From contig NZ_SAXU01000001.1 in NCBI RefSeq assembly GCF_008016455.1, positions 186,001-250,000 of the forward strand: DNA of 64,000 nt, given 5' to 3'. The DNA is from Brachyspira aalborgi. Its GTDB lineage: Bacteria > Spirochaetota > Brachyspiria > Brachyspirales > Brachyspiraceae. The translations under genes and the position numbers were made by a program. The notes under the pieces were generated by a model that was given only the letters and a program-made list of their open reading frames with translations, had not been told where the DNA came from and did no database searches. Below are positions 1 to 64,000 of this stretch, one piece after another (within the stretch, counting starts at the first letter, position 1; every line of letters starts with the position of its first letter).

Positions 1-461
1 TCTATTGTAAAAATTCCGTTATCGTTTTTTAAGTCGCAAGTTATTAAATTTCTTTCATTATCTTTAACTGCGTTATGAAACGGATAATAAATGGGAGTAA
101 GAACGATTATGCTGTCGTCTTTATTTGTAAAAGCGTTTACGATTAAATAAAGCGCCGTCACTAAACCGCTTGAAAATAAAATCCATTCTTTTTTTAAATC
201 TATATTATATCTAGTTTTCTGCCAATTAAAAAACGCTTCAAAATAACTTTCCCATAAATGAGTATAGCCAAAAACTCCATGCGATATTCTTTTATTTAAA
301 GCGTCTATAACTTCATCTGGCGTTTTAAACTCCATATCGGCAACCCACATCGGAATAAGTCCTTCGGTTTTAAATCTTTTTTCAATTCCCGTATCCCATT
401 TTTCAGAATTGGTATTTTTTCTATCAACCGTATATTTACGGCAAAATTCTTCTATTTCCAT
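1..461 (-). CDS. MalY/PatB-type PLP aminotransferase, partial (N-terminal part)
   Basis: The first ~153 codons read from ATG at 461 and run off the left edge. The translated N-terminus carries the pattern RYTVDRKNTNSEKWD followed by GLIPMWVADMEFKTP, typical of the MalY/PatB branch of class I/II aminotransferases, which act as cystathionine beta-lyases (C-S lyases) with pyridoxal phosphate. The PLP lysine lies beyond the window, so activity cannot be judged. The cytoplasmic role would be sulfur amino-acid metabolism. The family match is strong; the substrate is unknown. Confidence 0.85.
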   Translation of the reverse strand, partial: MEIEEFCRKYTVDRKNTNSEKWDTGIEKRFKTEGLIPMWVADMEFKTPDEVIDALNKRISHGVFGYTHLWESYFEAFFNWQKTRYNIDLKKEWILFSSGLVTALYLIVNAFTNKDDSIIVLTPIYYPFHNAVKDNERNLITCDLKNDNGIFTI

Positions 462-617
462 TAATTAATATCCTTTATATTTTATATTAAAGTTAATTAT
501 AGAAATAATTTTTTTTATGTCAATAATTTAATTTTTTCGATATAGTTAAATTCCATTTATAATAAATTAAAAGTAAAATAAAACCTTTCAAAAATTCTTA
601 TTATAGTTTATAATATA

Positions 618-908
618 ATGAATTATATTATTTTATTGGAATTATTAATCGTGGAATTATTAGCTATTATATTTTTTATAATTGTAATTATAGTATTTAT
701 TTTAATGTTTGGCTTACTTTTTTTTGTATCTTTTGTAAGCAAGACATTTAATTTTATATCGTATTTGATTTTTAGAAATCGTGAAGATTGTCCTTTTTGT
801 CATAGTAGGAAATCTTTAAAAATTATAAAGACGGAAAATGTATACAGAAAAGAATGCGATAAATGTAAATTTTCGGTAGAGGTGGAAGATAAAAAATATA
901 ACGAATAG
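618..908 (+). CDS. Small membrane protein with C-terminal zinc-ribbon-like CxxC pair
   Basis: A 96-residue protein. Residues ~4-50 are almost entirely hydrophobic (one or two membrane spans), followed by a short basic stretch and Cys58-x2-Cys61 and Cys80-x2-Cys83, a zinc-ribbon-like arrangement probably facing the cytoplasm. I do not recognise the family. The start is uncertain: no Shine-Dalgarno is visible and a TATAAT lies only 3 bases before the ATG (609-614), so if that is the -10 box the real start is further in. The gene ends 5 bases before the 3' end of the convergent tRNA-Leu. Confidence 0.55.
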   Translation: MNYIILLELLIVELLAIIFFIIVIIVFILMFGLLFFVSFVSKTFNFISYLIFRNREDCPFCHSRKSLKIIKTENVYRKECDKCKFSVEVEDKKYNE

Positions 909-913
909 ATTTA

Positions 914-992
914 CGAGGGGAGGGGGTTGAACCCTCATGCCTAGGCACTAGATCCTAAGTCTAGCGTGTCTGCCAATTCCACCACCCTCGCT
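914..992 (-). tRNA. tRNA-Leu (anticodon UAG)
   Basis: On the minus strand the acceptor stem GCGAGGG (992-986) pairs with CCCTCGT (921-915, one G-U pair). A D-arm with GGCAGAC, an anticodon stem CTAGA/TCTAG with loop CTTAGGA giving anticodon UAG, a class II variable arm (GCC/GGC stem) and a T-arm GAGGG/CCCTC with GGTTCAACC loop follow. The CCA end is not encoded. The length (~79 nt plus CCA) is at the short end for a leucine tRNA. Confidence 0.93.
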
Positions 993-1047
993 TTAAGTTT
1001 ATTTATTATACATTATATAATATTTTTTTCAAGTAAGAGTATACAAT

Positions 1048-2667
1048 ATGAATAGAATTCAAAAAATAAATAAAAATTTTCAAAAGTTAAAAAAATTCTT
1101 TAGCGAGGATATATATTATACTGACGCTTCGATATTTAATCCTATAAAAAGATTTTTTATAAATTTATTTAGAGTAATAACTTTTGCGATAACCGATTTT
1201 GTTAAAGACGATTGCACAATAAGAGCGGCTTCATTAACCTATCTTGTAACTTTGTCTTTAATTCCCGCTTTAATAGTAGGTTTATTTATATTGAGAATTT
1301 TTAATTTATATCAAAATATTTTTACCATGATTTTTGATTGGATGCAAACAAACGCTCCTTTTTACGAGCCAATGGTTAGGCAAATATTAAATATAGCCGA
1401 TAATACAAATTTGGCAAGTTTCGGATTAGTCGGCGTAATTTCTACTTTGGTAAGCACGGGATTAATTTTGCATAATATACAGCAATCACTTGTTAAAATA
1501 TGGAGAGTTAAAATAAAAACTTCAATTCCTAGAGTGGCTGCGAATTATATAGCTTTACTTTTTTTAATTCCAATAATGATAGGAATATCTTTTTCGCTTA
1601 TAACTTATATGCATATTAGCTCATATAATTATCCGACTATAATTAGAATATTATTATCTTGGGTTACTCCAATAATCGCTATGTCTTTATTAGTTTTATT
1701 TTCTTATGTTTTAGTTCCTCAAACAAAAGTAAATTGGTCTAACGCCGCTATATCTTCGGTTTTGGTAGCGATAACTATAATAACTCTTTTCAGCGTTTAT
1801 TTTAGATTAAATTTAAATGTAAAAAATTATAAACAAATTTTCGATAGCGATAAATATAAAATAGAATATATAGTAAAAGAAATAAACTCTGGCGTTAATA
1901 AAAATATTTCAAATATTACTTTAGAGAGAATAAGCTATAGAATAATTGAAAATCTTGGAAACGGTTTAAGCGCTCCAACTTATGATAGAGAGATTATTTC
2001 TACAAATATTCTTAACTTTATTGATTTTTCGCCAAATGTATTTGAGCAGTTAATGAAATATAATTTTAAAATAGGCGATATTGTAGTGATAAGCAATGAA
2101 GATAATACTTTAACTAGCATAAGTCCAGCCGAGTTTTCATCGGCAAGCGCTTTCGCTCAAATTCCCGTTTTGCTTTTGCTTTTATATATAATTTGGATAA
2201 TAATTTTATTTGGAGCGGAACTTACTTATTCTCTTCAATATTTTAGAGCTTACGGAGTCGATAGAACGAATATAAAACTTTCATTTGCCGAAAAAGAAGT
2301 TATAGCTTTAGAGTTTATGCATGCGATTGCCTATAGATTTATTAACAAGAAAAAACCTTTTACAATATACGAACTTGCAAAAGAATTAAAAACTCCTCCT
2401 ACAATAATAAATGAAATATCCGAAAGTTTAGAAAAATCTATGTATATAATAAAAACTGTTGACGGTTCAAAAATATCTTATATATTAGGTTGTCCTCCCG
2501 AATCTATAACCGTTGGCGATATTTTATATTCTCTAAAAATGAATGGCGGATTTAGAAATAAAAATCTCTCTCCAGACGATAAATATAAAAAACTTATATA
2601 CGAAAATAAAACTATATCGAATAAAGATTATAATAAAGATTTATATCATTTGGTTGTTAATAAATAA
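1048..2667 (+). CDS. YihY/BrkB (UPF0761) family membrane protein, long form
   Basis: The N-terminal DDCTIRAASLTYLVTLSLIPAL segment and five to six hydrophobic spans match the YihY/BrkB family of inner-membrane proteins of unsettled function. At 539 residues it is much longer than the usual ~280-300. Two additions explain this: a hydrophilic insert at about residues 255-365 before the last span (FGAELTYSLQYF), and a C-terminal cytoplasmic tail of ~130 residues that looks like a winged-helix module (FTIYELAKELKTPPTIINEI). The tail suggests a regulatory or scaffolding role, which is inference. It stands alone, followed by a convergent gene. Confidence 0.8.
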   Translation: MNRIQKINKNFQKLKKFFSEDIYYTDASIFNPIKRFFINLFRVITFAITDFVKDDCTIRAASLTYLVTLSLIPALIVGLFILRIFNLYQNIFTMIFDWMQTNAPFYEPMVRQILNIADNTNLASFGLVGVISTLVSTGLILHNIQQSLVKIWRVKIKTSIPRVAANYIALLFLIPIMIGISFSLITYMHISSYNYPTIIRILLSWVTPIIAMSLLVLFSYVLVPQTKVNWSNAAISSVLVAITIITLFSVYFRLNLNVKNYKQIFDSDKYKIEYIVKEINSGVNKNISNITLERISYRIIENLGNGLSAPTYDREIISTNILNFIDFSPNVFEQLMKYNFKIGDIVVISNEDNTLTSISPAEFSSASAFAQIPVLLLLLYIIWIIILFGAELTYSLQYFRAYGVDRTNIKLSFAEKEVIALEFMHAIAYRFINKKKPFTIYELAKELKTPPTIINEISESLEKSMYIIKTVDGSKISYILGCPPESITVGDILYSLKMNGGFRNKNLSPDDKYKKLIYENKTISNKDYNKDLYHLVVNK

Positions 2668-2692
2668 TTTTTAATTTTCTTTATTAATTTTA

Positions 2693-2977
2693 TTATTGTG
2701 GCAAATTATCTTTATATTTTGAATCCTTAAACTCTAAATAAGGTTTTGAGCTTAACATATGAATTGCAGTTATAAGAGAGTAGCTTATCCATGCTTTTTT
2801 TTCTGCATCCTTTTTATCTTTGCTAGATTCATTTTCTTTTAAGAGTTCGTTTAAGGTTTTTGAAATATTTAAAATATTATCTTCAAAAAAATCTTCGCAT
2901 TCTTCGCAGGTATCCATTGTAGCCTGCCCTTCGATTTCTTCAATTTCTTTACCGCACCAAACGCAATTAATACTCAT
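2693..2977 (-). CDS. Small zinc-finger-like protein, unknown function
   Basis: 94 residues. Cys5-x2-Cys8 and Cys24-x2-Cys27 near the N-terminus form a probable zinc ribbon; the rest is acidic and helical (DFFEDNILNISKTLNELLKENES), rich in Lys/Glu. No signal peptide or membrane span. A GGAG ribosome-binding site sits 7 bases before the ATG. It is transcribed away from the propeller/peptidase pair with its own short gap. Family not recognised. Confidence 0.6.
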   Translation of the reverse strand: MSINCVWCGKEIEEIEGQATMDTCEECEDFFEDNILNISKTLNELLKENESSKDKKDAEKKAWISYSLITAIHMLSSKPYLEFKDSKYKDNLPQ

Positions 2978-3008
2978 TTTATCTCCAATTTTTTATTTCT
3001 AATAAATC

Positions 3009-5057
3009 TTAAATAACAAAAGAATAATATTTAATATTTCCTTCAGTATCCAAAACTTCTATTGTAATTGAACCCGCTTCTTCATCTTCTATTATAATAG
3101 TAAAATTTTCGCTCATAGAATCCAAAACTTTATCATCGGGAAGTATATAATGCCATTCTTCCGTTATAGTTGAATATCTTACTGTTTTCAAAAATGAAAG
3201 TTTATCTTCCGCTCTAAAAGTTATTATTCTTTTATTTCCTTCGGTTTTTACAGCAAAATCAAATATTTCGGGCGAATCATTATCGTATTTTATATTAAGA
3301 ACTTCCAAAGTTTTAGTTTTTGATAAATCTATCGGATTATCGAATCTGTCGCTTGCCGTTATTCTAAAATCATAAATTCCCGAAGGCATTAAATAAGACT
3401 TAAATCTAAAATAAGGCGTTTCTAAATTATTTGCAAGTTTTCTATAATTTTTTTCGCCTTTTAATCTATATTCCAAATCGTAAATAAGTTTATCGCCGTT
3501 CGGGTCGCTTCCTTTCCAATAAATCATAGTTTCGCTTTCTTCGAGTTGCGGGCTTTTTGTAGTTTCGCTTGAATCGTTTTGCTGTTTATAATGCGTTGTA
3601 AGTCCGCCGTTTAGAACATCTGGAGGCAAATTATTTTCTATATAAGTAAAATCCATAGAACTTAAAACGGGAACTGATTTTTCATTAGCGTTAGAATTTT
3701 TCATTGTTATTCTAAATTGCAAAAATCTTCCGTCTGGAGCGTTAATTTTTCCGTCTGCCGAAACTTTAGTAAAATCGCTCCAAGTATTATCTACTCTTGC
3801 CACATTTCCCGTTCTCACTTCAAAAGATATATCCGAACCGTCTGGAATAGTCGTCATTGCTTTTAAACTTCCTAATTTGCTTAAAAGTTTTAAATCCAAA
3901 GTATCGCTTATAAAACTGCCTTCTGAAGGATTTCCGTTTTGCATTTTATAAATCTCTCCCGTTTTTGATATTGCAAAATATAATCCGTCTTTCGTAGCCG
4001 AAAAAGTTGAGAGAGTTTTATTTTCTAATCCGCCAATATACGATAGAAGTCCGTCATTTCCGTTTATTTTATAAATGTCCGCGTTATCTCCCGTTATAAA
4101 ATATATATTATTATCAATATCGCTACTTAAAGCGAAAACCAAAGTTTGATTTAAGAAAAATAATCTTTGAACCGTTCCGTTTGTATCCGCTTTATATAAA
4201 GAATTTCTAAATTCTTTTGCGCTATCGTCCGCCAATTTTCCGCCGTCTATTATAGAAGGCAAAATTAAATATGAAGGTTCTCTTGTCGCCGTTCCAAAAT
4301 ATAAATTTCCTATATTATCCATAGTTATCGCGTAAACTTCATTTTGAGCGGTATCGTAAACAGTTTTATAAGAAGGATTTTCTAAATTAGTCGATAAATC
4401 CACAGATAAAACTAATCCTCTTCCCGCCGTTCCTATATAAAGTTTATTGCTTTTAGAATCAAAATAAAGAGACATTGCATGCTGTTCTTCCGTTTTTAAT
4501 ATTTCCGTTATATTTCCGTTTGAAGATATTTTTAATACTCTCGCATTATTTCCGCCCGCTGCTGCATATAAATTTCCGTTATTGTCAAATTTCATATCCC
4601 AAATATAAGTGTCGTCTACATTTTTACTCCAAATCTCATTTCCCGATTTATCATATTTTATAATTCTTGCATAAGGCGCTGTAGCCGCGTATATATTTCC
4701 AGAATTATCTGAAATTACAGAAGTAAAAGCGCTTTCGTTTGTAGATTTGACGAATAAATTAAAATCGCTTTCTCCCGCTTTTCTTTTATACAATTCCGCC
4801 CCGTCTCCGCTTATAGCCGCATACATAGAACCGTCCGAAGAATTATATATTTTCCAAATAAATTTTCCTTCTATAGCGCCGTCTTTTTCTATAATCGGAG
4901 CTAAAATTAAAGAACCTTGTTCGGTGAGCATTATTCCGTTATAAGTTCCGTTATTATAAAAGCCCTTTCTTGAACTTGAATAATTTCTTGTAACTACTCC
5001 GAAAATATTAGTATTTGATAAAATTAATAATATTAAAATGATTTTAGCGATTTTCAT
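3009..5057 (-). CDS. Secreted beta-propeller protein paired with S55 peptidase
   Basis: 682 residues starting with a signal peptide (MKIAKIILILLILSNTNIFG). About residues 60-390 hold repeated strands of the type DxxGNLYAAxxxxARVLKISSNG and DNIGNLYFGT, consistent with an NHL/SMP-30-like propeller. The C-terminal ~200 residues (SSMDFTYIENNLPPDV..., YDLEYRLKGEKNYRKL...) resemble fibronectin/Y_Y_Y-type beta-sandwich domains. It should be exported to the periplasm or surface. Its start overlaps the end of the upstream peptidase gene by 14 bases, so the two are surely co-translated. The partner relation is inferred from context; ligand unknown. Confidence 0.75.
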   Translation of the reverse strand: MKIAKIILILLILSNTNIFGVVTRNYSSSRKGFYNNGTYNGIMLTEQGSLILAPIIEKDGAIEGKFIWKIYNSSDGSMYAAISGDGAELYKRKAGESDFNLFVKSTNESAFTSVISDNSGNIYAATAPYARIIKYDKSGNEIWSKNVDDTYIWDMKFDNNGNLYAAAGGNNARVLKISSNGNITEILKTEEQHAMSLYFDSKSNKLYIGTAGRGLVLSVDLSTNLENPSYKTVYDTAQNEVYAITMDNIGNLYFGTATREPSYLILPSIIDGGKLADDSAKEFRNSLYKADTNGTVQRLFFLNQTLVFALSSDIDNNIYFITGDNADIYKINGNDGLLSYIGGLENKTLSTFSATKDGLYFAISKTGEIYKMQNGNPSEGSFISDTLDLKLLSKLGSLKAMTTIPDGSDISFEVRTGNVARVDNTWSDFTKVSADGKINAPDGRFLQFRITMKNSNANEKSVPVLSSMDFTYIENNLPPDVLNGGLTTHYKQQNDSSETTKSPQLEESETMIYWKGSDPNGDKLIYDLEYRLKGEKNYRKLANNLETPYFRFKSYLMPSGIYDFRITASDRFDNPIDLSKTKTLEVLNIKYDNDSPEIFDFAVKTEGNKRIITFRAEDKLSFLKTVRYSTITEEWHYILPDDKVLDSMSENFTIIIEDEEAGSITIEVLDTEGNIKYYSFVI

Positions 5058-6771
5058 ATTTATCCGCTCCTTCTATGATTATATCTATTTTCATTAAACC
5101 TAATATTGAATAAGGCATATCAAATTGTCCTTCTATAGCGTTTATAACCGATGCTTTATCCGAAGTATAATTATTTGCCATTACTCCGTATTTTGAAATA
5201 GGAAGCATAGGAAAAGAATCTTTGCCTATTTGAACGCCTCTTGCCGAAGAATAAAGCCAAACTTTCAAAGCCTTATCGTCATAGGATTTGCCATATATTC
5301 TCATAACATCGTCTAAACTTCTTATTTTATATTTATTTGGCATAAATAACCGCTCTGCATAATTATAAATATATTCGTTAGCCGCATAAATACTGTAAAC
5401 ATCCGTAGTCAAATTAACGGGAAGTTTAACGGGAATATTTATATAAGTTTTTTCTTTGCCGTAAGGAGTTATTCCAACTCTTAAATGTATAGTCTCGCCC
5501 GCTTTAGCTTTAGGCTCAAGCAAAGTTATATCGTTTAAAAAAGCGTATTCTAAATTACTTCTTTTTATAGAGAGTTTTATTGATTTTATTCCGACTCTAT
5601 TAAAATTATTATAAATAAAAAAATCAACGGGAGCTATTAATTGTTCTATTGCAGTTTTGAAAGCGTCTTTAGAAGAGTAGCTTAATATTCTATCGGTTAC
5701 TTTATAAGGTTCTTCAAAATAATCAGTTTCTATTTCATAACTTACGCTAAATACTCCATCCTCATCGCTTCCCGCGCTTGAAGTTACGGCAGTATAAATT
5801 GCCATAGAAAGCAAATAAGAAAAATATGTCGGGTCGTTCAATACTCTAAAATTAAAATCTTTATTCAAAAAACTTTGGTCTTCAACTTGCAAATTAACGG
5901 GAATCATAGTATTTTCGGGCACTTCTCCGTAAACTCCCGAAACTCCAAAAGTTCCATCATAAACTGTATAGCCCAAATAATTAGAATAAGCCGCTCCTAT
6001 TTTAAATGAAGATGCCGTTGAAGCCACAATATGATTTATATAAGCTCTTGAAACGGGCGCTCTTAATCTTCCTTTGGACCACATTGAATGTCCGAATAAT
6101 AAAAATTTTTCATCGTCCGTATGCGAAACAGTGCCGACTCCAGCTATTGAAAAATCGCCGTCAATTAAAACTATCGCCACAGAATCGCCGAATAAAAATT
6201 TGCCGCTTTGATTGATATCCGAAATTGAGCCTCCAGCTTGCATTGGATAAAATCCCATTTCTTTAAATTTATCCGAATATTCTAAAAAAGAATCTCCGTT
6301 AAAACCTGAAAACATTAAAGGAGTTTGCAAAGAATTTTTACTAATTGAAGCGACTTTTGAAGCGTTTGTATCGTTATATAATTTATACATTTCTTCTATT
6401 GGAGTGACGCCCGCAATCGGGTCTTTCGCATAATTCCAACCAAAAGCTAAAGCGCCAGCAATTTTTCCGTCAAAATAAATTGGCGAGCCGCTCATTCCTG
6501 CAACCGTTCCTGAATGTTCCAAATTAAGCCCTTCAAGTTCTATTAATATAGCATCGCTTCCATGCCACATTTTTCTTAAAACGGAAATAACTTTTACTTT
6601 AAAAGGCTCGACATTTGTTCCATGTATTACAGTATAGCCAACCCCTTCCATTCCTTCCGTTATTTCGCTCATTGGAATAACCTGCGGATTATCGGGCGGA
6701 GAAGGCGGCAAATTTTGAGCGAATAAACTTAAATTAAATAAAAATAAAGTTAAAAATATTCTGTTCGTCAT
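5044..6771 (-). CDS. Exported SpoIVB-type (S55) peptidase-domain protein
   Basis: 575 residues with an N-terminal signal peptide (MTNRIFLTLFLFNLSLFAQ). Residues ~32-125 (GMEGVGYTVIHGTNVEPF, then TVAGMSGSPIYFDGKIAGALAFGW, then PIAGVTPIEEM) match the peptidase S55 domain of SpoIVB-like proteins; the Ser of MSGSP is the expected nucleophile. A GHSMW motif near residue 228 supplies a conserved His. Many non-sporulating bacteria carry this family, with unknown substrates. No PDZ domain or sporulation context is present. It heads a two-gene operon with the propeller protein. Confidence 0.78.
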   Translation of the reverse strand: MTNRIFLTLFLFNLSLFAQNLPPSPPDNPQVIPMSEITEGMEGVGYTVIHGTNVEPFKVKVISVLRKMWHGSDAILIELEGLNLEHSGTVAGMSGSPIYFDGKIAGALAFGWNYAKDPIAGVTPIEEMYKLYNDTNASKVASISKNSLQTPLMFSGFNGDSFLEYSDKFKEMGFYPMQAGGSISDINQSGKFLFGDSVAIVLIDGDFSIAGVGTVSHTDDEKFLLFGHSMWSKGRLRAPVSRAYINHIVASTASSFKIGAAYSNYLGYTVYDGTFGVSGVYGEVPENTMIPVNLQVEDQSFLNKDFNFRVLNDPTYFSYLLSMAIYTAVTSSAGSDEDGVFSVSYEIETDYFEEPYKVTDRILSYSSKDAFKTAIEQLIAPVDFFIYNNFNRVGIKSIKLSIKRSNLEYAFLNDITLLEPKAKAGETIHLRVGITPYGKEKTYINIPVKLPVNLTTDVYSIYAANEYIYNYAERLFMPNKYKIRSLDDVMRIYGKSYDDKALKVWLYSSARGVQIGKDSFPMLPISKYGVMANNYTSDKASVINAIEGQFDMPYSILGLMKIDIIIEGADKYENR

Positions 6772-7462
6772 AATATCCTATGTTTTATTAAAAATTAAAA
6801 TTTATAATAAATATTATACTAAATTAAATAAAATTCAATAAATAATAACTTATAATTTATCGACATGTAAAGAGTTAAAAATAATATCTTTTATTGTAAA
6901 ACAATAATAGAAGAATTTAAAAAAAAATTCTTACTTTCTTTTTTCTAAATAGCAAGTAAAAATTTTTGTTCTTTATTTATAATTTATAACACCAAAAAAG
7001 AAAGAATATTTTGCATATTTTTAATAAAAGCAATAAATTTTATTAAAAGTAGATTACTTGTCGTCTATCCAACTTTGTTGCGGAATTCATCCTTGCAATA
7101 ACAAATAAAAAATTTATATCGCATTTACAATAATGAAAAAAGTAAAAATTATAAATTAAATTTTAATAAACTTATAGAATTAGAATTTATAATTTTATAA
7201 ATGTCAATTAATTAAATATAAAAATATAAAATATTTATAATTTTTTTATCGCTAATATTTAAATCTATAATTAAAATTTTAAGGAATTTATAAATTCTAT
7301 TTTTCTATAAACTTAAAAATATGTATGAAATGTATTATAATTAATTTAAAATAAATAATTTTTTTTGAATTTTTTTTATTTTTATAGTTTTGTCCCTTGT
7401 TTTTTTTTTTTTGTATGTAATATATTAAATAATATTGAAATAAAATTAAAGAGGCATTTCTT
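6772..7462. other. Long AT-rich intergenic region
   Basis: About 690 bases without a convincing gene on either strand. Most of it is over 85% A+T with stops in all frames. An island of more mixed composition at ~7051-7110 looks like the worn remnant of a dispersed repeat. The right end holds the T13 tract and the probable promoter of the outer-membrane protein gene. Confidence 0.6.
7400..7412 (+). repeat. T13 homopolymer in a probable promoter
   Basis: Thirteen consecutive T residues, by far the longest homopolymer I noticed in the window. It lies 50 bases upstream of the ATG of a predicted outer-membrane protein, between possible -35 boxes (TTGTCC 7390-7395 or TTGTTT 7397-7402) and possible -10 boxes (TATGTA 7414-7419 or TATATT 7421-7426). 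Length changes would alter promoter spacing. Confidence 0.6.
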
Positions 7463-8221
7463 ATGAGATTAAAATTAAAATTAATAATATCACTATTTAT
7501 ATTAATGTATTCTAAATTATTGCCCGTTAATTTTGAGTTTAGTTTTGGAGGTTCTTTAGGTTCGACTATTGATTTTAGCCAAGTAGTGGCTTATTTAGAT
7601 ATAGCTAAACCTTTGGAAGGTAGCAGGGTTGACTACGGATTTTCGGCAAACTGTTTTTTGGATATTGGCGCTAATTTTGAACTGCAAGATAGCGAAGTTT
7701 TAAAAGGCGTGAGTATTCTATTTGAAACGGGATACTATTATTATATGAGATATAGAACAGAGACTGAAAATATAGATAAAAAAAATAAGTTTAAATATCA
7801 TAATTTAATATTAGGAGTATTGCCTAAATTTAATTTTAATAATGGTATTTCGTTCGGAATAGGAGCGGGTATTTATCTGCCTTTCTATAGTTGGATAGGG
7901 CGTAAAATTTATAGTAATACTGAAGCAAGTCCTTTAGGATTAGGAATTTATGGAGGATTAAGTAAAATCGATTTCAAGAAAATAATTAATATGTATAAAG
8001 TCCCCGTAATGCCTTATGTAAAATTAAATTTGGAGAAAAATTATTATATTTCGGAGCTTTGGGCTTTCAAAATCGGAGCAAATATGATTTATAATTTTGG
8101 TATGGAATTTGATACGGATAATTTAAGAAAAAATACTACTCAATATACATTTGACGAATATAAATTTTCTTCATTATCTTTTGAGGTTTTCTTTGGTTTC
8201 GGTTTTGGACGCCCTAAATAA
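7463..8221 (+). CDS. Predicted outer-membrane beta-barrel protein
   Basis: 252 residues with a signal peptide (MRLKLKLIISLFILMYSKLLP). The mature part is rich in alternating aromatic/hydrophobic strands separated by polar turns (FSFGGSLGSTIDF, ILFETGYYYYMRY, ISFGIGAGIYLPFY) and ends in a strand FEVFFGFGFGRPK, typical of small 8-10-strand barrels. A GAGG ribosome-binding site lies ~10 bases before the ATG. Family not recognised beyond its architecture. It is a single-gene unit with its own terminator, and the upstream T13 tract makes it a candidate for variable expression. Confidence 0.7.
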   Translation: MRLKLKLIISLFILMYSKLLPVNFEFSFGGSLGSTIDFSQVVAYLDIAKPLEGSRVDYGFSANCFLDIGANFELQDSEVLKGVSILFETGYYYYMRYRTETENIDKKNKFKYHNLILGVLPKFNFNNGISFGIGAGIYLPFYSWIGRKIYSNTEASPLGLGIYGGLSKIDFKKIINMYKVPVMPYVKLNLEKNYYISELWAFKIGANMIYNFGMEFDTDNLRKNTTQYTFDEYKFSSLSFEVFFGFGFGRPK

Positions 8222-8265
8222 AGTATTGGTTTTAAACTATAATGTTTTACCTCCTAAAATAAAAT

Positions 8266-8294
8266 ACCCCGTAGAAATGCGGGGTTATTTTTTT
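8266..8294 (+). terminator. Rho-independent terminator after the outer-membrane protein gene
   Basis: ACCCCG (8266-8271) and CGGGGT (8280-8285) form a 6-bp GC-rich stem with an 8-base loop, followed by an A and seven or more T residues. It is 45 bases after the stop codon. Confidence 0.9.
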
Positions 8295-8367
8295 GTGTAT
8301 TGTTATAGCGTGGATTTTTAAAATTCTCATAATGACGATATTATTATTAAATAAAAAATATTAACGC

Positions 8368-8401
8368 TTGACTGAATTATTATTTATTGTATTATTAAAG
8401 A
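8368..8401 (+). promoter_or_regulatory. Promoter giving a leaderless rnc transcript
   Basis: TTGACT (8368-8373), 16-base spacer, TATTAT (8390-8395). The start codon at 8402 lies exactly 7 bases after the -10 box, where transcription would begin, and no Shine-Dalgarno fits between them. Confidence 0.6.
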
Positions 8402-9127
8402 ATGCAAAACGAATATAATAAAAAATACGATATTGACAAAATATTAAAAGAATGCCAAAAAGCCATATCTTATAATTTTAAAAACAAAAAATATTTACTT
8501 GAAGCGATAACTCATAGAACTTTTGCAAACGAAAATAAATCTGATATAGAAAAAATAAAATATAATCAAAGGCTTGAGTTTTTGGGAGATTCCGTTTTGT
8601 CTCTTATAATATCGGATTATCTTTTTAGGAAATATCCTAATTATAATGAAGGTTTATTAACAAAAATAAAATCTTCTCTGGTTTCAAATCAAACATTATG
8701 CGAATTATCAAAAAAATTAGAATTGGGAGATTTCATTTTGCTTGGGCATGGCGAGGAGGCTTCTGGCGGAAGGCAAAGAGAAAATATGCTTGAAGATTTA
8801 TTTGAGGCTATTGTCGGCTCTATATATTTGGATGCGGGAATTGTAGAAGCGAAAAATTTTATAATAAAAACTTACAAAGAAAAATTAAACGATTTGAATA
8901 TATCTAATTTTTATAAAGATTATAAATCTATATTTCAAGAAATAATTCAAAAAGAATACAAAATAAATCCTAAATATTTAACGAAAGAAATTGAAAACGA
9001 TATGTTTAAATCCGAAGTTATCGTTAATAATAAAAGTTACGCCGCAGGCTCTGGAAAAAGTAAAAAAGATGCGGAAATGGAAGCCGCTAAAAACGCTTTA
9101 ATTTATATAAAAAAGATTGTAAAATAA
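8402..9127 (+). CDS. rnc: Ribonuclease III
   Basis: 241 residues. The RNase III signature RLEFLGDSVL sits at residues 57-66 and the second acidic cluster MLEDLFEAIVGSIYLD at ~128-143, giving the Glu/Asp metal ligands. A C-terminal double-stranded RNA-binding domain (residues ~165-238) ends in GSGKSKKDAEMEAAKNAL. It cleaves dsRNA in rRNA and mRNA maturation. The length is normal for the family. The mRNA seems leaderless. It is followed 13 bases later by rpe, and the two probably form an operon. Confidence 0.97.
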   Translation: MQNEYNKKYDIDKILKECQKAISYNFKNKKYLLEAITHRTFANENKSDIEKIKYNQRLEFLGDSVLSLIISDYLFRKYPNYNEGLLTKIKSSLVSNQTLCELSKKLELGDFILLGHGEEASGGRQRENMLEDLFEAIVGSIYLDAGIVEAKNFIIKTYKEKLNDLNISNFYKDYKSIFQEIIQKEYKINPKYLTKEIENDMFKSEVIVNNKSYAAGSGKSKKDAEMEAAKNALIYIKKIVK

Positions 9128-9140
9128 TTAAGGAAAAATT

Positions 9141-9797
9141 ATGAATAAAATAATTATAGCTCCTTCAATATTGACTGCATCGTTTGGCAATTTGGAAAAA
9201 ATTATAAAAGAACTTGAAGAAGCTGGTTGCGATTATTTGCATTTGGATATAATGGACGGAGTATTTGTCCCTCAAATCACATTTGGAGCGAAAATTGTAG
9301 CCGATATAAAAAAAATAAGCAAAGTTCCTTTGGACGCTCATTTAATGATTGTTAATCCTGAAAATCATATAGACGATTTTGCAAAAGCTGGAGTTAATAT
9401 GATAAGCGTTCATTTTGAAAATAATATTCATTTGCATAAACTAATCATGCAAATAAAATCTCATAATATAAAAGCTGGAGTTGTTTTGAATCCTCATACG
9501 AGAGTCGAAAATATAGAGCCGATTATCGATTATATTGACAATATTCTTATAATGTCGGTTAATCCTGGATTTGGCGGGCAGAAATTTATCGAGAGTTCGA
9601 TTGAAAAAATTAAAAAAGCAAAAAATCTTATAGGAAATAGAGATATAATTTTATCGGTTGATGGCGGAATAAATTTAAATACTTGCGATAAAGTAATCGA
9701 AGCGGGAGCAAATTTTTTGGTTTCTGGAAGCGCAATAATAGAAAGCGAAGATAAAAAAGCGATTATAAATAGACTTAAAGGGAATAAAGAAAAATAG
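9141..9797 (+). CDS. rpe: Ribulose-phosphate 3-epimerase
   Basis: 218 residues, a TIM-barrel enzyme interconverting ribulose 5-phosphate and xylulose 5-phosphate in the pentose phosphate pathway. Visible signatures are APSILTASFGNL at the N-terminus, HLDIMDGVFVPQITFG (residues 34-49), DAHLMI, MSVNPGFGGQKF and VDGGIN/SGSAI near the C-terminus, covering the metal ligands and phosphate-binding loop. AAGGA lies 8 bases before the ATG. The nearby deoB and rpiB genes belong to the same pentose chemistry but are not in the same operon. Confidence 0.97.
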   Translation: MNKIIIAPSILTASFGNLEKIIKELEEAGCDYLHLDIMDGVFVPQITFGAKIVADIKKISKVPLDAHLMIVNPENHIDDFAKAGVNMISVHFENNIHLHKLIMQIKSHNIKAGVVLNPHTRVENIEPIIDYIDNILIMSVNPGFGGQKFIESSIEKIKKAKNLIGNRDIILSVDGGINLNTCDKVIEAGANFLVSGSAIIESEDKKAIINRLKGNKEK

Positions 9798-9852
9798 ATT
9801 TATATTTTTAAAAAATATGATATCATAATAAAAAAGCTAAACGGAAAATTAT

Positions 9853-11145
9853 ATGGAATTAATAGATTTAGTAAAAAATGCAAAAGAATCTACTTATAAA
9901 TTGCAATCTTTAAACACTGAAATAAAAAATTATGCTCTTTCGGAAATTGCAAAAAATATTGAAAAAAGAAAAAGCGAAATATTTGAAGCGAATAATAAAG
10001 ATTTAGAAAACGCTAAAGAACTTTTGAATAATAAAAAAATATCTCTTTCAATGTTGAACAGACTTAAATTAGACGATAACAAAATGATTGATATAATTTC
10101 GGGCATAAAAGATGTTATAAAATTGGAAGAGCCTATAAATAAAATATTAACCGAAACGGAGCTTGACGATAATTTAATCTTAAAAAAAGTTTCATGTCCA
10201 ATCGGACTTATTGCTGTTATTTTTGAAGCGCGTCCCGATGTTATCTCTCAAATATCTTCTTTATGCATAAAATCTTCAAATGCCGTAATATTAAAAGGCG
10301 GAAGCGAGGGAGAGAATACGAATAAAATTATATTTGAAATAATAAATCAAGTTTTAAGCGATATAAAAGAATTTCCAAAAAATTCTGTAAATTTAGTTTT
10401 TAGTAGAGAGGATATTAAAAATATTTTGTCTATGGATAAATATATCGATTTAATAATTCCAAGAGGCTCAAACGATTTAGTTCAATATATAAAGGCAAAT
10501 ACAAATATTCCCGTTTTAGGACATGCGGACGGAATATGTCATTTATATATTGACGAAAGCGCAAATATAGAAAACGCTTTAAAAATTTGTTTGGATTCAA
10601 AAGCTCAATATCCAAGCGCTTGCAATTCTGTTGAAACTATTTTAATAAATAAAAATATTGCAAATAAATTTTTAAAAAAATTATATTCTTTATTTAAAGA
10701 AAATGAAATTAAAATAAACGGAGATAAAGAAGTAAAAAAAATCTTATCCGATATAGGAATCGTCAAAGATTGGCATAAAGAATACGGAGATAAAGAAGTT
10801 TCGTTAAAAATAGTTGATAATGTGGAAGAAGCCTACAAACATATAAATAAGTATAGCTCGCATCATACCGATTCTATAATTTCAGAAAATAAAGAAAATA
10901 TAGAAAAATTTATGACATTCGTAGATTCTGCAAATGTTTATTCAAATGTTTCAACAAGATTTTCGGACGGATTTAGATACGGTTTCGGAGCGGAGGTTGG
11001 AATATCGACTAATAAAACTCATGCGAGAGGTCCTGTAGGTTTGGAAGGACTTACAATTTATAAATATAAACTATTTGGCAACTATCAAATAGTAGACGAT
11101 TATGTTTCGCATAAATCAAGTTTTAAGCATAAAAGAATAAAATAA
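9853..11145 (+). CDS. proA: Gamma-glutamyl phosphate reductase
   Basis: 430 residues of the aldehyde-dehydrogenase fold, the second step of proline synthesis (gamma-glutamyl phosphate to glutamate semialdehyde, NADPH). ARPDVISQISSLCIKSSNAVILKGGSE forms the cofactor-binding part (given here only as a location, about residues 120-146), and the catalytic Cys is residue 257 in PSACNSVET. The C-terminal HARGPVGLEGLT is family-typical. No proB neighbour is in the window. The RBS (CGGAAA) is weak. Confidence 0.97.
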   Translation: MELIDLVKNAKESTYKLQSLNTEIKNYALSEIAKNIEKRKSEIFEANNKDLENAKELLNNKKISLSMLNRLKLDDNKMIDIISGIKDVIKLEEPINKILTETELDDNLILKKVSCPIGLIAVIFEARPDVISQISSLCIKSSNAVILKGGSEGENTNKIIFEIINQVLSDIKEFPKNSVNLVFSREDIKNILSMDKYIDLIIPRGSNDLVQYIKANTNIPVLGHADGICHLYIDESANIENALKICLDSKAQYPSACNSVETILINKNIANKFLKKLYSLFKENEIKINGDKEVKKILSDIGIVKDWHKEYGDKEVSLKIVDNVEEAYKHINKYSSHHTDSIISENKENIEKFMTFVDSANVYSNVSTRFSDGFRYGFGAEVGISTNKTHARGPVGLEGLTIYKYKLFGNYQIVDDYVSHKSSFKHKRIK

Positions 11146-11162
11146 AAATTTAAATAAGAATA

Positions 11163-12149
11163 TTAATTTGAAATTGAAGCGCCGATTTTTTTATCGAAGT
11201 CTTTTCTTATTTTGTCAAATTTTTCTCTGTTTTTAACTATTGCGCTATTCATTTTATTAATCGCTCTTTGATTTGCGCCGTATAAAGCCAAAGATTTTCT
11301 TGCATAAGGAGTCATTTCAACTTTTTTTTCAGGGTCTAAATTTATTAATTTAACTATCGCGTTATAATAGCCTTCGTTAGCTGCAAGCATTCTGTATCTT
11401 TTCATTTCCATATCGTTAATATATTTTTCGTTATATTCGTTATTTAAAGCCGAAACCAAATTAACATCTTCCTGCGAAATATTTTCCATTGCATTAATAA
11501 GATTTTCTATAGTAGAAACGGAGTCGGCTCTTGAAATTTCTTCTCCTCTATTCAAAAATATTCTCGGGTCGCTTTCAGAATTCTGTTTAATTATTTTAGA
11601 TTTATCGTCCATAGTTTTTATAAAGGCTTCTTTAGGAGAGAGATTTTTTTTATCTTCGTCCGTTATTATATCAACTGCGCCTTCTGACAATAAAACAATG
11701 CTTGAACCGTCTTCTGCAAATGCAACTTCAAATTCCGTGCCTCTAACTATCGCCGAAGTGTTTGCCGTGTGAATTTCCGCAATATTTCCTGCATTTTTTT
11801 GAATATTAACTTTAATATATCCTTCAAGTAAAGACAATGAAATTTTATCGTTATTATTTTTATAAATAGAAGGATTTACAAGCAAAATTGCATTTTCATA
11901 AACCGTTATATTTCCTATTTTGTCTCCGTTTTTAGATATAACAATTTCAACCTGACTATTGCTTGAAGTTTTTAATTTATATTCGCTATGAACTTCGCTT
12001 CCTCTAAACGCTCTTAAAGATTTGTCCGCTTTTTCTATAAACGCTGTTCCCGATATTCCCGTAATCTTAAAAGATGTCTCTTGAGAAAAAAGAAAATCGC
12101 TATTAAAAAGTATTAATATAGGCAGTAAAAATATTATAATTTTTTTCAT
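11163..12149 (-). CDS. Exported FecR-domain protein
   Basis: 328 residues with a signal peptide (MKKIIIFLLPILILFNSDFLFS). Residues ~30-165 form a FecR-like beta-rich domain (ISGTAFIEKADKSLRAFRGSEV; TANTSAIVRGTEFEVAFAEDG with LLSEGAVDI). The C-terminal half is helical and lysine-rich. Such proteins in spirochaetes are periplasmic, without the FecI/FecA partners of the classical iron-citrate system, and none is seen here. Ribosome-binding site AAGGAG 9 bases before the ATG. The gene is convergent with proA. Its function is unknown beyond the domain. Confidence 0.75.
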   Translation of the reverse strand: MKKIIIFLLPILILFNSDFLFSQETSFKITGISGTAFIEKADKSLRAFRGSEVHSEYKLKTSSNSQVEIVISKNGDKIGNITVYENAILLVNPSIYKNNNDKISLSLLEGYIKVNIQKNAGNIAEIHTANTSAIVRGTEFEVAFAEDGSSIVLLSEGAVDIITDEDKKNLSPKEAFIKTMDDKSKIIKQNSESDPRIFLNRGEEISRADSVSTIENLINAMENISQEDVNLVSALNNEYNEKYINDMEMKRYRMLAANEGYYNAIVKLINLDPEKKVEMTPYARKSLALYGANQRAINKMNSAIVKNREKFDKIRKDFDKKIGASISN

Positions 12150-12253
12150 ATTGTTTACTCCTTAATTATCGGCTAAATTTATTAAATACTATATCGTTAT
12201 CTAATAACCGTTTATATTTTATATATTGCGATTAAAAAAGTCAATAGTTTTAA

Positions 12254-12895
12254 TTAAATTTCTATCAACTCTATTTGCGGAAACTTAGGATATGCAAAAA
12301 TCAAATCCAAATTAAAACCGTTCATTTTTATTACAATATCCTTATAAGCTTCCGCATTTTTTATATCGCAGCTTACACTTATAAGATAAGAATTATCTAA
12401 AAAAAATGTTGCAAAAAATAAATCGTCAGAATTGTATATCGCTCTTTCTTCTAAATCTATTTCAATAGAATCTTTTATATCGAAAATCTTTTTTCCGAAA
12501 TTTTTTATATAAGCTTCTTTTAAAGTCCATAATGTAAAAAAATCGATTTCTAATTTACGAGAAGATTTTAAATATTTATATTCGTTAAAAGAAAAATATT
12601 CTTCGGCTATTCCTAAAAAATTTCTTTTTTTAATAAACTCTACATCTATTCCTACGGATTTATCGGACATTGCAACCGACAATAAATCTTTTGAATGCGA
12701 ACCGTTAAAAAATATTTTGTTTTCGCCCGAAAAATAAGGCTTTCCATTTTCGCCACTTTCTATAATTAAATCTGTGGGTTTAGAATAATATTTTATTGCC
12801 ATATCTTTAGAAATATCTTCTATATTTGAGTTTTCATTAAAAATATATTTTAAGTATATCGTTTGAATTTTATCTTTTTTATTAGTTTTTTCCAA
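12254..12895 (-). CDS. Sfp-type 4'-phosphopantetheinyl transferase
   Basis: About 213 residues. SVGIDVEFIKKRN (magnesium-binding Asp and Glu) and WTLKEAYIKNFGKKI are the two signature motifs of the Sfp/AcpS superfamily, which transfers phosphopantetheine from CoA to carrier proteins. The Sfp size suggests a broad-specificity activator rather than AcpS. No polyketide or peptide synthetase is nearby. Two TTG starts are possible; the one at 12895 is preferred because AAGGA lies 8 bases before it, against only 2 bases for the TTG at 12901. Confidence 0.85.
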   Translation of the reverse strand: MEKTNKKDKIQTIYLKYIFNENSNIEDISKDMAIKYYSKPTDLIIESGENGKPYFSGENKIFFNGSHSKDLLSVAMSDKSVGIDVEFIKKRNFLGIAEEYFSFNEYKYLKSSRKLEIDFFTLWTLKEAYIKNFGKKIFDIKDSIEIDLEERAIYNSDDLFFATFFLDNSYLISVSCDIKNAEAYKDIVIKMNGFNLDLIFAYPKFPQIELIEI

Positions 12896-13071
12896 TTTCA
12901 ACTTCCTTAATTAACATTAACTATTTTCGTATTCGTATCAATTTTAATGAGCTTTATATAATAAACCATTAATTTATTATTTCAATATTTAATCAAATAT
13001 TTTCTATCATAAATTTATTTTTAATATATAATAAAAAATAAAAATTATAATTAATAAATAATAACGGAATA

Positions 13072-13812
13072 ATGAAAAAGAAACTTGAATTACAAACTAC
13101 GACTTTATGGAATTATCCTTCGCAGCAATATTTAAAAAGCGAAGAAGAAAAACATAAATTTTATGCGGGAGCGACTCCGTCTTATATTATATGGAATCTT
13201 TTAAATAGATACACTAAAGAAAAAGATTTAATAGTCGACCCGATGGTTGGAAGCGGAACTACAATAGATGTGTCGAGAGAATTAAACAGAAGAGTTTTAG
13301 GTTATGATATTAATCCTTTGGCTTTAAAAAGAAAAGATATTTTTAAAGCGGACGCTAGAAAAATTCCGATTGAAAACGAAAAAGTTGATTTTGTATTTGT
13401 CGACCCGCCTTATAGCGACCATATAAAATATTCGGATGAAAAAAATTGCATTGGAAAATTGAGCGCAAAAGAAGAAGAATATTATAAAGCAATGGAAGAT
13501 TGTTTTAAGGAAATATTTAGAATAATGAAAAAAGATAGATATATGGCTTTATATGTTTCGGATTCTTATAAAAAAGATTATCCTTTTATGGCTATAGGTT
13601 TTAAATTATTTGAAATTTTAAATAAATATTTTATGCCGATTGATATAATTTCAGTAGTTCGTCATAATAAAAATTTAAGCAAAGGAAATTATCATATTTC
13701 TGCTATAGAAAATAATTATTATTTAAGAGGATTTAATTATTTGTTTATAATGTATAAAATTGGAAATAAAACTATAGATAATAACGGAAAATTGCATTTA
13801 AGGAATTTATAA
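13072..13812 (+). CDS. DPPY-type DNA/RNA methyltransferase (solitary)
   Basis: 246 residues with the amino-methyltransferase order: SAM-binding DPMVGSGTT at residues 56-64, then GYDINP (78-82), DARKIP and the catalytic VDPPYSD (110-116). The compact size without an obvious target-recognition domain and the close VDPMVGSGTT/DPPY spacing resemble the DNA-methylase/TRM11-like group, so the substrate could be DNA or tRNA. There is no restriction endonuclease beside it, so it is not part of a visible restriction-modification pair. The gene is monocistronic. Confidence 0.8.
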   Translation: MKKKLELQTTTLWNYPSQQYLKSEEEKHKFYAGATPSYIIWNLLNRYTKEKDLIVDPMVGSGTTIDVSRELNRRVLGYDINPLALKRKDIFKADARKIPIENEKVDFVFVDPPYSDHIKYSDEKNCIGKLSAKEEEYYKAMEDCFKEIFRIMKKDRYMALYVSDSYKKDYPFMAIGFKLFEILNKYFMPIDIISVVRHNKNLSKGNYHISAIENNYYLRGFNYLFIMYKIGNKTIDNNGKLHLRNL

Positions 13813-13901
13813 ATATTAAGTCTTGCTTTTATTTTTTACGATATTATTATAAAATATGATTTACTTATTAAATAAAAAATAATTAATAACGGAGAATACA
13901 A

Positions 13902-14675
13902 ATGAAAAAAATAAATTTAATAATAATTTTTATGTTCATATTTTCTTTAATGTTAAACGCTAATGTTATAGAAGATGAAATATTAAGGCTAATCAATTTG
14001 GAAAGAAGCAAATCGTCTCTTCCTCCGATTCCAAATAACGAAATATTGCATTCAATCGCTTTATATCATAGCGACAATATGGCAAATAATAAATTTTTTG
14101 GCAATACCGATTTGGACGGCTTGGATTCAAAAGGCAGACAAATAAAACTGTATCCCGAAATGGTTGGAACTATAACGGAAAGTTTTGCAAAATTGGATGT
14201 AATTCCTCTTACCGATAAAAACGCCGCTTCAAGCATAGTAAAAAAATTACTTGAAACTCCAGACGATAAAAAATATATAATGTCTAAAGATTTTAACGCT
14301 ATAGGAATAGGCGCTTCAAAAAGAGGAATAGGATTATACGCGACTATAACTTACGCTAATATAATAGCCGAAGAAGTCGATTTCAAATCGGAAGCGAAGT
14401 TTGGAGAAGATATTACTATAAAATATAGAATTTTAAATAAAGCTCCTTTTACCGATTTTAAAATTGCCGTAGAAATGGCGGATAAAAACGCTAAAGTAAT
14501 TGGAGATGACGGAAAAACATATATTGGTGGAATTATATACGATGTTAAAGATGCGGGAAATAATGTTTTAAGTAGAACTTTCAAAGCGGAATATGGAAAG
14601 GGCGATTATAAAATTTCTCTTTTGTATAAAGGCGAAATGTATCAAAGCAATATAAGAACTATAACGGTAAAATAA
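13902..14675 (+). CDS. Exported CAP-superfamily (SCP/PR-1) protein
   Basis: 257 residues with a signal peptide (MKKINLIIIFMFIFSLMLNA). Residues ~20-150 are the CAP domain (LRLINLERSKSSLPPIPNNEIL, then ALYHSDNMANNKFFGNTD, then ITESFA), with the YHSDNM His of the CAP cavity; C-terminal residues ~155-257 form a beta-sandwich-like tail. Bacterial CAP proteins are extracytoplasmic with mostly unknown roles. CGGAG precedes the ATG by 7 bases. The following ExbD-like gene starts 20 bases later, so an operon is likely. Confidence 0.8.
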   Translation: MKKINLIIIFMFIFSLMLNANVIEDEILRLINLERSKSSLPPIPNNEILHSIALYHSDNMANNKFFGNTDLDGLDSKGRQIKLYPEMVGTITESFAKLDVIPLTDKNAASSIVKKLLETPDDKKYIMSKDFNAIGIGASKRGIGLYATITYANIIAEEVDFKSEAKFGEDITIKYRILNKAPFTDFKIAVEMADKNAKVIGDDGKTYIGGIIYDVKDAGNNVLSRTFKAEYGKGDYKISLLYKGEMYQSNIRTITVK

Positions 14676-14695
14676 AAATTAAGAAAATATAAAGA

Positions 14696-15109
14696 ATGAA
14701 ATTTCGTAGAAGATTTGAAATAAAAAGCGGTATAGATTTAACGCCAATGATAGATATAGTATTTAATCTCTTAATATTTTTTATGGTTGGCGCTACGATA
14801 ATAGAATCTCCTCAAATAGAGATAAGTTTGCCAAAATCAAGCTCTGCAGTCGGCAAAGATTTAAATCAAAATATAATAATAACTATAGCTAAAGAAGGAC
14901 AAATTTATGTTAACGGAGAAGTAGTAAACGATATAGACGCTCATCTTTCAAATCTTTCAAATATAGAAGGCGAACTTGAAAAACCCGTTGAAATAAGGTC
15001 GGACGAAGATGTTAGAACGCAGATTTTAATATCGGTTATTGATAGCGTAAAAAATGCGGGATTTACAAGATTAAGCATTGCAACAGATTCTAAAAATTCA
15101 GAAAATTAA
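14696..15109 (+). CDS. ExbD/TolR-family biopolymer transport protein
   Basis: 137 residues: short cytoplasmic N-terminus, a single span with the key aspartate motif DLTPMIDIVFNLLIFFMV (Asp near residue 20 used for proton coupling), then a periplasmic domain (NIIITIAKEGQIYVNGEVV ... VEIRSDEDVRTQILISVIDSVKNAGFTRLSIAT). It would energise outer-membrane processes with an ExbB/TolQ partner, but no such gene is beside it, so the partner must be elsewhere. It probably shares a transcript with the CAP gene upstream and the PP-loop gene 20 bases downstream. Confidence 0.9.
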   Translation: MKFRRRFEIKSGIDLTPMIDIVFNLLIFFMVGATIIESPQIEISLPKSSSAVGKDLNQNIIITIAKEGQIYVNGEVVNDIDAHLSNLSNIEGELEKPVEIRSDEDVRTQILISVIDSVKNAGFTRLSIATDSKNSEN

Positions 15110-15129
15110 ATTAAAGGAAATAATTTATA

Positions 15130-16200
15130 ATGAATAAAAAAGCAAAAGCGATTTTACTTTTATCGGGAGGATTAGACAGTTCGCTTGCAGGAGCGATACT
15201 CAAAAGAGAAAATATTGAAGTTCTTGCGATAAGATTTATAACAGGTTTAGAATATTCCGTAATAAAAGAAGAACTTATGGAAATATATAATAATGACCCA
15301 GCTAAAAAAATTGCCGACTTTCTTAATATTCCGATAAGATTCGTTTCATTAAAAGATAAATATATTGATATGTTTTTAAATCCAAAATACGGATACGGAA
15401 GCGCCATAAATCCATGTTTAGACTGCCATATTTTAATGCTAAAAACGGCAAAAGAAATTATGGAAAAAGAAGGATTTGATTTTGTCGCTACGGGCGAGGT
15501 TAAAGGACAGCGTCCTATGAGTCAGAAACCGCAGGATTTGATTAACGCCATAAAAGAGAGCGGACTTGAAGGAAGACTTCTTCGTCCATTATCGGCTAAA
15601 CTTCTTCCTATAACGATTCCCGAAAAAGAAGGTTTAATAAATAGAGAAAATTTATTTGGAATATACGGAAGAGCAAGACATGTGCAAATGGAACTTGCAA
15701 AAGAATTTGGAATAAAAGATTATCCTATTCCAGCGGGAAGCGGTTGTTCGATAGTCGATAAAAGTTATGCGAAAAGATATAATGAATTAATTTCTTATAA
15801 TACTACAAAAATAATAAATATGGAAATTATGCAATATTTGGCGATTGGAAGACATATAAGAATAGACGATAATGCAAAATTAATCTTGGGAAGAAACGAA
15901 AAAGAAAATAACGCTTTAGAAAAAAGAGATAGAATAAAAATTAAAAGAATAGACGATATAACTTTGAAACCGAATTACAATAAAGGACCTTTTGGTTATT
16001 TGGAAATATATAAAGATAATTTAAATAATTTGAAAGATATTGTTTATAAATCGGCAATGATAATGGGATATTTTTCAAAAGAGAATTTTGAATATTTGAG
16101 CATAACGATTTCGTATATTGAAAATGGCGAAGAAAAAAAAGAAATAATAAAAATAAATAATGCCGATTCAAAAAATACAAAATTTGAACAAATAATATAA
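15130..16200 (+). CDS. PP-loop ATPase, tRNA thiouridylase-like
   Basis: 356 residues. SGGLDSS at 12-18 is the PP-loop of the adenine-nucleotide alpha-hydrolase family. Cys96-x2-Cys99 (PCLDCH) and a later GSGCSIVD Cys are placed like the sulfur-relay cysteines of tRNA thiolation enzymes, and RARHVQMELAKEFG fits the MnmA/ThiI-related group. It differs from canonical MnmA in length and lacks a THUMP domain of ThiI, so the modified base is uncertain. RBS AAAGGAA. Cytoplasmic tRNA modification is the most likely role. Confidence 0.75.
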   Translation: MNKKAKAILLLSGGLDSSLAGAILKRENIEVLAIRFITGLEYSVIKEELMEIYNNDPAKKIADFLNIPIRFVSLKDKYIDMFLNPKYGYGSAINPCLDCHILMLKTAKEIMEKEGFDFVATGEVKGQRPMSQKPQDLINAIKESGLEGRLLRPLSAKLLPITIPEKEGLINRENLFGIYGRARHVQMELAKEFGIKDYPIPAGSGCSIVDKSYAKRYNELISYNTTKIINMEIMQYLAIGRHIRIDDNAKLILGRNEKENNALEKRDRIKIKRIDDITLKPNYNKGPFGYLEIYKDNLNNLKDIVYKSAMIMGYFSKENFEYLSITISYIENGEEKKEIIKINNADSKNTKFEQII

Positions 16201-16250
16201 TTCGTATATAATTTTAGATATAAAAAATAAAATAAAAATGAGAGGAATTT

Positions 16251-17411
16251 ATGAATAATAAAAAAGCCGTTTTAATAGTAGTCGATAGTTGCGGAGTTGG
16301 AGCTTTGCCTGACGCTAAAGATTTTGGAGATGAAGGAGTTAATACTATTTCGCATTTGGCAAAAGCTGCAGGCGGAGTTAATCTTCCAAATATGGAAAAA
16401 ATGGGACTTGGAAATATTACAGATATTGAAGGCGTTTCAAAAACAGATAACGCTATCGGCTATTATGGAAAATCTATGGAAAAATCGAAAGCTAAAGATA
16501 CGACTACGGGACATTGGGAAATTGCGGGATTAATATCGAAAAAACCTTTTAATACTTATCCTAACGGTTTTCCAAAAAAAACTATTGAAGCTATAGAAAA
16601 AATGTCGGGGCGAAAAGTCGTTTGTAATAAACCTTATTCTGGAACTGAAGTTATAGACGATTATGCCAACGAACAATTAAAAAACGGCTCTCTTATAGTT
16701 TATACTTCGGCGGATTCCGTTTTGCAAATCGCGGCTCATGAAGAAATTATTTCAATAGAAGAACTTTATAAAATATGCGAAAAATCTCTTGAAATATGCA
16801 ATGAATTTTCTCCCGTTGCAAGAGTTATAGCGAGACCTTATTTAGGAAGCGAAGGAAATTACAAAAGAACCGAAAGAAGACATGATTATTCCGTGCCTCC
16901 GAGCGGCGAGACAATGCTTGATAGAATTTCTAAAAATAATTTGCCCGTTATTGGAATTGGTAAAACGAGCGATATATTTGCAGGAGTTGGAATAACGGAA
17001 AATAGAAAAACTAATAAAAATAATTTGGACGGAATAGAAAAAACGATTAAAGCGATTAAAGAAATTGATAAAGGATTAATATTTACTAATTTAGTAGATT
17101 TCGATATGCTTTACGGACATAGAAGAGATGCAAAAGGTTATAAAAACGCTTTGGAAGAATTCGATAAATATATTCCTGAAATGATTGATAGCTTAAACGA
17201 AGACGATTTATTTATAATAACGGCAGACCATGGATGCGACCCGACTTATAAAGGAAGCGACCATACGAGAGAATATATACCGATTTTAGCTTTCGGAAAA
17301 AATTTAAATAAAAATGTCGATATAGGAATAAGAGATTCTTTCGTTTCAATAGCCGCCTCAATAGAAAAGCATATTTTGGGAAAAACGAATTTAGAAGGTT
17401 GTTTTTTATAA
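16251..17411 (+). CDS. deoB: Phosphopentomutase
   Basis: 386 residues, alkaline-phosphatase-superfamily metalloenzyme that interconverts ribose 1-phosphate and ribose 5-phosphate in nucleoside salvage. VVDSCGVGALPDA (first metal Asp, residue 10-14), KDTTTGHWEIAG with the phosphorylated Thr, and ITADHGCDPTYKGSDHTREYIP (location ~residue 322) are present. Length is normal. RBS GAGAGGAA. No terminator is evident after it; the next promoter starts 20 bases beyond its stop. Confidence 0.97.
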   Translation: MNNKKAVLIVVDSCGVGALPDAKDFGDEGVNTISHLAKAAGGVNLPNMEKMGLGNITDIEGVSKTDNAIGYYGKSMEKSKAKDTTTGHWEIAGLISKKPFNTYPNGFPKKTIEAIEKMSGRKVVCNKPYSGTEVIDDYANEQLKNGSLIVYTSADSVLQIAAHEEIISIEELYKICEKSLEICNEFSPVARVIARPYLGSEGNYKRTERRHDYSVPPSGETMLDRISKNNLPVIGIGKTSDIFAGVGITENRKTNKNNLDGIEKTIKAIKEIDKGLIFTNLVDFDMLYGHRRDAKGYKNALEEFDKYIPEMIDSLNEDDLFIITADHGCDPTYKGSDHTREYIPILAFGKNLNKNVDIGIRDSFVSIAASIEKHILGKTNLEGCFL

Positions 17412-17413
17412 TA

Positions 17414-17460
17414 ATGTTAACATAATAAATGTTGACATATTTTTTTAAATATTGTATAAT
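17414..17460 (+). promoter_or_regulatory. Promoter of repeat-leader locus 1, with tandem ATGTT(A/G)ACAT
   Basis: Consensus TTGACA (17432-17437), 17-base spacer, TATAAT (17455-17460). The palindrome ATGTTAACAT (17414-17423) is followed 15 bases on by ATGTTGACAT (17429-17438), which covers the -35 box, so a regulator may bind here. Confidence 0.8.
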
Positions 17461-17492
17461 TTATTCATTAAAAATTAAGGTAGGAATTTTAT

Positions 17493-17555
17493 ATGTTTAG
17501 CTCGTCACTACACTACACTACACTACACTACACTACACTACACGCCGTATTATAA
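17493..17555 (+). CDS. Leader ORF of locus 1 (20 codons in present frame)
   Basis: ATG at 17493 with AGGA 7 bases before it and a consensus promoter 33 bases upstream. It reads MFSSS and then enters the CACTA repeat, giving Leu-His-Tyr-Thr-Thr repeats, and stops at TAA 17553-17555 inside the loop of the terminator-like hairpin. The +1 frame past the repeat (from 17542) is open for 39 codons through the hairpin and the RBS to a TGA at 17659-17661 that overlaps the ATG of the membrane-protein gene. Gain of one repeat or loss of two would join them. Confidence 0.75.
   Translation: MFSSSLHYTTLHYTTLHAVL
17506..17543 (+). repeat. Pentanucleotide repeat (CACTA)7.6
   Basis: Seven perfect CACTA units plus CAC. 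All five codons generated (CAC, TAC, ACT, ACA, CTA) are sense codons, so the tract is translatable in every frame on this strand, whereas the opposite strand would meet TAG. Expected to vary by slipped-strand mispairing. Confidence 0.97.
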
Positions 17556-17574
17556 ATTTTTTCGGCGATTTTTT
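17543..17574 (+). terminator. Terminator-like hairpin inside the 5' leader of locus 1
   Basis: CGCCG (17543-17547) pairs with CGGCG (17563-17567), 15-base loop, followed by A and six T. The stem starts on the last base of the repeat. It lies between promoter and gene, so it would act as an attenuator. Confidence 0.7.
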
Positions 17575-17657
17575 CATTGCAAAACTAAAGAATTATTTGA
17601 AACATTTAAACGCTTTCTCTTGCGTCTACAAAAATTAACTTTTAAGGAGATAACTCT

Positions 17658-19670
17658 ATGATATTTAAAAACAAAAAATTATTTCTAAAAATTTATATTC
17701 CGTTTGTGATTATTATTTCTATTGCTCTAATAGTTTTACAAATTCTTGGTTCTAAAAAGAGAATTGGTTATTTAACCGATTTTAATTTGAATATTGAAAG
17801 AACGCTAAAGTTAAATAATTTAGAAAACATTATGACAAATTATATTATAGATGACGAATTGGATGAAGAAGGCATAGAAAATTATATATTAACTAATGAA
17901 AATATAACAAATTATGTTCATCAATTTCGAATAAGATATTATGATAAAATTTTTAGGAATAACGATATTTACGGAGTTTATCCTGATTTATCAAACTTGC
18001 CTGATTATATGGAAAATGCGGAAATGGATGGAAACGGAAGTCCTTACGGAAATTTTATTTCTGACAAAAAAACGATTGAAGAAGAAAAAATTGATAATAT
18101 TAACTATATTTTGAAAATAAAAATAAATATTATTAGATATGTTATATATCTTATTCTAATATTATTAATAATTTACACGAAAATTTATTTTGAAAATATA
18201 AAAATATTTTTTAATGGCATTATTACAGTAATAAAGATAAAATCAAATGTGGATATAAAATTAAATTTAAGTATTATAATGATATTAGGCTATTTATATT
18301 TAATATTGCCTTATATGATTTTTCTTATAACTTGGGTAAAATATTTTATATCTATACCAAGTTTAATTTTAGTTATTATAGCTACCTACTTTACAATTAA
18401 AGATACAAAAAAACACTATAACATATCATATAATTTTAATTTATTTAGTTTGATATTATTATTTATTATTATTACAATATGGGTTATTATATTAGGAGTT
18501 GGCAATATATGTTTGCCAAGCGGAGATACTATTTATGGCAGATATGCTGTTTTTAAAGACTTAATAGAATTTCCTTTTCCAATTATCTATCCTGAAAATG
18601 GATACGGATTTGTATATTATTTCGCTCATTGGATTATTCCAGCGATATTTGGAAAGATATTTAATTATAATGTTGCAAATATTATTCTAATTTTATGGAC
18701 ATCTTTACCATTATTTTTAACTTTGATATTATTGTCAATATATTTAAATAAAATAAAAACCAAACAAATATTTATAATCTTTTTAATATTTATTTTATTT
18801 GTTCCTCCAAGTCTTATTTTTCATAAGGAAGGCAATTTTGGAAAAGGATTATTGACTGTTTTTGCTACGAGTTATATTAATATATTTAATCTTTTCAATC
18901 AAAGCCCAGCTATATATTTAATGTCGGTATTATTTTTACTTCAAAAAAATTCATTTAATTTTGCTTTTTTAGGATTATCCATTATGCTATATTCACCTTA
19001 TGCGACATTAGGAATTATACCTTTTATGATTGCAAAATCTATAATAGAAATAAGCGCAGATAAAAATGAATTAAAAAATATATTTAGCGTTAGCAATATA
19101 TTATCTTCAATATCAATATTTCCAATACTATTATTATATTTTTCATCAACAGCTACTAAATCCGATGGATTAAGATTTGTATTAACGGATTATCCCGTAT
19201 TATATCTAATAGAGCTATTTATGATTAAATTTGGAATTATATTTATTTTATTATTTAAATATAATAAGAAAAATTATTTGTTTTATGTTTCATTATTTAC
19301 TCTTATAGCGGTTTCATTAATACAATATTCGGGCGACCATAATTTCCATAGAACTAATATAACGGCATTATTCTTTTTAAGTATTTTTTTAACGGATTAT
19401 TTTATAAATCATTTTAATGAAAATTCTTTAAGAAAATATTTATTATTAATAATATTTATGATGGGTATATTTAGAGGTTATATTGAACTTGACCAAATAG
19501 ATTTTTATTTAAAACAAATTAAGACATTTGGAAAAGTAAATATGGAAGATATGGCGGTTAATAAAACATTTAATACTAAAAATAATAGTTGGCAGTTGAG
19601 AACAATAACATGTCAAGATATAGACAATTCAATATTTTTTAAATACATAGCAAAGGATAATAAAAAATGA
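17658..19670 (+). CDS. Polytopic membrane protein, possible GT-C-like glycan enzyme
   Basis: 670 residues: one span near residues 9-29, an extracytoplasmic segment to about 155, then roughly a dozen hydrophobic spans. GNICLPSGDTIYGRY and PENGYGFVYYFAHW lie at the start of the second block, similar in placement to the loop motifs of GT-C glycosyltransferases or related polymer-handling proteins, but I do not recognise a defined family. AAGGAG precedes the ATG by 8 bases. Its stop overlaps the ATG of the GT2 gene (ATGA), so the two are coupled. Role in surface glycan synthesis is inferred from the partner. Expression is probably controlled by the repeat leader. Confidence 0.65.
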   Translation: MIFKNKKLFLKIYIPFVIIISIALIVLQILGSKKRIGYLTDFNLNIERTLKLNNLENIMTNYIIDDELDEEGIENYILTNENITNYVHQFRIRYYDKIFRNNDIYGVYPDLSNLPDYMENAEMDGNGSPYGNFISDKKTIEEEKIDNINYILKIKINIIRYVIYLILILLIIYTKIYFENIKIFFNGIITVIKIKSNVDIKLNLSIIMILGYLYLILPYMIFLITWVKYFISIPSLILVIIATYFTIKDTKKHYNISYNFNLFSLILLFIIITIWVIILGVGNICLPSGDTIYGRYAVFKDLIEFPFPIIYPENGYGFVYYFAHWIIPAIFGKIFNYNVANIILILWTSLPLFLTLILLSIYLNKIKTKQIFIIFLIFILFVPPSLIFHKEGNFGKGLLTVFATSYINIFNLFNQSPAIYLMSVLFLLQKNSFNFAFLGLSIMLYSPYATLGIIPFMIAKSIIEISADKNELKNIFSVSNILSSISIFPILLLYFSSTATKSDGLRFVLTDYPVLYLIELFMIKFGIIFILLFKYNKKNYLFYVSLFTLIAVSLIQYSGDHNFHRTNITALFFLSIFLTDYFINHFNENSLRKYLLLIIFMMGIFRGYIELDQIDFYLKQIKTFGKVNMEDMAVNKTFNTKNNSWQLRTITCQDIDNSIFFKYIAKDNKK

Positions 19671-20560
19671 AAATAGCCGCTATTATTCCTTGCTATAATG
19701 AAGAGCTTACAATTAAACAAGTTATTTACGATATTCAAAAATATTGTCCGAAATGCGAAATATATGTTTTCGATAATAACAGTTCCGACAATTCTTACAA
19801 CATTGCAAAAGAAACGGGAGCGATAGTTAAAAAAGTTATGTATCAAGGAAAAGGCGAGGTTGTTAGAAACGCTTTTTCTATAATAGATGCCGATATCTAT
19901 ATATTGATAGACGGAGACGGAGAATGTGACGCTTCGGCTATTCCTTCATTAATCGATTATTTAATAAATGAAGATTTAGATATGATTACGGTAATTCGTA
20001 AAGCTGGCAAATATAGAAGAGGGCATTCATTTGGAAATAAAATGATAACGACTTTTGCCAAAATATTATTCGGTAAAAATTGCAATGATATTTTAAGCGG
20101 ATATAGAATTTTTTCTAAAAAATTCGTAAAAACATTTCCTGCGAATTCGAGAGGCTTTGAAATAGAAACGGAGCTTACAATTTTTGCCTTACAAATGCGT
20201 CTTCCTATAGGCGAGATGGAAGCGGAATATAAAAGTCGCCCTGAAGGTTCTTTTTCTAAACTAAATACTTTCAAAGATGGATTTAGAATATTAGGATTAA
20301 TAATATATTTACTTATGAGCGAAAGACCTTTATTATTTTGGTGGATTATAGCTTTAATATTCGCTTTATTTGGATTATATTTTGGACTTCCTATAGTTAT
20401 TTCATTTTTTGAAACAGGCATAGTTCCCGTAGCGACTTCGGTTTTATCTTCTGGATTTATGCTTTTATCGGGCATATCTATAATTACGGGACTTATTATG
20501 AACGCTATAGGCAGAGTAATAAGCGAGAATAGAAGATTTAAATATAATTCTGTTAAGTGA
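19667..20560 (+). CDS. GT2-family (DPM1/ArnC-like) glycosyltransferase
   Basis: 297 residues. AAIIPCYNEELTIKQVI at the N-terminus, FDNNSSDNS, and the metal-binding DGDGECD at 82-88 define a GT2 (GT-A fold) transferase of the dolichyl/polyprenyl-phosphate sugar type; LSGYRIFSKKFVKTFP and RGFEIETEL are family-typical acceptor-side motifs. Two spans at ~residues 218-285 anchor it in the inner membrane. It likely makes a lipid-linked sugar used by the upstream membrane protein, with which it shares an ATGA overlap. Confidence 0.9.
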   Translation: MKIAAIIPCYNEELTIKQVIYDIQKYCPKCEIYVFDNNSSDNSYNIAKETGAIVKKVMYQGKGEVVRNAFSIIDADIYILIDGDGECDASAIPSLIDYLINEDLDMITVIRKAGKYRRGHSFGNKMITTFAKILFGKNCNDILSGYRIFSKKFVKTFPANSRGFEIETELTIFALQMRLPIGEMEAEYKSRPEGSFSKLNTFKDGFRILGLIIYLLMSERPLLFWWIIALIFALFGLYFGLPIVISFFETGIVPVATSVLSSGFMLLSGISIITGLIMNAIGRVISENRRFKYNSVK

Positions 20561-20600
20561 ATAATGAATAAAGAAATACATTATAATTAAAATTTTAATG

Positions 20601-21491
20601 TTAAAGTTTTTTTATTTCGTCTATTGTTAAGCCTGTGATTTCGCTTATAAGGTTAATGTCCAGGTTTTTAGTTTTCATTGATTTTGCCATTGAAATTTGT
20701 TCTGCAATTCTACCTTCTTTAAGTCCTTCAAGTTTTCCTTCGTCAAAACCGTCTTCTCTTTCTCTTCTTAACATCATTTTTTGCCCAACTAAAAACGCTT
20801 CTCTAGCCGCATACGCTCGCATCATTTTATCGTCAGAAGTAAATTTTCTGTATTCTTCAATAACTTTACTCATAATTTGGTTTTCCTCCTTTAATTCTTC
20901 TTCGATTAATTCTAAATTATCGCTTGTAAAAAATTTCATCCAACTTAATAATCTGTTTTTCTTTAATTCCTCTTTAGTTGAATTTTTAATTATCTCAATA
21001 AATCTTTTTACTTCTAAAATATGAATTTGAATTAAGTCTAAACTTATATTTAAATCTTTTGTATCAATCAATTTAAAGCATCTGTGAGCTTTTCCTTTAT
21101 CTCCAAATTTTAAATTAAAATCAAGTAAATTAATGCTAATAATTTTTTGAACATTGCTATAATTTTCTCCTTCCTTAACTTCATTGACAACATTTTTTGA
21201 AATATAATAAAAAATTCTTTTTAGAAAATCCATATTTCCGCATAATTGAAATTCTATAATCACAGTTTCATTATTTTTTGTCTTCGCCTTAATATCAATT
21301 ATCGACTCTTTAAGTTCAATATTTTCTGACAAATTGAATGGGTCGATTATTTCTAAATCTTTAACTTCCTCAAAATTGAATTCTCTTAAAGTGGAATTTA
21401 CTAAATCGGTTAATAAGTCTTCGTTTCCATTTTTGCCGAGTAAATATCGTGCAAATAAGTCGCTTAATTTGTATACTTCTTCATGTTTCAT
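20601..21491 (-). CDS. Rpn-family PD-(D/E)XK nuclease (transposase-like)
   Basis: 296 residues. The N-terminal half has the Rpn/PDDEXK_2 pattern: DLFARYLLGKNGNEDLLTDLVNSTL, then ELKESIIDIKAKTKNNETVIIEFQ, which supplies the D-x(n)-E-x-Q catalytic core. The C-terminal part (EGKLEGLKEGRIAEQISMAKSMK) is the usual helical tail. These proteins are recombination-promoting nucleases widespread and multicopy in Brachyspira-like genomes. No inverted repeats flank it. A consensus promoter puts the transcript start at the ATG, so the mRNA appears leaderless. Confidence 0.88.
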   Translation of the reverse strand: MKHEEVYKLSDLFARYLLGKNGNEDLLTDLVNSTLREFNFEEVKDLEIIDPFNLSENIELKESIIDIKAKTKNNETVIIEFQLCGNMDFLKRIFYYISKNVVNEVKEGENYSNVQKIISINLLDFNLKFGDKGKAHRCFKLIDTKDLNISLDLIQIHILEVKRFIEIIKNSTKEELKKNRLLSWMKFFTSDNLELIEEELKEENQIMSKVIEEYRKFTSDDKMMRAYAAREAFLVGQKMMLRREREDGFDEGKLEGLKEGRIAEQISMAKSMKTKNLDINLISEITGLTIDEIKKL

Positions 21492-21525
21492 AATTATATT
21501 ATAACAGAATATTTTTATTTGTCAA
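21492..21525 (-). promoter_or_regulatory. Promoter of the Rpn gene, leaderless start
   Basis: Minus strand: TTGACA (21525-21520), 16-base spacer, TATAAT (21503-21498), then six bases to the ATG at 21491. The start codon falls at the expected +1. Confidence 0.7.
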
Positions 21526-21822
21526 AGTTATTTTAATAATTAAAGGAATACAAACAAGCTACTCTGCCTTTATTTATACAAATATTGGAAATATAAAAAA
21601 TATTTTAGATTATAAATCTAAAATAGTTTATAAAATAGTATTGAGGGTATTTATTTAGCTATATTAATTAAGATAAATAAAAAATAATGTTTAATTAAAA
21701 CATAAGATTTAAATATATAAATTAATTAATCCTATTTATAAAATATAACAATTTAAAAAATATTTTTGACAATTCCCAATTATTCCTATATAATATACAA
21801 ACTTAAAATTATAGGTTTTTAT
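21526..21822. other. AT-rich intergenic region with an 11-bp inverted repeat
   Basis: No gene seen. A perfect inverted repeat TATTTTAGATT-ATA-AATCTAAAATA (21601-21625, arms of 11) stands in the middle; it is not followed by a T-run, so it is not a standard terminator and could be an operator or an mRNA structure. The thioesterase promoter fills the right end. Confidence 0.5.
21766..21794 (+). promoter_or_regulatory. Promoter of the thioesterase/rpiB operon
   Basis: TTGACA (21766-21771), 17-base spacer, TATAAT (21789-21794). This also shows that an in-frame TTG at 21766 is not the start of the gene. Confidence 0.85.
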
Positions 21823-22530
21823 ATGTATGAAATGAAAACGATTATTGGAACGAGTCAAATTGACAAAGACGGACTTTTAAAAACTTCGTCAATATTCGAT
21901 ATTATGCAGGATTGTTCTTTTTTTCAATTAGAAAGCGAAAATGAACTTACAAATTATTTTAATGAAAATAATATTAGTATGTTTCTTATTTCAAGACAAG
22001 TCGATATTTATAAACTACCAAAATATAGCGAAAAAATTATAACGAGGACTTATGTTTACGAATGCAACGAGGTTTACGGATACAGAAATACGGTTATATA
22101 CGATGAAAATAATATTGAGCTTGTCGTTTGTTATGCGATTGGCGGATTTGTAGATTTGACTAATTCAAATTTAGTTAGAATTCCAAAGTCAATTATTGAC
22201 GGAGTGAAATTCGATAAAAAAATTGAAATGAATTATTTGCCGAGAAAAATAAAATTCGACAATAAAAATTTAAAAGAGATTGACAGATTTAAAGTAAAAA
22301 AATATTTTATAGACGATAATAATCATGTAAATAACGCGAGATATATTGATATGGTTATCGATTATGTTGAAGATTATTATAAAAGAATAAGAATAGAATA
22401 TAGAGTTCCTGCAAAGTTGGGAGATACGATTATAGTTAATAAAGAAATTATTGAAGATAAAATTATAATTAAACTTTGCTCAGAAAATAATACAACTTAT
22501 GCAATAGTAGAATTTTCTTATAATTTATAA
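21823..22530 (+). CDS. Acyl-ACP thioesterase
   Basis: 235 residues forming two hotdog-fold halves. The N-terminal MYEMKTIIGTSQIDKDG and the C-terminal DDNNHVNNARYIDM (Asn-x-His-x-Asn-Asn motif) are typical of bacterial acyl-acyl carrier protein thioesterases, which release fatty acids from ACP in the cytoplasm. The in-frame extension upstream to 21766 is rejected because it lies in the promoter. rpiB follows 12 bases after the stop, so they are co-transcribed. Confidence 0.9.
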   Translation: MYEMKTIIGTSQIDKDGLLKTSSIFDIMQDCSFFQLESENELTNYFNENNISMFLISRQVDIYKLPKYSEKIITRTYVYECNEVYGYRNTVIYDENNIELVVCYAIGGFVDLTNSNLVRIPKSIIDGVKFDKKIEMNYLPRKIKFDNKNLKEIDRFKVKKYFIDDNNHVNNARYIDMVIDYVEDYYKRIRIEYRVPAKLGDTIIVNKEIIEDKIIIKLCSENNTTYAIVEFSYNL

Positions 22531-22542
22531 AAAGGAGAGAGA

Positions 22543-22992
22543 ATGAAAATAGCGATAGCGTCCGACCATACTGGAGTGGAGTTGAAATCCGAAATAATAA
22601 AATACTTAAAAGAATTAGGGCATGAAGTTTCCGATTTTGGAACGAATAGCGCCGAGAGTATAGATTATCCTATTTACGGAAAAAAAGTCGCCGAAGAGAT
22701 TTCTAAAGGAAATTATGACGGAGGAGTTTTAATTTGCGGAACGGGAATAGGAATTTCGCTTGCTGCAAATAAAGTTAAAGGAATAAGAGCGGCGGTTTGT
22801 TCAGAGCCTTATTCTGCAAAACTATCGAAACAGCATAATAATTCAAATATTATAGCTTTCGGAGCGAGAGTAGTCGGAGTAGATTTGGCAAAAATGATAG
22901 TTAAAGAATGGATTGAGGCAAAATTTGAAGGCGGACGACATTTAAAAAGAGTGGAATTGATAAGCAAAATTGAAAACGGAGAAGAAATTTAA
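22543..22992 (+). CDS. rpiB: Ribose-5-phosphate isomerase B
   Basis: 149 residues of the RpiB/LacAB family, interconverting ribose 5-phosphate and ribulose 5-phosphate. IASDHTGVELK with the catalytic-side Asp/His, GVLICGTGIGISLAANK with the active Cys at about residue 67, and KQHNNSNIIAFGARVVG are all present. AAGGAGAG ribosome-binding site. It is second in the operon with the thioesterase and convergent with the dsbD-like gene 3 bases away. Confidence 0.97.
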   Translation: MKIAIASDHTGVELKSEIIKYLKELGHEVSDFGTNSAESIDYPIYGKKVAEEISKGNYDGGVLICGTGIGISLAANKVKGIRAAVCSEPYSAKLSKQHNNSNIIAFGARVVGVDLAKMIVKEWIEAKFEGGRHLKRVELISKIENGEEI

Positions 22993-22994
22993 AA

Positions 22995-24701
22995 TTATTT
23001 AATTATATTTTCTATATCTTTTTTTATTTCATTTGCAATTTTTTCGTCAAAACTTGAAAATGAATTTTTTGAATATAATATATTTTTATTTTCGTCTATT
23101 ATAATTATGTAAGGAAGCCATTTTATATTAAATTCTTTTGCAATATCTTTTCTTTTATCAACATCTACTTCGATGAAAATTAAATTATCATAAATAAACT
23201 TTTTTAATTCTTCGCTTTCAAATACTTTTTCTTTAAGCTCAAAACAGTTGGCGCACCAAATTGCAGAGAAATCGATTAATATATTTTTTTTATTTTGTTT
23301 TGAAATTTCTAAAGCATCTTCGTAAGTAATTGAATTATTTATTTCAGATTTTGATTTTATAAAACTATAAGACGAACCTATAATTAAAGATAATATTAAA
23401 ACAGAAAGAAATATTTTTATTTCAAATTTACTCAAATAAATATTTTTCTTTTTTATCAAATAAATAATTATTGCAAATATTATAATTGATAAATCGGCAA
23501 ACAGAAAACTAATTTTATTAAATCCTAAAATTCCAAATAATATATTTAAATAATAAAAACAAATAATAAACATTATAAAAGTAAAAATATATTTTATATA
23601 AATTGTCCAACTCCCAGATTTTGGCATTTTTGAAAGTATCGAAGCGAAAGCTCCCAAAATAAATAAAACTAAAGAAAAACCAAACGCATATACGAACATA
23701 TAAACTGTTGCAAAAATAGGATTTAAAAATCCAATTTCAAGTATAAATGCGATTATAGGAGCTGCGCATGGAGTGGCGACAATTCCCGTCAAAAGTCCCA
23801 TTATATATTTGTTTATTAAAGAAGTTTTATTTTTTGAAAATGCGTTTGTTTTTGCCGATTTTAAGAAATTAGGAATTCTTATTTCGTAAAAACCAGCCAT
23901 TGAAAAAGTAAAATATAGAAAAAATAAAATTAAAATTGTCAAAACTATCGGATTGTATCCAATGCTTCCAAATAAAATAGTTTTATTAAAAAAGAATCCA
24001 GCAGCCGAAACGACTCCGCCTAAAATCGTATAAGTCGTTATAATTCCTAAAGAAAATAAAAGCGAATGCAAAATATTTGATTTATTATTTTTATCGTTTG
24101 AATTTTTAGAATTTGAATTGGAAAATATTGAAACTGTTATTGACAAAAGAGGGTAGGAACATGGAAGAAAAATCGAAGCGACTCCCGATACAAATATAAT
24201 TATTAAAGTTATGAATAGATTTTGATTCTCTAAATTATTTATATTATCGTATTCTATAAAACTTGCATTTTGAGGTTTTTCTAAAATTTCTTCTCCAAAT
24301 ATAATTTCGCTTTTTGGAGGCAAACATATATTATCTTTTTCAGAACATAATTGATAATTAGCTTTTATAAAATTAATATTTTTTATATCGATATTTAATA
24401 TAAATTCTTGTTTTCCTTTTATTATTATATCATCGTGAAATTTTTCGCCTTTTGGATATATTGCGTTTATTTCTTTATTATCTGCAAAGAATTTTATTTT
24501 ATTTGCTATAGACGATTCTAAATAACCGTAATAATTTTTTGGAATATCTGCATTAACGATTAATTTATTTTCGTTGGTTTTTAAATTAAAAATTATTTTT
24601 ACTTCGTTATTGTTTATATTTGTATTGAAATTAAGCAAATTATTATATTGAGAATATAATATACTATTAAAGATTAAGAATAATATAATTTTTAATTTCA
24701 A
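22995..24701 (-). CDS. dsbD: DsbD-like thiol:disulfide interchange protein
   Basis: 568 residues in the DsbD order: signal peptide, N-terminal periplasmic beta domain (to ~150; contains the CSEKDNICLP cysteine pair), eight hydrophobic spans with the redox cysteines in FLPCSYPLLS and ATPCAAPIIAFIL, and a C-terminal thioredoxin domain with Cys483-x2-Cys486 (WCANC). It carries electrons from cytoplasmic thioredoxin to extracytoplasmic substrates. The start is a TTG with AAGGA 12 bases before it. Confidence 0.92.
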   Translation of the reverse strand: MKLKIILFLIFNSILYSQYNNLLNFNTNINNNEVKIIFNLKTNENKLIVNADIPKNYYGYLESSIANKIKFFADNKEINAIYPKGEKFHDDIIIKGKQEFILNIDIKNINFIKANYQLCSEKDNICLPPKSEIIFGEEILEKPQNASFIEYDNINNLENQNLFITLIIIFVSGVASIFLPCSYPLLSITVSIFSNSNSKNSNDKNNKSNILHSLLFSLGIITTYTILGGVVSAAGFFFNKTILFGSIGYNPIVLTILILFFLYFTFSMAGFYEIRIPNFLKSAKTNAFSKNKTSLINKYIMGLLTGIVATPCAAPIIAFILEIGFLNPIFATVYMFVYAFGFSLVLFILGAFASILSKMPKSGSWTIYIKYIFTFIMFIICFYYLNILFGILGFNKISFLFADLSIIIFAIIIYLIKKKNIYLSKFEIKIFLSVLILSLIIGSSYSFIKSKSEINNSITYEDALEISKQNKKNILIDFSAIWCANCFELKEKVFESEELKKFIYDNLIFIEVDVDKRKDIAKEFNIKWLPYIIIIDENKNILYSKNSFSSFDEKIANEIKKDIENIIK

Positions 24702-24772
24702 AATATTTTTAATTCCTTTTTTACTTTATATAGGCAATTTTTTAGTAAAAATCAATCAATTAAATTAAGCTT

Positions 24773-25327
24773 TTATTTTAATAAATGCATTAATAAAGAT
24801 TTTGATAATTCTTCATTTGAGCCTGTTAAATATTTTACTATTTCTAAAGCAAAAATAATGCTTGTTGCGGGACCTTTCGAGGTTATAACATTTTTATCTA
24901 CTACCGCTAAATCTTTATCTTGATATTCTCCCATATTAATTGACTTTTCGCAACTTGGATAACATGTATATTTTCCGTTTAGAACTTTAGCTTCTCCCAA
25001 AACTATTGGCGAAGCGCATACGGCTGAAACGAGTTTTTTATCATTATACATTTTTTTAATTTTTTCTATAATTCTTTTATCGTTTTTCAAATTATTCATG
25101 CCCCCCATACCTCCTGCAAGAGATATTGCGTCAAAATCTTCGTTAATAACTTTATCTAAAATCGTATCGGCTTTAACTGTTATATTATGTCCGCCTTTTA
25201 CCTCCAAATTATCGGTTAAGGACGCGGTTATTACTTCTAAATTTGCTCTTCTCAATATATCTATTATCGTTATTGCTTCAATTTCTTCAAAACCTTCGGC
25301 TAAAGGAACGAGAATTCTTTTTGACAT
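24773..25327 (-). CDS. DJ-1/PfpI-family protein (YajL/ThiJ type)
   Basis: 184 residues. KRILVPLAEGFEEIEAITIIDILRRA opens the family fold; the nucleophile elbow is VCASP with Cys104, and Glu in AEGFEE interacts with it. The size and PSCEKSI segment fit DJ-1/YajL, a cytoplasmic stress-related deglycase or chaperone whose chemistry is debated. Start ATG 25327 is chosen because GGAGG sits 5 bases before it; a TTG 12 bases further upstream lies within that ribosome-binding site. Confidence 0.9.
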   Translation of the reverse strand: MSKRILVPLAEGFEEIEAITIIDILRRANLEVITASLTDNLEVKGGHNITVKADTILDKVINEDFDAISLAGGMGGMNNLKNDKRIIEKIKKMYNDKKLVSAVCASPIVLGEAKVLNGKYTCYPSCEKSINMGEYQDKDLAVVDKNVITSKGPATSIIFALEIVKYLTGSNEELSKSLLMHLLK

Positions 25328-25393
25328 ATAAACCTCCAAAATAATAATAAAATAATTTTTTTTAATTGTATTATTTATTGATAATATTTCAAG

Positions 25394-26269
25394 TTATCCT
25401 ATTTTATATTTTTCTTTAATCTCTTCAAAATCTTCTTTAGAAAAATTTGCTATAATAAGCGGAATTAAAATATTTTCTTCTTTAAAAATCATATCGTAAA
25501 TTTTATTTTTTAAATCTTTAAGTTTTTCAAAAATTTTATCAGAGTTGTCAAAAATAATATTTTTTAATTCTTCAAGAATATCTTTATCGACTTTAGTCAT
25601 TACTTTTGAAGGTTCAAAATTTCCGTATTTATTTAACATTGTAAAAAATATAGATTCTTTTTTTATATAATGATTATGAAGTTTATCGTAAAAATCTTTG
25701 CATAAACTTATATCTTTCAAATCAATTATATTTTCAATCGATTTTTCTATATCTCTATTTTCTTTTTTAAACTCTTCTATTGCAATATAATTATTTTTAT
25801 AATTTTGATTTATATCTTCGTTGTCTATTGCATTTTGCAAAATCAAAGACCTTATATAAAAGAATTTTTTAGCTTCGTCTATCGTCATTCCCGATTCTAC
25901 AAGTTCATGCATAGCGTTATGGATTTCTAAAGCCGAAACTTTGTTTAATTTTTCCGCAAATTCTTTTTTAATATTTTCTATATTTTCCCCGTTATGAAGT
26001 CGAGTTATAAAATTTTTTAATATTGCATTTCTATCGCTATTTTTATCATTTTCAAAAATAAATCCTTTCTCTTCAAACTTTTTTATAATTTCTTTCATGT
26101 CAATATTTTTCATTTTTGAAGCTTTATCTATAGTCATTACTTTTGCCAAAGTATTAAACATAAAGGGATTTTTTATGGCGTCAAAACCCAAATCAGCCAA
26201 TATATTTTTAATTTCGGGATATTCTTTGCATAATTGATAAACATTTTTATTTGAATTTATTAATTTCAT
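25394..26269 (-). CDS. DUF1858/DUF438 protein with hemerythrin-like region
   Basis: 291 residues. Residues ~1-60 (NVYQLCKEYPEIKNILADLGFDAIKNPFMFNTLAK) are the DUF1858 domain; ~75-145 match DUF438 (LHNGENIENIKKEFAEKLNKVSALEIHNAMHELVESGM); the C-terminal part (LHNHYIKKESIFFTMLNKYG, EENILIPLI) has the His/Glu pattern of a hemerythrin-like helical bundle. Related proteins in anaerobes often carry a C-terminal PAS domain, absent here. Possible role in oxygen, NO or iron sensing is inferred. GAGG ribosome-binding site. Confidence 0.82.
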   Translation of the reverse strand: MKLINSNKNVYQLCKEYPEIKNILADLGFDAIKNPFMFNTLAKVMTIDKASKMKNIDMKEIIKKFEEKGFIFENDKNSDRNAILKNFITRLHNGENIENIKKEFAEKLNKVSALEIHNAMHELVESGMTIDEAKKFFYIRSLILQNAIDNEDINQNYKNNYIAIEEFKKENRDIEKSIENIIDLKDISLCKDFYDKLHNHYIKKESIFFTMLNKYGNFEPSKVMTKVDKDILEELKNIIFDNSDKIFEKLKDLKNKIYDMIFKEENILIPLIIANFSKEDFEEIKEKYKIG

Positions 26270-26398
26270 TATAAAACCTCTCTTTTTAATTGTTTTAATA
26301 TTCTAACAAATTATAACTTAAATGCGGAATTTAGTCAAATTTATAAAATCATTAAATATAATTAATTTAAAATAATTTAAATTTTATCAAATTTAAAC

Positions 26399-26433
26399 TT
26401 GACATAAATTTTAAGATATTGTAAAATATTTAT
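26399..26433 (+). promoter_or_regulatory. Promoter of repeat-leader locus 2
   Basis: TTGACA (26399-26404), 17-base spacer, TAAAAT (26422-26427). The ATG of the leader ORF at 26434 is 7 bases after the -10 box, at the expected transcription start. Confidence 0.8.
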
Positions 26434-26508
26434 ATGCTTGATTTTGTAATGAATAAAATAAATTTGCGCTCTTGCAATTCAATTCAATTCAATTCAATTC
26501 AAGCATAA
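26434..26508 (+). CDS. Leader ORF of locus 2 (24 codons in present frame)
   Basis: Reads MLDFVMNKINLRSC, then the AATTC repeat (Asn-Ser-Ile-Gln-Phe), then Ala and TAA at 26506-26508, 14 bases before the hairpin. No Shine-Dalgarno is present; the position at +1 suggests a leaderless mRNA (an in-frame ATG at 26449 is the alternative). Past the repeat the +1 frame (from 26501) is open for 29 codons through the hairpin to TGA at 26588-26590, overlapping the FkbM gene's ATG. Gain of one unit or loss of two would connect them. Confidence 0.6.
   Translation: MLDFVMNKINLRSCNSIQFNSIQA
26476..26502 (+). repeat. Pentanucleotide repeat (AATTC)5.4
   Basis: Five perfect AATTC units plus AA, the shortest of the four tracts. 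All codons produced (AAT, TCA, ATT, CAA, TTC) are sense; the complementary strand would meet TGA. Confidence 0.95.
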
Positions 26509-26520
26509 TTTTTGCATAAT

Positions 26521-26546
26521 TCCTATTTTCTTTAATAGGGCTTTTT
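26521..26546 (+). terminator. Terminator-like hairpin inside the 5' leader of locus 2
   Basis: CCTATT (26522-26527) pairs with AATAGG (26534-26539), extended by a T-G pair, with a 6-base loop, then GC and five T. It lies 40 bases upstream of the FkbM gene, so it would attenuate that gene. Confidence 0.65.
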
Positions 26547-26586
26547 CTATTGCATTTTTTAATATTTTACATTTTAGGAGAATTCT

Positions 26587-27630
26587 ATGACTTCAAAAAC
26601 TATTGATAATATCGTTTGGTTTATTCCATCTAGAAAATTAAGAGATAATATCAGAGATTATATGAATTTTATATATAATAAAATTAATGAAATAAACAAA
26701 CCAATTCGAGCTTGGGATAGGTATCTTTTTATTCTTTTTAGAGAAGATATAAAAAATGACGCTAATTTTTATCAAAAATATTTGAATTTAATTAAAAATT
26801 TAGATAAAGAAAGCGTAGAAATTGTTATTGGAATATTATCCAAAATTACAAATTATAATAATATTGAAGACGATATTTATTTTTCGCGTAAAGAATCGAA
26901 AAGATTAAACGATTTATACGAAGAATTTAATAACAAAATAATAAAAATAAATGAAGAATTATTTATATACGATAAATATATTTTACCAAAAAACCAATTT
27001 GAGATTGAAGCTTTTTACGGAAAATACGGAATGGATTATGTAAAAAATTTAAATCAAGTTAAAAATAAAAATATAATTGATGCGGGAGCTTATATCGGAG
27101 ATTCTGCAATATTATTTTCCGATTATACAGATAAAAATGTTTACAGTTTTGAACCGTTTTTGCATCACTATAATATGATGTTGAAAACTATAGAATTAAA
27201 TAAAAAGAATAATATTATTCCCGTGAATATGGCTTTAGGCGATAGCAATAAAGAATTATCTCTATATTCAAACGGAGATTTAAATATGGGACTTTCAATA
27301 GAGAGAAATTCTGAACAATCCGATATTAATTGCATTGAGAATAAAGTAAAAATGGTAACTCTCGATAGTTATGTGAAAGAAAATAATATTGAAGTCGGAT
27401 TAATAAAAACGGATTTGGAAGGTTTTGAACAGCCGTTTTTGAAAGGAGCGATTGAGACTATAAAAGAACAAAAGCCCGTTTTAATAATAAGCATATATCA
27501 TAATTATAGCGACTTTTTTGAAATAAAACCAATGATAGAGAATTTAAATTTAGGTTATAAGTTTAAGATAATAGAACCTAAAGCACCAGAGAGTGCTATA
27601 GTTTCTACGCTTTTACTTGCAGAAGTATAA
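26587..27630 (+). CDS. FkbM-family SAM-dependent methyltransferase
   Basis: 347 residues. The C-terminal ~200 hold the FkbM Rossmann domain: IIDAGAYIGDSAILFSDY (SAM-binding), VYSFEPFLHHYNMMLKTI, NMALGD, MVTLDSY, LIKTDLEGFEQPFLKGA and PVLIISIYHN. The N-terminal ~130 residues are charged and helical. FkbM enzymes O-methylate sugars, and in surface-glycan settings methylate capping residues; the acceptor is unknown here. AGGAG precedes the ATG by 6 bases. The repeat leader upstream probably makes its expression variable. A short gap follows before an unrelated promoter-less small gene. Confidence 0.9.
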   Translation: MTSKTIDNIVWFIPSRKLRDNIRDYMNFIYNKINEINKPIRAWDRYLFILFREDIKNDANFYQKYLNLIKNLDKESVEIVIGILSKITNYNNIEDDIYFSRKESKRLNDLYEEFNNKIIKINEELFIYDKYILPKNQFEIEAFYGKYGMDYVKNLNQVKNKNIIDAGAYIGDSAILFSDYTDKNVYSFEPFLHHYNMMLKTIELNKKNNIIPVNMALGDSNKELSLYSNGDLNMGLSIERNSEQSDINCIENKVKMVTLDSYVKENNIEVGLIKTDLEGFEQPFLKGAIETIKEQKPVLIISIYHNYSDFFEIKPMIENLNLGYKFKIIEPKAPESAIVSTLLLAEV

Positions 27631-27751
27631 TTATAATTTTATCATAAATATAATATATAACATTGCAAATTTTTTTCTATACTTTATAATAAATATTACG
27701 AATATTATGTTAAGTTGTTTTTATTTTGATTTTTATAAGGACAAATTATAA

Positions 27752-28045
27752 ATGGTAATAATTGAAAAAGTTAAAAATTTTTATAAAACAAAAAGAATTT
27801 TATTTTTTGTCGTCATATTTGTATGGCTTATTTTAACGATACTTTCGGGAATTTTAATCGGTTTATATTCAAATTCTAAAGTAATTTATTTAAGTCCCGA
27901 AGAAGAAAATGCAAGAGCCGTAGCCAATATGGAAGAAGACGAAGAGAAAATTATTAAAGGCGAGATGCTTTCGACAAAAGGCAATTTGGATATAGAACAA
28001 ATGGAATATTCTAAAAATTATATAAAAAATAAGAAAAATAAATAA
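27752..28045 (+). CDS. Small single-span membrane protein
   Basis: 97 residues: basic N-terminus (KNFYKTKR), one span at ~17-40 (ILFFVVIFVWLILTILSGILIGL) and an acidic, probably periplasmic tail (SPEEENARAVANMEEDEEK). No family recognised. AAGGA lies 9 bases before the ATG. Its TAA shares its last base with an out-of-use ATG of the next gene, and the true start of the TPR gene is 12 bases on, so the two are co-transcribed and may work together in the envelope. Confidence 0.6.
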   Translation: MVIIEKVKNFYKTKRILFFVVIFVWLILTILSGILIGLYSNSKVIYLSPEEENARAVANMEEDEEKIIKGEMLSTKGNLDIEQMEYSKNYIKNKKNK

Positions 28046-28056
28046 TGGAGATAATT

Positions 28057-29274
28057 ATGCGATTTAAAATTTTTTTATTCATTTTTAATTTGATTATGTT
28101 TACTTCTATTTTCGCTCAAAATACGAGAGAAACGATAACGGTTAAACCCGATAATCAAGTTGTAACGAACGAACCTATAAGCAGAAAAAAAGGCGGACCT
28201 TTGGAAGAAGATTTTATAAAAACTATAGACTTGGCAAATAATACTCTTTTTTCAATAAGATTAAACGCCACAAATTTTGACAGATATATTCGTATAACAA
28301 GCTATTCTACAAATTTAGATTTTGTGAGATTTACGAGAGATAAAACGAATACTTTTTTAACTTTTACAACTTTAACTTCGGGAATTGCAAAATTAAATTT
28401 TCAAGTCGATAATGAAGAAAATATTATAAGAAGATATAGATATACAATTAATGTAACAAATAGCGAGAGAAATACCGCAAATACAAACGCTATGTTATTA
28501 GAAATTGAAAAATCTGAAATAAGCAGTAATAATATTAACAAAATCACGGCTGATAATTTGAATCAAATATCAATTACAAATAATAACGATTCGATAATAT
28601 CTGCAAATGCTACGAATTCCGAGATTAAAAAATCTGACAAATCGGAAACTTTAACTTTATTTAATTCTGCAGAAGAATTGAAAAATATAAAAGATTATTC
28701 AAACGCCGTTAATCTATATAACAATATTATATCTCAATATCCAAATTCAAAATATTCCATTTACAGTCATTTTAGAATAGCGGATATTTACAATAATAAT
28801 AAAGATTATAATAACGCTTTCGACATGTATAAAAAAGTTTACGATTTAAAAACTGCAAATAATAATGAAAAAGCGGCGGCGCTATATTCTATGGGAATTA
28901 TGAAGAAATTTCAAAATAATAACGAAGAGGCGATTAATTATTTTAACGAGGTTATAAATAAATACGCTAAAACTTCAACTTATGGAAACGCTTCTTATGA
29001 AATGGCGGATAGTTTAAAAAGGCTTGGAAAAATATCGGATGGAATTAATATACTTGAAAAATCTTTAAGTTCAAACGATAAATTTAATAAAAGAGCGGAC
29101 GCTTTGCTTCTTCTTGCCGAAATATACGAAAGAGGCGACAGAAATGTTAGAGATTTTAATAAGGCTTATCAAACATATAATCAATATATAGAAGAATATC
29201 CTTCTTTGCCAAAAACAAAATATGCGATTGAAAGAAAAGATTTTTTATATAGAACTGTAATTAATTTGCAGTAG
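28057..29274 (+). CDS. Exported TPR-repeat protein (YbgF/CpoB-like C-terminus)
   Basis: 405 residues from ATG 28057, chosen because GGAG lies 6 bases before it. A signal peptide (MRFKIFLFIFNLIMFTSIFAQ) is followed by a beta-rich N-terminal domain and, from ~residue 195, four to five tetratricopeptide repeats (LFNSAEELKNIKDYSNAVNLY, SHFRIADIYNNNKDYNNAFDMY, ALYSMGIMKKFQNNNEEAINYF, ASYEMADSLKRLGK). This resembles outer-envelope TPR scaffolds. It partners with the small membrane protein upstream. Substrate or complex unknown. Confidence 0.75.
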   Translation: MRFKIFLFIFNLIMFTSIFAQNTRETITVKPDNQVVTNEPISRKKGGPLEEDFIKTIDLANNTLFSIRLNATNFDRYIRITSYSTNLDFVRFTRDKTNTFLTFTTLTSGIAKLNFQVDNEENIIRRYRYTINVTNSERNTANTNAMLLEIEKSEISSNNINKITADNLNQISITNNNDSIISANATNSEIKKSDKSETLTLFNSAEELKNIKDYSNAVNLYNNIISQYPNSKYSIYSHFRIADIYNNNKDYNNAFDMYKKVYDLKTANNNEKAAALYSMGIMKKFQNNNEEAINYFNEVINKYAKTSTYGNASYEMADSLKRLGKISDGINILEKSLSSNDKFNKRADALLLLAEIYERGDRNVRDFNKAYQTYNQYIEEYPSLPKTKYAIERKDFLYRTVINLQ

Positions 29275-29412
29275 TTTTTTAATTGAAAGAAAGTTAAAAT
29301 TTATAAAATTAATTTTCAAATATGTATTGCCACACCTTAAACTTTACAACCATTTGATTAACGAAGGTTTGCAATGACAATAAAATTAAGAAATACAATA
29401 ATCTAAATAAAG

Positions 29413-29452
29413 TTAAAAAAGAGGCTTACCCTTTCGGATAAACCCATTAAAT
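29413..29452 (-). terminator. Terminator of the HExxH lipoprotein gene
   Basis: On the minus strand a ten-base stem (GGGTTTATCC / GGGTAAGCCT, with G-T pairs) is closed by a GAAA tetraloop and followed by C and six T residues. It lies just past the stop codon at 29465. Confidence 0.8.
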
Positions 29453-29464
29453 CATATTCTCAAA

Positions 29465-30472
29465 TCAATTAGGATGTCCTGGCATAAACAAGAAATTCCA
29501 CCAAGGCGTCTCCCAAGAATCTGTAAATTTTACATACCTTGTAAATGTTTTAATTAATTCTTCAGGTTTTTTACCCAAGTGAACAGACTCGTACATCATT
29601 ACTTTTCTATCCTTGTATCCATACCAATAGTAAGAATCAACGCCTGCGCTATCTTTTACGCCTTCATTAGCGGATGGATTCATAACAAGAACCTCTAAAT
29701 ATCCGTTGTCAAATCCTCTAGTAAAGAATATATTTTCGTAATAAACGCCATTCCAAAATTTAGACAAAGTTATATTAGCCGCTATAAATGTATGAACTGC
29801 ATTTCTAGCGCTTCCGCCTTTTCCATATATTATTTCAGCTTCCATTTCAGATAAAGCCATTTTATAAATTGCTCCAACTGTCCATTGTCCCGTATGAGCG
29901 TATTCATGCGTTACGCTATGGTTAAATCCATAATTCTTTTTAGTGCAATTTACATAATCTACTATAACCGCTCCTACAAATTTTTTAATTAATCTGTTAT
30001 CTGGTTTGTAGTAAATATCGCCGTTATCGGCAAAATAGTAGTAATCTTGATAACTTTGATTTTCGTCTTTTGCTGGCAATCTTTTTTGGAAATCGTCTGC
30101 TCCATGAGGATTTCTTCCGTTTCTAATTGCGAAAACTTTACCGTCATTGGCAGCCTTTCTGTTAATTTGGTCAAGCCATAATTGATTTAATTTTGCGCTA
30201 TCTCTATAATCTACCTCAACTTTTTGAGAACTTGCAAAAGGAACATCAACCGTATATTTTGAACCAGCTTCCTCTGGAAGAGTAATTGAACCGCTATCGG
30301 AAGCTCCTCCGTCAGAATTTTCACCGTCAGAGCTTGCTCCTCCGCCAACAGAAGTAGATAAAGAAGTCGATTGGGTTGGAGCGTCTCCGCCACAAGAGAC
30401 AATCGTTGCTATAGAGAATGCAGCTATTAAAATTATAACAACCACTCTCCACAATAATTTTGACTTAAACAT
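29465..30472 (-). CDS. Lipoprotein with HExxH metallopeptidase-like motif
   Basis: 335 residues from ATG 30472 (AAGGAG 7 bases before it). A signal peptide ends in a lipobox with Cys27 (IVSCGGD), followed by a Ser/Gly-rich linker to ~65. His189-Glu190-Tyr-Ala-His193 (THEYAHTGQ) fits an HExxH zinc site, with Glu208-Glu210 (LSEMEAE) placed as possible third ligand. I do not recognise a named peptidase family, so activity is uncertain; it may be surface exposed. The open reading frame extends upstream to 30565, but that region includes promoter-like sequence and lacks an RBS. Convergent with the TPR gene. Confidence 0.65.
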   Translation of the reverse strand: MFKSKLLWRVVVIILIAAFSIATIVSCGGDAPTQSTSLSTSVGGGASSDGENSDGGASDSGSITLPEEAGSKYTVDVPFASSQKVEVDYRDSAKLNQLWLDQINRKAANDGKVFAIRNGRNPHGADDFQKRLPAKDENQSYQDYYYFADNGDIYYKPDNRLIKKFVGAVIVDYVNCTKKNYGFNHSVTHEYAHTGQWTVGAIYKMALSEMEAEIIYGKGGSARNAVHTFIAANITLSKFWNGVYYENIFFTRGFDNGYLEVLVMNPSANEGVKDSAGVDSYYWYGYKDRKVMMYESVHLGKKPEELIKTFTRYVKFTDSWETPWWNFLFMPGHPN

Positions 30473-30831
30473 AAGAATCTCCTTGTTAATGTTTTTATCG
30501 ATATTAATTTTATAAGTTTTATTAGCCTTACCTTTATAAGATAATAAATATTTAAAAAAAGTCAAGAACTTTTTTCATATATTATGATTATACTAAAATA
30601 TTATATTAAGTTTATAAAAAAATAAAAGACTCCCGAAACTCGGGAGCCTCTTACAAATATAATTTAAAGGAAATATGAAAAAATTTATTCTTTATGTCTT
30701 ATTAATGCTTTTAATATAAAAAATTATTTTCAAATATTAAATCTTTGTTATTATAAACCGAATAAATTTAATTTGGTAAAATATTTATATTGCAATTTAC
30801 TTGATAGTTAATTAATAATTAAGATACTTTT
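30473..30831. other. Intergenic region with a hairpin and a 14-codon exported-peptide remnant
   Basis: Contains the terminator at 30618-30650 and, on the + strand, a tiny ORF 30675-30719 (MKKFILYVLLMLLI then TAA) with AAAGGA before its ATG. It looks like the signal-peptide start of a lost or decayed exported protein gene. Nothing else is seen in the remaining AT-rich sequence. Confidence 0.45.
30618..30650 (-). terminator. Rho-independent terminator (minus strand)
   Basis: On the minus strand GGCTCCCGA-GTT-TCGGGAGTC makes a strong stem (7 perfect inner pairs), followed by TTTTATTTTTTT. It lies 180 bases downstream of the Rrf2 gene, which it may serve. The same stem on the + strand lacks a T-run. 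Confidence 0.85.
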
Positions 30832-31254
30832 TTATAAATTATTTTGCAAGTCGTTAAAAATGTCTTTCAAAGTCGTTTTTTCTAATTCTTTTTCCATAGA
30901 TTTTTGAATATTGTCTAATTTCGGAAGTAATATTTTCGTTATATTATTTCCAACGGGGCATTTTGAATTTGGTTTCTTATGAAATGAAAATAATTTTCCA
31001 TCCAAACTTTCTACAGCTTCAAATATATCTAATAAAGTTATATCTTTCGCTTTTTTATTTATAGATATTCCGCCTTTTCCTCTTTTTACGATTATAATTT
31101 TAGCTTTTTTTAATTGAATTAAAATATTTCTTATTATAACGGGATTTACTTGAATGCTTCCAGCTAAAAAATTTGAAGTTATTTTTTCGTCTTTGAATAA
31201 TAAAATACATAAAAGAGTATGAACAGCTATAGTAAATCTTGAGCTTATTTTCAT
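30832..31254 (-). CDS. Rrf2-family transcriptional regulator (YwnA-like)
   Basis: 140 residues: winged-helix DNA-binding N-terminus (KISSRFTIAVHTLLCILLF, then ITSNFLAGSIQVNPVIIRNILIQLKKAKIIIVKRGKGG) and a C-terminal dimer helix. It lacks the three-cysteine Fe-S cluster ligands of NsrR/IscR but keeps Cys99 in SKCPVG, as in YwnA-like members, so thiol sensing is possible. Start 31254 is chosen for its GGAAG RBS. It faces an NAD(P)-binding reductase, the same pairing as ywnA/ywnB in Bacillus, with two palindromes between them as likely operators. Confidence 0.9.
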   Translation of the reverse strand: MKISSRFTIAVHTLLCILLFKDEKITSNFLAGSIQVNPVIIRNILIQLKKAKIIIVKRGKGGISINKKAKDITLLDIFEAVESLDGKLFSFHKKPNSKCPVGNNITKILLPKLDNIQKSMEKELEKTTLKDIFNDLQNNL

Positions 31255-31325
31255 TAAACTTCCAAAAATCAAAATATTAATAAATTATACAATAATTTTT
31301 AATAAATTGAAATAAAAAATTTAAT

Positions 31326-31344
31326 TGTAATAGTTGACATTACA
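31326..31344. promoter_or_regulatory. Probable Rrf2 operator O1, overlapping the -35 box
   Basis: TGTAAT (31326-31331), 7 bases, ATTACA (31339-31344). The 7 central bases contain most of the TTGACA -35 box of the reductase promoter. Confidence 0.7.
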
Positions 31345-31362
31345 TTTTAAATATGTTATAAT
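31334..31362 (+). promoter_or_regulatory. Promoter of the NAD(P)-binding reductase gene
   Basis: TTGACA (31334-31339), 17-base spacer, TATAAT (31357-31362). It is flanked by the two TGTAAT-N7-ATTACA sites. Confidence 0.85.
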
Positions 31363-31366
31363 TTAT

Positions 31367-31385
31367 TGTAATAATAGATATTACA
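31367..31385. promoter_or_regulatory. Probable Rrf2 operator O2, just after the -10 box
   Basis: TGTAAT (31367-31372), 7 bases, ATTACA (31380-31385), with the arms extended outward to nine perfectly paired bases. Same arms and spacing as O1, 41 bases apart (about four helical turns), covering the transcription start. Confidence 0.75.
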
Positions 31386-31445
31386 ATATCTATTAAATAT
31401 AAAATTAAAAAATGCCAATTATAAAAAATGGCGAAGGAGTAAAAA

Positions 31446-32081
31446 ATGAAGATAGCTATAATAGGAGCTACAGGCAAAGCTGGAAAATTAATTATGGAGG
31501 AGGCTTTAAAAAGAGGATTAGATGTCACGGCTATAGTGAGAAACAAATCCAAACTTTCTAATTCGAGCGTTAAAGTAATCGAAAAAGATTTATTCGATTT
31601 AAAGAAAGAAGATTTAAAAGATTTCGACACAGTCGTAAGCGCTTTTGGAATATGGGAAGAAAAAGAACTTCCAAAACATGCCGAAGTAATGAACCATCTA
31701 TGCGACATATTGGCTGACACAAATATCAGATTAATGGTTGTCGGAGGAGCTGCAAGTTTATATGTAAATAAAGAGCACACTATGATATTAAAAGATGCAC
31801 CTAATTTTCCAGAAGCTTTTATGGGATTGGCAGTAAGTGAAAATAAAGCATTTGATATATTAAAAGATAAGAAAGATGTTTTATGGACATATGTTTCGCC
31901 TTCTGCAGATTTTCAAGCTGAGAGAGAGAAAACAGGAGAATATAATATAGGCAATGATGAGTTATTAGTTAATTCTAAAGGCGAAAGCTATATTAGCTAT
32001 GCTGACTATGCCGCTGCTTTTGCTGATGAGATAGTTAATAAAAAATACTTAAATCAACAAATAACATTCTGTTCAAAATAA
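31446..32081 (+). CDS. NAD(P)H-binding reductase (YwnB-like, atypical SDR)
   Basis: 211 residues. KIAIIGATGKAGKLIMEEALKRG is the Rossmann dinucleotide loop, followed by VTAIVRNKSKL, DTVVSAFGIW and MVVGGAASLY, the pattern of NAD(P)H-dependent NmrA/BLVRB-like proteins. Substrate unknown; in Bacillus the homologous pair is linked to a stress regulator. It lies divergent to the Rrf2 gene and is probably repressed by it through O1/O2. The RBS GAAGGAG lies 6 bases before the ATG. Confidence 0.9.
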   Translation: MKIAIIGATGKAGKLIMEEALKRGLDVTAIVRNKSKLSNSSVKVIEKDLFDLKKEDLKDFDTVVSAFGIWEEKELPKHAEVMNHLCDILADTNIRLMVVGGAASLYVNKEHTMILKDAPNFPEAFMGLAVSENKAFDILKDKKDVLWTYVSPSADFQAEREKTGEYNIGNDELLVNSKGESYISYADYAAAFADEIVNKKYLNQQITFCSK

Positions 32082-32095
32082 TTAAAAGAAAAATT

Positions 32096-32136
32096 AAAGG
32101 GCGTATATTAATTAAAAATATATGCCCTTTATTTTT
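32096..32136 (+). terminator. Rho-independent terminator after the reductase gene
   Basis: AAAGGGCGTATAT and ATATATGCCCTTT form a ~12-bp stem (one G-T pair), ending in TTTATTTTT. Confidence 0.9.
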
Positions 32137-32183
32137 GCAATTTTTTGCTTAAAGCCATTCGGTAGTAAAAATTATTTAATAAT

Positions 32184-35117
32184 TTAAGCGGCGCTATCTT
32201 TTCCATGACAATATTTATATTTTTTACCGCTTCCGCAAGGACAAGGGTCGTTTCTTCCAATCTTATTTGTCATTTTAACTTGAGCATGCGCCATTTTAGA
32301 TTTTCCTTGCATATTGTTATCCATAGCGCTTATATTTCCTTTTTCTTCAACTCCTCCGTCAAAAGCGCTTTCTCTTTCTACAGCGTTAAAAGAATTAGGA
32401 ACTATTCTAACTCTCATTATTAAATTGATAAGCTCGTTATATATTGTATTCATTGTAGAGACGAACATTTTATATCCTTCAAGTTTATATTCGGTAAGCG
32501 GATTTTTTTCAGCGTATCCTCTAAGTCCTATTCCTTCTCTCAAACCGTCCATAGAAAATAAATGGTCTTTCCATCTATTGTCTATTACCGAAAGAAATAT
32601 ATTTTTTTCCACTTCTCTAAATACTTTTTCATCAACCAAAGTCGCTTTTTTTCTGTAAGTTTCGATAAGTAAATTTGTTATATTTTTTATAGCGTTATCA
32701 ATTCCGCCTTCAATAGCTTTATTAACCGCTTCTTCGTCTATTCCTATAGAATAACTATTAAACCATTTTATTATTTCAATAGGATTAATATTTTTACCCG
32801 AAATTGAACTTATATTTTTTATAGTCGAATCCGACACATCCGAAATTATCTCTTCCACTCTTTGAGATATATTTTCCGAATAGAGTATATAATCTCTCTC
32901 TGAGTAAATCGCCATTCTCTGCTGATTCATAACATCGTCATATTCAAGCAAATGTTTTCTTATATCGAAATTTCTGCCTTCAACTTTTCTTTGAGCATTT
33001 TCTATAGATTTATTAAGCCATTTATGTCCAAGCTCTTCCTCTTCGCCCATTCCCATTGCAAGCATCATACTTGAAACTCTCTCGCCTCCGAAAAGTCGCA
33101 TTAAATCATCTTCAAGAGATAAGTAAAATACGCTTAAACCAGGGTCGCCTTGCCTTCCGCTTCTTCCTCTGAGCTGATTATCAATTCGTCTCGCTTCATG
33201 TCTTTCGCTTCCTATAACATGAAGTCCGCCAACAGATATAACTTTTTCTTTATCGATTTTTGATTTTTCATTTATTTGAATTATTCTATCAATTTTTTCA
33301 AGCATTTCCAAAGCGTTATTTTTTTCGGCAATTTCTTTTGCTTCTTCGGTTTTTCCCGATATTACAAGCCTAACAAAAGCCTCTTTATACAAGTCTATTG
33401 ATTTTATTTTTTTTAATAATTCTTCTTTTTTATAAGGGTCTCTCTCTTTAAAAGCTCTATCTCTCATAAGAGTGAGAATTTGCTCTATTTCGCTAACTCC
33501 TTTAGCTACAGGATTTCCTCCCAAAACAATATCCGTTCCTCTTCCCGCCATATTTGTTGCCAAAGTGACGGCGCCAGGCTCTCCCGCTTGCGCGATTATT
33601 GACGCTTCTCTTGAGTGATTTTTAGCGTTTAAAACTTCATGGCTTATTTTATATCTTTTAAATATTTTAGATAATTCTTCATTCATTTCAACCGAAACAG
33701 TTCCGACAAGAACGGGTTTGCCTTCGTCTTGCAAAGTTTTTATATATTTTGCCAAAGCCTCGAATTTAGCTTTTTTAGTTCTATATATTTTATCCGACAA
33801 ATCTTCTCTTGTCACGGGTTTATTAGTTGGAATTACTGCGACATCCAATTTATATATTTTGTAAAATTCTTCCGCTTCCGTTTCGGCAGTTCCCGTCATT
33901 CCTGAAAGTTTAGGATACATTCTAAAATAATTTTGAAAAGTTATAGTGGCATAAGTTTGAGATTCGTTTTGTATTGCGACTTTTTCTTTCGCTTCTATCG
34001 CTTGATGAAGTCCATCGCTATATCGTCTGCCTTCCAAAACTCGTCCCGTAAACTCATCAACAATTAAAACTTGTCCGTCTGTTACCATATAATCAACATC
34101 TCTTTTAAAAACTTTATGCGCCTTTAAAGCTTGATTGACATGATGAACTATCGTGCTGCTTTGCGCTCCGTATAGATTTTCAACATTAAGAAGTTTTTCC
34201 ACTTTATGAACGCCATCTTCAGTAAGATAAACATTTTTGTCTTTTTCATCTAATACATAATCTCCCGTTCCCGCAACTTCTCTCATTCTTTCGTCCGTTT
34301 CAGCCTGCTTTAACATAGGAATAATTCGGTCTATTTCGTAATACATTTTAATATTTTTTTCTGCTGGTCCAGATATTATAAGAGGTGTTCTCGCTTCGTC
34401 TATCAATATGCTGTCAACCTCGTCAACTATAGCGTAATAAAATTTTCTTTGAACTTTATCTTCTTTTCTTATTACCATATTGTCTCTTAAATAATCGAAA
34501 CCAAATTCGTTATTAGTTCCGTAAACGACATCGCGGGAATAAACCTCTCTTCTTTCGGGAGAATGCGGTTTTGTATCGTCTAATATTCCAACCGATATTC
34601 CAAGCATAGAATAAATTGGCATCATCCATTCAGCGTCTCTTTTGGCAAGATAATTATTTACCGTCACCACATGAACTCCGAGTCCCGTCAAAGCGTTTAA
34701 ATATACCGATAAAGTGGCGACTAAAGTTTTTCCTTCTCCCGTTTTCATTTCGGCGATTCTGCCTTGATGTAAAACCGCGCCGCCCATAACTTGAACATCG
34801 AAATGTCTCATTCCCGTTGTTCTTACGCTTGCCTCTCTAACTACTGCAAAAGCTTCGGGTAAAATTTCGTCTAATATATTTTGCAATTTCTTTTTATTTT
34901 CTTCGTTAGTTAAATCAAAATCTTCAGTTTTGCATCCGATATATTTTTCGACTCGCTCTCTAAATTCTTTTGTTTTATTCGTAAGCTCTTCATTGCTTAA
35001 TTTTTTTATACTCTCTTCAAACGATAAAGTTTGTTCGGCTATAGGCTTTAATATTTTCTCGTCATTTTGAGATTTAGAACCGAATATTAATTTAAATATA
35101 ATGTCCATCGCTCCCAT
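32184..35117 (-). CDS. secA: Preprotein translocase ATPase SecA
   Basis: 977 residues, the motor that pushes unfolded precursors through SecYEG. Walker A is in AEMKTGEGKTLVATL (~residue 104), Walker B in VDEVDSILIDEARTPLIISG, and HEARRIDNQLRGRSGRQGDPG is the second nucleotide-binding motif VI. The C-terminus ends in the zinc SEC-C motif NDPCPCGSGKKYKYCHG. Slightly longer than the usual ~840-900 because of extra helical sequence in NBD2 (ERDPYKKEELLKKI, EKNNALEMLEK). AAGGAG precedes the ATG by 11 bases. Confidence 0.98.
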   Translation of the reverse strand: MGAMDIIFKLIFGSKSQNDEKILKPIAEQTLSFEESIKKLSNEELTNKTKEFRERVEKYIGCKTEDFDLTNEENKKKLQNILDEILPEAFAVVREASVRTTGMRHFDVQVMGGAVLHQGRIAEMKTGEGKTLVATLSVYLNALTGLGVHVVTVNNYLAKRDAEWMMPIYSMLGISVGILDDTKPHSPERREVYSRDVVYGTNNEFGFDYLRDNMVIRKEDKVQRKFYYAIVDEVDSILIDEARTPLIISGPAEKNIKMYYEIDRIIPMLKQAETDERMREVAGTGDYVLDEKDKNVYLTEDGVHKVEKLLNVENLYGAQSSTIVHHVNQALKAHKVFKRDVDYMVTDGQVLIVDEFTGRVLEGRRYSDGLHQAIEAKEKVAIQNESQTYATITFQNYFRMYPKLSGMTGTAETEAEEFYKIYKLDVAVIPTNKPVTREDLSDKIYRTKKAKFEALAKYIKTLQDEGKPVLVGTVSVEMNEELSKIFKRYKISHEVLNAKNHSREASIIAQAGEPGAVTLATNMAGRGTDIVLGGNPVAKGVSEIEQILTLMRDRAFKERDPYKKEELLKKIKSIDLYKEAFVRLVISGKTEEAKEIAEKNNALEMLEKIDRIIQINEKSKIDKEKVISVGGLHVIGSERHEARRIDNQLRGRSGRQGDPGLSVFYLSLEDDLMRLFGGERVSSMMLAMGMGEEEELGHKWLNKSIENAQRKVEGRNFDIRKHLLEYDDVMNQQRMAIYSERDYILYSENISQRVEEIISDVSDSTIKNISSISGKNINPIEIIKWFNSYSIGIDEEAVNKAIEGGIDNAIKNITNLLIETYRKKATLVDEKVFREVEKNIFLSVIDNRWKDHLFSMDGLREGIGLRGYAEKNPLTEYKLEGYKMFVSTMNTIYNELINLIMRVRIVPNSFNAVERESAFDGGVEEKGNISAMDNNMQGKSKMAHAQVKMTNKIGRNDPCPCGSGKKYKYCHGKDSAA

Positions 35118-35270
35118 TATTGAATAATCTCCTTAAATATATAATTAGTTCATAATTTCTATAAACATTTTATTAAAACTATATAATAACATAAAAATTA
35201 AATATAATAAAGTAGGAAGTTATTATTTGAATAAAAAATATACTCCATTTTTGATAAACATAAAATAATA

Positions 35271-36920
35271 TTATAAACTAACTTCTTTTTTACCCGTTAA
35301 TTTGAAAAATATTATAAGAGATATAATAGTCGATATTGTAAGTATCGTAGAAAGCGCCGCCGCTGTTCCATAGCTTGCTCTTATAACTTCTTGGTAAATA
35401 GAAACTGCCATAGTCCTAGATTTTCCCGTATATAATATTACAGAAGAACTTAATTCGTTTATTACAGTTATCCAACTTAAAATCGCTCCCGACATAACTC
35501 CAGGAAGCATCATCATAGCGGTTATTTTAAAGAAAGTTTTAACCTGCGAAGCTCCTAAACTTATTGAAGCTTCTTCCATGCTCACGCTTATTTGATAGAG
35601 TATTGCCGAACTTGACCTTAAAGTATATGGCATTCTTCTAATAACTAAAGAAATTATTATTATCATTGCCGTTCCGCTTAATATTATAGGCGGTTTATTG
35701 AAAGCCAAAAGCAAAGTTATTCCTAAAACCGAACCAGGAATTATATAAGGAAACATTGTAATCGTATCTATTATGCTAGTTAATATATTTTTTCTTCTGA
35801 TTGATATATAAGCTATAAACATACCGACTATTACTATTATAAATATAGTTATAAGTCCGTAAAGATAAGTATTTTTAATCGAAGTTCCCAAAGACGAGAA
35901 TATAGTAATATAACTGTCAAAAGAAAATCCTTTAACAAATACCGCTCTGTTTGTCTTTAAAAATGAAGTATAAATAACCGTAATTTGAGGTATTATAGAT
36001 AAAAATACTATCAAATATAAAAATATATGAACGAATATAGACATTATTCCTTTTATTTCTTTAGGTTTAATCGGATTTAGAGAACTCATTGTAAACGATT
36101 TTTTATTGACAAAATATTTTTGAGTTATAAACATTAAAGCCGTTATAAATACCATTATGCTTGCCATAGACGCCGAAAAGTTTGCATTTCCTCCAACCTC
36201 GCTTACGAATTCGGAATATATCATTGTAGGCATTGTTCTAAATCCTTCGCCTATAAGCATAGGAGTTCCAAAATCGGCTAATGCGTTCATAAATACAAGC
36301 AAAGCTCCCGCCAATATTGTGGGAGTTATTAAAGGAATCGCTATAGTCGCAACTTTCTTAAAAGGCGAACATCCTAAACTTTCCGCAGCTTCCATAAGAG
36401 AAACATCTATTTTGCTTAAAGCTCCCGAAACATACATAAAAATAAAAGGATATAATTTTAAAGTAAAAACTAAAAGTATTCCGCCAAAACCGTATATTGT
36501 CGGAGTCGTTATTCCTAAATTTGCAAAAAATTTTGTTATTACTCCGCTTCTTCCAAGTAAAAGTATCCAAGAATAAGCGCCGATAAAAGCGGGCGACATC
36601 ATAGATATAATAATCAAAATTTGTAAAAAAGTTTTTCCTTTTATTTTGTAAACGCTCATAAAATATGCCATAGGAGTTCCTAAACATATAGTTAAAATCG
36701 TTACGCATATAGTTACCAAAAAACTATTTCCCAAAGCTTGATAATAATATTTTCTGCTAAAAAATTTAAGAAAATTATCTAAAGTCCAAGCTCCCGTTTC
36801 AGGATTCTTAAAACTGCTTAAAAATAAAGAAAGCAAAGGATATACTAAAAATAAAGCAAATACTAAAGCTATTATTAAAGTAATCGAAGTCCAAAAATCT
36901 ATTCTAAATTTTTTATTCAT
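35271..36920 (-). CDS. Iron ABC transporter permease (two fused permease halves)
   Basis: 549 residues with about 12 spans. Two BPD_transp_1 halves each carry the EAA-type loop: EAAESLGCSPFKKVATIAIPLI (about residues 188-209) and EASISLGASQVKTFFKITAMMMLPG (about 450-474). This is the FbpB/AfuB design, one polypeptide replacing a permease pair. It is last of the bit operon and its ATG overlaps the ATPase gene's end by 8 bases. In the published bit operon two permease genes (bitE, bitF) are described as I recall it; here they would correspond to one fused gene. No symbol is given for that reason. Confidence 0.9.
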   Translation of the reverse strand: MNKKFRIDFWTSITLIIALVFALFLVYPLLSLFLSSFKNPETGAWTLDNFLKFFSRKYYYQALGNSFLVTICVTILTICLGTPMAYFMSVYKIKGKTFLQILIIISMMSPAFIGAYSWILLLGRSGVITKFFANLGITTPTIYGFGGILLVFTLKLYPFIFMYVSGALSKIDVSLMEAAESLGCSPFKKVATIAIPLITPTILAGALLVFMNALADFGTPMLIGEGFRTMPTMIYSEFVSEVGGNANFSASMASIMVFITALMFITQKYFVNKKSFTMSSLNPIKPKEIKGIMSIFVHIFLYLIVFLSIIPQITVIYTSFLKTNRAVFVKGFSFDSYITIFSSLGTSIKNTYLYGLITIFIIVIVGMFIAYISIRRKNILTSIIDTITMFPYIIPGSVLGITLLLAFNKPPIILSGTAMIIIISLVIRRMPYTLRSSSAILYQISVSMEEASISLGASQVKTFFKITAMMMLPGVMSGAILSWITVINELSSSVILYTGKSRTMAVSIYQEVIRASYGTAAALSTILTISTIISLIIFFKLTGKKEVSL

Positions 36921-38037
36921 ATTTTTTAACTCCTTTTATAAGACTCTTTTCCATATCGAGAGTAAAGACATTTATTTTTTTAGGATTTGGTTTTAAGTTA
37001 ATCGTTTCATTAACTTCGTATATTTTATCTAAAGACGCGGAATCTTGAGAATATTCTATACTTGGCTGTTCGGGAATAACTTCTTTATCTTCAAATTGCA
37101 AAGAATAATTTATATATTTTCCTAAAAAAGTTTTTGTAATTACTTTCGCTTTCATGCTTTCTTCCGTAATTTTTGCAAGGCTAAACTCTTCAGGTCTTAT
37201 AGCCGCTATAACCTCGTCTCCGTCTTCAATATTGTCTAAATTATCCATTTCTAATTTATATCCGTTTTTGAATATTAAACCGCTTTCATTTGAAGATTTA
37301 TATATTTTCGCGTAAAATAGATTAGAATGTCCTATAAAAGTGGCGACAAAAACATTTGAAGGACGCGAATATATTGAAACGGGATTTCCAACTTGCTGTA
37401 TTATTCCGTCTTTCATTACGGCTATTCTATCCGAAACGGCTAAAGCTTCCTCTTGGTCATGAGTTACATAAACCGTAGTAATTCCGACATGCCTTTGAAT
37501 ATCTTTTATGGCGCTTCTCATTTCTATTCTTAATTTTGCATCCAAATTTGAAAGAGGCTCATCCATTAAAAGAACATTCGGCGTTATAACTATAGCTCTT
37601 GCCAAAGCGACTCTCTGCTGTTGTCCTCCCGATAATCTTTCGGGAAGTCTGTTTTGATATTCTTCTATCTTTACAACCTCAAGCATTTCATCGACTTTTT
37701 TCTTCATAGAATTTTTATCTTCTTTTCTTAATTTTAATCCGTATTCTACATTTTCCCTAACCGTCATATGAGGAAAAATTGCATAATTTTGAAATACCAT
37801 GCCGATATTTCTTTTATGCGCGGGAATATCGTTTATAATATCCTCGTCAAATTTTATTTTTCCGTCCTCTATTGAATTGAATCCTGCAATCATACGAAGT
37901 AAAGTAGTTTTACCGCAACCCGAAGGTCCAAGCAAAGTAAAGAATTCTCCATTTTTTATATTTAGAGATAGATTTGGTATTATGGTTAATTTATCATATC
38001 TTTTAACCACATTTTCTACAGATATTGATACGCTCAT
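36913..38037 (-). CDS. bitD: Iron ABC transporter ATP-binding protein
   Basis: 374 residues. Walker A LGPSGCGKTTLLRM (~residue 36), Q-loop VFQNYAIF, signature LSGGQQQRVALARAI, Walker B VLLMDEPLSNLDAKL and His-loop YVTHDQEEALAVSD, followed by a C-terminal TOBE-type domain (~245-350). This is the FbpC/PotA class. It powers the two-domain permease encoded next and is preceded by three binding lipoproteins, the same gene order as bitABCD of Brachyspira. The symbol rests on that context. Confidence 0.92.
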   Translation of the reverse strand: MSVSISVENVVKRYDKLTIIPNLSLNIKNGEFFTLLGPSGCGKTTLLRMIAGFNSIEDGKIKFDEDIINDIPAHKRNIGMVFQNYAIFPHMTVRENVEYGLKLRKEDKNSMKKKVDEMLEVVKIEEYQNRLPERLSGGQQQRVALARAIVITPNVLLMDEPLSNLDAKLRIEMRSAIKDIQRHVGITTVYVTHDQEEALAVSDRIAVMKDGIIQQVGNPVSIYSRPSNVFVATFIGHSNLFYAKIYKSSNESGLIFKNGYKLEMDNLDNIEDGDEVIAAIRPEEFSLAKITEESMKAKVITKTFLGKYINYSLQFEDKEVIPEQPSIEYSQDSASLDKIYEVNETINLKPNPKKINVFTLDMEKSLIKGVKKYE

Positions 38038-38098
38038 TTTTTCCTCTTTTTTTATTTATTATTTATTTAATTTTTTATTATTAATATTTAATTAAATA

Positions 38099-39100
38099 TT
38101 AAATTCCCGTAAATATATCTTTAAATTTATTTAGCCAATTTTGTTTATTCGCTTCAACCGTAGCGTCATCGTCTTTTATAACATTTATTTTATCAACAGA
38201 AAGTAATATTTCAGAAGGTGGCAAATCGTCTCTCACGCTTCTTCTATTTAATTTTTCGTTAATAGTTTTTTGAGCGTCATAACTTGTGGCATAATCTACA
38301 AATTTTTTAGCATTTTCCATATTTTTAGCGTTTTTAATAATATATATTCCGTCAGCCTTGAAAACAACGCCTTCTTTCATATATACTAATTTTACGGGAG
38401 AGCCTGAAACTACATAATTAGCGCCGCCTTCCTCAAAAGTTAAACCTACGGTATATTCTCCGTCCGCAACTCCTTTATAAACGGCAGAAGAACCGCTTAG
38501 TAATTTGCCGTCTAAATTCGCGCATAATTTTTTAACATAATCCCAACCTTTTTCGGGATTTCCATTTCCCATAGCGTAAAGCATATTAACCAAATGCTCG
38601 AAAGAAGAGGAAGAAGCCGAAGGGTCGGCGCAAGCTATTTTTCCTTTTAATGCTGGATTTAATAAATCTTCATAACCTTCAATTTTTATATTTTTCGATA
38701 AATTTGTATTAACCATTAAAACGCTTGGAATAGTAGTAAATCTCGTTATCGGTCCTTCAACATTTTTGTAGAATTCTGCAATATTCACTTCGTTTGTGGA
38801 AGTATAATTTTCAAATAAATCCATTTTTAATCTTATGGTATTTAAACTTCCGCCCCAAAGTATATCTCCCAAAGGATTATCTTTTTCGGATTCTACTCTT
38901 TTAAGCAATTCTCCCGTTCCTGCGGCTATTACATCGACATTTATACCTGGATTTTTAGCCTTAAAATCGTCTACCAAAGGATTAATAAAATCCAAAGGAT
39001 GTGGACAATAAATTACAAGAGCGTTACTTGACTCCGATTTTTCGCTTGAGCAACCAAAACATAAACTTAATACGATTAAAATACTTATTATTTTCTTCAT
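38099..39100 (-). CDS. bitC: Iron-binding lipoprotein, third paralogue
   Basis: 333 residues, periplasmic-binding-protein fold of the FbpA/AfuA type. A lipobox Cys17 (CFGCSSEKS) anchors it. ALVIYCPHPLDFINPLVDDFKAKNPGI opens the first lobe, and GKLLSGSSAVYKGVADGEYTVGLTFEEGG lies in the second. It delivers ferric iron to the permease (family knowledge). A central ~120-base block is almost identical to that of the first gene and to a lesser degree the second, a sign of gene conversion. Third of the three tandem binding-protein genes. Confidence 0.9.
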   Translation of the reverse strand: MKKIISILIVLSLCFGCSSEKSESSNALVIYCPHPLDFINPLVDDFKAKNPGINVDVIAAGTGELLKRVESEKDNPLGDILWGGSLNTIRLKMDLFENYTSTNEVNIAEFYKNVEGPITRFTTIPSVLMVNTNLSKNIKIEGYEDLLNPALKGKIACADPSASSSSFEHLVNMLYAMGNGNPEKGWDYVKKLCANLDGKLLSGSSAVYKGVADGEYTVGLTFEEGGANYVVSGSPVKLVYMKEGVVFKADGIYIIKNAKNMENAKKFVDYATSYDAQKTINEKLNRRSVRDDLPPSEILLSVDKINVIKDDDATVEANKQNWLNKFKDIFTGI

Positions 39101-39157
39101 TTTTGTATCTCCTTTTATTTAAAAAATAATATTAAAAAATTTTATATTTATACCATT

Positions 39158-40165
39158 TTATATGCTGGTAAAAATATCTCTAAATTTATCGAGCCATTTT
39201 TGTTTATTGGCTTCTACTATATCTTCATTATCTTCTATTACATTTATCTTATCAATAGATAGAAGTATTTCAGAAGGAGGTAAATCGTTTCGGATAGCTC
39301 TTCTGTTTAGCTTTTCATTAACCATTTTTTGAGCGTCATAACTTGTTAGATAATCAATAAATTTTTTAGCGTTTTCCATATTTTTAGCATTTTTAACCAC
39401 AGATACTACATTAGGTTTTACTATTACGCCTTCTTTCATATATACTAATTTTACAGGAGAACCAGACGCTACATAACTAGCCCCTCCTTCCTCAAAAGTC
39501 AAACCGACTGCATACTCTCCATCCGCAACGCCTTTATAAACTGCCGAAGAACCGCTTAATAATTTGCCGTCTAAATTCGCGCATAATTTTTTAACATAAT
39601 CCCAACCTTTTTCAGGGTCTCCATTTCCCATAGCGTAAAGCATATTATCTAAATGTTCAAAAGAAGACGCAGAAGTTAAAGGGTCGGCGCAAGCTATTTT
39701 TCCTTTTAATGCTGGATTTAATAAATCCGCGTAGCCTTCAATTTTTATATTTTTTGCCAAATTTGTATGAACCATAATAACGCTTGGCATAGTTGTAAAT
39801 CTGGTTATACTTCCTTCAACATTTTTATATTCTTCTAAAAAGCTTGCTTCGTTTGTAGTAATATAATTTTCAAATAAATCTGCTTTAGGTTTTATAGTGT
39901 TTAGACTTCCGCCCCAAAATACATCTCCCAAAGGATTAGATTTTTCAGATTCTACTCTCTTGATAAGCTCGCCTGTTCCTGCGGCTATTACATCCACATT
40001 TATATCTGGATTTTTAGCCTTAAAATCGTCTACTAGTGGATTAACGATAACCAAAGGGTGTGAAACATAAATTACAAGCGCATTTTTTCCCGTATCCGAC
40101 TTTTCGCTTGAGCAACCTAAACATAAACTTAATGTAAATAATGTAGTTATAATTATTCTTTTCAT
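39158..40165 (-). CDS. bitB: Iron-binding lipoprotein, second paralogue
   Basis: 335 residues, close paralogue of its two neighbours. Lipobox Cys18 (LCLGCSSEKS). ALVIYVSHPLVIVNPLVDDFKAK differs from the other two at the first lobe (Val-Ser in place of Cys-Pro/Cys-Ser, and Val-Ile where the others have Asp-Phe or Asp-Leu), so ligand geometry may differ. The conserved second-lobe block SGSSAVYKGVADGEYAVGLTFEEGG is kept. Spaced 42 bases after the first gene and 57 before the third, without terminators. Confidence 0.9.
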   Translation of the reverse strand: MKRIIITTLFTLSLCLGCSSEKSDTGKNALVIYVSHPLVIVNPLVDDFKAKNPDINVDVIAAGTGELIKRVESEKSNPLGDVFWGGSLNTIKPKADLFENYITTNEASFLEEYKNVEGSITRFTTMPSVIMVHTNLAKNIKIEGYADLLNPALKGKIACADPLTSASSFEHLDNMLYAMGNGDPEKGWDYVKKLCANLDGKLLSGSSAVYKGVADGEYAVGLTFEEGGASYVASGSPVKLVYMKEGVIVKPNVVSVVKNAKNMENAKKFIDYLTSYDAQKMVNEKLNRRAIRNDLPPSEILLSIDKINVIEDNEDIVEANKQKWLDKFRDIFTSI

Positions 40166-40207
40166 TTTTTTATTTCTCCTTTTATTTTTAATTTTTATTT
40201 TGAATAA

Positions 40208-41212
40208 TTAAATTCCTGTGTAAATATCTCTAAACTTATCGAGCCATTTTTGACGATTCGATTCTACAAAATCTGGGTCGTCTTTTATTGAATAAATTTC
40301 AGTCATAGGTATTACGACTTCAGAGGAAGAAGCGTCCTTCCTTATAGCTCTTCTATTAACTTTATTAATAAGAATATTTTGAGCGTCTAAACTAACGCAA
40401 TAATCTATAAACTTTTTAGCGTTTTCTAAATTTTTAGCGCCTTTAATAATATAAACGCCTTCGGGTTTTGATATTACGCCCTCTTTCATATATATAACTT
40501 TTACGGGCGAACCTGAAACGACATAATTTATTCCGCCTTCTTCATAAGTTAAACCGACTGCATATTCTCCGTCCGCAACTCCTTTATAAACGGCAGAAGA
40601 ACCGCTTAATAATTTGCCGTCTAAATTCGCGCATAATTTTTTAACATAATCCCAACCTTTTTCAGGATTTCCATTTCCCATAGCGTAAAGCATATTAACC
40701 AAATGCTCGAAAGCGGAAGAGGAAGCCGCAGGGTCAGCCGCCGCTATTTTTCCTTTTAATGCTGGATTTAATAAATCCGCGTAGCCTTCAATTTTTATAT
40801 TTTTTGTTAAATTTGTATTAATCATAATAACGCTTGGAATAAGCGAAAATCTTGTAAAATTTCCCTCTTCGTTTTGAAATTCTTCAAATATATTAATTTC
40901 ATTTGTAGAAATATAACTTTCAAACAATTCGCCTTTTGATTTGACGCTGTTTAAAGTTCCGCCCCAAAGAATATCGCCTAAAGGATTGGTTTTTTCTGCC
41001 TCTATTCTTTTAAGCAATTCTCCCGTTCCTGCAGTTACAACTTCAACGCTTATTTTAGGATTTTTTAATTTGAAATCGTCTAAAATAGTATTCATTAAAT
41101 CTAACGGATGCGAACAGTATATTATTAACTCTTCTTTATCCGAACTTTTGCTTTGCGAACATGATAATATAAATATCGCAATAAATAAAATAATTAAATT
41201 AAGTTTTCTCAT
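40208..41212 (-). CDS. bitA: Iron-binding lipoprotein, first gene of the bit operon
   Basis: 334 residues with lipobox Cys18 (FILSCSQSKSS) and the same binding-protein fold as the next two genes (ELIIYCSHPLDLMNTILDDFKLKNPKI; SGSSAVYKGVADGEYAVGLTYEEGG). AAGGAG lies 6 bases before the ATG, and the ATG overlaps a TGA (ATGA) that ends the +1 frame of the upstream repeat leader. As the first gene of an apparently five-gene unit, its leader would affect the whole importer. Confidence 0.9.
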   Translation of the reverse strand: MRKLNLIILFIAIFILSCSQSKSSDKEELIIYCSHPLDLMNTILDDFKLKNPKISVEVVTAGTGELLKRIEAEKTNPLGDILWGGTLNSVKSKGELFESYISTNEINIFEEFQNEEGNFTRFSLIPSVIMINTNLTKNIKIEGYADLLNPALKGKIAAADPAASSSAFEHLVNMLYAMGNGNPEKGWDYVKKLCANLDGKLLSGSSAVYKGVADGEYAVGLTYEEGGINYVVSGSPVKVIYMKEGVISKPEGVYIIKGAKNLENAKKFIDYCVSLDAQNILINKVNRRAIRKDASSSEVVIPMTEIYSIKDDPDFVESNRQKWLDKFRDIYTGI

Positions 41213-41241
41213 AACTTAACTCCTTGAAAATATTTTTTTAT

Positions 41242-41270
41242 AAAAAGCGTTTTTTTAAGGAATAAACGCC
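41242..41270 (-). terminator. Terminator-like hairpin inside the 5' leader of locus 3
   Basis: Minus strand GCGTTT (41269-41264) pairs with AAACGC (41252-41247), with an additional outer G-T pair, 11-base loop, then five T. It is 30 bases from the bitA start and would work as an attenuator. Confidence 0.7.
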
Positions 41271-41341
41271 AATTATCATTGGAATAGATATTATATAGAA
41301 ATAGATTAATCGATAAATATAATAAAACTTTAAAAATGAAT

Positions 41342-41443
41342 TTATAGGATAGGATAGGATAGGATAGGATAGGATAGGATAGGATAGGATAGGATAGGAT
41401 AGGATAGGATAGGATACCTACCGCATAAGTTTATTAAAGTCAT
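41342..41443 (-). CDS. Leader ORF of locus 3 (33 codons in present frame)
   Basis: ATG at 41443 with AAAGGAA 8-9 bases before it. It reads MTLINLCGRYP and then Ile-Leu-Ser-Tyr-Pro repeats from (ATCCT)14, and stops at TAA 41344-41342 directly after the repeat. The +1 frame beyond (AAA from 41343) is open for 44 codons through the hairpin and RBS, ending in a TGA (41211-41209) that overlaps bitA's ATG. Gain of one unit or loss of two would place the leader in that frame. Confidence 0.78.
   Translation of the reverse strand: MTLINLCGRYPILSYPILSYPILSYPILSYPIL
41346..41415 (-). repeat. Pentanucleotide repeat (ATCCT)14
   Basis: Fourteen perfect copies, 70 bases (AGGAT on the + strand), the longest tract in the window. 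The codons ATC, CTA, TCC, TAT and CCT are all sense; the opposite strand would meet TAG. Confidence 0.98.
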
Positions 41444-41474
41444 ATTATATATTCCTTTTTGTTTATCTATATTA

Positions 41475-41503
41475 AGTATAGTATATAATAAATGATTTGT
41501 CAA
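41475..41503 (-). promoter_or_regulatory. Promoter of repeat-leader locus 3
   Basis: Minus strand: TTGACA (41503-41498), 17-base spacer, TATACT (41480-41475). Transcription should begin near 41468, 25 bases before the leader ATG. Confidence 0.85.
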
Positions 41504-41599
41504 GCGTTTTAAATAAAAAATTTAAAAAAATTTCGTTAAAAAATAATATCGTCATTAATAAATGAATTTTATTCTAATTTTTATAATTAAAATATAAAA

Positions 41600-44356
41600 T
41601 TACCAAGAAATTTGAAGTCCGAAACCTATATAAAAATCGTTAAAAGAAATCTTTTTAAACATTTCAATTCTTTCAGGCATTCTTAAAGCTAATAATATAT
41701 AAGGTTCGCCCGTCACGATATTATAAGATATAACGGGAATACTTGCATTTACCCCTAATTTTACCCCGATAGAATGCATATAATTTTTATCATAATAACC
41801 GTATCTATAAGACAATGAAGCAAAAAAATTGTCAAAATAAATATGACTTAAATTAAATTGAGAGTCAACAAATCCTAAAAGCTCGACATCGCCCGCTAAA
41901 AAATAATTATCTTTAAGATTTTTTAATCGGGAATATGCATGAAATTCTGCGGGAGCTATAGCGTATTTTGTTCCAAATATTTTTGAAGCTCCATCAAATG
42001 CCGCTATTCCGTTTAAAACATAAGCGCCGTAAAAACTCATTCTTAAAGGAATATATCTCGTTTGAAATTGAGTTTTAAAATCTAATCCGAATTTATTATA
42101 TTTTACCGAATACATTGGATATAAAGAAATTTTAATTAAATCGTCTCTATAAGGTTTATCTGCTTTAGTTTTAAAAACAAATGAAGCTTGCAAAGTTGTT
42201 ACAAAAGTCCAAGTATCATATTTCCACTTGAAAGCGCTCGATATATAATTTGGAATTTTATCTTCCGAAAATAAAGCTCCGTATAATATTGGCGATATAA
42301 CAAAATATACTTTATCGCTTTCCGTGTAAAGTTTAAATTGCATATCAATCGAAGAACTTAATTGCCAATAATTATATTCAGAATAAACGACTTGACTGTC
42401 GAAATGAAAATTTAAAGGATACAACAAACCGTAAGAAGTTAGATTAAATTCTGTTTGTAAAAATAATGAAGGAATATCAAGCCCAAGCCATAAATATGCA
42501 GAATTATTTCGAGACGGAGATGCCATATAAGAAAAAATTCCAAATCCGTTTATAAAATATGGAAACGAAGTATTTAATTGAGGCAATGGCGCCCAAGTTG
42601 CAAAAGGTTTTATATATTTAAATTGATTATATTTGCCTAATTCTTTTTTTGGAATAAAATTATATTTTTCAATAGTTTTTGAAGTAAGCGAAATATTTTT
42701 TATTTGAGGTTTTATATTTTCGTCAAACTTCATTAATTTATTGTATTCAGAAAATTTGCCTCTATAATAAAACGAATTATTTGCATAAACGGGCGAGATT
42801 ATTCCTCCCGAAAAATCTTTATCATAAAGTTTTATATTATTTGCATTTAAATCCAATTCTCCCAATTTATAAAATCTATCGTTATTATTATAAGAAAATA
42901 AAAGTTTGCCGTTAGAATATCTTAAATATCTTACAAAATTTAAACTGTCGTCTCTTGTATCTACATATTTTAAGGTTTTTGTTTGATAATTGAAAATCGC
43001 AATATGTCTTATTCCGTAATCGGAAATTATTAAAGCTATATTATTATCGTCAATAACAGTTGGCGATATGTAAGAAAAATTATCATTCGCTTCAAGTAAA
43101 ATTTCTTTATTATTATTTTCGTCAATATAAATTAAAATAGGATTATGCAAATCTTTTCCAATTCCGATAATTCCGTTTTTGAAAAATCTTGTATATTGAA
43201 TATCCGCCCATTTTCTTTTTGTTCTTTTCTTTTTTTCTAAATCGTATTCTTTTACGACATATTTATAAAGTCCGCCGTTATAAGTTAGAGATACGAATAA
43301 AGCTTTTTTACCGTCAGAAGAAATATCTAAACTGTCCGAACTCCTATCAATGTAGAATTCTAATTTTAAATCTTTTTTTTCATTGATTTCATTTCTTTTA
43401 TATTTATAAGAATAAAGCGCTCCAACATTATTATCTATATAATAAACTTTATCTCCGTAGGAAGTCAAATCGCTTATATAAGTTTCTTTATTATTAACTC
43501 TTAACTCTTCGCTCGGGTTTATATTTTCAAGCGCTAAAGAATTTTGAAAATCTCCCCAAACTTCTAAAAAATTCATTCCATAAACTTTTTTAAATGCTCC
43601 GTAAAAACCCGAATTATAAATTAAAAAAGAAAAAGATAATTTTTTTCTCATTACATTCCATAATTCATTATATTTTTCAATTCCAAATCTTTCTTGTAAA
43701 TATTTTGAAAATAATCCGCCATATAAATAATAAGAATCGTAAGGTCTTTTACTCCAAATATCGCTTAATTGTATCGGAGTTTTAAACTTTCCTTCGTAAA
43801 TATCTTGTCTTAATGTTTGTTTAACCAAAGGGTCGTTTGCTCTTCCAAAACCTTTATAACTTTCCATACTCACGCTTATTCCTTCAAGCATAAAAATCGG
43901 AGTATTAAAAAAAAGCATTGAAGCCCAATTTCCCAAAACTTTTGTAGGATAGCCCGCATTTTCAGAAGCCAAACTTAATAAATGCGTAAGCTCATGAATA
44001 AAAGTGCCTTTAAAATTGTCGGCGTCCAACGGTTCGCCCGTTTCAATAGTGTCGAATAAAACCATAGCAGGATAAGGTAGAGGAGTCGCCCAAGCGTTAA
44101 ATATATTCATGTCGGATGTTATAGTAATCGGGATTTTTCCGTCAACTTTGCTATTTAAAATTTTTGAATATTCTTCGTATATTTCGTCTGCAAATTCGGA
44201 TAATTTTTCCGCCGTTCTTCTAGATTCTATTGGAAATATTATTTCAAATTTTTTGGTTTGTATTGTGTATAATTTTCTAAAAGGTTTAAAAATAACATTT
44301 TGAGAATAAGATAATTCAAATATAGCTAAAAATAATAATAAAATAAATCTCTTCAT
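41600..44356 (-). CDS. Exported HExxH protease-like protein with C-terminal barrel-like region
   Basis: 918 residues from ATG 44356, with a signal peptide (MKRFILLLFLAIFELSYSQ). His121-Glu122-x2-His125 (FIHELTHLLSLA) and Glu158 (LEGISVSME) form a gluzincin-type zinc site as in MA-like peptidases. About residues 310-590 hold TolB/DPP-like propeller strands (SSDGKKALFVSLTYNGGLYKY; FARYLRYSNGKLLFSYNN type). The last ~300 residues alternate aromatic strands and end in YIGFGLQISW, like an outer-membrane barrel. A TTG extension to 44416 lacks an RBS and puts a second hydrophobic stretch in front, so it is not used. Surface anchoring is inferred. Confidence 0.72.
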   Translation of the reverse strand: MKRFILLLFLAIFELSYSQNVIFKPFRKLYTIQTKKFEIIFPIESRRTAEKLSEFADEIYEEYSKILNSKVDGKIPITITSDMNIFNAWATPLPYPAMVLFDTIETGEPLDADNFKGTFIHELTHLLSLASENAGYPTKVLGNWASMLFFNTPIFMLEGISVSMESYKGFGRANDPLVKQTLRQDIYEGKFKTPIQLSDIWSKRPYDSYYLYGGLFSKYLQERFGIEKYNELWNVMRKKLSFSFLIYNSGFYGAFKKVYGMNFLEVWGDFQNSLALENINPSEELRVNNKETYISDLTSYGDKVYYIDNNVGALYSYKYKRNEINEKKDLKLEFYIDRSSDSLDISSDGKKALFVSLTYNGGLYKYVVKEYDLEKKKRTKRKWADIQYTRFFKNGIIGIGKDLHNPILIYIDENNNKEILLEANDNFSYISPTVIDDNNIALIISDYGIRHIAIFNYQTKTLKYVDTRDDSLNFVRYLRYSNGKLLFSYNNNDRFYKLGELDLNANNIKLYDKDFSGGIISPVYANNSFYYRGKFSEYNKLMKFDENIKPQIKNISLTSKTIEKYNFIPKKELGKYNQFKYIKPFATWAPLPQLNTSFPYFINGFGIFSYMASPSRNNSAYLWLGLDIPSLFLQTEFNLTSYGLLYPLNFHFDSQVVYSEYNYWQLSSSIDMQFKLYTESDKVYFVISPILYGALFSEDKIPNYISSAFKWKYDTWTFVTTLQASFVFKTKADKPYRDDLIKISLYPMYSVKYNKFGLDFKTQFQTRYIPLRMSFYGAYVLNGIAAFDGASKIFGTKYAIAPAEFHAYSRLKNLKDNYFLAGDVELLGFVDSQFNLSHIYFDNFFASLSYRYGYYDKNYMHSIGVKLGVNASIPVISYNIVTGEPYILLALRMPERIEMFKKISFNDFYIGFGLQISW

Positions 44357-44529
44357 ATATTGTAAATGTAATAAAAATTTTATTAAAATGATAAATCTTA
44401 ATAAATATTTTTTCAAGTATTTATATAAAAATATATAAATAATTTCTATATAAAGTATTGCTATTTTATTATTTTTTATGTATTATTTTAGGCAATATTT
44501 AAATTTTTAATTAAATTAAGGAGTAAAAA

Positions 44530-46017
44530 ATGAGTCATCATCATAGAGGACAATGGGGAACTAGAGCGGGATTTATATTGGCTGCTATAGGTTCTGCGGT
44601 AGGTTTAGGTAATATATGGCGTTTTCCGTATATGGTAGCTTCTTTTGGAGGCGGAGCTTTTATGATAGTTTATTTAATCGCTATGTTTACCGCGGGAATA
44701 CCGATTATGGTTTTAGAATTTTCTATGGGACATAAAACCCATAAGAGCGCGCCTGGAGCGTTTAAATTTTTAAATCCTTCTTGGGAATGGTTAGGCTGGC
44801 TTCAAGTATTTACATGCTTTGGAATAGTTATTTATTATTCCGTTATTATAGCCTGGTCTTTAGCTTACGGTTTATTTTCTCTTAAAGGTTTGGCATGGGG
44901 AAGCGATACGGCGGGATTTTTCTTTAACGAATATCTTAAAGTATCGGACGGTTTTAAATTAGGCGGTTTTAATCCTCAAGTTGCAATTCCTTTGATAATA
45001 GTTTGGATTATTATATTAATTTCCGTTATAGGCGGAGTTAAAGACGGAATAGAAAAGGCTAATAAAATATTTATGCCTTTATTATTTATATTAATTTTAA
45101 TAATACTTATTAGAGGATTAACTTTAGAAGGAGCGTTTAAGGGATTAGATTATATGTTTAAGCCCGATTTTTCAAAAATTCTCGACCCTAATGTTTGGAT
45201 AGCCGCTTATGGACAAGTATTTTATAGTATGTCAATCGCTTTCGGTATAATGGTTACTTATTCAAGCTATTTATCGGACGATTCGGATATTTCAAATAAC
45301 GCTTTTATGACAGGCTTTGCCGATACAAGTTTTAGTTTGCTTGCTGGAATAACAGTGTTCAGTATAATTGGTTATATGGCTGGCGCGCAAGGTAAAGAAG
45401 TTTCGGAAGTTGCGGGAAATGGCGGAATAGGTTTGGCTTTTATAGTATTTCCCGAAGCCGTTAATTCTTTGCCAGGATTAAACGGAATATTTGGAGCTGT
45501 ATTCTTTTTAGTTCTTGCATTTGCTGGTTTAACTTCGGCAATATCTCTATCAGAAGTTGTTATTTCTTCTTTTATAGATAAATTCCATTATAATAGAAAA
45601 AAAGCGTCTATAGTTATTATGATTATACAGGCTGCAATATCTATGGTATATGCGACAGGCGGCGGTTTATATATATTAGATATAGTGGACCATTTTATAA
45701 ATAATTATAATATTGTAATAAGCGGTTTAATAGAATTGGTTTTAATAGCTTGGGTATATAAACTCAATGACTTTAAAGACTTAATTAATAAAGTAAGCGA
45801 GTTTAGAATAGGAATTTGGTGGGATTTCTGTTTAAAATTCTTAACTCCTATATTTTTAGCGGTTTTTTTAGCATTAAAATTAATAACCGATTTTAAAACG
45901 CCTTATGAGAATTATCCTCAAGCGGCTTTAATAGGTTTAGGTTGGTCTATGCCGATTATCGCTTTTATAGTTGGAGTAATACTAGCTAAACTTAAAGAAA
46001 AATATATTAATAAATAA
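44530..46017 (+). CDS. NSS-family sodium-dependent transporter
   Basis: 495 residues with 12 predicted spans. RAGFILAAIGSAVGLGNIWRFPYMV at the N-terminus is the NSS/SNF signature around the sodium and substrate sites; later GDIVDHFINNYNIVIS-like and SMSIAFGIMVTYSSYL segments match bacterial LeuT/MetP-like transporters. It imports amino acids with sodium. AAGGAG 7 bases before the ATG. A 31-residue membrane protein follows 24 bases downstream and resembles the MetS-type small subunit, suggesting methionine or alanine as substrate. Confidence 0.93.
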   Translation: MSHHHRGQWGTRAGFILAAIGSAVGLGNIWRFPYMVASFGGGAFMIVYLIAMFTAGIPIMVLEFSMGHKTHKSAPGAFKFLNPSWEWLGWLQVFTCFGIVIYYSVIIAWSLAYGLFSLKGLAWGSDTAGFFFNEYLKVSDGFKLGGFNPQVAIPLIIVWIIILISVIGGVKDGIEKANKIFMPLLFILILIILIRGLTLEGAFKGLDYMFKPDFSKILDPNVWIAAYGQVFYSMSIAFGIMVTYSSYLSDDSDISNNAFMTGFADTSFSLLAGITVFSIIGYMAGAQGKEVSEVAGNGGIGLAFIVFPEAVNSLPGLNGIFGAVFFLVLAFAGLTSAISLSEVVISSFIDKFHYNRKKASIVIMIIQAAISMVYATGGGLYILDIVDHFINNYNIVISGLIELVLIAWVYKLNDFKDLINKVSEFRIGIWWDFCLKFLTPIFLAVFLALKLITDFKTPYENYPQAALIGLGWSMPIIAFIVGVILAKLKEKYINK

Positions 46018-46041
46018 AAAGATTAAATAAAGGAGAAAATT

Positions 46042-46137
46042 ATGGGAATAGATTCGGCTATATTTATGGGACTTAGTCTACTTGCAGTTTGGGGAGGATT
46101 TGTTTTCTTTCTCGCCATAGCTTTAAGAAAAATATAA
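46042..46137 (+). CDS. Small subunit of NSS transporter (MetS-like), 31 aa
   Basis: Reads MGIDSAIFMGLSLLAVWGGF then VFFLAIALRKI: a single hydrophobic span with a short basic end, the hallmark of the methionine/alanine importer small-subunit family that accompanies MetP-type NSS transporters. AAGGAG lies 6 bases before the ATG, and the gene is directly downstream of the transporter gene and before their shared terminator. Below usual gene-length cutoffs, so easily missed. Confidence 0.82.
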   Translation: MGIDSAIFMGLSLLAVWGGFVFFLAIALRKI

Positions 46138-46160
46138 AAAATTAAGTTTTATAATTAAAT

Positions 46161-46200
46161 AAAGAGGTTTAATCAATTTAGATTATTCCTCTTTTTTTAT
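46161..46200 (+). terminator. Terminator of the NSS transporter operon
   Basis: AAAGAGG-TTTAATC and GATTATT-CCTCTTT pair to form a long stem, followed by TTTTTTATTTA. The same sequence read on the minus strand (AAAGAGGAATAATC...) could also end rex transcription. Confidence 0.85.
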
Positions 46201-46851
46201 TTATTGTTTTTTTATTCTGCCTCTTTGAATTGTGGTATTTTCAATATCGTTTATAAAATAAAATAATGATTCAATTTCATCTACTATATTTACATCGTTT
46301 ATAATACAATTTGGTTTATCTAATAATTTTATAGGAGCGAAATTAAGAACGCCTTTAATTCCCGCATTGCATATAACATCAAACATTCTTTGAGCTTCCA
46401 AATCTGGAACTGTCAATATTGCAACTTCTATTTTATTATTTATTATATAATCTTTTAATTCTTCAATCGGAAGTATCGGAGTTTTTGCCTCTCTATCGAT
46501 TTTTTCGGGATTATGGTCGAAAGCCGCCACTATTTTCATAGATTCATTTTCAAAACCTCTATAATTTACTAAAGCCTTTCCAATTTTTCCATATCCGATT
46601 AATATAATACTATGCGAAACTTTTTTTCCGAGTATATCGTCTATTCTATCAAGCAAATCGTCAATAATATATCCGCCTTTCTTATTGCCCGATATGCTAA
46701 ATAATGAAAAATCTTTTCTAACTTGAACGGCGCTTATGCCAATCGCATCTCCCAAATTATTTGAATAAGCCTTTATGAAACCAAAACTTTTCATACGCTT
46801 TAAGGCGTTTTTATATTTCAATAAACGCATAATTTGTGTTCTGCTAATCAT
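46201..46851 (-). CDS. rex: Redox-sensing transcriptional repressor Rex
   Basis: 216 residues. N-terminal winged helix (MISRTQIMRLLKYKNALKRMKSFGFIKAYSNNLGDAIGISAVQVRKDFSLFS) and NAD-binding Rossmann domain with GYGKIGKALVNY (~residue 104) and FDHNPEKI. Rex represses fermentation and respiration genes when NAD+/NADH is high and is released by NADH. GGAG precedes the ATG. A TGTTAT-N6-ATAACA palindrome 93 bases upstream could be an autoregulatory site. Confidence 0.95.
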   Translation of the reverse strand: MISRTQIMRLLKYKNALKRMKSFGFIKAYSNNLGDAIGISAVQVRKDFSLFSISGNKKGGYIIDDLLDRIDDILGKKVSHSIILIGYGKIGKALVNYRGFENESMKIVAAFDHNPEKIDREAKTPILPIEELKDYIINNKIEVAILTVPDLEAQRMFDVICNAGIKGVLNFAPIKLLDKPNCIINDVNIVDEIESLFYFINDIENTTIQRGRIKKQ

Positions 46852-46943
46852 ATTTACTCCGATATTATTATTTATTTTAATATCATTATATCATAATAAA
46901 GTTATATGTCAATAAAATATTTCTAAAATAAAATTGTTTATAA

Positions 46944-46961
46944 TGTTATTTTTTGATAACA
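46944..46961. promoter_or_regulatory. Rex-like palindrome upstream of rex
   Basis: TGTTAT (46944-46949), TTTTTG, ATAACA (46956-46961). Rex operators are typically TTGT(T/G)AA-like half-sites with a 4-6 base gap; this matches the pattern but not the exact consensus. It lies between rex and folD. Confidence 0.5.
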
Positions 46962-47098
46962 AAATAAGCAGAAATTCTATATTATTTTTTATCTCGCCAA
47001 AAATAACATATAATTTTAAATATATTAAATAAAATAAACAACTTGTATTTTATAATATTAATTATAAAATATTTTAATAATTTTTCGGAGTTTTATAA

Positions 47099-47932
47099 AT
47101 GATACTTGATGGAAGAGAATTATCAAAAGAAATAAAAGAAAATATAAAATCTAAAGTCGCTTTGCTCGATAAAAAACCAAGAATAGATTTTATATATTTT
47201 GAAAATGATAAATCTACTGAAATATATTTTAATAGAGCTAAAAAATCCGCAGAAAGCGCGGGAATGATTGGCGCGCTTCATAATCTTAACTCAAACACAA
47301 GCGAAAAAGATTTTTTAACTTTAATAGAATATCTAAACGAAGAAAAAGAAACCAACGGAATAATGATTCAAGCGCCTTTGCCTAAACATATAGATAAAAA
47401 GAAAGTTTACGAAACAATCTCGCCAGATAAAGATGTCGATGCAATATCAAATATAAGTTTAGGAAGAATATTTTTGGGAGAAAGCAAACTTATTCCATGC
47501 ACGGTTAAAAGCGTAATGGCTTTACTTAAAAAAACTAAAATAAAAATTGAAGGAGCTAACGCCGTAGTCGTTGGAAGAAGCGATATAGTTGGAAAACCTT
47601 TAGCTCATTTGCTTCTTCAAGAATCGGCAACGGTTACAATAACTCATTCAAAAACAAAAAATTTAAAAGAGATTTGCAAGAAAGCCGATATATTATGCGT
47701 GTCTATCGGAAAATCGGAGTATATAACCGAAGAATATATTAAAGAAGGAGCGATTGTTATAGATATTGGAATAAATGTTTTAGAGGACGGTTCTATAAAA
47801 GGCGATGTTAAATTTGACGAGGCTTCAAAATTAGCTTCTTTTATAACTCCAACTCCAAACGGTGTGGGAAGCGTTACGGTTGCAATGCTTTTAGATAATT
47901 TGCTTTATCTTTATAGTCTTCAAAATCAATAA
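47099..47932 (+). CDS. folD: Bifunctional methylenetetrahydrofolate dehydrogenase/cyclohydrolase
   Basis: 277 residues. GRELSKEIKENI at the N-terminus, GIMIQAPLPKHID, DVDAISNISLGRIFLGE, PCTVKSVMALLKK, VVGRSDIVGKPLAHLLLQESATVTITHS and TPNGVGSVTVAMLLDN cover the folate-binding and NADP-binding motifs. It interconverts methylene-, methenyl- and formyl-tetrahydrofolate. The RBS CGGAG lies 9 bases before the ATG. Monocistronic. Confidence 0.97.
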   Translation: MILDGRELSKEIKENIKSKVALLDKKPRIDFIYFENDKSTEIYFNRAKKSAESAGMIGALHNLNSNTSEKDFLTLIEYLNEEKETNGIMIQAPLPKHIDKKKVYETISPDKDVDAISNISLGRIFLGESKLIPCTVKSVMALLKKTKIKIEGANAVVVGRSDIVGKPLAHLLLQESATVTITHSKTKNLKEICKKADILCVSIGKSEYITEEYIKEGAIVIDIGINVLEDGSIKGDVKFDEASKLASFITPTPNGVGSVTVAMLLDNLLYLYSLQNQ

Positions 47933-48021
47933 TTTTATAATAAATAATTTTACATTTTATATATTAACATTGTTATAAATTAATGCTATAATGCATAAAT
48001 TAAAAATTAGGAGATTTAAAA

Positions 48022-48732
48022 ATGATTGGAGGATATTTAGAATATTATTTCGGTTATATATGGATTTTAATACCTGGATTAATACTCGGATTTTGGGCGC
48101 AAGCTAAAGTTAAAGGAACTTACTCAAAATATAGCAAAGTTCAAAATAGAAGAGGAATAACGGGAGAGCAAACTGCAAAACATATATTAAACGCTTACGG
48201 TATAGATATTCCTGTTGAAAGAATAAATGGAAGTTTAACCGACCATTATGACCCAAGGGCAAAAGTATTGCGTCTATCTTCGGGAGTTTATAGCGGAACG
48301 GATGTGGCGGCTTTAGGAATAGCGGCTCATGAAGTTGGACATGCAATACAGCATGACAGAGGATATACGCCTTTAACTTTAAGAAACGGTTTTTATCCTT
48401 TATGCGCGATAGGAGACCAATTTGGACCTTTCTTAGTTTTAGCGGGAATATTAATCGGAGGAGCGGGCAGTTTTTCTCAAACGATTATGTTGATTGGAAT
48501 AATATTATTCGCTTTTGCGGTTTTCTTTTCGCTTATAACTTTACCCGTTGAATTTGACGCTTCAAACAGAGCTATAAAAATTTTAGATAAAGGCGGATTT
48601 TTAGATTCTGAAGAACTTGACGGAGCGAAAAAAGTATTGAAAGCCGCAGCTTTAACTTATGTAGCCGCCGCCGTTACTTCGGTTTTATCTCTTATAAGGC
48701 TTATATTAATTGCAAATAGAAGAAGAGATTAA
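48022..48732 (+). CDS. YugP-type membrane zinc metallopeptidase
   Basis: 236 residues. N-terminal span (YIWILIPGLILGFWAQAKV), then GITGEQTAKHILNAYGI, VLRLSSGVYSGTDVAALGIAAHEVGHAIQH with His103-Glu104-x2-His107, then two more spans and a terminal FDASNRAIKIL. This is the Zn_peptidase_2/YugP family, probably a membrane peptidase with unknown substrate. AGGAG 8 bases before the ATG. The length and motifs are family-typical. Confidence 0.92.
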   Translation: MIGGYLEYYFGYIWILIPGLILGFWAQAKVKGTYSKYSKVQNRRGITGEQTAKHILNAYGIDIPVERINGSLTDHYDPRAKVLRLSSGVYSGTDVAALGIAAHEVGHAIQHDRGYTPLTLRNGFYPLCAIGDQFGPFLVLAGILIGGAGSFSQTIMLIGIILFAFAVFFSLITLPVEFDASNRAIKILDKGGFLDSEELDGAKKVLKAAALTYVAAAVTSVLSLIRLILIANRRRD

Positions 48733-48760
48733 AAAGATTAAATATTTAAAATCAAAAAAT

Positions 48761-48797
48761 AAAGAGGTTAATTTTTTTAATTATCCTCTTTTTTTAT
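48761..48797 (+). terminator. Rho-independent terminator after the YugP-like gene
   Basis: AAAGAGG-TTAAT and ATTAT-CCTCTTT arms with T-rich loop and then TTTTTTATTTTT. Strand-symmetric enough to also end the convergent Maf gene. Confidence 0.85.
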
Positions 48798-48799
48798 TT

Positions 48800-50452
48800 T
48801 TAAAATTTATTTAAAATTATTTTTATTTCGTTATGCCATTTATTTATATATTCTTTAAATTCTCGTTTTGAAATTTTATTTTCTTTTAATTCTGAAAAAT
48901 GATAAGGCGAAATCATATTAGCAAAATTTTCGTCAATTTCATTGTATATATTTTTAATAAAATATTCTAATTTGTTTATAAATTCTTTTTCGTTTATATT
49001 CTCTTCAATATAATCTTTTATATTTATATTTTTTTCATTTGTATTATTTAAATTTATATTATTAAATATTTTAACATTTTTTATTTTTGCAGATTCTTTT
49101 GTTAAATTAAAAATTTCAATTTCTTTTATAATTTCATTTGCCAAAGTTTCAAAATGCATTTTATAACTAATAAGCGAAGAAGAAGATTTTCTTAAAATAT
49201 TATCGTAGCATTCTATATTTTGATTATCGTTTAATCTTTTATATTTCAAATTTTCAAAAGTTTTTAATTTGTAAGAACTTAAAAAATCTAAAGCTATTGC
49301 ATTTGAATATTTTGAATGGCTTTTATTACTTAAATGACAAAAATCGCAACCTGCAAATAAAATATATTTTGGATTAAGAAAATTAGCAATTCTCAAAGCG
49401 GGCATTATAACGCTTCCTTCCATAGGAAAATAAATATTATTATCGCTATTTTTATTAGAATAAATAATTTTTTCAAAACTTTCATTATGCGAAAAATAAA
49501 ATATTCTTTTTTTATTAATATTTGTAAGCGGGAAAGAATAAGCGCTATGAGTTGTAAATATTGGAATATTTTCTTTTATAGCGTCTATTATATAAATGCA
49601 AGAATAAAATCCGCCGTCAGTCGAAACTATTGCATCAGGTTTTATATTATTTTTTATTAAAGTATTGAATGCATGTGATAAAACTAAAATAAAATGAGTT
49701 TTTGAGAGTTTTTTTATTTTTTCAATATAATTGTCTATCGAAGCGCCCGCGGATATTAAAAGCAAAGGAGTTTTTTTATTTAAAATATTTTTATAAGTTT
49801 TTATAGAATAGCCTTTATTGAAAGCCAAATTATAAATTATATTTCTTGCCCAAATCGGAGCGAAATAATAATTTGAAGTTAGAGACATTAATTTTTCTTT
49901 AATTTTATTCATTAAAAGAAAATTAACATTGTCGTAATAATTTTTATTTTCAGCGTTTATATTCGAGGCTCTTATATGCATTATACAAATTATTTTTTTA
50001 ATATCTTCTTCGGCTATATAAAAATCGAAAAAAGAAATTATATCTTCAATTTTTTCTTTTAATAATATAATCACTCTTTTTAAGTTTTCAGATTTTATAT
50101 TTTCAAAAATTAATTTCGCTACTTCAATATCTTTTTCTATTATTATCGCTTTGCTATTTTCGTTTAGAGATAAAAAATAATCTATATGATAAAACGAAGA
50201 TATAGACAAAAAAATTCCAATACGACTCGAATTATCTTTTATATTTTGATTTATTAATTTTTTAGCTTCTTCAATCGGAGCGTAAATTGAAGTTAAAGGT
50301 TTATTATTATATAAAACGGTTATAAGATTTTCTTTATTTAATTTTATAGAATATACAGAATTTTTTATTTTATATATATTTAATTTTTCAATCGCTCTTA
50401 AATTATATTTATTATTTTTAAGCTCTTCAATATTATTAATATAATTATTCAT
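48800..50452 (-). CDS. Maf/DUF115 family protein (6-hydroxymethylpterin PPK-like fold)
   Basis: 550 residues. The central domain has KTPLLLISAGASIDNYIEKI, THFILVLSHAFNTLIKNNIKPDAIVSTDGGF, IFTTHSAYSFPL and PMEGSVIMPALRIANFLNPKYILFAGCDFCH, the DUF115/Maf_flag10 pattern of motility-associated flagellin sugar transferases. In spirochaetes such proteins modify flagellin with nonulosonic acids, which is inferred here; no flagellin or sugar-synthesis gene is nearby. The N-terminus is highly charged. Transcribed away from the small-lipoprotein locus. Confidence 0.85.
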   Translation of the reverse strand: MNNYINNIEELKNNKYNLRAIEKLNIYKIKNSVYSIKLNKENLITVLYNNKPLTSIYAPIEEAKKLINQNIKDNSSRIGIFLSISSFYHIDYFLSLNENSKAIIIEKDIEVAKLIFENIKSENLKRVIILLKEKIEDIISFFDFYIAEEDIKKIICIMHIRASNINAENKNYYDNVNFLLMNKIKEKLMSLTSNYYFAPIWARNIIYNLAFNKGYSIKTYKNILNKKTPLLLISAGASIDNYIEKIKKLSKTHFILVLSHAFNTLIKNNIKPDAIVSTDGGFYSCIYIIDAIKENIPIFTTHSAYSFPLTNINKKRIFYFSHNESFEKIIYSNKNSDNNIYFPMEGSVIMPALRIANFLNPKYILFAGCDFCHLSNKSHSKYSNAIALDFLSSYKLKTFENLKYKRLNDNQNIECYDNILRKSSSSLISYKMHFETLANEIIKEIEIFNLTKESAKIKNVKIFNNINLNNTNEKNINIKDYIEENINEKEFINKLEYFIKNIYNEIDENFANMISPYHFSELKENKISKREFKEYINKWHNEIKIILNKF

Positions 50453-50559
50453 TTTAATTTTCTCTTTTGTAATTGTTTTATGATATATAAAAACGAATAA
50501 AAATACAATTAATTATTTTAGTAAAAGAGAATAAAAAAACAATCATTTAATTTATAAAT

Positions 50560-50593
50560 AAAAAAAGACACCGTAATAAATACGATGCCTTTT
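50560..50593 (-). terminator. Terminator of the small lipoprotein gene
   Basis: Minus strand: GGCATCGTA-TTTA-TTACGGTGTC with G-T pairs, then TTTTTTTATTT. It follows the lipoprotein stop codon by ~28 bases. Confidence 0.85.
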
Positions 50594-50620
50594 AATTATT
50601 TTATCTATTATTAATTTCAA

Positions 50621-51016
50621 TTATTTTTTAGTAATATCTAAAGTTAATGGACTTTCTCCTTCTTGTCCCATTATTAAATTTCCTTGAGTATCGCTAATAA
50701 AAACAAGAGTAAATTTTCCACTACTGCTACTGTCACTATACGAAGCGGTATAAGTCGTGTCGCTAACTCTTGTTACAGAAGACGAAGGAATTGTAGTATC
50801 GCCACTCTCTCCTTTTATAGTAAAAGAACCGTCAGTATTTATTGTAAGTAAATGCATTTCAGTTTGCACTAGTTTTCCATACCAATTACCAGCATAATAA
50901 GATAATGTTCTTCCTTCTGTTCCTGTTTTATTCTTATTATCGCAACTTATTGAAAATAGAGCGATTAAAGATAAGATAATTAATAATAGATAAAAATTTT
51001 TTCTTTGTTCTTTCAT
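50621..51016 (-). CDS. Small lipoprotein, repeat-leader locus 4
   Basis: 131 residues from ATG 51016 (AGGAG 9 bases before it). A hydrophobic signal ending in lipobox FSISC (Cys25) is followed by a charged linker (DNKNKTGTEG) and a beta-rich domain (AGNWYGKLVQTEMHLLTINTDGSFTIKGES; SGKFTLVFISDTQGNLIMGQEG) like small lipocalin/META-type lipoproteins. Its reading frame is also open upstream for 70 codons through the hairpin to the repeat, so a start further up would be possible in frame but without a usual RBS. Variable expression through the leader is inferred. Confidence 0.75.
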   Translation of the reverse strand: MKEQRKNFYLLLIILSLIALFSISCDNKNKTGTEGRTLSYYAGNWYGKLVQTEMHLLTINTDGSFTIKGESGDTTIPSSSVTRVSDTTYTASYSDSSSSGKFTLVFISDTQGNLIMGQEGESPLTLDITKK

Positions 51017-51147
51017 TATAGAACTCTCCTTTTGATATTTATTAAAAACATTTAAATAAATGTTTCTCGCGAAATTAAAATTTTGATTGAATTGAAATAA
51101 TCCAAATATTAGTTGTTTATTTGAGAAAAATTTTTGCAATAAAATTG

Positions 51148-51171
51148 AAGCGCTTAAAAATTTAAACGCTT
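51148..51171 (-). terminator. Terminator-like hairpin inside the 5' leader of locus 4
   Basis: Minus strand: a 10-bp stem (AAGCGTTTAA with TTAAGCGCTT, one G-T pair) closed by a 4-base loop, followed by CAATTTTATTG. The T-run is weak (four T), so termination may be partial. It lies ~130 bases from the lipoprotein ATG. Confidence 0.6.
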
Positions 51172-51200
51172 TTGAAATTTGTAATATATAGAAATTTAAA

Positions 51201-51305
51201 TTATTGTTTAGAAGATAATAATAGCGTTCTGTTCTGTTCTGTTCTGTTCTGTTCTGTTCTGTTCTGTTCTGTTCTGTTCTGTTCTAGATTATTCAAGTTA
51301 AACAT
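51201..51305 (-). CDS. Leader ORF of locus 4 (34 codons in present frame)
   Basis: ATG at 51305, or TTG at 51296 in the same frame with AAGG 9 bases before it. It reads MFNLNNLEQN and then Arg-Thr-Glu-Gln-Asn repeats, and stops at TAA 51203-51201, before the hairpin. The +1 frame (from 51226) is open for 70 codons through the hairpin and straight into the lipoprotein in its own frame, unlike the ATGA overlap of the other three loci. Gain of one repeat or loss of two would join them. A 7-bp hairpin (AACCGAA/TTCGGTT, 51333-51311) precedes the start. Confidence 0.65.
   Translation of the reverse strand: MFNLNNLEQNRTEQNRTEQNRTEQNRTLLLSSKQ
51226..51285 (-). repeat. Pentanucleotide repeat (AGAAC)12
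   Basis: Twelve perfect AGAAC units, 60 bases (GTTCT on the + strand). Codons AGA, ACA, GAA, CAG, AAC are all sense. Here the complementary strand is also free of stops. Confidence 0.97.
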
Positions 51306-51360
51306 CCTTAAACCGAAATTCTTTCCTTCGGTTATTTATTTATTTATTAATTGTATGCAA

Positions 51361-51388
51361 ATTATAACATTTTAAAAAAATTTGTCAA
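51361..51388 (-). promoter_or_regulatory. Promoter of repeat-leader locus 4
   Basis: Minus strand: TTGACA (51388-51383), 16-base spacer, TATAAT (51366-51361). Transcription should begin near 51354. Confidence 0.85.
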
Positions 51389-51456
51389 GCATTTAATTAT
51401 ATTAAAATTCACATAATTTTATAATAAATATTAAAATATTTTAAAATCAAGATTAT

Positions 51457-52578
51457 TTACAAATCAATAGACATAAATCTGCATGCTCTCTCTGTAGCGT
51501 CAATTATTAAACTTTTTGAATTTGCTATCGCTTCTTCCAAAGGCATAGCTCTTTTTAAAGCGGGCATTATTGAAGTTATTCCCATTTCATAAACCGCTTC
51601 CGCTCCGTCTCTTATATCTCCGACTATCGCAATTACAGGAATATTTTTCGCTCTTCTTGATATTCCTACGGGAACTTTGCCTTTTTTAGTTTGTCCGTCT
51701 ATCGCTCCTTCGCCCGTTATTATAAGAGAAGCGTCTTTTATTTCGTTTTCAAAATCTATAATATCCAATATTGCATCGATACCGCTTTTTAACTCCGCAT
51801 TGCAAAAGGCTATTAAACCTCCGCCCAAACCTCCCGCCGCTCCCGAACCTTCTATATAATCTATTTCTTTATTAAATTTTTCTTTTACTAATTTAGCGAT
51901 ATTTTTTAATCCGTTATCTAATATATCAAAACTTTCTTTATTAACGCCTTTTTGAGTTCCGTAAATTGCAGTAGCTCCGTCTTTTCCGTAAAGAGGATTT
52001 TTTACATCGCAGGCTACATTTATTTTTATATCAAATATTTTTTTATCTACATTAGAATCGTCTATTTCTGCAATTTTAATCATATTCTCCGCTATAGCTT
52101 CAAGTTCTTTTTTATCTTTATCGAAAAATCTATATCCCAAAGCGTTAGCCATTCCAATTCCGCAATCGTTCGTAGCGCTTCCGCCTATTCCAATTAATAT
52201 TTCTTTTATTCCATTTTCTATAGCGTCTTTAATAAGTTCGCCCGTTCCGTAAGTTGAAGATTTAAGCGGATTTTTTTCTTTTATCAAAGTTAAACCTGAA
52301 GCCTCCGCCATTTCTATAACGGCTTTATTATTATCGATTATTCCGTATTTTGCTTTTATAATTTTGCCGAGCGGATTTCTTACATTAACTTTTTTTATTT
52401 TTCCTCCCGTAGCGTATAAAACAGAATCTACAGTTCCTTCGCCTCCGTCTGCTATGGGAATTTTCTTTATTTCAGTATTTTTAAATACTTTTAATATTCC
52501 TTCTTCTATCGCGTTACAAACTTCCAAACTTGACAAACTGCCCTTAAAAGAATCGGGAATAATAATAATTTTTTTCAT
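51457..52578 (-). CDS. Glycerate kinase (GlxK/GarK family)
   Basis: 373 residues. IIIPDSFKGSLSSLEVCNAIEEGI opens the family, with IADGGEGTVDSVLYATGG, GIGGSATNDCGIGMANALGY, EGSGAAGGLGGGLIAFCNAEL and ITGEGAIDGQTKKGK. It phosphorylates D-glycerate (2-kinase class). It is divergent from a GntP permease gene followed by a CdaR-type regulator, so the three form a glycerate or sugar-acid uptake and utilisation set. GGAC ribosome-binding site is weak. Confidence 0.95.
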   Translation of the reverse strand: MKKIIIIPDSFKGSLSSLEVCNAIEEGILKVFKNTEIKKIPIADGGEGTVDSVLYATGGKIKKVNVRNPLGKIIKAKYGIIDNNKAVIEMAEASGLTLIKEKNPLKSSTYGTGELIKDAIENGIKEILIGIGGSATNDCGIGMANALGYRFFDKDKKELEAIAENMIKIAEIDDSNVDKKIFDIKINVACDVKNPLYGKDGATAIYGTQKGVNKESFDILDNGLKNIAKLVKEKFNKEIDYIEGSGAAGGLGGGLIAFCNAELKSGIDAILDIIDFENEIKDASLIITGEGAIDGQTKKGKVPVGISRRAKNIPVIAIVGDIRDGAEAVYEMGITSIMPALKRAMPLEEAIANSKSLIIDATERACRFMSIDL

Positions 52579-52654
52579 TTTTAATTTGTCCTTAAAGATT
52601 TTGAATTTCTTATAATATTTTTATTTAAAGATAAATTAAATAGTATTAATTTTC

Positions 52655-52705
52655 ATTGTTTATATTATACAATAATTTATATAAAAGTTGTATTGTTTGT
52701 ATAAT
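52655..52705. promoter_or_regulatory. Direct repeat between glycerate kinase and GntP genes
   Basis: ATTGTTTATATTAT (52655-52668) and ATTGTTTGTATAAT (52692-52705) are direct repeats 37 bases apart in the divergent promoter region. They are candidates for binding sites of the CdaR-type regulator encoded downstream; no experimental consensus is claimed. Confidence 0.35.
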
Positions 52706-52763
52706 GTAATTTAATAATTTTTTTGATATACTATTAATTAAATTAAAATATAAGGAGTTAAAT

Positions 52764-54134
52764 ATGCAAGGAATTTCATTAATTATAGCTTTTATCATTT
52801 GTATAATAATTATGATATTTGCTATATCGAAATTAAAAATTCATCCGTTTTTGTCTATTATGGGCGTTTCTCTGCTTCTGTCATTTTTAGCGGGAATTCC
52901 AATAAAAACTATTCCTTCAATAATAGGAACGGGATTTAGCGGAACATTTACAAGCATAGGAATAGTAATTATATTAGGAGCGTTAATCGGAACTATTTTA
53001 GAAAAAACGGGAGGCGCTTTAAAACTTTCCGACATAGTTATAAAAGTTGTAGGCAAAAAGAAACCCGAACTTGCAATGCTTATTATGGGCTGGATAGTTT
53101 CTATTCCCGTATTTTGCGATTCTGGTTTTGTAATTTTAAATCCGATTAGAAAAGCTTTGGCAAAAAGAACTTTGACTTCAAGTGTTGCTATGTCTGTCGC
53201 TCTTTCTGCAGGTTTATATACTTCGCATGTATTTATACCTCCTACTCCAGGACCAATTGCCGCTGCAAATACTTTAGGAGTAGGCGACCATCTTTTAATG
53301 GTTATAGGAATGGGAATTTTATGTTCAATATTGCCTTTAATATCGGGATATTTCTTTGCAAAATATATTGGTAAGAGAGTTAAATCTATAGACGAAATAG
53401 AAAATAAAGATAGCGTTAAAAGTTATGAGGAATTGGTAAAAAGCTACGGAAAATTGCCTAACGGTTTTTTAGCGATAGCTCCGATTATAATACCTATTCT
53501 TTTAATGGGTTTAGCTTCCGCAGTTACTATGGCAAAATTAGAAGGAAGTTTTATAAGTTTATTACAATTTTTAGGAACTCCAATAATTGCATTAGCTGTA
53601 GGCGTTATTTTTGGAGCAATAACTTATTTTAATCAAAAAAATAGCGTTGAAAATATAGAAAGTTTTTACGATATAACAAACGATACTTTAAAAATTGTAG
53701 GACCTATACTTTTTGTAACGGCTGCTGGCGGAGTTTTGGGAAAAGTTATAGCTTCTTCAAGTTTGGTTGATTTCATAACGGAAAATGCGACTCTATTTCA
53801 AACTATAGGAATATTTTTTCCGTTTATTTTATCGGCGATATTGAAAACTGCGCAAGGTTCTTCCACTGTAGCATTAACTACAACAGCAGGAATAATAGCG
53901 CCTTTAATGGGAGCTTTAGGTTTGGATACGCCTGCATTAGCTTCTTTAACCGTTATGTCTATTGCGGCTGGCGCTATGACTGTTTCGCATGCAAATGATA
54001 GTTATTATTGGGTTGTTACGAATTTTGGAGAGATGAAAGCCGAAGACGGTTATAAAACTCAAACTTTAATGACGCTTATAATAGGAATAGCGGGCATAAT
54101 AAATGTGTTTTTAGTGTCTTTGGTTTTAAGATAA
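52764..54134 (+). CDS. GntP-family gluconate/glycerate permease
   Basis: 456 residues with about 12 spans. MGVSLLLSFLAGIPIKTIPSIIGTGFSGTFTSIGIVIILGALIG, PVFCDSGFVILNPIRKALAKR, SHVFIPPTPGPIAAANTLGV and SAILKTAQGSSTVALTTTAGIIAPL are GntP signatures. It imports a sugar acid or glycerate by proton symport. Divergent from glycerate kinase, and followed by a CdaR-type regulator after a 144-base gap holding a long inverted repeat. AAGGAG ribosome-binding site. Confidence 0.95.
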   Translation: MQGISLIIAFIICIIIMIFAISKLKIHPFLSIMGVSLLLSFLAGIPIKTIPSIIGTGFSGTFTSIGIVIILGALIGTILEKTGGALKLSDIVIKVVGKKKPELAMLIMGWIVSIPVFCDSGFVILNPIRKALAKRTLTSSVAMSVALSAGLYTSHVFIPPTPGPIAAANTLGVGDHLLMVIGMGILCSILPLISGYFFAKYIGKRVKSIDEIENKDSVKSYEELVKSYGKLPNGFLAIAPIIIPILLMGLASAVTMAKLEGSFISLLQFLGTPIIALAVGVIFGAITYFNQKNSVENIESFYDITNDTLKIVGPILFVTAAGGVLGKVIASSSLVDFITENATLFQTIGIFFPFILSAILKTAQGSSTVALTTTAGIIAPLMGALGLDTPALASLTVMSIAAGAMTVSHANDSYYWVVTNFGEMKAEDGYKTQTLMTLIIGIAGIINVFLVSLVLR

Positions 54135-54196
54135 AATTATAAAATATATTTAAAATCATTAATATGTATTTTATATAAATTAGTATAATTTTTAAT

Positions 54197-54240
54197 AATC
54201 CTATAAATAGTTTTTATTAAATATAATTATTTATAGGATT
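54197..54240. promoter_or_regulatory. Perfect 13-bp inverted repeat upstream of the CdaR-type gene
   Basis: AATCCTATAAATA (54197-54209) and TATTTATAGGATT (54228-54240), 18-base loop. No T-run follows, so it is not a canonical terminator; it may be an operator or an mRNA stem-loop between permease and regulator. Confidence 0.5.
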
Positions 54241-54278
54241 ATATACATTTTATAAATTAAAATTAAGGATTTAAATAT

Positions 54279-55433
54279 ATGATTTCTTTAGATAATCAAA
54301 TAGCAAAAAAAATTATTAAAAAAATAATGAATGATACTGATTATAAAATCAATATTAACATTATGAACGAATACGGAGAGATTATAGCGAGCGGCGATAA
54401 ATATAGAATAGGAAAAATACATTCTGGAGCTTTGGAGGTTATTGAAAAAAGAAAAAGCATGCATTATTTTGATACCGTAGATAACGATACCGAAAGCAGT
54501 AAACCTGGAATTAATATGCCAATAATATTTAATAATGAAGTTATAGGAGTTGTCGGAGTTACGGGAAATCCAAAGAAAATAAATATAATAGCCGATATGG
54601 TAAAAATGCTTACGGAAATATTTATAGAAAGAGAAATAGACGCAGATAAAAAGATATTTAAACAAACTACTCTTAATAATTATATTCATAAAATTATATC
54701 GAAAGAAAATTATAACTACGCTTCCACAATAAATATTTGGGCTGAAAAAAATAATTATTTATTTGATATAGATAGAGCCGTTTGCTTAATAAAATTTGAG
54801 AAAAATGAAAATCTGGATATATACAAAACAGTAGAATATATAATAGACAAAACTAAATATTTAAAGTATTTTTATAAACAAGATATAGTATCTTATTTGG
54901 GAAACAGACAATTTATTATTATAAAAAGTTTTAACAATAAAGAAAAAACGGATAAAAAAAGCGTATTAAAAAATTTCTTTACAAGCCTTCAAAAAGAAAT
55001 AGACAGTAAAATGAATTTAAAATTTTCAACGGCATGCGGAGTAATAGTTAATAGTTTAGATAATATACCTTATAGTTATGAACATGCGGATTTTTTGCTT
55101 AATTATATAGAGTTTAAAAATAAATCCGTATATTTTATAGAAGATTATATTTTAGAATTTCTTACTTTAAGCGAAGAAGCAAATTCAAAAATGATATTAG
55201 GAAACGCTTTGAATATAATAAAAAGAAGTCCGCTTTATAAAGAAACAATTACGGCTATGAGTAAAAACGATATGAATATAAATAAAGCATGCGAAAGTTT
55301 ACAGATACATAGAAATACTATGGTTTACAGAATGAAGAAAATAAAAAAGATTTTAGGATTAGACCCGATTAATAATCATAAAGATAGAATTAAATTTTAT
55401 ATTTTGTCTATTATATTAAATAAAAAGAATTAA
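54279..55433 (+). CDS. CdaR-family sugar-diacid regulator
   Basis: 384 residues. N-terminal sugar-diacid recognition domain (~1-130: LDNQIAKKIIKKIMNDTDYKINIMNEYGEIIASGD, RPGINMPI-type VIGVVGVTGNPKKI), a middle GGDEF-like region (~145-290), and a PucR-type helix-turn-helix at the C-terminus (MNINKACESLQIHRNTMVYRMKKIKKILGLDP). It should activate the adjoining permease and kinase genes in response to glycerate or a sugar acid. AAGGA precedes the ATG by 9 bases. Confidence 0.93.
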   Translation: MISLDNQIAKKIIKKIMNDTDYKININIMNEYGEIIASGDKYRIGKIHSGALEVIEKRKSMHYFDTVDNDTESSKPGINMPIIFNNEVIGVVGVTGNPKKINIIADMVKMLTEIFIEREIDADKKIFKQTTLNNYIHKIISKENYNYASTINIWAEKNNYLFDIDRAVCLIKFEKNENLDIYKTVEYIIDKTKYLKYFYKQDIVSYLGNRQFIIIKSFNNKEKTDKKSVLKNFFTSLQKEIDSKMNLKFSTACGVIVNSLDNIPYSYEHADFLLNYIEFKNKSVYFIEDYILEFLTLSEEANSKMILGNALNIIKRSPLYKETITAMSKNDMNINKACESLQIHRNTMVYRMKKIKKILGLDPINNHKDRIKFYILSIILNKKN

Positions 55434-55460
55434 AATGATTTATTTATAATTTATTTTATT

Positions 55461-55489
55461 TTGACAAAAATTTTTATTTTAAGTATAAT
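55461..55489 (+). promoter_or_regulatory. Promoter of the M24 peptidase operon
   Basis: TTGACA (55461-55466), 17-base spacer, TATAAT (55484-55489), 50 bases before the ATG. Confidence 0.85.
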
Positions 55490-55541
55490 ATTTATTTATC
55501 ATAAAATAATTTTGTAAAATAAAAAAGGATATAAAATAAAA

Positions 55542-56651
55542 ATGTTAAAAATAACCGAAAGTAAAGAAAATAAAAAATTTGATTACGACAATAGAATTAA
55601 AAGATTGCGAAACTTAACTAAAGAAACCATTCTTATAACTAAAAACGAAAATATATTTTATTTGACGGGTTTTAAGGGAACGGCGGGCTGGCTTTTAATT
55701 CATAATTCAAAAAAATATTTGCTTGTAGATTCGAGATATTTTGAACAAGCTACTAAAATTACTCATAAAACTTCCGTAGTTTTGGTTTCAAATAATTATG
55801 AAGGCGCTTTAGTCGATTTATTGAAATCTATTAAAGTTAAAGAAATTACCATTGCAAGAAACGGACTCTATTTATCCGATTACGAAAATATAGTTTTAGC
55901 TATGGTTAGCTCTTCGATTAAAATATCGGTAAATAAAGCGAATATTGACAATATAAGAATCACCAAAGAAAAAGAAGAGATAAAAATTATAAGAGATAAT
56001 TTAAATAGAGCGGAAAAAGCTATGACAAAAACTTTAGCGTTTATAAAAGAAAATATTACCGAAAGAGAATTAGCGGCGGAGTTGGAATATCAAATGAGAA
56101 AAGAAGGCGGAGATAAAACGGCTTTCGACACAATACTTTTATTTGGAGAGCGAACCTCTCTTCCTCATGGAATGCCAACCGATAGAAAATTAAAATTGGG
56201 CGATAATATTCTTATGGATTTTGGTTTATCGAGAGAAGGTTATAAAAGCGATATAACAAGAACTTTCTTTTTTGGCAAAGGAAATAATTTTAAAGAAATG
56301 TCTAAAATATATAATGTAGTTAAAGAAGCACATAAAAAAGGAATTGAAGCTATACATTCGGGAATATCGGGAAAAGAAGCGGATAATTCTGCAAGAGAAA
56401 TTATTAAATCTAACGGATACGGAAAATATTTCGGGCATAGTTTAGGACATGGCGTTGGACTTGAAATTCATGAAGCGCCAAGATTATCGCCAATAATAGA
56501 CAATGTTCTTGAAGGCGGAACTATAGTTACTGTTGAGCCTGGAATATATATTCCAGATTTGGGCGGAGTTAGAATAGAAAATATGGTTATAGTTACAAAA
56601 GACGTAGGAGTTTCAATGAATGATACGCCAACGGATTTAATTGTTTTATAA
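55542..56651 (+). CDS. M24-family Xaa-Pro aminopeptidase/dipeptidase
   Basis: 369 residues. N-terminal creatinase-like domain (~1-140), then the pita-bread catalytic domain: LMDFGLSREGYKSDITRTFFFG provides two metal Asp, FGHSLGHGVGLEIHE the His, VTVEPGIYIPDLGGVRIEN two Glu. It removes Xaa-Pro dipeptides or N-terminal residues in the cytoplasm. AAAGGA ribosome-binding site. The HNH gene starts 4 bases after its stop, followed by the UDG-like gene with an overlapping start, forming one operon. Confidence 0.95.
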   Translation: MLKITESKENKKFDYDNRIKRLRNLTKETILITKNENIFYLTGFKGTAGWLLIHNSKKYLLVDSRYFEQATKITHKTSVVLVSNNYEGALVDLLKSIKVKEITIARNGLYLSDYENIVLAMVSSSIKISVNKANIDNIRITKEKEEIKIIRDNLNRAEKAMTKTLAFIKENITERELAAELEYQMRKEGGDKTAFDTILLFGERTSLPHGMPTDRKLKLGDNILMDFGLSREGYKSDITRTFFFGKGNNFKEMSKIYNVVKEAHKKGIEAIHSGISGKEADNSAREIIKSNGYGKYFGHSLGHGVGLEIHEAPRLSPIIDNVLEGGTIVTVEPGIYIPDLGGVRIENMVIVTKDVGVSMNDTPTDLIVL

Positions 56652-56654
56652 AGT

Positions 56655-57263
56655 ATGGCAATAATAAATAGAAATAATAATAATAGAAGAAGAAAAAATA
56701 AATTATATCCAATATATGTTTTATTAATAATTATAATTTTTGCTCTATACTATTATTATAAAAATATTTATAAATCAAATTTAATAAACGAATATAACAG
56801 AAAAGATTGGGGAAATTGGATTGACGAAGATAAAAACGGACTTAACACGAGGCATGAAGTATTAGCCGAAGAATCTTTAATAAAACCCGTTATTTCAAAT
56901 AATAAAGTTATAAAAGGCAAATGGTTTGATAAATATACGGGAAAATATTTTACCAATCCGAGCGATTTGGATATCGACCATTTAGTGCCTTTGAAAAACG
57001 CTCATATTAGCGGAGCGAGTAATTGGAACAAGAAAAAGAAAAACAGATATTATAATTATTTAAAATACGATAATCATTTAATTGCCGTATCGAAAAGCGC
57101 AAATAGAAATAAAAGCGATAAATCTCCTGTAAATTGGCTTCCGCCAAATAAAGAATATCAATGCGAATATGTTAGAGAATGGTTTAAAATAAAAACCGCT
57201 TGGGGACTTACTATTGAAGAAGGTTTTGACGAAGTTTCAAATATAGTATGCAAAGGCAAATAA
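56655..57263 (+). CDS. Membrane-anchored HNH nuclease (DUF1524/GmrSD-like)
   Basis: 202 residues. An N-terminal span (LYPIYVLLIIIIFALYYYY, ~18-36) anchors a domain containing DLDIDHLVPLKNAHISGASNWN and DNHLIAVSKSANRNKSDKSPVNWLPPN, the HNH arrangement of the DUF1524 group (Asp-His, Asn, Asn-Lys-Ser). Likely an envelope or secreted nuclease, perhaps in nutrient scavenging or DNA uptake, which is inference. The final TAA overlaps the ATG of the UDG-like gene (TAATG). Confidence 0.85.
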   Translation: MAIINRNNNNRRRKNKLYPIYVLLIIIIFALYYYYKNIYKSNLINEYNRKDWGNWIDEDKNGLNTRHEVLAEESLIKPVISNNKVIKGKWFDKYTGKYFTNPSDLDIDHLVPLKNAHISGASNWNKKKKNRYYNYLKYDNHLIAVSKSANRNKSDKSPVNWLPPNKEYQCEYVREWFKIKTAWGLTIEEGFDEVSNIVCKGK

Positions 57264-57943
57264 TGAGCGATATTGAAAAACAAATTTTTGAAGATATAAA
57301 TTTTTTTCCTAATAAAATGAAGATTCTTATATTAGGAACTTTTCCCGTGCCTTTATATTCTCAAAAAGAAAAATTTAATTCTCTTCCAAAAGATAAAAAA
57401 GAAAACGCTTGGTATTATGCAAGTAGTAAAAGCGAATTTTGGAGATTAATTGCCGATTCTTTTGATATTGATAATAAAGAATTTTTGATAAATAAAAATA
57501 TGAAAAAAAAACTTTTTAAAAATAATAAAATAGGAATTGCTGATGTATTTTCAAAATGCAAAAGAAAAAATAAAGAAAGTTCAAAAGACACAGATTTAAT
57601 AATAGTAGAATATAATAATTTAATTGCAAATATTTTTCAAAATTATAAAAGTTTAAAACTTATAATTTTCACAAGCAGATTTACGGAAAATAATTTTTTT
57701 AAAATTCTTAATAACAATAATTTGAATTATCAATTAATGGAAAGCAAAGATATTAAAAAACATTACAAAAACAAAAGTAATATAAATAACGAAATAATAA
57801 ATTCCGTTAGAGAAAGATTTATTTTGATAAAAAATTTAAAAATAAAAATTGCGACTATTACTTTAAAAATAAGCCCAATAAAAGGCGTTAGTTTATATTC
57901 TACTAAAAAAGAACTTTTTAAATATTATTTGAATCTTTATTAA
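57263..57943 (+). CDS. Uracil-DNA-glycosylase-superfamily protein
   Basis: 226 residues from ATG 57263, which follows AAGG by 7 bases (a TTG/ATG upstream at 57248 lies before that RBS). KILILGTFPVPLYSQ gives the motif-I loop of the UDG superfamily in a divergent form, with NAWYYASSKSEFWRLI and GIADVFSKCKRKNKESSKDTDL downstream and LIIFTSRFTENNF near the motif-II region. Related proteins are often annotated as UDG-like of unknown base. Co-transcribed with the HNH nuclease, by which it may act in DNA metabolism; activity is uncertain. Confidence 0.72.
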   Translation: MSDIEKQIFEDINFFPNKMKILILGTFPVPLYSQKEKFNSLPKDKKENAWYYASSKSEFWRLIADSFDIDNKEFLINKNMKKKLFKNNKIGIADVFSKCKRKNKESSKDTDLIIVEYNNLIANIFQNYKSLKLIIFTSRFTENNFFKILNNNNLNYQLMESKDIKKHYKNKSNINNEIINSVRERFILIKNLKIKIATITLKISPIKGVSLYSTKKELFKYYLNLY

Positions 57944-58143
57944 TTATTTTTAATAAAATTATTTATATAATATTTTGTCTCGCCAAAAACCGAATTAAAA
58001 AAATATATCAAGCATTTTTTAAGAAAAAATATTTTTAGAAGAAATTTATTTTAATACTTTACAAAAAACTATAATTAACATAAAATTATGTTATTCAATA
58101 TTTTAATATTTTAAAATTATAAAAACTAATTAACGGAACTCTT

Positions 58144-60279
58144 ATGAAAACTATAAATTTAATATTGGGCAATCATAATCATCAGCCCGTTGGAAATTTT
58201 GATTTTGTATTTGAAAGCACATATCAAAAAGCTTATAAACCTTTTTTAGATATGCTTGAAAAATATGAAGATATAAAATTTAATTTTCATTATACGGGAA
58301 GCCTTTTATCTTGGATAGAAAAAAATCATCCCGAGCATATTGAAAAATTAAAAAATTTAGCGAAAGAAAAAAGAATAGAAATTCAAAGCGGCGGTTTTTA
58401 CGAACCTATAATGCCGTCAATTCCCGATAGAGATAAAGATATACAAATTAAAAAATTAAACGGTTATATAAAAGATAAATTTAAAGTTAAAGCAAAAGGC
58501 GCTTGGATTGCCGAAAGAGTTTGGGAGCCTACTTTAGTTAAAAATTTAGCAAAAAACGGAATCGAATATATTATGATTGACGACTCGCAATTTTTAACTA
58601 CGGGAATAGATACAAAAAATATTTACGGATATTTTATAACCGACAATGAAAATTATAAATTAAATATATTTCCAATTTCGCAAGAACTTCGTTATTTAAT
58701 TCCGTTTAGAGAAGCCGAAAAATCTATAGAATATTTAAAATCAATAGCAACCGAAGAAGGAGATAGAGTAGTAGTTTTGCATGACGATGGCGAAAAATAT
58801 GGAGATTGGCCAGGAACTCAAAAATGGGTTTATGAAGATAAATGGCTTGAAAATTTTTTTGAAGCTTTAAGCAAAGAAAAAGATATTATAAAAACGACAA
58901 CATATAGCGAATATATAAAAAAATACCCGCCAGTTTCAAAAATATATATTCCTAACGGCTCTTATGAAGAGATGCTTACTTGGGTATTGCCCGCTAAAGT
59001 GCAAGACGAATTTCACTCAAAACTTGAAGAATTAAAAAAATCAAACGAAAATGAAATTATTACAAGATTTATGCGAGGCGGTTTTTGGAGAAATTATTTT
59101 TCAAAATATTCTGAAAGCAATAGAATGAATAAAAGAATGATTTACGCTTCAAATATCTTTGATAGATTTAAATTTAAAAGAAATAAAGATAAAATAAAAG
59201 AAGATAAAGAAATCGCTTTAGATTATTTACTTCAAGGGCAATGCAATTGTCCTTATTGGCATGGAACTTTCGGCGGATTATATTTAAATAATTTAAGACA
59301 TGCGACTTATTCTAATTTAATAAAATCTACTTCAATATCCGAAAAAAATATTTATGGAGAGAATTATTTTATTAAAAAAAATATCGATTTTGATATGGAC
59401 GGCAGAGACGAAGTAATTATATCTTCAGAAAAAGAAACTTTAATTTTTCATTCTTTAAGCGGTTCTTTAATAGAATGGGATTTAAAAAAAGAAAACCCGA
59501 TTAATTTAATTGATACATTGAAAAGAAGAGAAGAAGCTTATCATATATCGGCTATGCGAAATACGAATAACGATAATCAAAACGAAGGGCATGTTTCTAT
59601 TCATGAAATTGCTAAAAAAGTCGATGAAAAAATTGCAAAATATTTGGTATTTGATAAAAATGAAAAAGTTTTTGGAGTTGACCATTTTTTAAATAAAATG
59701 CCAAGCGCCGAAGAATTTCAATTATTGCAATATAAAGAAAATGCAAATTTTTTTGAATCGTTTTATAAAATAATCGAAGATAAAATAGATAAAGATTTTG
59801 CAAAGGTAATATTTAAAAGAAAAGGAAAAATTAACGGAAAAGAAATTAATCTTATAAAAAAATATATTGTGAACTCTAAAGGCGGTTTTTTATTGGAAGC
59901 TATTTTTGAAAATAAATCGTGTGAAGAAATTGAATTCATTTACGCTTTAGAAAATAATATTACTTTGCTTGCGGGAGGCGAAAAAGACAGATATTATACG
60001 GGAGAAGATAAAAGAATATCCGAAAATTTATCCGAAACGGGAGAGTGGACGGGAAAAATTTTCGCTATGACGGACGAGGCTTATATAAAAATAAAAATAT
60101 TAATTGAAGCCGAAGAAGAGACTATTTTTTTATATATGCCAAATTATACGATATCGGATGCCGTTGATAAACTTGAAATGAATTATCAAAATTCTACTAT
60201 AGTTTGCTTAAAGAAAATAAACTTAAAACCAAACGAAAAAAAATATTATAAAATAAAAGTAGATACGAAAAATATTTAA
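58144..60279 (+). CDS. GH57 4-alpha-glucanotransferase/amylase
   Basis: 711 residues. LILGNHNHQPVGNFDFVFE at the N-terminus, GAWIAERVWEP with the catalytic Glu124, MIDDSQF, and HDDGEKYGDWPG with Asp214 match the GH57 group studied in Thermococcus litoralis, whose Glu123 and Asp214 form the active pair. The C-terminal ~300 residues are the beta-sandwich domain of the family. Cytoplasmic glycogen or maltodextrin rearrangement is likely. CGGAA ribosome-binding site. Confidence 0.95.
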   Translation: MKTINLILGNHNHQPVGNFDFVFESTYQKAYKPFLDMLEKYEDIKFNFHYTGSLLSWIEKNHPEHIEKLKNLAKEKRIEIQSGGFYEPIMPSIPDRDKDIQIKKLNGYIKDKFKVKAKGAWIAERVWEPTLVKNLAKNGIEYIMIDDSQFLTTGIDTKNIYGYFITDNENYKLNIFPISQELRYLIPFREAEKSIEYLKSIATEEGDRVVVLHDDGEKYGDWPGTQKWVYEDKWLENFFEALSKEKDIIKTTTYSEYIKKYPPVSKIYIPNGSYEEMLTWVLPAKVQDEFHSKLEELKKSNENEIITRFMRGGFWRNYFSKYSESNRMNKRMIYASNIFDRFKFKRNKDKIKEDKEIALDYLLQGQCNCPYWHGTFGGLYLNNLRHATYSNLIKSTSISEKNIYGENYFIKKNIDFDMDGRDEVIISSEKETLIFHSLSGSLIEWDLKKENPINLIDTLKRREEAYHISAMRNTNNDNQNEGHVSIHEIAKKVDEKIAKYLVFDKNEKVFGVDHFLNKMPSAEEFQLLQYKENANFFESFYKIIEDKIDKDFAKVIFKRKGKINGKEINLIKKYIVNSKGGFLLEAIFENKSCEEIEFIYALENNITLLAGGEKDRYYTGEDKRISENLSETGEWTGKIFAMTDEAYIKIKILIEAEEETIFLYMPNYTISDAVDKLEMNYQNSTIVCLKKINLKPNEKKYYKIKVDTKNI

Positions 60280-60303
60280 TAATTTAATTTGGAAGGCTTA
60301 TAA

Positions 60304-60960
60304 ATGAAAATTTTTTGCATAGTTTCGGATATTAAACGCTCGGGAAAAACTTATTTGTCTTCTCATATAATATCTTCTCTAAAAATATTAGGAAAGAAAG
60401 TATGCTATTATAAACCTTTCGTAATGGAAGTTAAAGACGGAAAATTATTCGACTGCGAATATATAAGAAATACTACCGATTTAAACGCTTCCGATATATT
60501 TGTTTCTTACGCTACAAACGGAAATATATCGCCTCTTCATAGCATTGAAAAAAATATAGAACAGAGAGATATTAACGATTTAATTTACGAAAATAGCGAC
60601 AATTATGATTATATGGTTTTTGAGGCTTTAAGTTTATATTCTCCTATAAAAGAAAATTATAATTTTATCGATTTAATTTCGGATATAGAAAACGAAAAAC
60701 AAATAATTCCTGTAGTAGAATATAATTCTAATATTATTCATTCATGTTTGGAGCAAATAGGATTTCTTCATCAAATAGGATTTAAAGCTCCTTTTATAAT
60801 TATAAATGTAAACAGAGATATTTTTATTTCCGAAAAAGTTTTAGAATATATAAGAAAACAAATAAGTCCGATAAAAATTTATTTGACGGAATTTGAGCCT
60901 GAAATAAAAAAAATAGAAGAGATAAAATATCCTAATATAATAAAAGAGATTTTGCGTTAG
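60304..60960 (+). CDS. Dethiobiotin-synthetase-like P-loop protein
   Basis: 218 residues. CIVSDIKRSGKTYLSSHIISSLKILGKKVCYYKPF is a P-loop of the BioD/CobQ-CobB type in a shortened form (Ser-Gly-Lys-Thr preserved, the preceding glycines replaced). EALSLYSPIKENYNFIDLI matches the BioD second motif. No other biotin gene is nearby, so a dethiobiotin role is uncertain; it could belong to a related ligase. GGAAGG ribosome-binding site 8 bases before the ATG. Its stop overlaps that of the convergent thrB. Confidence 0.65.
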   Translation: MKIFCIVSDIKRSGKTYLSSHIISSLKILGKKVCYYKPFVMEVKDGKLFDCEYIRNTTDLNASDIFVSYATNGNISPLHSIEKNIEQRDINDLIYENSDNYDYMVFEALSLYSPIKENYNFIDLISDIENEKQIIPVVEYNSNIIHSCLEQIGFLHQIGFKAPFIIINVNRDIFISEKVLEYIRKQISPIKIYLTEFEPEIKKIEEIKYPNIIKEILR

Positions 60961-61889
60961 TTAATAATAATTCCTTTTGTTGGAATATTTAAAACTTTTA
61001 TAACCGAATTTATATTTTTTTTCTTAAAACTAGAATGCATAGCTTTTGAAACTTTTTCTATTATATTTTTATCGTCTTTTGCCAAAGCGAGTATTGAAGA
61101 ACCAGCTCCGCTAATCGTCACAGAATAAGCGCCAGCTTTTTTTGTTTCTTTAAATAATTGATTTAAATTCGGGATGAATTTAGCTCTATAATCTTGATGA
61201 ATTTTATCTTCGGTTGCGATTTCAAGCAAATCGAGTCTATTTGAAAATAATGCAGAAGTTAAAAGCGCCGCTCTTGAAATATTAAATATAGCATCTTTTC
61301 TTGTAATTTCTTTAGGCAAAATATTTCGCGCTATTTCCGTGCTTAAATAAAAATCGGGAATTGAAACTATAGCTTTTAAATTTTTTGGAGGTTTTATTTT
61401 TATATATTTAAAATCTTCTTCTTTTTTAACGACTCCCGAAACTATTCCTCCGAGTATCGCGGGAGCTACATTATCGGGATGTCCTTCAATTTGAACAGCC
61501 ATATTTAAAATATCTTTTTCTATTTTAAGTTTATTTCCAAGAATAAAATTAGAGCAAAGTAAACCTCCGATAATAGCCGCCGAACTGCTGCCAAGTCCTC
61601 TAGATAACGGAATTCTATTTATACATTTTATAATATATCCTTTTTTTGGTTTTGATTTTAATTTTTTGAAAACTAATTTCATTGCCGAATATATCATATT
61701 GTCTTTTTTAGAAATTTCATTTTCGCCTTCTCCAAAAATTTCAAATTCTATTTTTTTTGAATTATCGTTTTCGTAAATATGAATTTCGTTATATAGATTT
61801 AATGCAAGCCCAACGCTATCAAATCCCGAACCGATATTTGCGCTTGTTGCGGGAATTTTGAAAGTTATAAGTTTTTTATTTTTAATCAT
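60957..61889 (-). CDS. thrB: Homoserine kinase
   Basis: 310 residues of the GHMP kinase family. FKIPATSANIGSGFDSVGLALNLYNE, then the phosphate loop IPLSRGLGSSSAAIIGGL, EGHPDNVAPAILGGIVSG and SVTISGAGSSILALAK. It phosphorylates L-homoserine in threonine synthesis. ATG 61889 is used because AAGGA lies 8 bases before it; an ATG six bases upstream is only 2 bases from that site. Convergent with the BioD-like gene by 4 bases. Confidence 0.95.
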   Translation of the reverse strand: MIKNKKLITFKIPATSANIGSGFDSVGLALNLYNEIHIYENDNSKKIEFEIFGEGENEISKKDNMIYSAMKLVFKKLKSKPKKGYIIKCINRIPLSRGLGSSSAAIIGGLLCSNFILGNKLKIEKDILNMAVQIEGHPDNVAPAILGGIVSGVVKKEEDFKYIKIKPPKNLKAIVSIPDFYLSTEIARNILPKEITRKDAIFNISRAALLTSALFSNRLDLLEIATEDKIHQDYRAKFIPNLNQLFKETKKAGAYSVTISGAGSSILALAKDDKNIIEKVSKAMHSSFKKKNINSVIKVLNIPTKGIIIN

Positions 61890-62015
61890 TATCATTTTCC
61901 TTTAATAATATTTTTATAGAATATACTTAAATATAATTTTTTTCAATATATTTTTTAAGTTTAGATATAAATATGCTTTGTATTGTGAACAAAAACTCTT
62001 ATAAAAAACCCGATA

Positions 62016-63428
62016 TCAATTAGAAATATCCAACTTTTCAAGCTTTTTAATATTTGTAATGTTTTTAGGCGCTTTTTTAATTTTATTTAAACTTAAATCT
62101 ATTTCTTTTAAATTAATCAAACTGCATAATTCTTTTGGGAATTCTTTAAATTTATTATCCGCTAAATAAATTGTGTTCAATTTTTTAAGTTTATTAATAT
62201 TTTTAGGTAATTTCTTTAATTTATTACGGCTTGCATCCAAATCTTTTAATTTATTTAAATTAGATATTTTCTCACTTAAATTTTTGATTTTATTATCGGA
62301 TATATTTAATACTTTTAAATTTTTTAAATTATATAATTTTTCTGGCAATTCTGTTAAATTATTAAAAGATAAATCAAGCTCCTTTAACTTTTTAAGTTTT
62401 TCTATATCTTTGGGTAAATTATTTAATTTATTACCGCTTAAATCGAGTTTTCGTAAATTAATTAAATTGCATAATTCTTTTGGGAATTCCGCTAAATCCT
62501 TATTAGAAAAATCAAGCTCTTTTAAGTTCTTAAGTTTTGCCATATTTTTAGGAAATATTTTTATTTCATTCCTATCTATATCCAATATTTCTAAATTTTC
62601 CAAATCGCATATTCCTTCTGGCAAACTTTTTAATTTATTATCTCTTAAATCAAGTTCTTTCAATTTTTTTAATTTAGCTATATCTTTGGGTAAATTATTT
62701 AATTTATTACCGCTTAAATCGAGTTTTCGTAAATTAATTAAATTGCATAATTCTTCTGGCAACTCTTTTAAATTGTTAAAATATGAATTAAGTTCTTTCA
62801 ATTTTTTAAGCTTTGCTATATTTCTGGGTAATATTCTTATTTTATTGCAATTTATATTCAGTATTTCTAAATTTTCTAAATTGCCTATTTCATCTGGTAA
62901 ACTTTTTAATCTACTACTGTCTAATTTAAGTTCCTTCAAATTTCTTAATTTAGATATATCTTTTGGCAGTTTATCAATCTCATCAGAGCTAAACTCAAGA
63001 TATTCTAAATTAACTAAATCGCATAATTCTTTTGGAAATTCCGTAAGGTTATTATGGGCTAAACGAACTCCTTTTAATTTTTTCAATTTATTTATTCCTT
63101 CTGACAACTTGTCAATTTTAACTCCCCGTTTTGAGCCGACTATAATAAGTTCTTCTAAATTTTTCAAATTATATATTTCTTCGGGAATGGTTTCTCTATT
63201 TATTATAATTAATTTTTTAATATTTTTAAGTTTAAAAAATTCTTTTGGAATATAATCATAATTAATAGTAAAATAAGTGAGATTTAATAATTTTTCTTTT
63301 GTAATCTTTTTATAATCTACTATTTTATAATCTCCTAAATATTTTATACCGTTGTCTTTAATCCATTTTTTAATTATTTCAAAATCTTTATCAGTCAAAG
63401 TTTCTTTTTTAATTGTCGTATTTTTCAT
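62016..63428 (-). CDS. Leucine-rich-repeat protein
   Basis: 470 residues, nearly all made of about 18 LRR units of 23 residues (LxxLKELDLSxNxLxxLPxxI), the LPxxI type found in bacterial and plant LRRs. A short N-terminal region (~1-60) precedes them. No signal peptide or membrane span is visible. An ~80-base block at 62402 recurs at 62678, 276 bases away (exactly four repeat units), so it was recently duplicated. AAGGA precedes the ATG by 9 bases. Function unknown; protein binding is assumed. Confidence 0.9.
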   Translation of the reverse strand: MKNTTIKKETLTDKDFEIIKKWIKDNGIKYLGDYKIVDYKKITKEKLLNLTYFTINYDYIPKEFFKLKNIKKLIIINRETIPEEIYNLKNLEELIIVGSKRGVKIDKLSEGINKLKKLKGVRLAHNNLTEFPKELCDLVNLEYLEFSSDEIDKLPKDISKLRNLKELKLDSSRLKSLPDEIGNLENLEILNINCNKIRILPRNIAKLKKLKELNSYFNNLKELPEELCNLINLRKLDLSGNKLNNLPKDIAKLKKLKELDLRDNKLKSLPEGICDLENLEILDIDRNEIKIFPKNMAKLKNLKELDFSNKDLAEFPKELCNLINLRKLDLSGNKLNNLPKDIEKLKKLKELDLSFNNLTELPEKLYNLKNLKVLNISDNKIKNLSEKISNLNKLKDLDASRNKLKKLPKNINKLKKLNTIYLADNKFKEFPKELCSLINLKEIDLSLNKIKKAPKNITNIKKLEKLDISN

Positions 63429-63569
63429 AATATAAAATCCTTAATCATTATATAAAATTACAAATGCCATAATTAATATATTTTCAAATTATGGCATTAC
63501 TCAAATATAAATCTTATTATATAAACTATATTTATAGTTTTACTAAAAAATTAAATCAAAAAACCGCGT

Positions 63570-63737
63570 TTATCTTGTAAGTTCTTTCATTATTTTTTCG
63601 TTTTCTTTTTCCAATCTTTCGATAAGCCTGTTTTTGTTTTCAATAAAATCATCGATAGATTCTCGAATTTTGCTAATCTCCTTATTGTTTTTCTCAAGCT
63701 CCTTAATCATAGTTTTAATTTTCATTTCAGTAAGCAT
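63570..63737 (-). CDS. Small coiled-coil protein, 55 aa
   Basis: Reads MLTEMKIKTMIKELEKNN then KEISKIRESIDDFIENKN and RLIERLEKENEKIMKELTR: highly charged heptads, clearly a coiled coil with no hydrophobic signal. A strong GGAGGAG lies 5-6 bases before the ATG. It is preceded by the MBL-fold gene in the same direction (43 bases). Too short for automatic gene calling. No family recognised. Confidence 0.65.
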   Translation of the reverse strand: MLTEMKIKTMIKELEKNNKEISKIRESIDDFIENKNRLIERLEKENEKIMKELTR

Positions 63738-63780
63738 ATTTGCTCCTCCGTAATTTTTATTTTTTTGTTTTTATCTATTA

Positions 63781-64000
63781 TCAAAAATTATATTGATAAT
63801 CATGAATAATTTTGCTACCTGAATATCTTTCAAACCATTTTGCATTTTCTGTGTGAATGGGAATTATATATTCGGGTTCAGTTTTTTTAATTAAAGCGTC
63901 TATCGTTTTTACATCCGCATGTCCGCTTGTATGTAATTTAATTATTTTCACCTCCTTTTCTTTCATAAAATTTATAAATTGTTTCATCTCGTCATTTTCT
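63781..64000 (-). CDS. MBL-fold metallo-hydrolase, partial (C-terminal end)
   Basis: The last ~73 codons: HTSGHADVKTIDALIKKTEPEYIIPIHTENAKWFERYS. HTSGHA and IIPIHTENAKWF match the C-terminal part of beta-CASP/RNase J-like or lactonase-type metallo-beta-lactamase-fold hydrolases, where this His binds the second metal. The frame stays open past the right edge (ENDE before the first visible Met), so the start is outside the window. The exact subfamily cannot be decided. Confidence 0.75.
   Translation of the reverse strand, partial: ENDEMKQFINFMKEKEVKIIKLHTSGHADVKTIDALIKKTEPEYIIPIHTENAKWFERYSGSKIIHDYQYNF

Follow-up and report, generated by a model that had tools for sequence, protein, structure and literature searches.

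The window, a 64,000-nt stretch of the Brachyspira aalborgi genome, contains four genes, each preceded by the same succession of elements. The layout proposed in a sequence-only reading, i.e. a TTGACA promoter, a leader ATG, a pentamer tract, a hairpin and then the gene, was confirmed at all four loci, with promoter spacers of 16–17 nt.

At locus 1 (forward strand), the predicted promoter (17432..17460) matches TTGACA-N17-TATAAT exactly. A leader ORF starts at ATG 17493, downstream of an SD-like GGTAGG, and runs through a 38-nt CACTA tract at 17506–17543 (ORF segment 17493..17543). Behind the tract lie an open frame of 39 codons (17542..17661), whose TGA overlaps the ATG of the gene, a hairpin (17543..17567; CGCCG/CGGCG followed by ATTTTTT, -7.3 kcal/mol) and a second inverted repeat (17610–17625). 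The gene (17658..19670) encodes a protein of 670 aa without a Pfam match; its paralogues sit behind other leaders, and a scan of genome contigs gave no relative of the protein. A phage origin was dropped, as a phage collection held no match to locus 1.

Locus 2, also on the forward strand, has a predicted promoter TTGACA-N17-TAAAAT at 26399..26427, and the leader ATG (26434) follows the -10 box by 6 nt, which is the leaderless type of start. The leader ORF (26434..26502) passes through a 28-nt CAATT tract (26475–26502), and the subsequent open frame of 29 codons (26501..26590) ends in an ATGA overlap with the gene. A hairpin (CCTATT/AATAGG followed by GCTTTTTCT, -5.9 kcal/mol) is located at 26522..26539. 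The gene (26587..27630) encodes an FkbM-domain methyltransferase (PF05050).

Locus 3 is on the reverse strand, with a predicted promoter TTGACA-N17-TATACT (41475..41503) and a leader ORF (41344..41443) that starts at the ATG at 41443 (SD AAAGGA) and includes a 73-nt ATCCT tract (41344–41416). The open frame behind the tract has 44 codons (41209..41343) with an ATGA overlap, and spans a hairpin at 41246..41270 (GGCGTTT/AAACGCT followed by TTTTTATA, -5.8 kcal/mol). The gene (40208..41212) encodes an extracellular solute-binding protein (PF13416). Three relatives of this protein were found in the scan of genome contigs, none with a tract, and two Brachyspira orthologues have neither tract nor leader, indicating that the switch is not conserved at locus 3.

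At locus 4 (reverse strand), the predicted promoter TTGACA-N16-TATAAT (51361..51388) is followed by a leader ORF (51226..51305, ATG at 51305) containing a 60-nt AGAAC tract (51226–51285). The hairpin (51148..51171; AAGCG/CGCTT followed by CAATTTTATTG) has an energy of -10.1 kcal/mol. The open frame of 70 codons (51017..51226) is in frame with the gene (50621..51016), which encodes 131 aa from ATG 51016 (SD AAAAGGAG), or 172 aa if started at an upstream TTG; the 172-aa form had no Pfam match. This locus is ambiguous between a leader and an in-gene repeat. At the other three the repeat does not lie in the gene's own frame, and the open frame ends in ATGA.

The lengths of the four open frames, the ATGA at three gene starts and the sense-only repeat codons on the coding strand all agreed with the sequence-only reading. 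Taken singly these features are weak: the chance of an open frame was 0.21, 0.42, 0.05 and 0.01 for loci 1–4, so that the genome-wide set carries the weight, and the ATGA overlap alone is weak evidence because ATGA occurs at the start of 61% of the SD-supported genes in this genome. The hairpins are moderate, and shuffled sequences folded as well in 8, 0, 11 and 0 of 200 cases. In an Rfam scan of the window for known riboswitches or leader RNAs, only one tRNA reached the threshold. With the repeat numbers of the assembly, the leaders are in a closed frame at all four loci.

The four loci are not isolated but belong to a genome-wide set that is also found in congeners. A search for tracts of at least about 31 nt with C or G in the unit, in which contigs C2–C8 were hardly covered, detected at least 74 pentamer tracts in the 2.5-Mb genome, and 67 of them could be oriented as leaders. 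Their units fall into 17 classes. Included are three tracts (L032, L037, L057) that seem to come after the ATG of the gene itself, as well as L051 and L052, which are copies of one tract next to a stretch of N. The open-frame and clustering analyses used 59 of the 67, eight being dropped because there was no gene of at least 80 aa, N followed the tract or the gene was more than 330 nt away; the per-locus chance calculation used 62. Repeat codons were all sense on the leader strand in 67/67 tracts, a count that is partly circular because the tracts were oriented by hand with the stop column in view, and the opposite strand carried a stop in 31/67. Tetramer tracts containing C or G were not found in this search. 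Heptamer tracts had the same layout as the pentamer leaders, and tracts inside coding regions were also present (L001, L004–L007, L016, L036).

A near-perfect sigma-70-type promoter (at most one mismatch) was present at 60 of 65 B. aalborgi leaders, compared with 1.2 expected from shuffles. The frame of the leader ATG entered the tract in 66/66 loci (32.8 expected), and in 33 of 34 congener loci (15.6 expected). At 19 loci the leader ATG lies 6–9 nt past the -10 box, as in leaderless mRNA.

A frame was called open if it ran without a stop from the tract up to the gene or to no more than 4 nt from it, and the main claim was confined to frames other than that of the gene. By this measure 34 of the 59 B. 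aalborgi loci were open, compared with an expectation of 2.5 derived from 102 upstream regions of genes that lack a tract in this genome (5.0 from shuffles); the maximum in 200,000 draws simulated from the upstream regions was 11. In congeners 15 of 27 loci were open in non-gene frames (3.6 in shuffles). As clustering of the modules at E 1e-3 chained 52 of the 59 into one, a stricter threshold was taken, and among the 19 singleton modules 11 were open (1.9 in shuffles). The excess is not a family artefact. Openness in any frame was rejected as the main statistic, with tract-less genes already reaching 36% (21.4 of 59); the excess of 47/59 over 21.4 is smaller because in-frame upstream extensions inflate the control. 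At 13 of the 59 loci the only open frame was that of the gene, and these could represent ordinary N-terminal extensions. The remaining 12 had no open frame in this sense, nine of them ending at most 40 nt short of the gene.

Substitutions in the open frame were distributed over the codon positions as 135/147/126, and 21 of 44 gaps were multiples of three. These counts come from 33 pairs of nearest neighbours within nine clusters that were chosen by hand. The absence of a codon-position bias rules out a conserved leader peptide and indicates that openness is kept while the peptide is not.

At least 46 tracts of at least 30 nt were recorded in congeners; ten lay inside genes and were left aside, 36 were oriented, 33 of these had a gene, and 27 entered the open-frame analysis. 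Tracts occurred in at least eight of 12 congeners (G001–G003, G006–G009, G011), the other four (G004, G005, G010, G012) being outside the listing. CACTA tracts were found in 0/8 other Spirochaetota genomes, and G017, an other Spirochaetota genome among those listed, had no tracts. A 470-aa MBOAT gene (84–89% identical) has a CAATA leader in B. aalborgi and ACCGC leaders in two congeners, which counts in favour of the main reading given below.

In B. hyodysenteriae, the copy number of five plasmid tracts varies between strains, with six to nine strains compared for each. Unlike the window loci, these tracts are located towards the 3' ends of genes on plasmids, and for two of the five, whose flanks are nearly identical, the lengths may be cross-mapped. 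One of these units contains a terminator of -27 kcal/mol and is absent from three of nine strains; with the variation of the tract, the upstream stop is placed about 9 nt into this terminator in two of six strains, and 38–43 nt before it in the other four.

These results suggest, with a probability that we put at about 0.77, that the four loci are part of a set of translational gates, phase-variable and spread over the genome, i.e. of phase variation through leader ORFs. Transcripts starting at the strong promoter would open with a short leader ORF that holds a perfect tandem repeat, whose unit of 5 nt (sometimes 7 nt) has a length not divisible by three and is stop-free in any frame. Slippage, also predicted for the four window tracts, would alter the repeat number and thereby shift the frame of the ribosomes that emerge from the tract. 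In two of the three residue classes they would meet a stop ahead of the gene, in most cases shortly behind the tract, and the remaining leader RNA would not be translated; transcription should then end at the terminator hairpin if the locus has one (OFF). In the third class ribosomes would keep translating across any hairpin and, in this genome, as far as the start codon of the gene, so that the terminator would be blocked, the RNA covered and the terminating ribosomes brought onto the gene's own Shine-Dalgarno sequence and ATG (ON). The sequence of the leader peptide would be irrelevant.

A mechanism of this type has been shown experimentally before, contrary to the earlier proposal that it was undescribed. 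Danne et al. (2014, PMC3894217) showed for the pilus operon pil1 of Streptococcus gallolyticus that a pentanucleotide (GCAGA) repeat lies in a leader-peptide ORF ahead of a premature terminator and that out-of-frame repeat numbers extend translation into the hairpin; pil3, a second pilus operon, is reported to have the same arrangement. The two systems share the promoter, the short ORF with SD and ATG, the internal pentamer repeat and, at the four window loci, a hairpin before the gene. The right residue class extends leader translation to or through the hairpin in S. gallolyticus and would do so in Brachyspira. This experimental precedent counts in favour of the proposed gates. The species belong to different phyla, and two loci are described in S. 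gallolyticus, whereas 67 pentamer leaders with 17 unit classes were oriented in one Brachyspira genome. Further differences from the streptococcal loci as described there are the 19 leaders that look leaderless, the 57 of 100 loci without a strong hairpin, and an open frame that in this genome usually continues past the hairpin to the gene start.

If the Brachyspira loci worked by pure transcription attenuation as in S. gallolyticus, it would suffice that the hairpin is covered, whether or not the leader extends to the gene. Hairpins were indeed stronger than in shuffles, both in B. aalborgi (mean -4.9 vs -2.8 kcal/mol, 65 loci) and in congeners (-6.2 vs -2.4 kcal/mol, 35 loci), where very strong ones of -17.3, -18, -20.3 and -27 kcal/mol occur. 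A strong terminator hairpin was present in 43 of 100 loci (B. aalborgi and congeners), and the longest frame crossed it in 43/43 (21.7 expected in shuffles). The other two frames both reached a stop ahead of the hairpin, at a distance of more than 12 nt, in 20 of these loci, one did in nine and none in 14; in the window this held for both frames at locus 4, one at locus 3 and none at loci 1 and 2. Past the hairpin, 28 of the 36 testable loci had a frame that remained open as far as the gene (9.2 expected), as did 21/26 when only non-gene frames were counted (7.3 expected). In congeners such openness was seen in 4/11 (three of them one array), and in the other seven (L081, L082, L083:6247, L093:4774, L095, L101, L114) the frame stopped behind the hairpin yet before the gene, as pure attenuation would allow. 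In this genome, by contrast, the frame was open to the gene in 24/25, and 15 of 33 loci without a strong hairpin were also open in a non-gene frame (2.3 expected). Attenuation by itself is thus an unlikely account, though one to be taken seriously. Of the switching logic put forward earlier, a leader frame set by repeat number and an attenuator crossed in an open frame fitted these tests; the hairpin is not the whole story, because it is strong in only 43/100 loci, loci without it are open too, and the frame continues past it.

Conversely, hairpins could be secondary, and the OFF state might act solely by exposing untranslated RNA to Rho or by leaving the gene start unopened. Rho is encoded in the genome, and openness reaches the gene start, often with an ATGA overlap, also where there is no hairpin. 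The enrichment of hairpins and the strong terminators of the B. hyodysenteriae units speak against such a scheme, and the ATGA overlap is in any case common in this genome; as a complete explanation it seems improbable, while still deserving attention.

It is quite doubtful that the true gene start is the leader ATG, with the repeat in the N-terminal coding region. The 13 loci open solely in the gene's frame would fit this, as would L032, L037 and L057, where the tract follows the apparent ATG of the gene itself. Against it, 34/59 loci are open in a non-gene frame, the related modules L047 and L053 meet the gene in different frames, and at locus 3 a lipoprotein-like N-terminus was seen by eye at the downstream ATG. 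Repeat length reportedly tunes RNA structure or an sRNA target in the case of RepG/tlpB of Helicobacter pylori; a similar role here, where the repeat lies in a presumably transcribed leader, is very unlikely, as units differ between homologous modules and frame openness appears to be selected. Chance, i.e. AT-rich microsatellites with frames open by accident, is hardly credible despite the AT-rich genome and the weakness of each single locus, given that none of the simulated draws reached 34, that promoters and ATGs are in excess and that the pattern is repeated in congeners.

In classic contingency loci, the repeat lies in the coding region, slippage switches the frame, the unit length not being divisible by three, and the targets are surface-related. 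The proposed gates would resemble them in frame switching and targets, but their repeat belongs to a distinct leader ORF that precedes the SD and ATG of the gene, mostly in another frame (34/59). In ribosome-mediated attenuation of the trp type, leader translation decides whether a terminator forms, and an ATGA overlap permits translational coupling. Both features may recur here. No amino-acid signal is apparent, however; the peptide encoded by the leader is not conserved, and repeat numbers changing at random would serve as the input. No report of on/off switching by leader repeats at this scale was found in the literature, and the scale, the diversity of units and the coupling to the gene start look new.

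The genes behind the leaders include methyltransferases, glycosyl-, fucosyl- and acyltransferases, solute-binding proteins and outer-membrane barrels, and many of them probably serve the cell surface. The Pfam scan covered 50 of 64 proteins, 17 without a match, and those scanned for L009 and L035 are not the targets. If the proposed gates are real, a spirochaete genus applies leader-ORF phase variation to dozens of genes, assemblies of spirochaetes from swine dysentery and the human intestine could show which loci are ON and which OFF, and surveys that count repeats solely in genes or promoters could miss such switches. Loci with and without a hairpin together form a natural test of attenuation versus coupling.

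There is an even chance, in our estimate, that a general gate independent of the repeat unit is a main phase-variation system of Brachyspira, with some 70 genes of one genome under its control. In it hairpins would be optional, modules would be copied before unrelated genes, and in an operon variant the 3' end of a full gene, carrying the repeat, would serve as leader for the next gene.

The sequence-only reading described one layout at four loci of the window: a TTGACA promoter, a short leader ORF, a pentamer repeat, a terminator-like hairpin, an RBS and the gene. This was borne out at all four: the promoter spacers measure 16-17 nt, the leader begins with ATG, the repeat is perfect, and a T-tailed hairpin and a Shine-Dalgarno sequence lie before the gene. 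The figures of 39, 29, 44 and 70 stop-free codons after the tract were right, as was the ATGA that ends the open frame over the gene start in three of them. In the fourth, the open frame continues in frame into the gene. At the repeat numbers of the assembly, all four loci are closed. Two Brachyspira orthologues of the locus 3 gene (solute-binding protein) have no leader or tract, and two of the three named relatives of this gene are from Brachyspira MAGs. A 470-aa ORF at 62016-63428 of the window (minus strand) carries tandem repeats of 69, 138 and 276 nt, by eye of the leucine-rich type.

The original observation was greatly extended by the surrounding 2.49-Mb contig, along the whole of which pentamer tracts were found (periodic patterns, among the matches listed). 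Together, the window and 68 sampled stretches around tracts held 74 different tracts 25 nt or longer, whereas 12 control stretches had none. By hand, 67 were oriented as leaders, of which three seem to follow the ATG of the gene itself and two are duplicates beside runs of N; the other seven lie inside longer ORFs. In the stretches L051 and L052, tract and leader are doubled on either side of a run of N, which is probably a gap that the repeat left in the assembly. Tracts of GCAGA, AAGAG and ACGAG were seen inside long ORFs in L001, L004, L005, L006, L007, L016 and L036, one of them spanning 261 nt (L004:2275-2535). A search of the same genome with tetramer patterns gave just five non-repetitive places. 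About 12 heptanucleotide tracts (L132-L143; e.g. GTCAACC, CTGGCGA, AGGCTCA) were found, several of which share the layout of promoter, ATG and open frame. Tracts also occur in at least 8 of 12 congener genomes, among the matches listed.

Upstream of 60 of 65 leaders in this genome lies a TTGACA/TATAAT pair with one mismatch or none (1.2 in shuffles); in congeners the count is 22 of 32 (0.5 in shuffles). An ATG that opens a frame into the tract is present at 66 of 66 loci here (32.8 expected) and at 33 of 34 congener loci (15.6 expected). In this genome the distance from the -10 box to the first ATG of this kind is either 6-9 nt (19 loci, e.g. window position 26434) or 23 nt and more, and the short distance suggests leaderless transcripts at those 19 loci.

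The strict genome-wide test for an open frame between pentamer tract and gene counted only frames other than the gene's own (non-gene frames). Such a frame is stop-free from tract to gene start at 34 of 59 loci, where 102 real upstream regions of tract-less genes in this genome predict 2.5 and dinucleotide shuffles predict 5.0. In 200,000 draws simulated from the upstream regions, the highest count was 11, so that 34 was never reached. The corresponding count in congeners was 15 of 27 (3.6 in shuffles), and for the heptamers 5 of 11 analysed (0.5 in shuffles). When any frame was allowed, 47 of the 59 loci were open versus 21.4 in controls, a high control figure because gene starts are ambiguous in frame. 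At the 12 loci without an open frame, the stop lies 5 to 183 nt before the gene, within 40 nt at nine. Homology among modules does not account for the excess: of 25 module clusters, the 19 singletons alone gave 11 open frames against 1.9 in shuffles. All repeat codons are indeed sense on the leader strand (67 of 67 units stop-free, the other strand carrying a stop in 31 of 67), which is supporting evidence only, as orientation was made with the stop column in view.

The best hairpin with T-tract averaged -4.9 kcal/mol in this genome (65 loci; -2.8 in shuffles) and -6.2 in congeners (35 loci; -2.4 in shuffles). Strong hairpins (-5.0 kcal/mol or lower, matched by no more than 2 of 20 shuffles) were found at 43 of 100 loci, and the longest frame crosses all 43 (21.7 expected from shuffles). 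At 20 of these loci the two shorter frames each end more than 12 nt short of the hairpin; at 9 one of them does, and at 14 neither. Past the hairpin, the longest frame is open to the gene at 28 of 36 testable loci (9.2 expected), and non-gene frames at 21 of 26 (7.3 expected). In congeners, only 4 of 11 testable loci stay open in this way, and three of the four form one array. Plain attenuation, in which covering the hairpin alone would suffice, also fits the congener strong-hairpin loci; because coupling to the gene is weaker there, this reading gained a little weight, and attenuation alone is still considered unlikely. For the present genome, openness past the hairpin (24 of 25) together with a non-gene open frame at 15 of 33 loci lacking a strong hairpin (2.3 expected) favours a gate that would deliver ribosomes to the gene, attenuators being frequent and not universal. 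Since Rho is encoded in the genome, Rho-dependent termination in the OFF state is possible.

In 33 nearest-neighbour pairs of modules from nine hand-chosen clusters, open-frame substitutions at codon positions 1, 2 and 3 numbered 135, 147 and 126, with 167 more where paired modules are out of register, and 21 of 44 gaps were multiples of three. Thus, openness is kept while the leader peptide drifts, a pattern pointing to an effect of ribosome movement in cis. One cluster carries the pentamers AAAGC, ACAGT, AACGC and AACAG, and another ACACT, ACTCC and AGGAT. Unrelated genes stand behind similar modules; those of L043 and window locus 4, for example, are 90% identical over 191 nt. In each of three species, an MBOAT gene (84-89% identical between them) stands behind a gate, and the repeat unit takes two different forms among these gates.

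Repeat length varies between strains at five B. hyodysenteriae plasmid tracts (L120, NZ_CP016085.2: 8942-8991, 16748-16802, 18042-18081, 27627-27673 and 29911-29970), each compared in 6 to 9 strains. At four of them every residue modulo three occurs, and at the first only two; lengths of the two ATP-grasp tracts, which have near-identical flanks, may be cross-mapped. These tracts lie in the 3' part of genes (fucosyltransferase, ATP-grasp, methyltransferase, acetyltransferase), before the next gene, for which the full gene may serve as leader. Behind two of the tracts, a terminator (-18 and -27 kcal/mol, respectively) lies before the next gene, and the sequence that follows a third tract is almost identical to that after the first of these two. 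The AACAG repeat of the acetyltransferase measures 60, 55, 45, 35, 35 and 65 nt in the six strains that carry this unit; with 60 and 45 nt, the ORF ends about 9 nt inside the -27 kcal/mol terminator, and in the other four strains it ends 38-43 nt short of it. This is the geometry of the Streptococcus gallolyticus switch, here varying in nature among strains. By assembly repeat number, this genome has 11 loci in the open frame and 43 outside it (14, 47 and one unknown with a simpler choice of leader ATG); congeners have 9 in it and 10 outside. A four-gene array in B. hyodysenteriae (L083:2501-6315) has a CAAGC gate for each gene, with hairpins of -12 to -13 kcal/mol, three gates being in the longest frame and one not; two of its genes are homologues of FkbM at window locus 2.

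Leader-ORF phase variation is probably the best explanation of the set (roughly three chances in four), and the mechanism most likely operates as first proposed. It is not undescribed: Danne et al. (2014; PMC3894217) describe and test the combination of promoter, leader, repeat and terminator for S. gallolyticus pil1, and report a like arrangement at pil3 with high-expressing out-of-frame variants. Among the matches listed, judged by title and start of abstract in literature mostly outside subscription journals, only that paper and a species review (PMC5891635) treat the mechanism, none concerns such a system in Brachyspira, and no paper joins Brachyspira with pentanucleotide. The scale, the unit diversity and, in this genome, the coupling to the gene start appear new. 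From the sequences, the odds seem even that a general-purpose, unit-independent, ribosome-delivering gate would be a main phase-variation system of Brachyspira; confidence in this and in the best explanation was slightly reduced because coupling is weaker in congeners.

Of 64 downstream proteins, 50 were scanned against Pfam, and 17 of these had no match; two of the 50, those of L009 and L035, came from the wrong strand and are not counted as targets. The targets include FkbM and other methyltransferases, glycosyltransferases of families 10, 11 and 61, PMT_2, MBOAT, pyruvyl transferase, solute-binding proteins, outer-membrane barrels and an LPP20 lipoprotein, and also a PTS transporter, an ABC ATPase, a GTPase and a dehydrogenase.

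Follow-up and report, generated by a model that had tools for sequence, protein, structure and literature searches.

A repeat-bearing leader ORF ahead of a putative glycan operon in Brachyspira aalborgi points to phase variation by a design that recurs across the genus

Results

Leader, hairpin and operon at the window locus

The DNA analysed here (the window) is a 64,000 nt stretch of the Brachyspira aalborgi genome (assembly GCF_008016455.1, contig NZ_SAXU01000001.1, positions 186,001 to 250,000 of the forward strand). On its plus strand a promoter, a short leader ORF with a pentanucleotide repeat and a terminator-like hairpin precede an operon. The sigma-70-type promoter, TTGACA-17-TATAAT (17432-17460), matches the consensus at 12 of 12 positions, and 5' of the leader ATG (17493-17495) stands the ribosome-binding site AAGGTAGGA (17477-17485), which was read directly and is kept in sister cassettes. 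Within the leader lies (CACTA)7.6 at 17506-17543, a 100% perfect repeat coding for Leu-His-Tyr-Thr-Thr. The locus holds, in other words, a non-triplet simple sequence repeat (SSR) in a leader ORF with a ribosome-binding site 3' of a promoter; this SSR is pure, is longer than expected by chance and, by the computed frames, shifts the frame of a translated-type leader.

Between leader and gene lies the hairpin (17543-17574), with arms CGCCG at 17543-17547 and CGGCG at 17563-17567 followed by an A and by T6 at 17569-17574. The fold amounts to -7.3 kcal/mol (shuffle z -2.6). It should be noted that a standard terminator scan did not call the hairpin at the window locus, its GC stem having only 5 bp and its loop 15 nt, and that such a hairpin is absent at several sister loci. 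The leader region gave no Rfam match.

In the present phase the leader (17493-17555) encodes the 20 aa peptide MFSSSLHYTTLHYTTLHAVL and stops with TAA at 17553-17555, inside the hairpin loop. With one more repeat unit it would encode 57 aa (17493-17661) and end at TGA 17659-17661, which overlaps the downstream ATG at 17658 as ATGA; this is the phase predicted to be ON. With two more units it would encode 51 aa (17493-17638), pass the hairpin and stop at TAA 17636-17638, 22 nt 5' of the coding sequence (CDS). The initial annotation had described the leader ATG with its ribosome-binding site, the repeat peptide, the stop at 17555 in the loop, the two alternative frames and the ATGA junctions of the operon, and all of this was reproduced exactly when the sequence was re-read and recomputed. 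Its statement that the hairpin is passed in two phases out of three is true of the window locus; most sister copies have a single phase that passes the hairpin or ends in ATGA.

The motif TTGCAAAA (window 17577-17584) was seen in 11 of 25 leaders and in 1 of 113 other upstream regions, a count in which many leaders are related and hence are non-independent events. A conserved leader peptide was ruled out, as by manual inspection the TTGCAAAA element falls in different frames in different leaders.

The first gene of the operon (17658-19670, plus strand) encodes a polytopic membrane protein of 670 aa, the putative phase-variable target, which belongs to a genus-wide paralogous family. The gene carries a good ribosome-binding site, TTAAGGAG, and overlaps the ATG (19667) of a GT2 glycosyltransferase gene (19667-20560, plus strand; Pfam PF00535, E 1.8e-17) as the second ATGA of the operon. 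The NCBIfam model nearest to the GT2 protein is TIGR04182 (AglJ) with 175.6 bits, below the cut-off of 325, and judged by its sequence this partner is of the polyprenyl-phosphate glycosyl type. The membrane protein has no match in Pfam, NCBIfam or PDB, and its single-sequence structure model (pLDDT 44) is too poor for fold comparison; the term glycan operon is thus a putative one, taken from the GT2 partner and from the targets of the sister loci. Directly 3' of the GT2 gene, on the opposite strand, lies a gene of a PD-(D/E)XK transposase family (20601-21491).

Repeat arrays across the genome

We collected SSRs of at least 20 bp from the window and 20 stretches of 20 kb, together 464 kb of the 2.5-Mb genome. 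This sample contained 20 pentamers, 4 heptamers (one of which is a low-complexity AT tract) and 1 dinucleotide, and no SSR of this length with a period of 3, 4, 6 or 8-11. As the spectrum is limited mostly to pentamers and heptamers, the array at the window locus is not a chance occurrence. Extrapolation from the 464 kb gives more than 100 arrays per genome. A comparable sample of 380 kb from four relatives held only two arrays, hence repeat expansion differs between species.

Three further putative switches lie in the window. (CAATT)5.6 (26475-26502, plus strand) is in a leader before an FkbM methyltransferase gene (26587-27630), and (TATCC)14.6 (41344-41416, minus strand) in a leader with its ATG at 41443 before a solute-binding protein gene (41212-40208); one additional unit leads to ATGA at both. 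(AGAAC)12 (51226-51285, minus strand; leader ATG 51305) precedes a lipoprotein-like gene with its ATG at 51016, and one additional unit brings this leader in frame into the CDS. The targets 3' of leaders, as found by Pfam, are PMT_2 mannosyltransferase, radical SAM/SPASM proteins, FkbM and other methyltransferases, polysaccharide pyruvyl transferase, GT11, PTS EIIC, an esterase and a solute-binding protein.

For each array the end of the leader was computed in all three repeat phases. At the majority of arrays lying outside genes, one phase leaves the leader open up to the downstream start codon. One phase ends exactly in ATGA at the window arrays 17506, 26475 and 41344 and at loci L009-L012, L014, L015, L017, L018 (where the joined gene is truncated), L032 (TTCAC) and L040 (CTCAT). 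Other leaders end a few codons past the start of the gene (L021, L022, L023 and L029) or continue into it in frame (window 51226, L027, L031 and L039), and some end 30-50 nt 5' of it, so ATGA is not obligatory. The remaining phases mostly end shortly past the array. Where the repeat unit contains a stop in one direction, the stop-free strand lies in the leader sense at all such leader-type loci. By a manual count, this genome has about 16 ATGA-type loci; a single one of them (L017) is in its ATGA phase at present, and 11 would need one more unit to reach it.

Seventeen arrays of the 464-kb sample were classed as leader-type, with classing and choice of start partly by hand. Among these a frame other than that of the CDS is open from array to CDS in about 10 of 17, against a background of 8% (binomial p 1e-7), this being the share of 88 cases in the same genome with a non-zero frame open over the 115 nt before a gene. 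An exact ATGA ending was found in 5 of the 17, compared with 0-3% of ordinary upstream regions (p 2e-5 at 2%); background frames both open and ending in ATGA amounted to none at 115 nt and 3% at 85 nt. Since ATGA starts are common in this genome (57% of genes), what carries information is that the frame is open in the right phase.

These frames also bear on whether repeat number might instead set DNA or RNA spacing, that is promoter or UTR length. Repeats in promoters and 5' UTRs are known to act in that way in other bacteria. At the window locus, however, the array sits 3' of both the promoter and the leader ATG, and a promoter-spacing mechanism is ruled out by its position within the leader ORF. 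As a spacing effect would not account for a non-CDS frame open to the gene far above background, for stop-free units or for a phase kept over different tails, we find such an effect very improbable.

Pentamer arrays were also observed at the 3' ends of FkbM, methyltransferase, epimerase and radical-SAM genes (L022:4906-4949, 9309-9380 and 11734-11775; L026:11575-11596 and 12758-12782; L034:3372-3439). They are followed by one common tail sequence, present in 8 copies in this genome and in none of 25 relatives. Depending on the phase, the C-terminus is a short stop, -S[SCR]N[VI], or a tail of the -[MI]FEY type that closes with AA, SA or TA; this last tail resembles the tmRNA tag of this genome, ADEYAIAA. 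It is conceivable, although we offer this as speculation, that these arrays encode a phase-variable degradation tail. A tandem array of another kind, with a period of 69/138/276 bp and leucine-rich-repeat-like by eye, lies in an ORF at window 62016-63428.

Related cassettes

The CACTA leader (MFSLxLHYTT...) occurs in about 12 near-identical dispersed copies, which have promoter and hairpin in common and stand ahead of different glycan genes. Their 3' half recurs in a sister cassette that has TACAA repeats (MSGCKFYNTIQ...). On this shared backbone the stem reads AGCCA/TGGCT in the TACAA and CGCCG/CGGCG in the CACTA cassette, two pairs being changed on both sides, and the copy at L088 has an intermediate stem; the stem is thus compensated. 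The distance from T-run to ATG is 62, 83, 89 or 95 nt, and 77 nt at L018 (the last determined by hand). All these tails are 2 modulo 3, open and ATGA-ending, before different genes. The exceptions are L016/L099, where a tail of 84 nt with a 1-nt insertion leaves no ATGA phase, and L013/L095, where the tail is 184 nt and the leader stops 37 nt short. Two CACTA cassettes at contig ends (L102 and L103; G000:C3 and C4), with 6.6 and 23.6 repeats, are without the 5' hairpin arm CGCCG, a reading that is uncertain because the assembly breaks there.

We lean towards the view that the leader ORFs are portable modules of promoter, repeat leader and hairpin, copied as a unit before unrelated surface genes. 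Repeat unit and stem would be exchanged freely, selection would keep the frame relation to ATGA, and the Brachyspira set of phase-variable loci would be among the largest for genome size.

Recurrence in Brachyspira

The membrane-protein family is present in 26 of 26 Brachyspira genomes. A tblastn survey gave 54 copies with a located start; in 33 of them an SSR of 16 bp or longer lies in the 300 nt 5' of that start, with units such as AAAC/AACA, AACAAGC, AACAC, CACTA, TACAA, TTCAC and others. A non-zero frame is open from array to gene in 29 of these 33 and takes the ATGA form in 23, and the ATGA-ending leader is kept with tetra-, penta- and heptamer units alike. In comparison, 6 of the 21 copies lacking an SSR have such a frame open over at least 90 nt (Fisher p 1e-5), a contrast that is supportive rather than exact, as the arrays are of unequal length and the criterion was not quite the same for the two sets. 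(AAAC)6 arrays are present in 17 of the 26 genomes but missing from the B. aalborgi genome studied here; the unit turns over and the design stays. Repeat number was compared between related genomes, B. aalborgi being represented by one strain, and at orthologous lipoprotein loci the array has 9.6, 19.2, 10.8 and 12.8 copies.

The CACTA cassettes are plainly duplicates of each other, as one would expect if the repeats were no switch but a family that has lately multiplied and leaves expression unaffected. We regard this as a most doubtful account of the whole, because unrelated leaders with other units show the same frame design, both in this genome and in the genus.

Possible roles of termination relief and translational coupling

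Hairpins of -4 kcal/mol or below with a T-rich tail were found at 60% of 15 leaders versus 19% of 54 background regions (Mann-Whitney p 4e-4), and several leaders have no convincing terminator. A terminator appears common at the leaders but not required. In five related genomes a CACTA leader with a clear, strong terminator-like hairpin precedes the orthologous lipoprotein gene, and in the four where the leader ATG lies within the locus, one phase passes the hairpin yet ends 30-50 nt short of the gene, which favours termination relief at this locus.

The closest published model is the pil1 locus of Streptococcus gallolyticus, where leaders are ON if they stop 4 nt ahead of the hairpin or within it (Danne et al. 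2014, PMC3894217). If the terminator alone mattered in Brachyspira too, the present phase of the window locus would already be ON and ATGA would be incidental. The hairpin with T6, conserved and compensated, and the lipoprotein leaders agree with such an attenuator. The CACTA array, however, abuts the hairpin, and in the sister copies the leader reaches at least the edge of the hairpin in every phase; at the window locus it stops within the hairpin or past it in all phases, never 28 nt or more before it as in an OFF state of the pil1 type. (At locus 41344 a phase stops about 74 nt ahead of its hairpin.) The published stop-distance rule, unlike in pil1 and pil3, therefore fails to separate the phases, and as it leaves no phase of the CACTA cassette OFF we give weight to coupling. 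An attenuator alone would also leave the 23 ATGA copies and the constant tail modulo 3 unexplained, and the terminator is missing from several leaders; we consider it unlikely.

Stop-start coupling could also act by itself, the hairpin being incidental and the untranslated leader of the OFF phase leaving the gene start unoccupied or the RNA open to Rho. This would fit ATGA as the commonest ending of the open phase, the ATGA junction between genes 1 and 2 of the operon and the open frame still kept in hairpin-less leaders. It would hardly explain why the stem is compensated between cassettes and why T-tailed hairpins are enriched, and the CDS has a good ribosome-binding site of its own. We find coupling by itself rather unlikely. 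Coupling through ATGA and termination relief are both likely to contribute.

Discussion

We suggest that the operon is subject to phase variation through a repeat-containing leader ORF, acting by translational coupling together with relief of termination, and give this reading a probability of roughly 0.78. The (CACTA)n array would be a slipped-strand switch within a short translated leader, and with its 5-base unit each gain or loss would alter the leader frame past the array. In one phase of three, the assembly plus one unit, ribosomes would cross the hairpin and T-run to the TGA overlapping the start of the membrane protein, so that transcription continues and the operon receives ribosomes; this is the predicted ON state. 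As assembled, the leader ends in the hairpin, 105 nt 5' of the gene, and for this phase OFF or low expression is predicted. The third phase, which passes the hairpin and stops 22 nt short, may be intermediate. The anatomy, the frames, the recurrence over genome and genus and the compensated stem are seen directly in the sequences; slippage in living cells, the levels in the ON and OFF states and the balance of coupling and antitermination are what we infer.

The initial annotation had proposed a phase-variable leader before a glycan operon, with hairpin passage as its key feature. The comparative data carry the first part well beyond this locus, and a phase-variable leader ahead of a probable glycan operon is well supported. 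The stress on the hairpin has to be corrected, since the feature recurring in unrelated leaders is one phase open to the downstream start, mostly as ATGA.

Phase variation by repeats in a leader is already known from pil1 and pil3, where the number of GCAGA repeats in a leader ORF sets the extent of leader translation (PMC3894217). As there, the pentanucleotide repeats of the window locus lie in an RBS-bearing leader ORF 3' of a promoter, followed by a stem-loop, which is a terminator in pil1 and pil3 and terminator-like here, and by a putative surface-structure operon. What is new is the spirochete setting, the scale, the portable cassette and the ATGA coupling: pil1 and pil3 are two pilus loci of a Gram-positive, whereas Brachyspira has many loci across a genus, tetra-, penta- and heptamer units, a dispersed cassette, mostly ATGA coupling, and a weaker or absent hairpin. 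In the collection of papers searched, none describes phase variation driven by repeats in Brachyspira.

The design also resembles the SSRs of Haemophilus influenzae lic and lex2, Neisseria and Campylobacter in its non-triplet unit, slippage, glycan or surface targets and one frame of three ON. SSRs of the H. influenzae type are usually within the coding sequence of the gene itself, whereas those of Brachyspira sit in a distinct ORF that precedes the gene and is joined to it through ATGA; in H. influenzae, lex2A, a small ORF with repeats, lies ahead of lex2B. With attenuation of the trp type the leaders would share the principle that leader translation decides terminator formation, but there is no sensing of amino acids, and mutation of the repeat DNA sets the outcome.

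The natural variants of the leader, which differ in repeats, stems and tails and include one natural frameshift, are suited for separating translational coupling from attenuation. If the switches are independent, one clone could show very many surface-sugar states, which would matter for antigen diversity, for sensitivity to phages and for vaccine work in Brachyspira.

Follow-up and report, generated by a model that had tools for sequence, protein, structure and literature searches.

Can a pentanucleotide repeat that lies outside an intact methyltransferase gene switch the expression of that gene, and if so, by what route? The question is raised by a locus in the window, by which we mean the whole stretch of 64,000 nucleotides analysed here, on the main contig of a Brachyspira genome of 2.5 Mb. 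Between a divergent gene encoding DUF1858, DUF438 and hemerythrin domains and a gene encoding an FkbM domain lie a promoter, a leader, a repeat tract, a hairpin and an AGGAG. The features of the locus are the following:

26399–26427, forward strand: sigma-70 promoter TTGACA-N17-TAAAAT (-35 at 26399–26404, 17-bp spacer, -10 at 26422–26427), score 11/12
26434–26508, forward strand: leader open reading frame in its present form, 24 codons plus TAA at 26506; same geometry in the paralogue and most orthologues
26475–26502, forward strand: (CAATT)5.6 tract inside the leader, 28 nt, the proposed switch
26501–26590, forward strand: ON-frame extension of the leader, 29 codons; its TGA (26588–26590) overlaps the gene ATG at 26587
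26517–26519, forward strand: third-frame stop reached with 4.6 or 7.6 units, immediately 5' of the hairpin; expected to be partial or OFF
26521–26546, forward strand: hairpin UCCUAUU-6-AAUAGGG plus five T, a weak terminator candidate from folding, shuffles and orthologue pairing
26550–26554, forward strand: TTGCA motif 3' of the hairpin, shared by many leaders
26575–26577, forward strand: TAG four codons upstream of the gene's ATG and in frame with it
26576–26580, forward strand: Shine-Dalgarno sequence of the gene, AGGAG
26587–27630, forward strand: FkbM-type methyltransferase, 347 aa, intact (PF05050, E 1.2e-14)

An earlier sequence-only reading of this DNA had recorded the repeat as (AATTC)5.4, which is the same tract phased differently, and all of its coordinates hold. 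The tract far exceeds chance, with 3 occurrences of the 15-mer against 0.08 expected. It had also been called the shortest tract, which is true among the four in the window and not in the genome, where tracts of 4.4 to 5.2 copies are found elsewhere; the lower switching rate suggested for it would be conjecture. The assignment of the gene to the FkbM methyltransferases is borne out by the PF05050 domain, which scores 55.3 bits against a curated cut-off of 22.7 and is covered over positions 1–172 of 173; the open frame amounts to 350 aa for the 347-aa gene. The nearest named relative found is in B. catarrhinii, and the match in the PDB is a weak one to 2py6, a distant FkbM structure and the sole one there. 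Judging from family and context, the enzyme likely modifies a surface glycan. A search for known structured RNAs at the locus returned only a chance-level match to SmY (E 0.88), which was rejected.

The protein begins with a module of the form ~IDNIVWxIPxRKxRDxxR (window 26587–26650), unnamed by Pfam, that is also seen in L042, L045, L046, L048, L049 and L050. It is common to otherwise unrelated leader-linked enzymes (FkbM, GT10, GT11, TylF and epimerase-like) and may tether them to a shared partner or to the membrane. Elsewhere in the window, tandem repeats of ~69, 138 and 276 bp at 62316–63043 probably belong to a leucine-rich-repeat gene (62016–63428, minus strand).

The effect of the tract on the leader can be computed for each number of units. 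With 2.6, 5.6, 8.6 or 11.6 units, the leader stops at 26506, upstream of the hairpin; with 4.6, 7.6 or 10.6 units it stops at 26517, at the hairpin's foot; and with 3.6, 6.6 or 9.6 units it is open to the TGA at 26588 that overlaps the gene ATG. This agrees with what had been read from the letters, namely that the present frame ends two codons after the tract (TAA 26506) and that the +1 frame is open for 29 codons through CCTATT/AATAGG and five T to an ATGA overlap. A gain of one unit or a loss of two opens the frame to that TGA. Since the present 5.6 units lead to the stop at 26506, the sequenced clone is predicted to be OFF, and so is the paralogue with its 8.6 units. Two marks of pil1-type leaders are found here: the tract has a period that is not a multiple of 3 and lies within a short leader frame 5' of the gene, and the stops at 26506, 26517 and 26588 flank the hairpin (26521–26540), with one frame crossing it. 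Taken alone, the 29-codon open frame is unremarkable in AT-rich DNA, in which 53% of shuffles reach the gene start (P 0.53), and its single-locus significance was dropped.

The start of the leader is unusual as well. Just 6 nt separate the -10 box from the leader ATG (26434–26436), placing the A at the seventh base after TAAAAT, and a search upstream of this ATG found no Shine-Dalgarno sequence, both as first described. A -10 box ending 6–8 nt before an ATG without a Shine-Dalgarno sequence is found at this locus, in its paralogue and at L045:8283, L047:7211 and L048, with promoters scoring 11–12 out of 12; the same geometry is present in three of the four tandem copies in G006, and only 8 of 483 control reading frames score 11/12 in it. 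The proposal that the leader could be leaderless is strengthened by this recurrence, and the two features on which it rests, promoter geometry and lack of a Shine-Dalgarno sequence, are conserved; it stays a prediction about the transcript. Leaders of the CACTA type carry AGGA and have their promoter ~32 nt upstream, so there are two types of leader.

The observed anatomy, frames, recurrence and conservation are best explained by a frame-gated leader switch, a reading that we consider probable. The RNA would start at or beside the leader ATG at 26434, and such a leaderless 5' end would let a 70S ribosome load immediately on the nascent RNA. The leader would then be translated across the CAATT tract, in which unit changes by slipped-strand mispairing are expected to set the downstream frame. 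With 2.6, 5.6 or 8.6 units, the ribosome would halt at 26506, a little short of the hairpin, leaving the methyltransferase poorly expressed (the OFF state). With 3.6, 6.6 or 9.6 units, it would cross the hairpin to the TGA at the gene ATG (the ON state); its passage would keep the hairpin open and permit transcription read-through, and its delivery to the gene start could support coupled initiation. The amount of methyltransferase would vary while its sequence stays constant.

Evidence that such tracts differ in length comes from paralogues and cassettes, since one genome per species was compared. A paralogue in the same genome (at 288712), 88% identical and with an identical promoter sequence, has 8.6 units to the 5.6 seen here; the flanks differ at a handful of bases and the difference is exactly three units. 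A cassette comprising a Shine-Dalgarno sequence, a CACTA tract and a CGCCG/CGGCG hairpin stands ahead of different genes in ten copies, whose tracts range from 6.8 to 20 units; at six of the ten the frame now ends just 3' of the tract, and at the other four it continues. In other species, orthologues retain the promoter, leader and hairpin and have different units, among them AATAC, GCCAA, CCAAG and AAGTC, the tetramer AAGC (35 copies) and the heptamers CACAGCT and ACAATCA. Periods at leaders are thus 4, 5 and 7, and 3, 6 and 9 occur in none. The unit is replaced and the tract kept, from which it follows that selection holds a frame-shifting tract rather than its sequence. Good support for the suggested phase-variable leader thus comes from the architecture of the frames, the 8.6-unit paralogue and the orthologues with replaced units. 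No tracts were found near the more distant conserved FkbM genes of the genus (L011–L023).

The locus is one of four of its kind in the window (17506 CACTA, 26475 CAATT, 41344 CCTAT and 51226 AGAAC). The three sister leaders are:

17493–17661, forward strand: locus 1, ATG at 17493, (CACTA)7.6 at 17506–17543, hairpin; frame ends at the ATGA of the gene at 17658; the cassette of which the genome has ten copies
41209–41443, reverse strand: locus 3, (CCTAT)14.6 at 41344–41416, GCGTTT/AAACGC hairpin; ATGA overlap with a solute-binding lipoprotein gene (40208–41212)
51014–51305, reverse strand: locus 4, (AGAAC)12 at 51226–51285, hairpin of 10 bp; ON frame that reads into a lipoprotein gene (50621–51016) in register

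The computed frames of locus 1 are OFF. The number of tracts in the genome was estimated from a random sample of 20 spread-out 20-kb stretches. These 400 kb contain 12 tracts, 11 of them pentamers and one a heptamer, with a period of 3, 6 or 9 in none; nearly all are at leaders. Extrapolation gives ~75 tracts per genome (Poisson range roughly 40–130). The four relatives sampled have ~3 tracts per 400 kb away from FkbM clusters. The genes behind the leaders include FkbM, GT8, GT10, GT11, GT61, TylF and other methyltransferases, radical SAM enzymes, lipoproteins and outer-membrane barrels. In two leaders, the assembly has N gaps between two runs of one repeat unit (L045:4702–4884 and L045:8325–8423), so their assembled lengths need not be the true ones.

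It is the set of loci that gives the open frame its weight. Of 25 promoter-proximal tracts in this genome, 24 have a frame that runs without a stop to the start of the gene behind it, compared with 4.6 expected from dinucleotide shuffles and with 15–27% of control 5' regions (n=171). Past the hairpin, the ON frame is open to the gene for 347 codons summed over 15 loci, and control-region codons are ~9.5% stops, giving a P of about 1e-11 even with two frames allowed; some of the 15 loci share ancestry, so this value is only a guide. In 20 of the 25 loci, the ON frame ends between -5 and +20 nt from the gene ATG, and at four lipoprotein or barrel loci (51226, L081, L086 and L091) it passes into the gene in register, meeting no stop around the start. 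An ATGA overlap occurs at 10 of the 25; as proof of coupling it was set aside as weak, because 61% of genes start with ATGA and the count barely exceeds what this alone would produce. Where a leader ATG could be assigned (23 leaders), about 3 leaders are now in the full ON frame, and the sequenced population would therefore be mostly OFF.

The hairpin is more variable. At this locus (core stem CCTATT 26522–26527 and AATAGG 26534–26539, with TTTTT at 26542–26546), it is weak (-5.9 kcal/mol, z -4.7), was not called by a strict terminator scan and scores p=0.06 as a terminator within its own region. Stronger stems occupy this site in orthologues: ACCCUAUC/GAUAGGGU folds at -11.9, and L058 has a 12-bp terminator at -14.0. 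In an alignment of ten related sequences, which makes the evidence modest, the stem pairs at 83% in register versus 27–51% when the arms are slid, and its innermost pair shows a two-sided change; two rows (G001a and GT8) are shifted by one position in the MAFFT alignment, which lowers the pair counts. The paralogous leaders of locus 4 and L081 differ by two-sided changes at two stem pairs (A-U to G-C and G-C to A-U). Over 24 loci, hairpin-plus-T scores exceed those of shuffles (Fisher p 1.5e-5), with only 7 of the 24 below 0.05 individually. The hairpin of locus 1 has a 15-nt loop, beyond the loop limit of the first automatic search, and none was found at L046, L047 and L093:15842. Shortly 3' of the T run, TTGCA is present in 19 of 35 leaders (4.9 in shuffles), in differing frames, and it follows none of 29 ordinary gene-end terminators; its recurrence is partly due to shared ancestry.

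Within the leader switch, what would the ribosome do? One possibility is that translational coupling dominates, with the leader ribosome opening the Shine-Dalgarno region or re-initiating at the ATGA and the hairpin minor. The open frame extending far past the hairpin, the weakness of the hairpin here and the clustering of ON-frame ends around the gene ATG speak for it; the four loci whose ON frame is in register with the gene speak against re-initiation as a necessary step and fit ribosome passage better, and strong terminators are present in relatives (L058 and L060). The other is that translation-controlled attenuation of transcription dominates, exactly as at pil1 of S. gallolyticus, where GCAGA repeats lie in a leader peptide, deletion of the terminator raised pilus-gene transcription 11-fold and mutation of the leader start codon lowered it (PMC3894217). 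Besides this direct precedent, it is favoured by the excess over shuffles of hairpins with T runs between tract and gene at many loci, and by the preserved stem pairing with the paired changes between locus 4 and L081. Attenuation gives no reason for an open frame beyond the hairpin, which is weak at this locus and missing at some others, and in the CACTA family the OFF stop lies within the hairpin loop, which is awkward for attenuation in pure form. The open frame and the weak or absent hairpins suggest that attenuation is not the whole story; together with the in-frame loci, they lead us to weight the two equally within the leader-gating model; dominance by either one is a tentative proposition.

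Three explanations dispense with leader gating. That tract length tunes the promoter or the spacing of the leader RNA, and not the frame, is highly unlikely: tracts in 5' regions can act in this manner in other bacteria, but this tract lies beyond both promoter and start point, no period is a multiple of 3, and the excess of open frames would be left unexplained. An AT-rich genome might be thought to accumulate neutral microsatellites with no regulatory role; such a reading is extremely unlikely, given that all tracts in the random 400 kb are pentamers or heptamers, almost every one at a leader, and that tracts persist across species as their units are replaced. Scarcely credible is a classical intragenic contingency locus, in which the true start would be upstream and the tract would frame-shift the enzyme. 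It is the commonest kind of repeat switch, and one frame does join the gene at locus 4, L081, L086 and L091; here, an AGGAG and an ATG belong to the gene itself, and the TAG at 26575, in the gene's frame 3' of the tract, separates the tract from the gene ATG. No unit number can therefore fuse leader to enzyme, and an intragenic switch is excluded at this locus.

Returning to the frame-gated leader switch, the locus looks like one case of a genome-wide system. Its cassettes are modular, with a promoter, a leader often predicted to be leaderless, a pentamer or heptamer tract, a hairpin and a frame open to the gene start. We lean, with some reserve, toward leader-gated repeat switching as the general phase-variation system of Brachyspira, in which dozens of such cassettes per genome precede unrelated genes for glycan enzymes, lipoproteins and barrels, expression depends on whether the leader reaches the gene start, and immediate loading of 70S ribosomes on a leaderless 5' end helps the ribosome keep pace with the polymerase. 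If this is true, gut spirochaetes have a large and so far undescribed combinatorial system of surface switching, a mechanism of one Streptococcus species becomes a general strategy, and many natural replicates are at hand for studying leader-controlled expression. Gene-finding pipelines would miss the system, because the tracts are in unannotated leaders and not in genes.

Tracts of a second class lie at the very 3' ends of sugar-enzyme genes, each with a conserved sequence, TAATGTTTGAATA..., behind it (L041:14906–14949, L041:19309–19380, L043:4974–5067, L044:9575–9596, L044:10758–10782, L050:9931–9977 and L117:1459–1500). In one frame, this sequence adds a shared C-terminal tag, ~VMFEY(A/C/G)(F/Y)xx(A/T)A, a pattern found seven times in the genome. 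In other species (L055, L058 and L060), the shared tag is KKLQPML...AA instead and overlies a strong terminator.

How does the system compare with known ones? The pentamers of Neisseria opa and the tetramers of Haemophilus are the classical intragenic repeat contingency loci. They share with Brachyspira a slipped-strand repeat, a period that is not a multiple of 3, surface functions and reversibility; the Brachyspira tract differs in being outside the gene, in a separate leader, and its OFF state involves no truncated enzyme. Homologous FkbM methyltransferases of Helicobacter also have a hypermutable tract near the 5' end (G9 at L063:2837 and G12 at L065:2775), a poly-G homopolymer unlike the Brachyspira pentamer, a pattern consistent with phase variation of such enzymes having arisen convergently. 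The E. coli trp leader and its kin resemble the locus in that leader translation governs a hairpin 3' of it, whereas the Brachyspira leader has no amino-acid sensing and its input would be a heritable change of frame. No description of repeat phase variation in Brachyspira was found in the literature searched, and within that literature the system looks like one of a kind known from one Streptococcus and new for spirochaetes. The closest likeness is to pil1 and pil3 (Danne et al. 2014, PMC3894217), where a pentamer tract lies in a leader frame 5' of a hairpin, the frame sets whether translation ends before or beyond it, and the gene is unaltered. That system comprises two pilus loci of Streptococcus with one repeat unit, a terminator shown to work and a leader started from a ribosome-binding site, whereas the spirochaete has dozens of loci with many units, leaders often predicted to be leaderless, a frame open to the gene start, a weak hairpin at this locus and mainly glycan enzymes and lipoproteins as targets.
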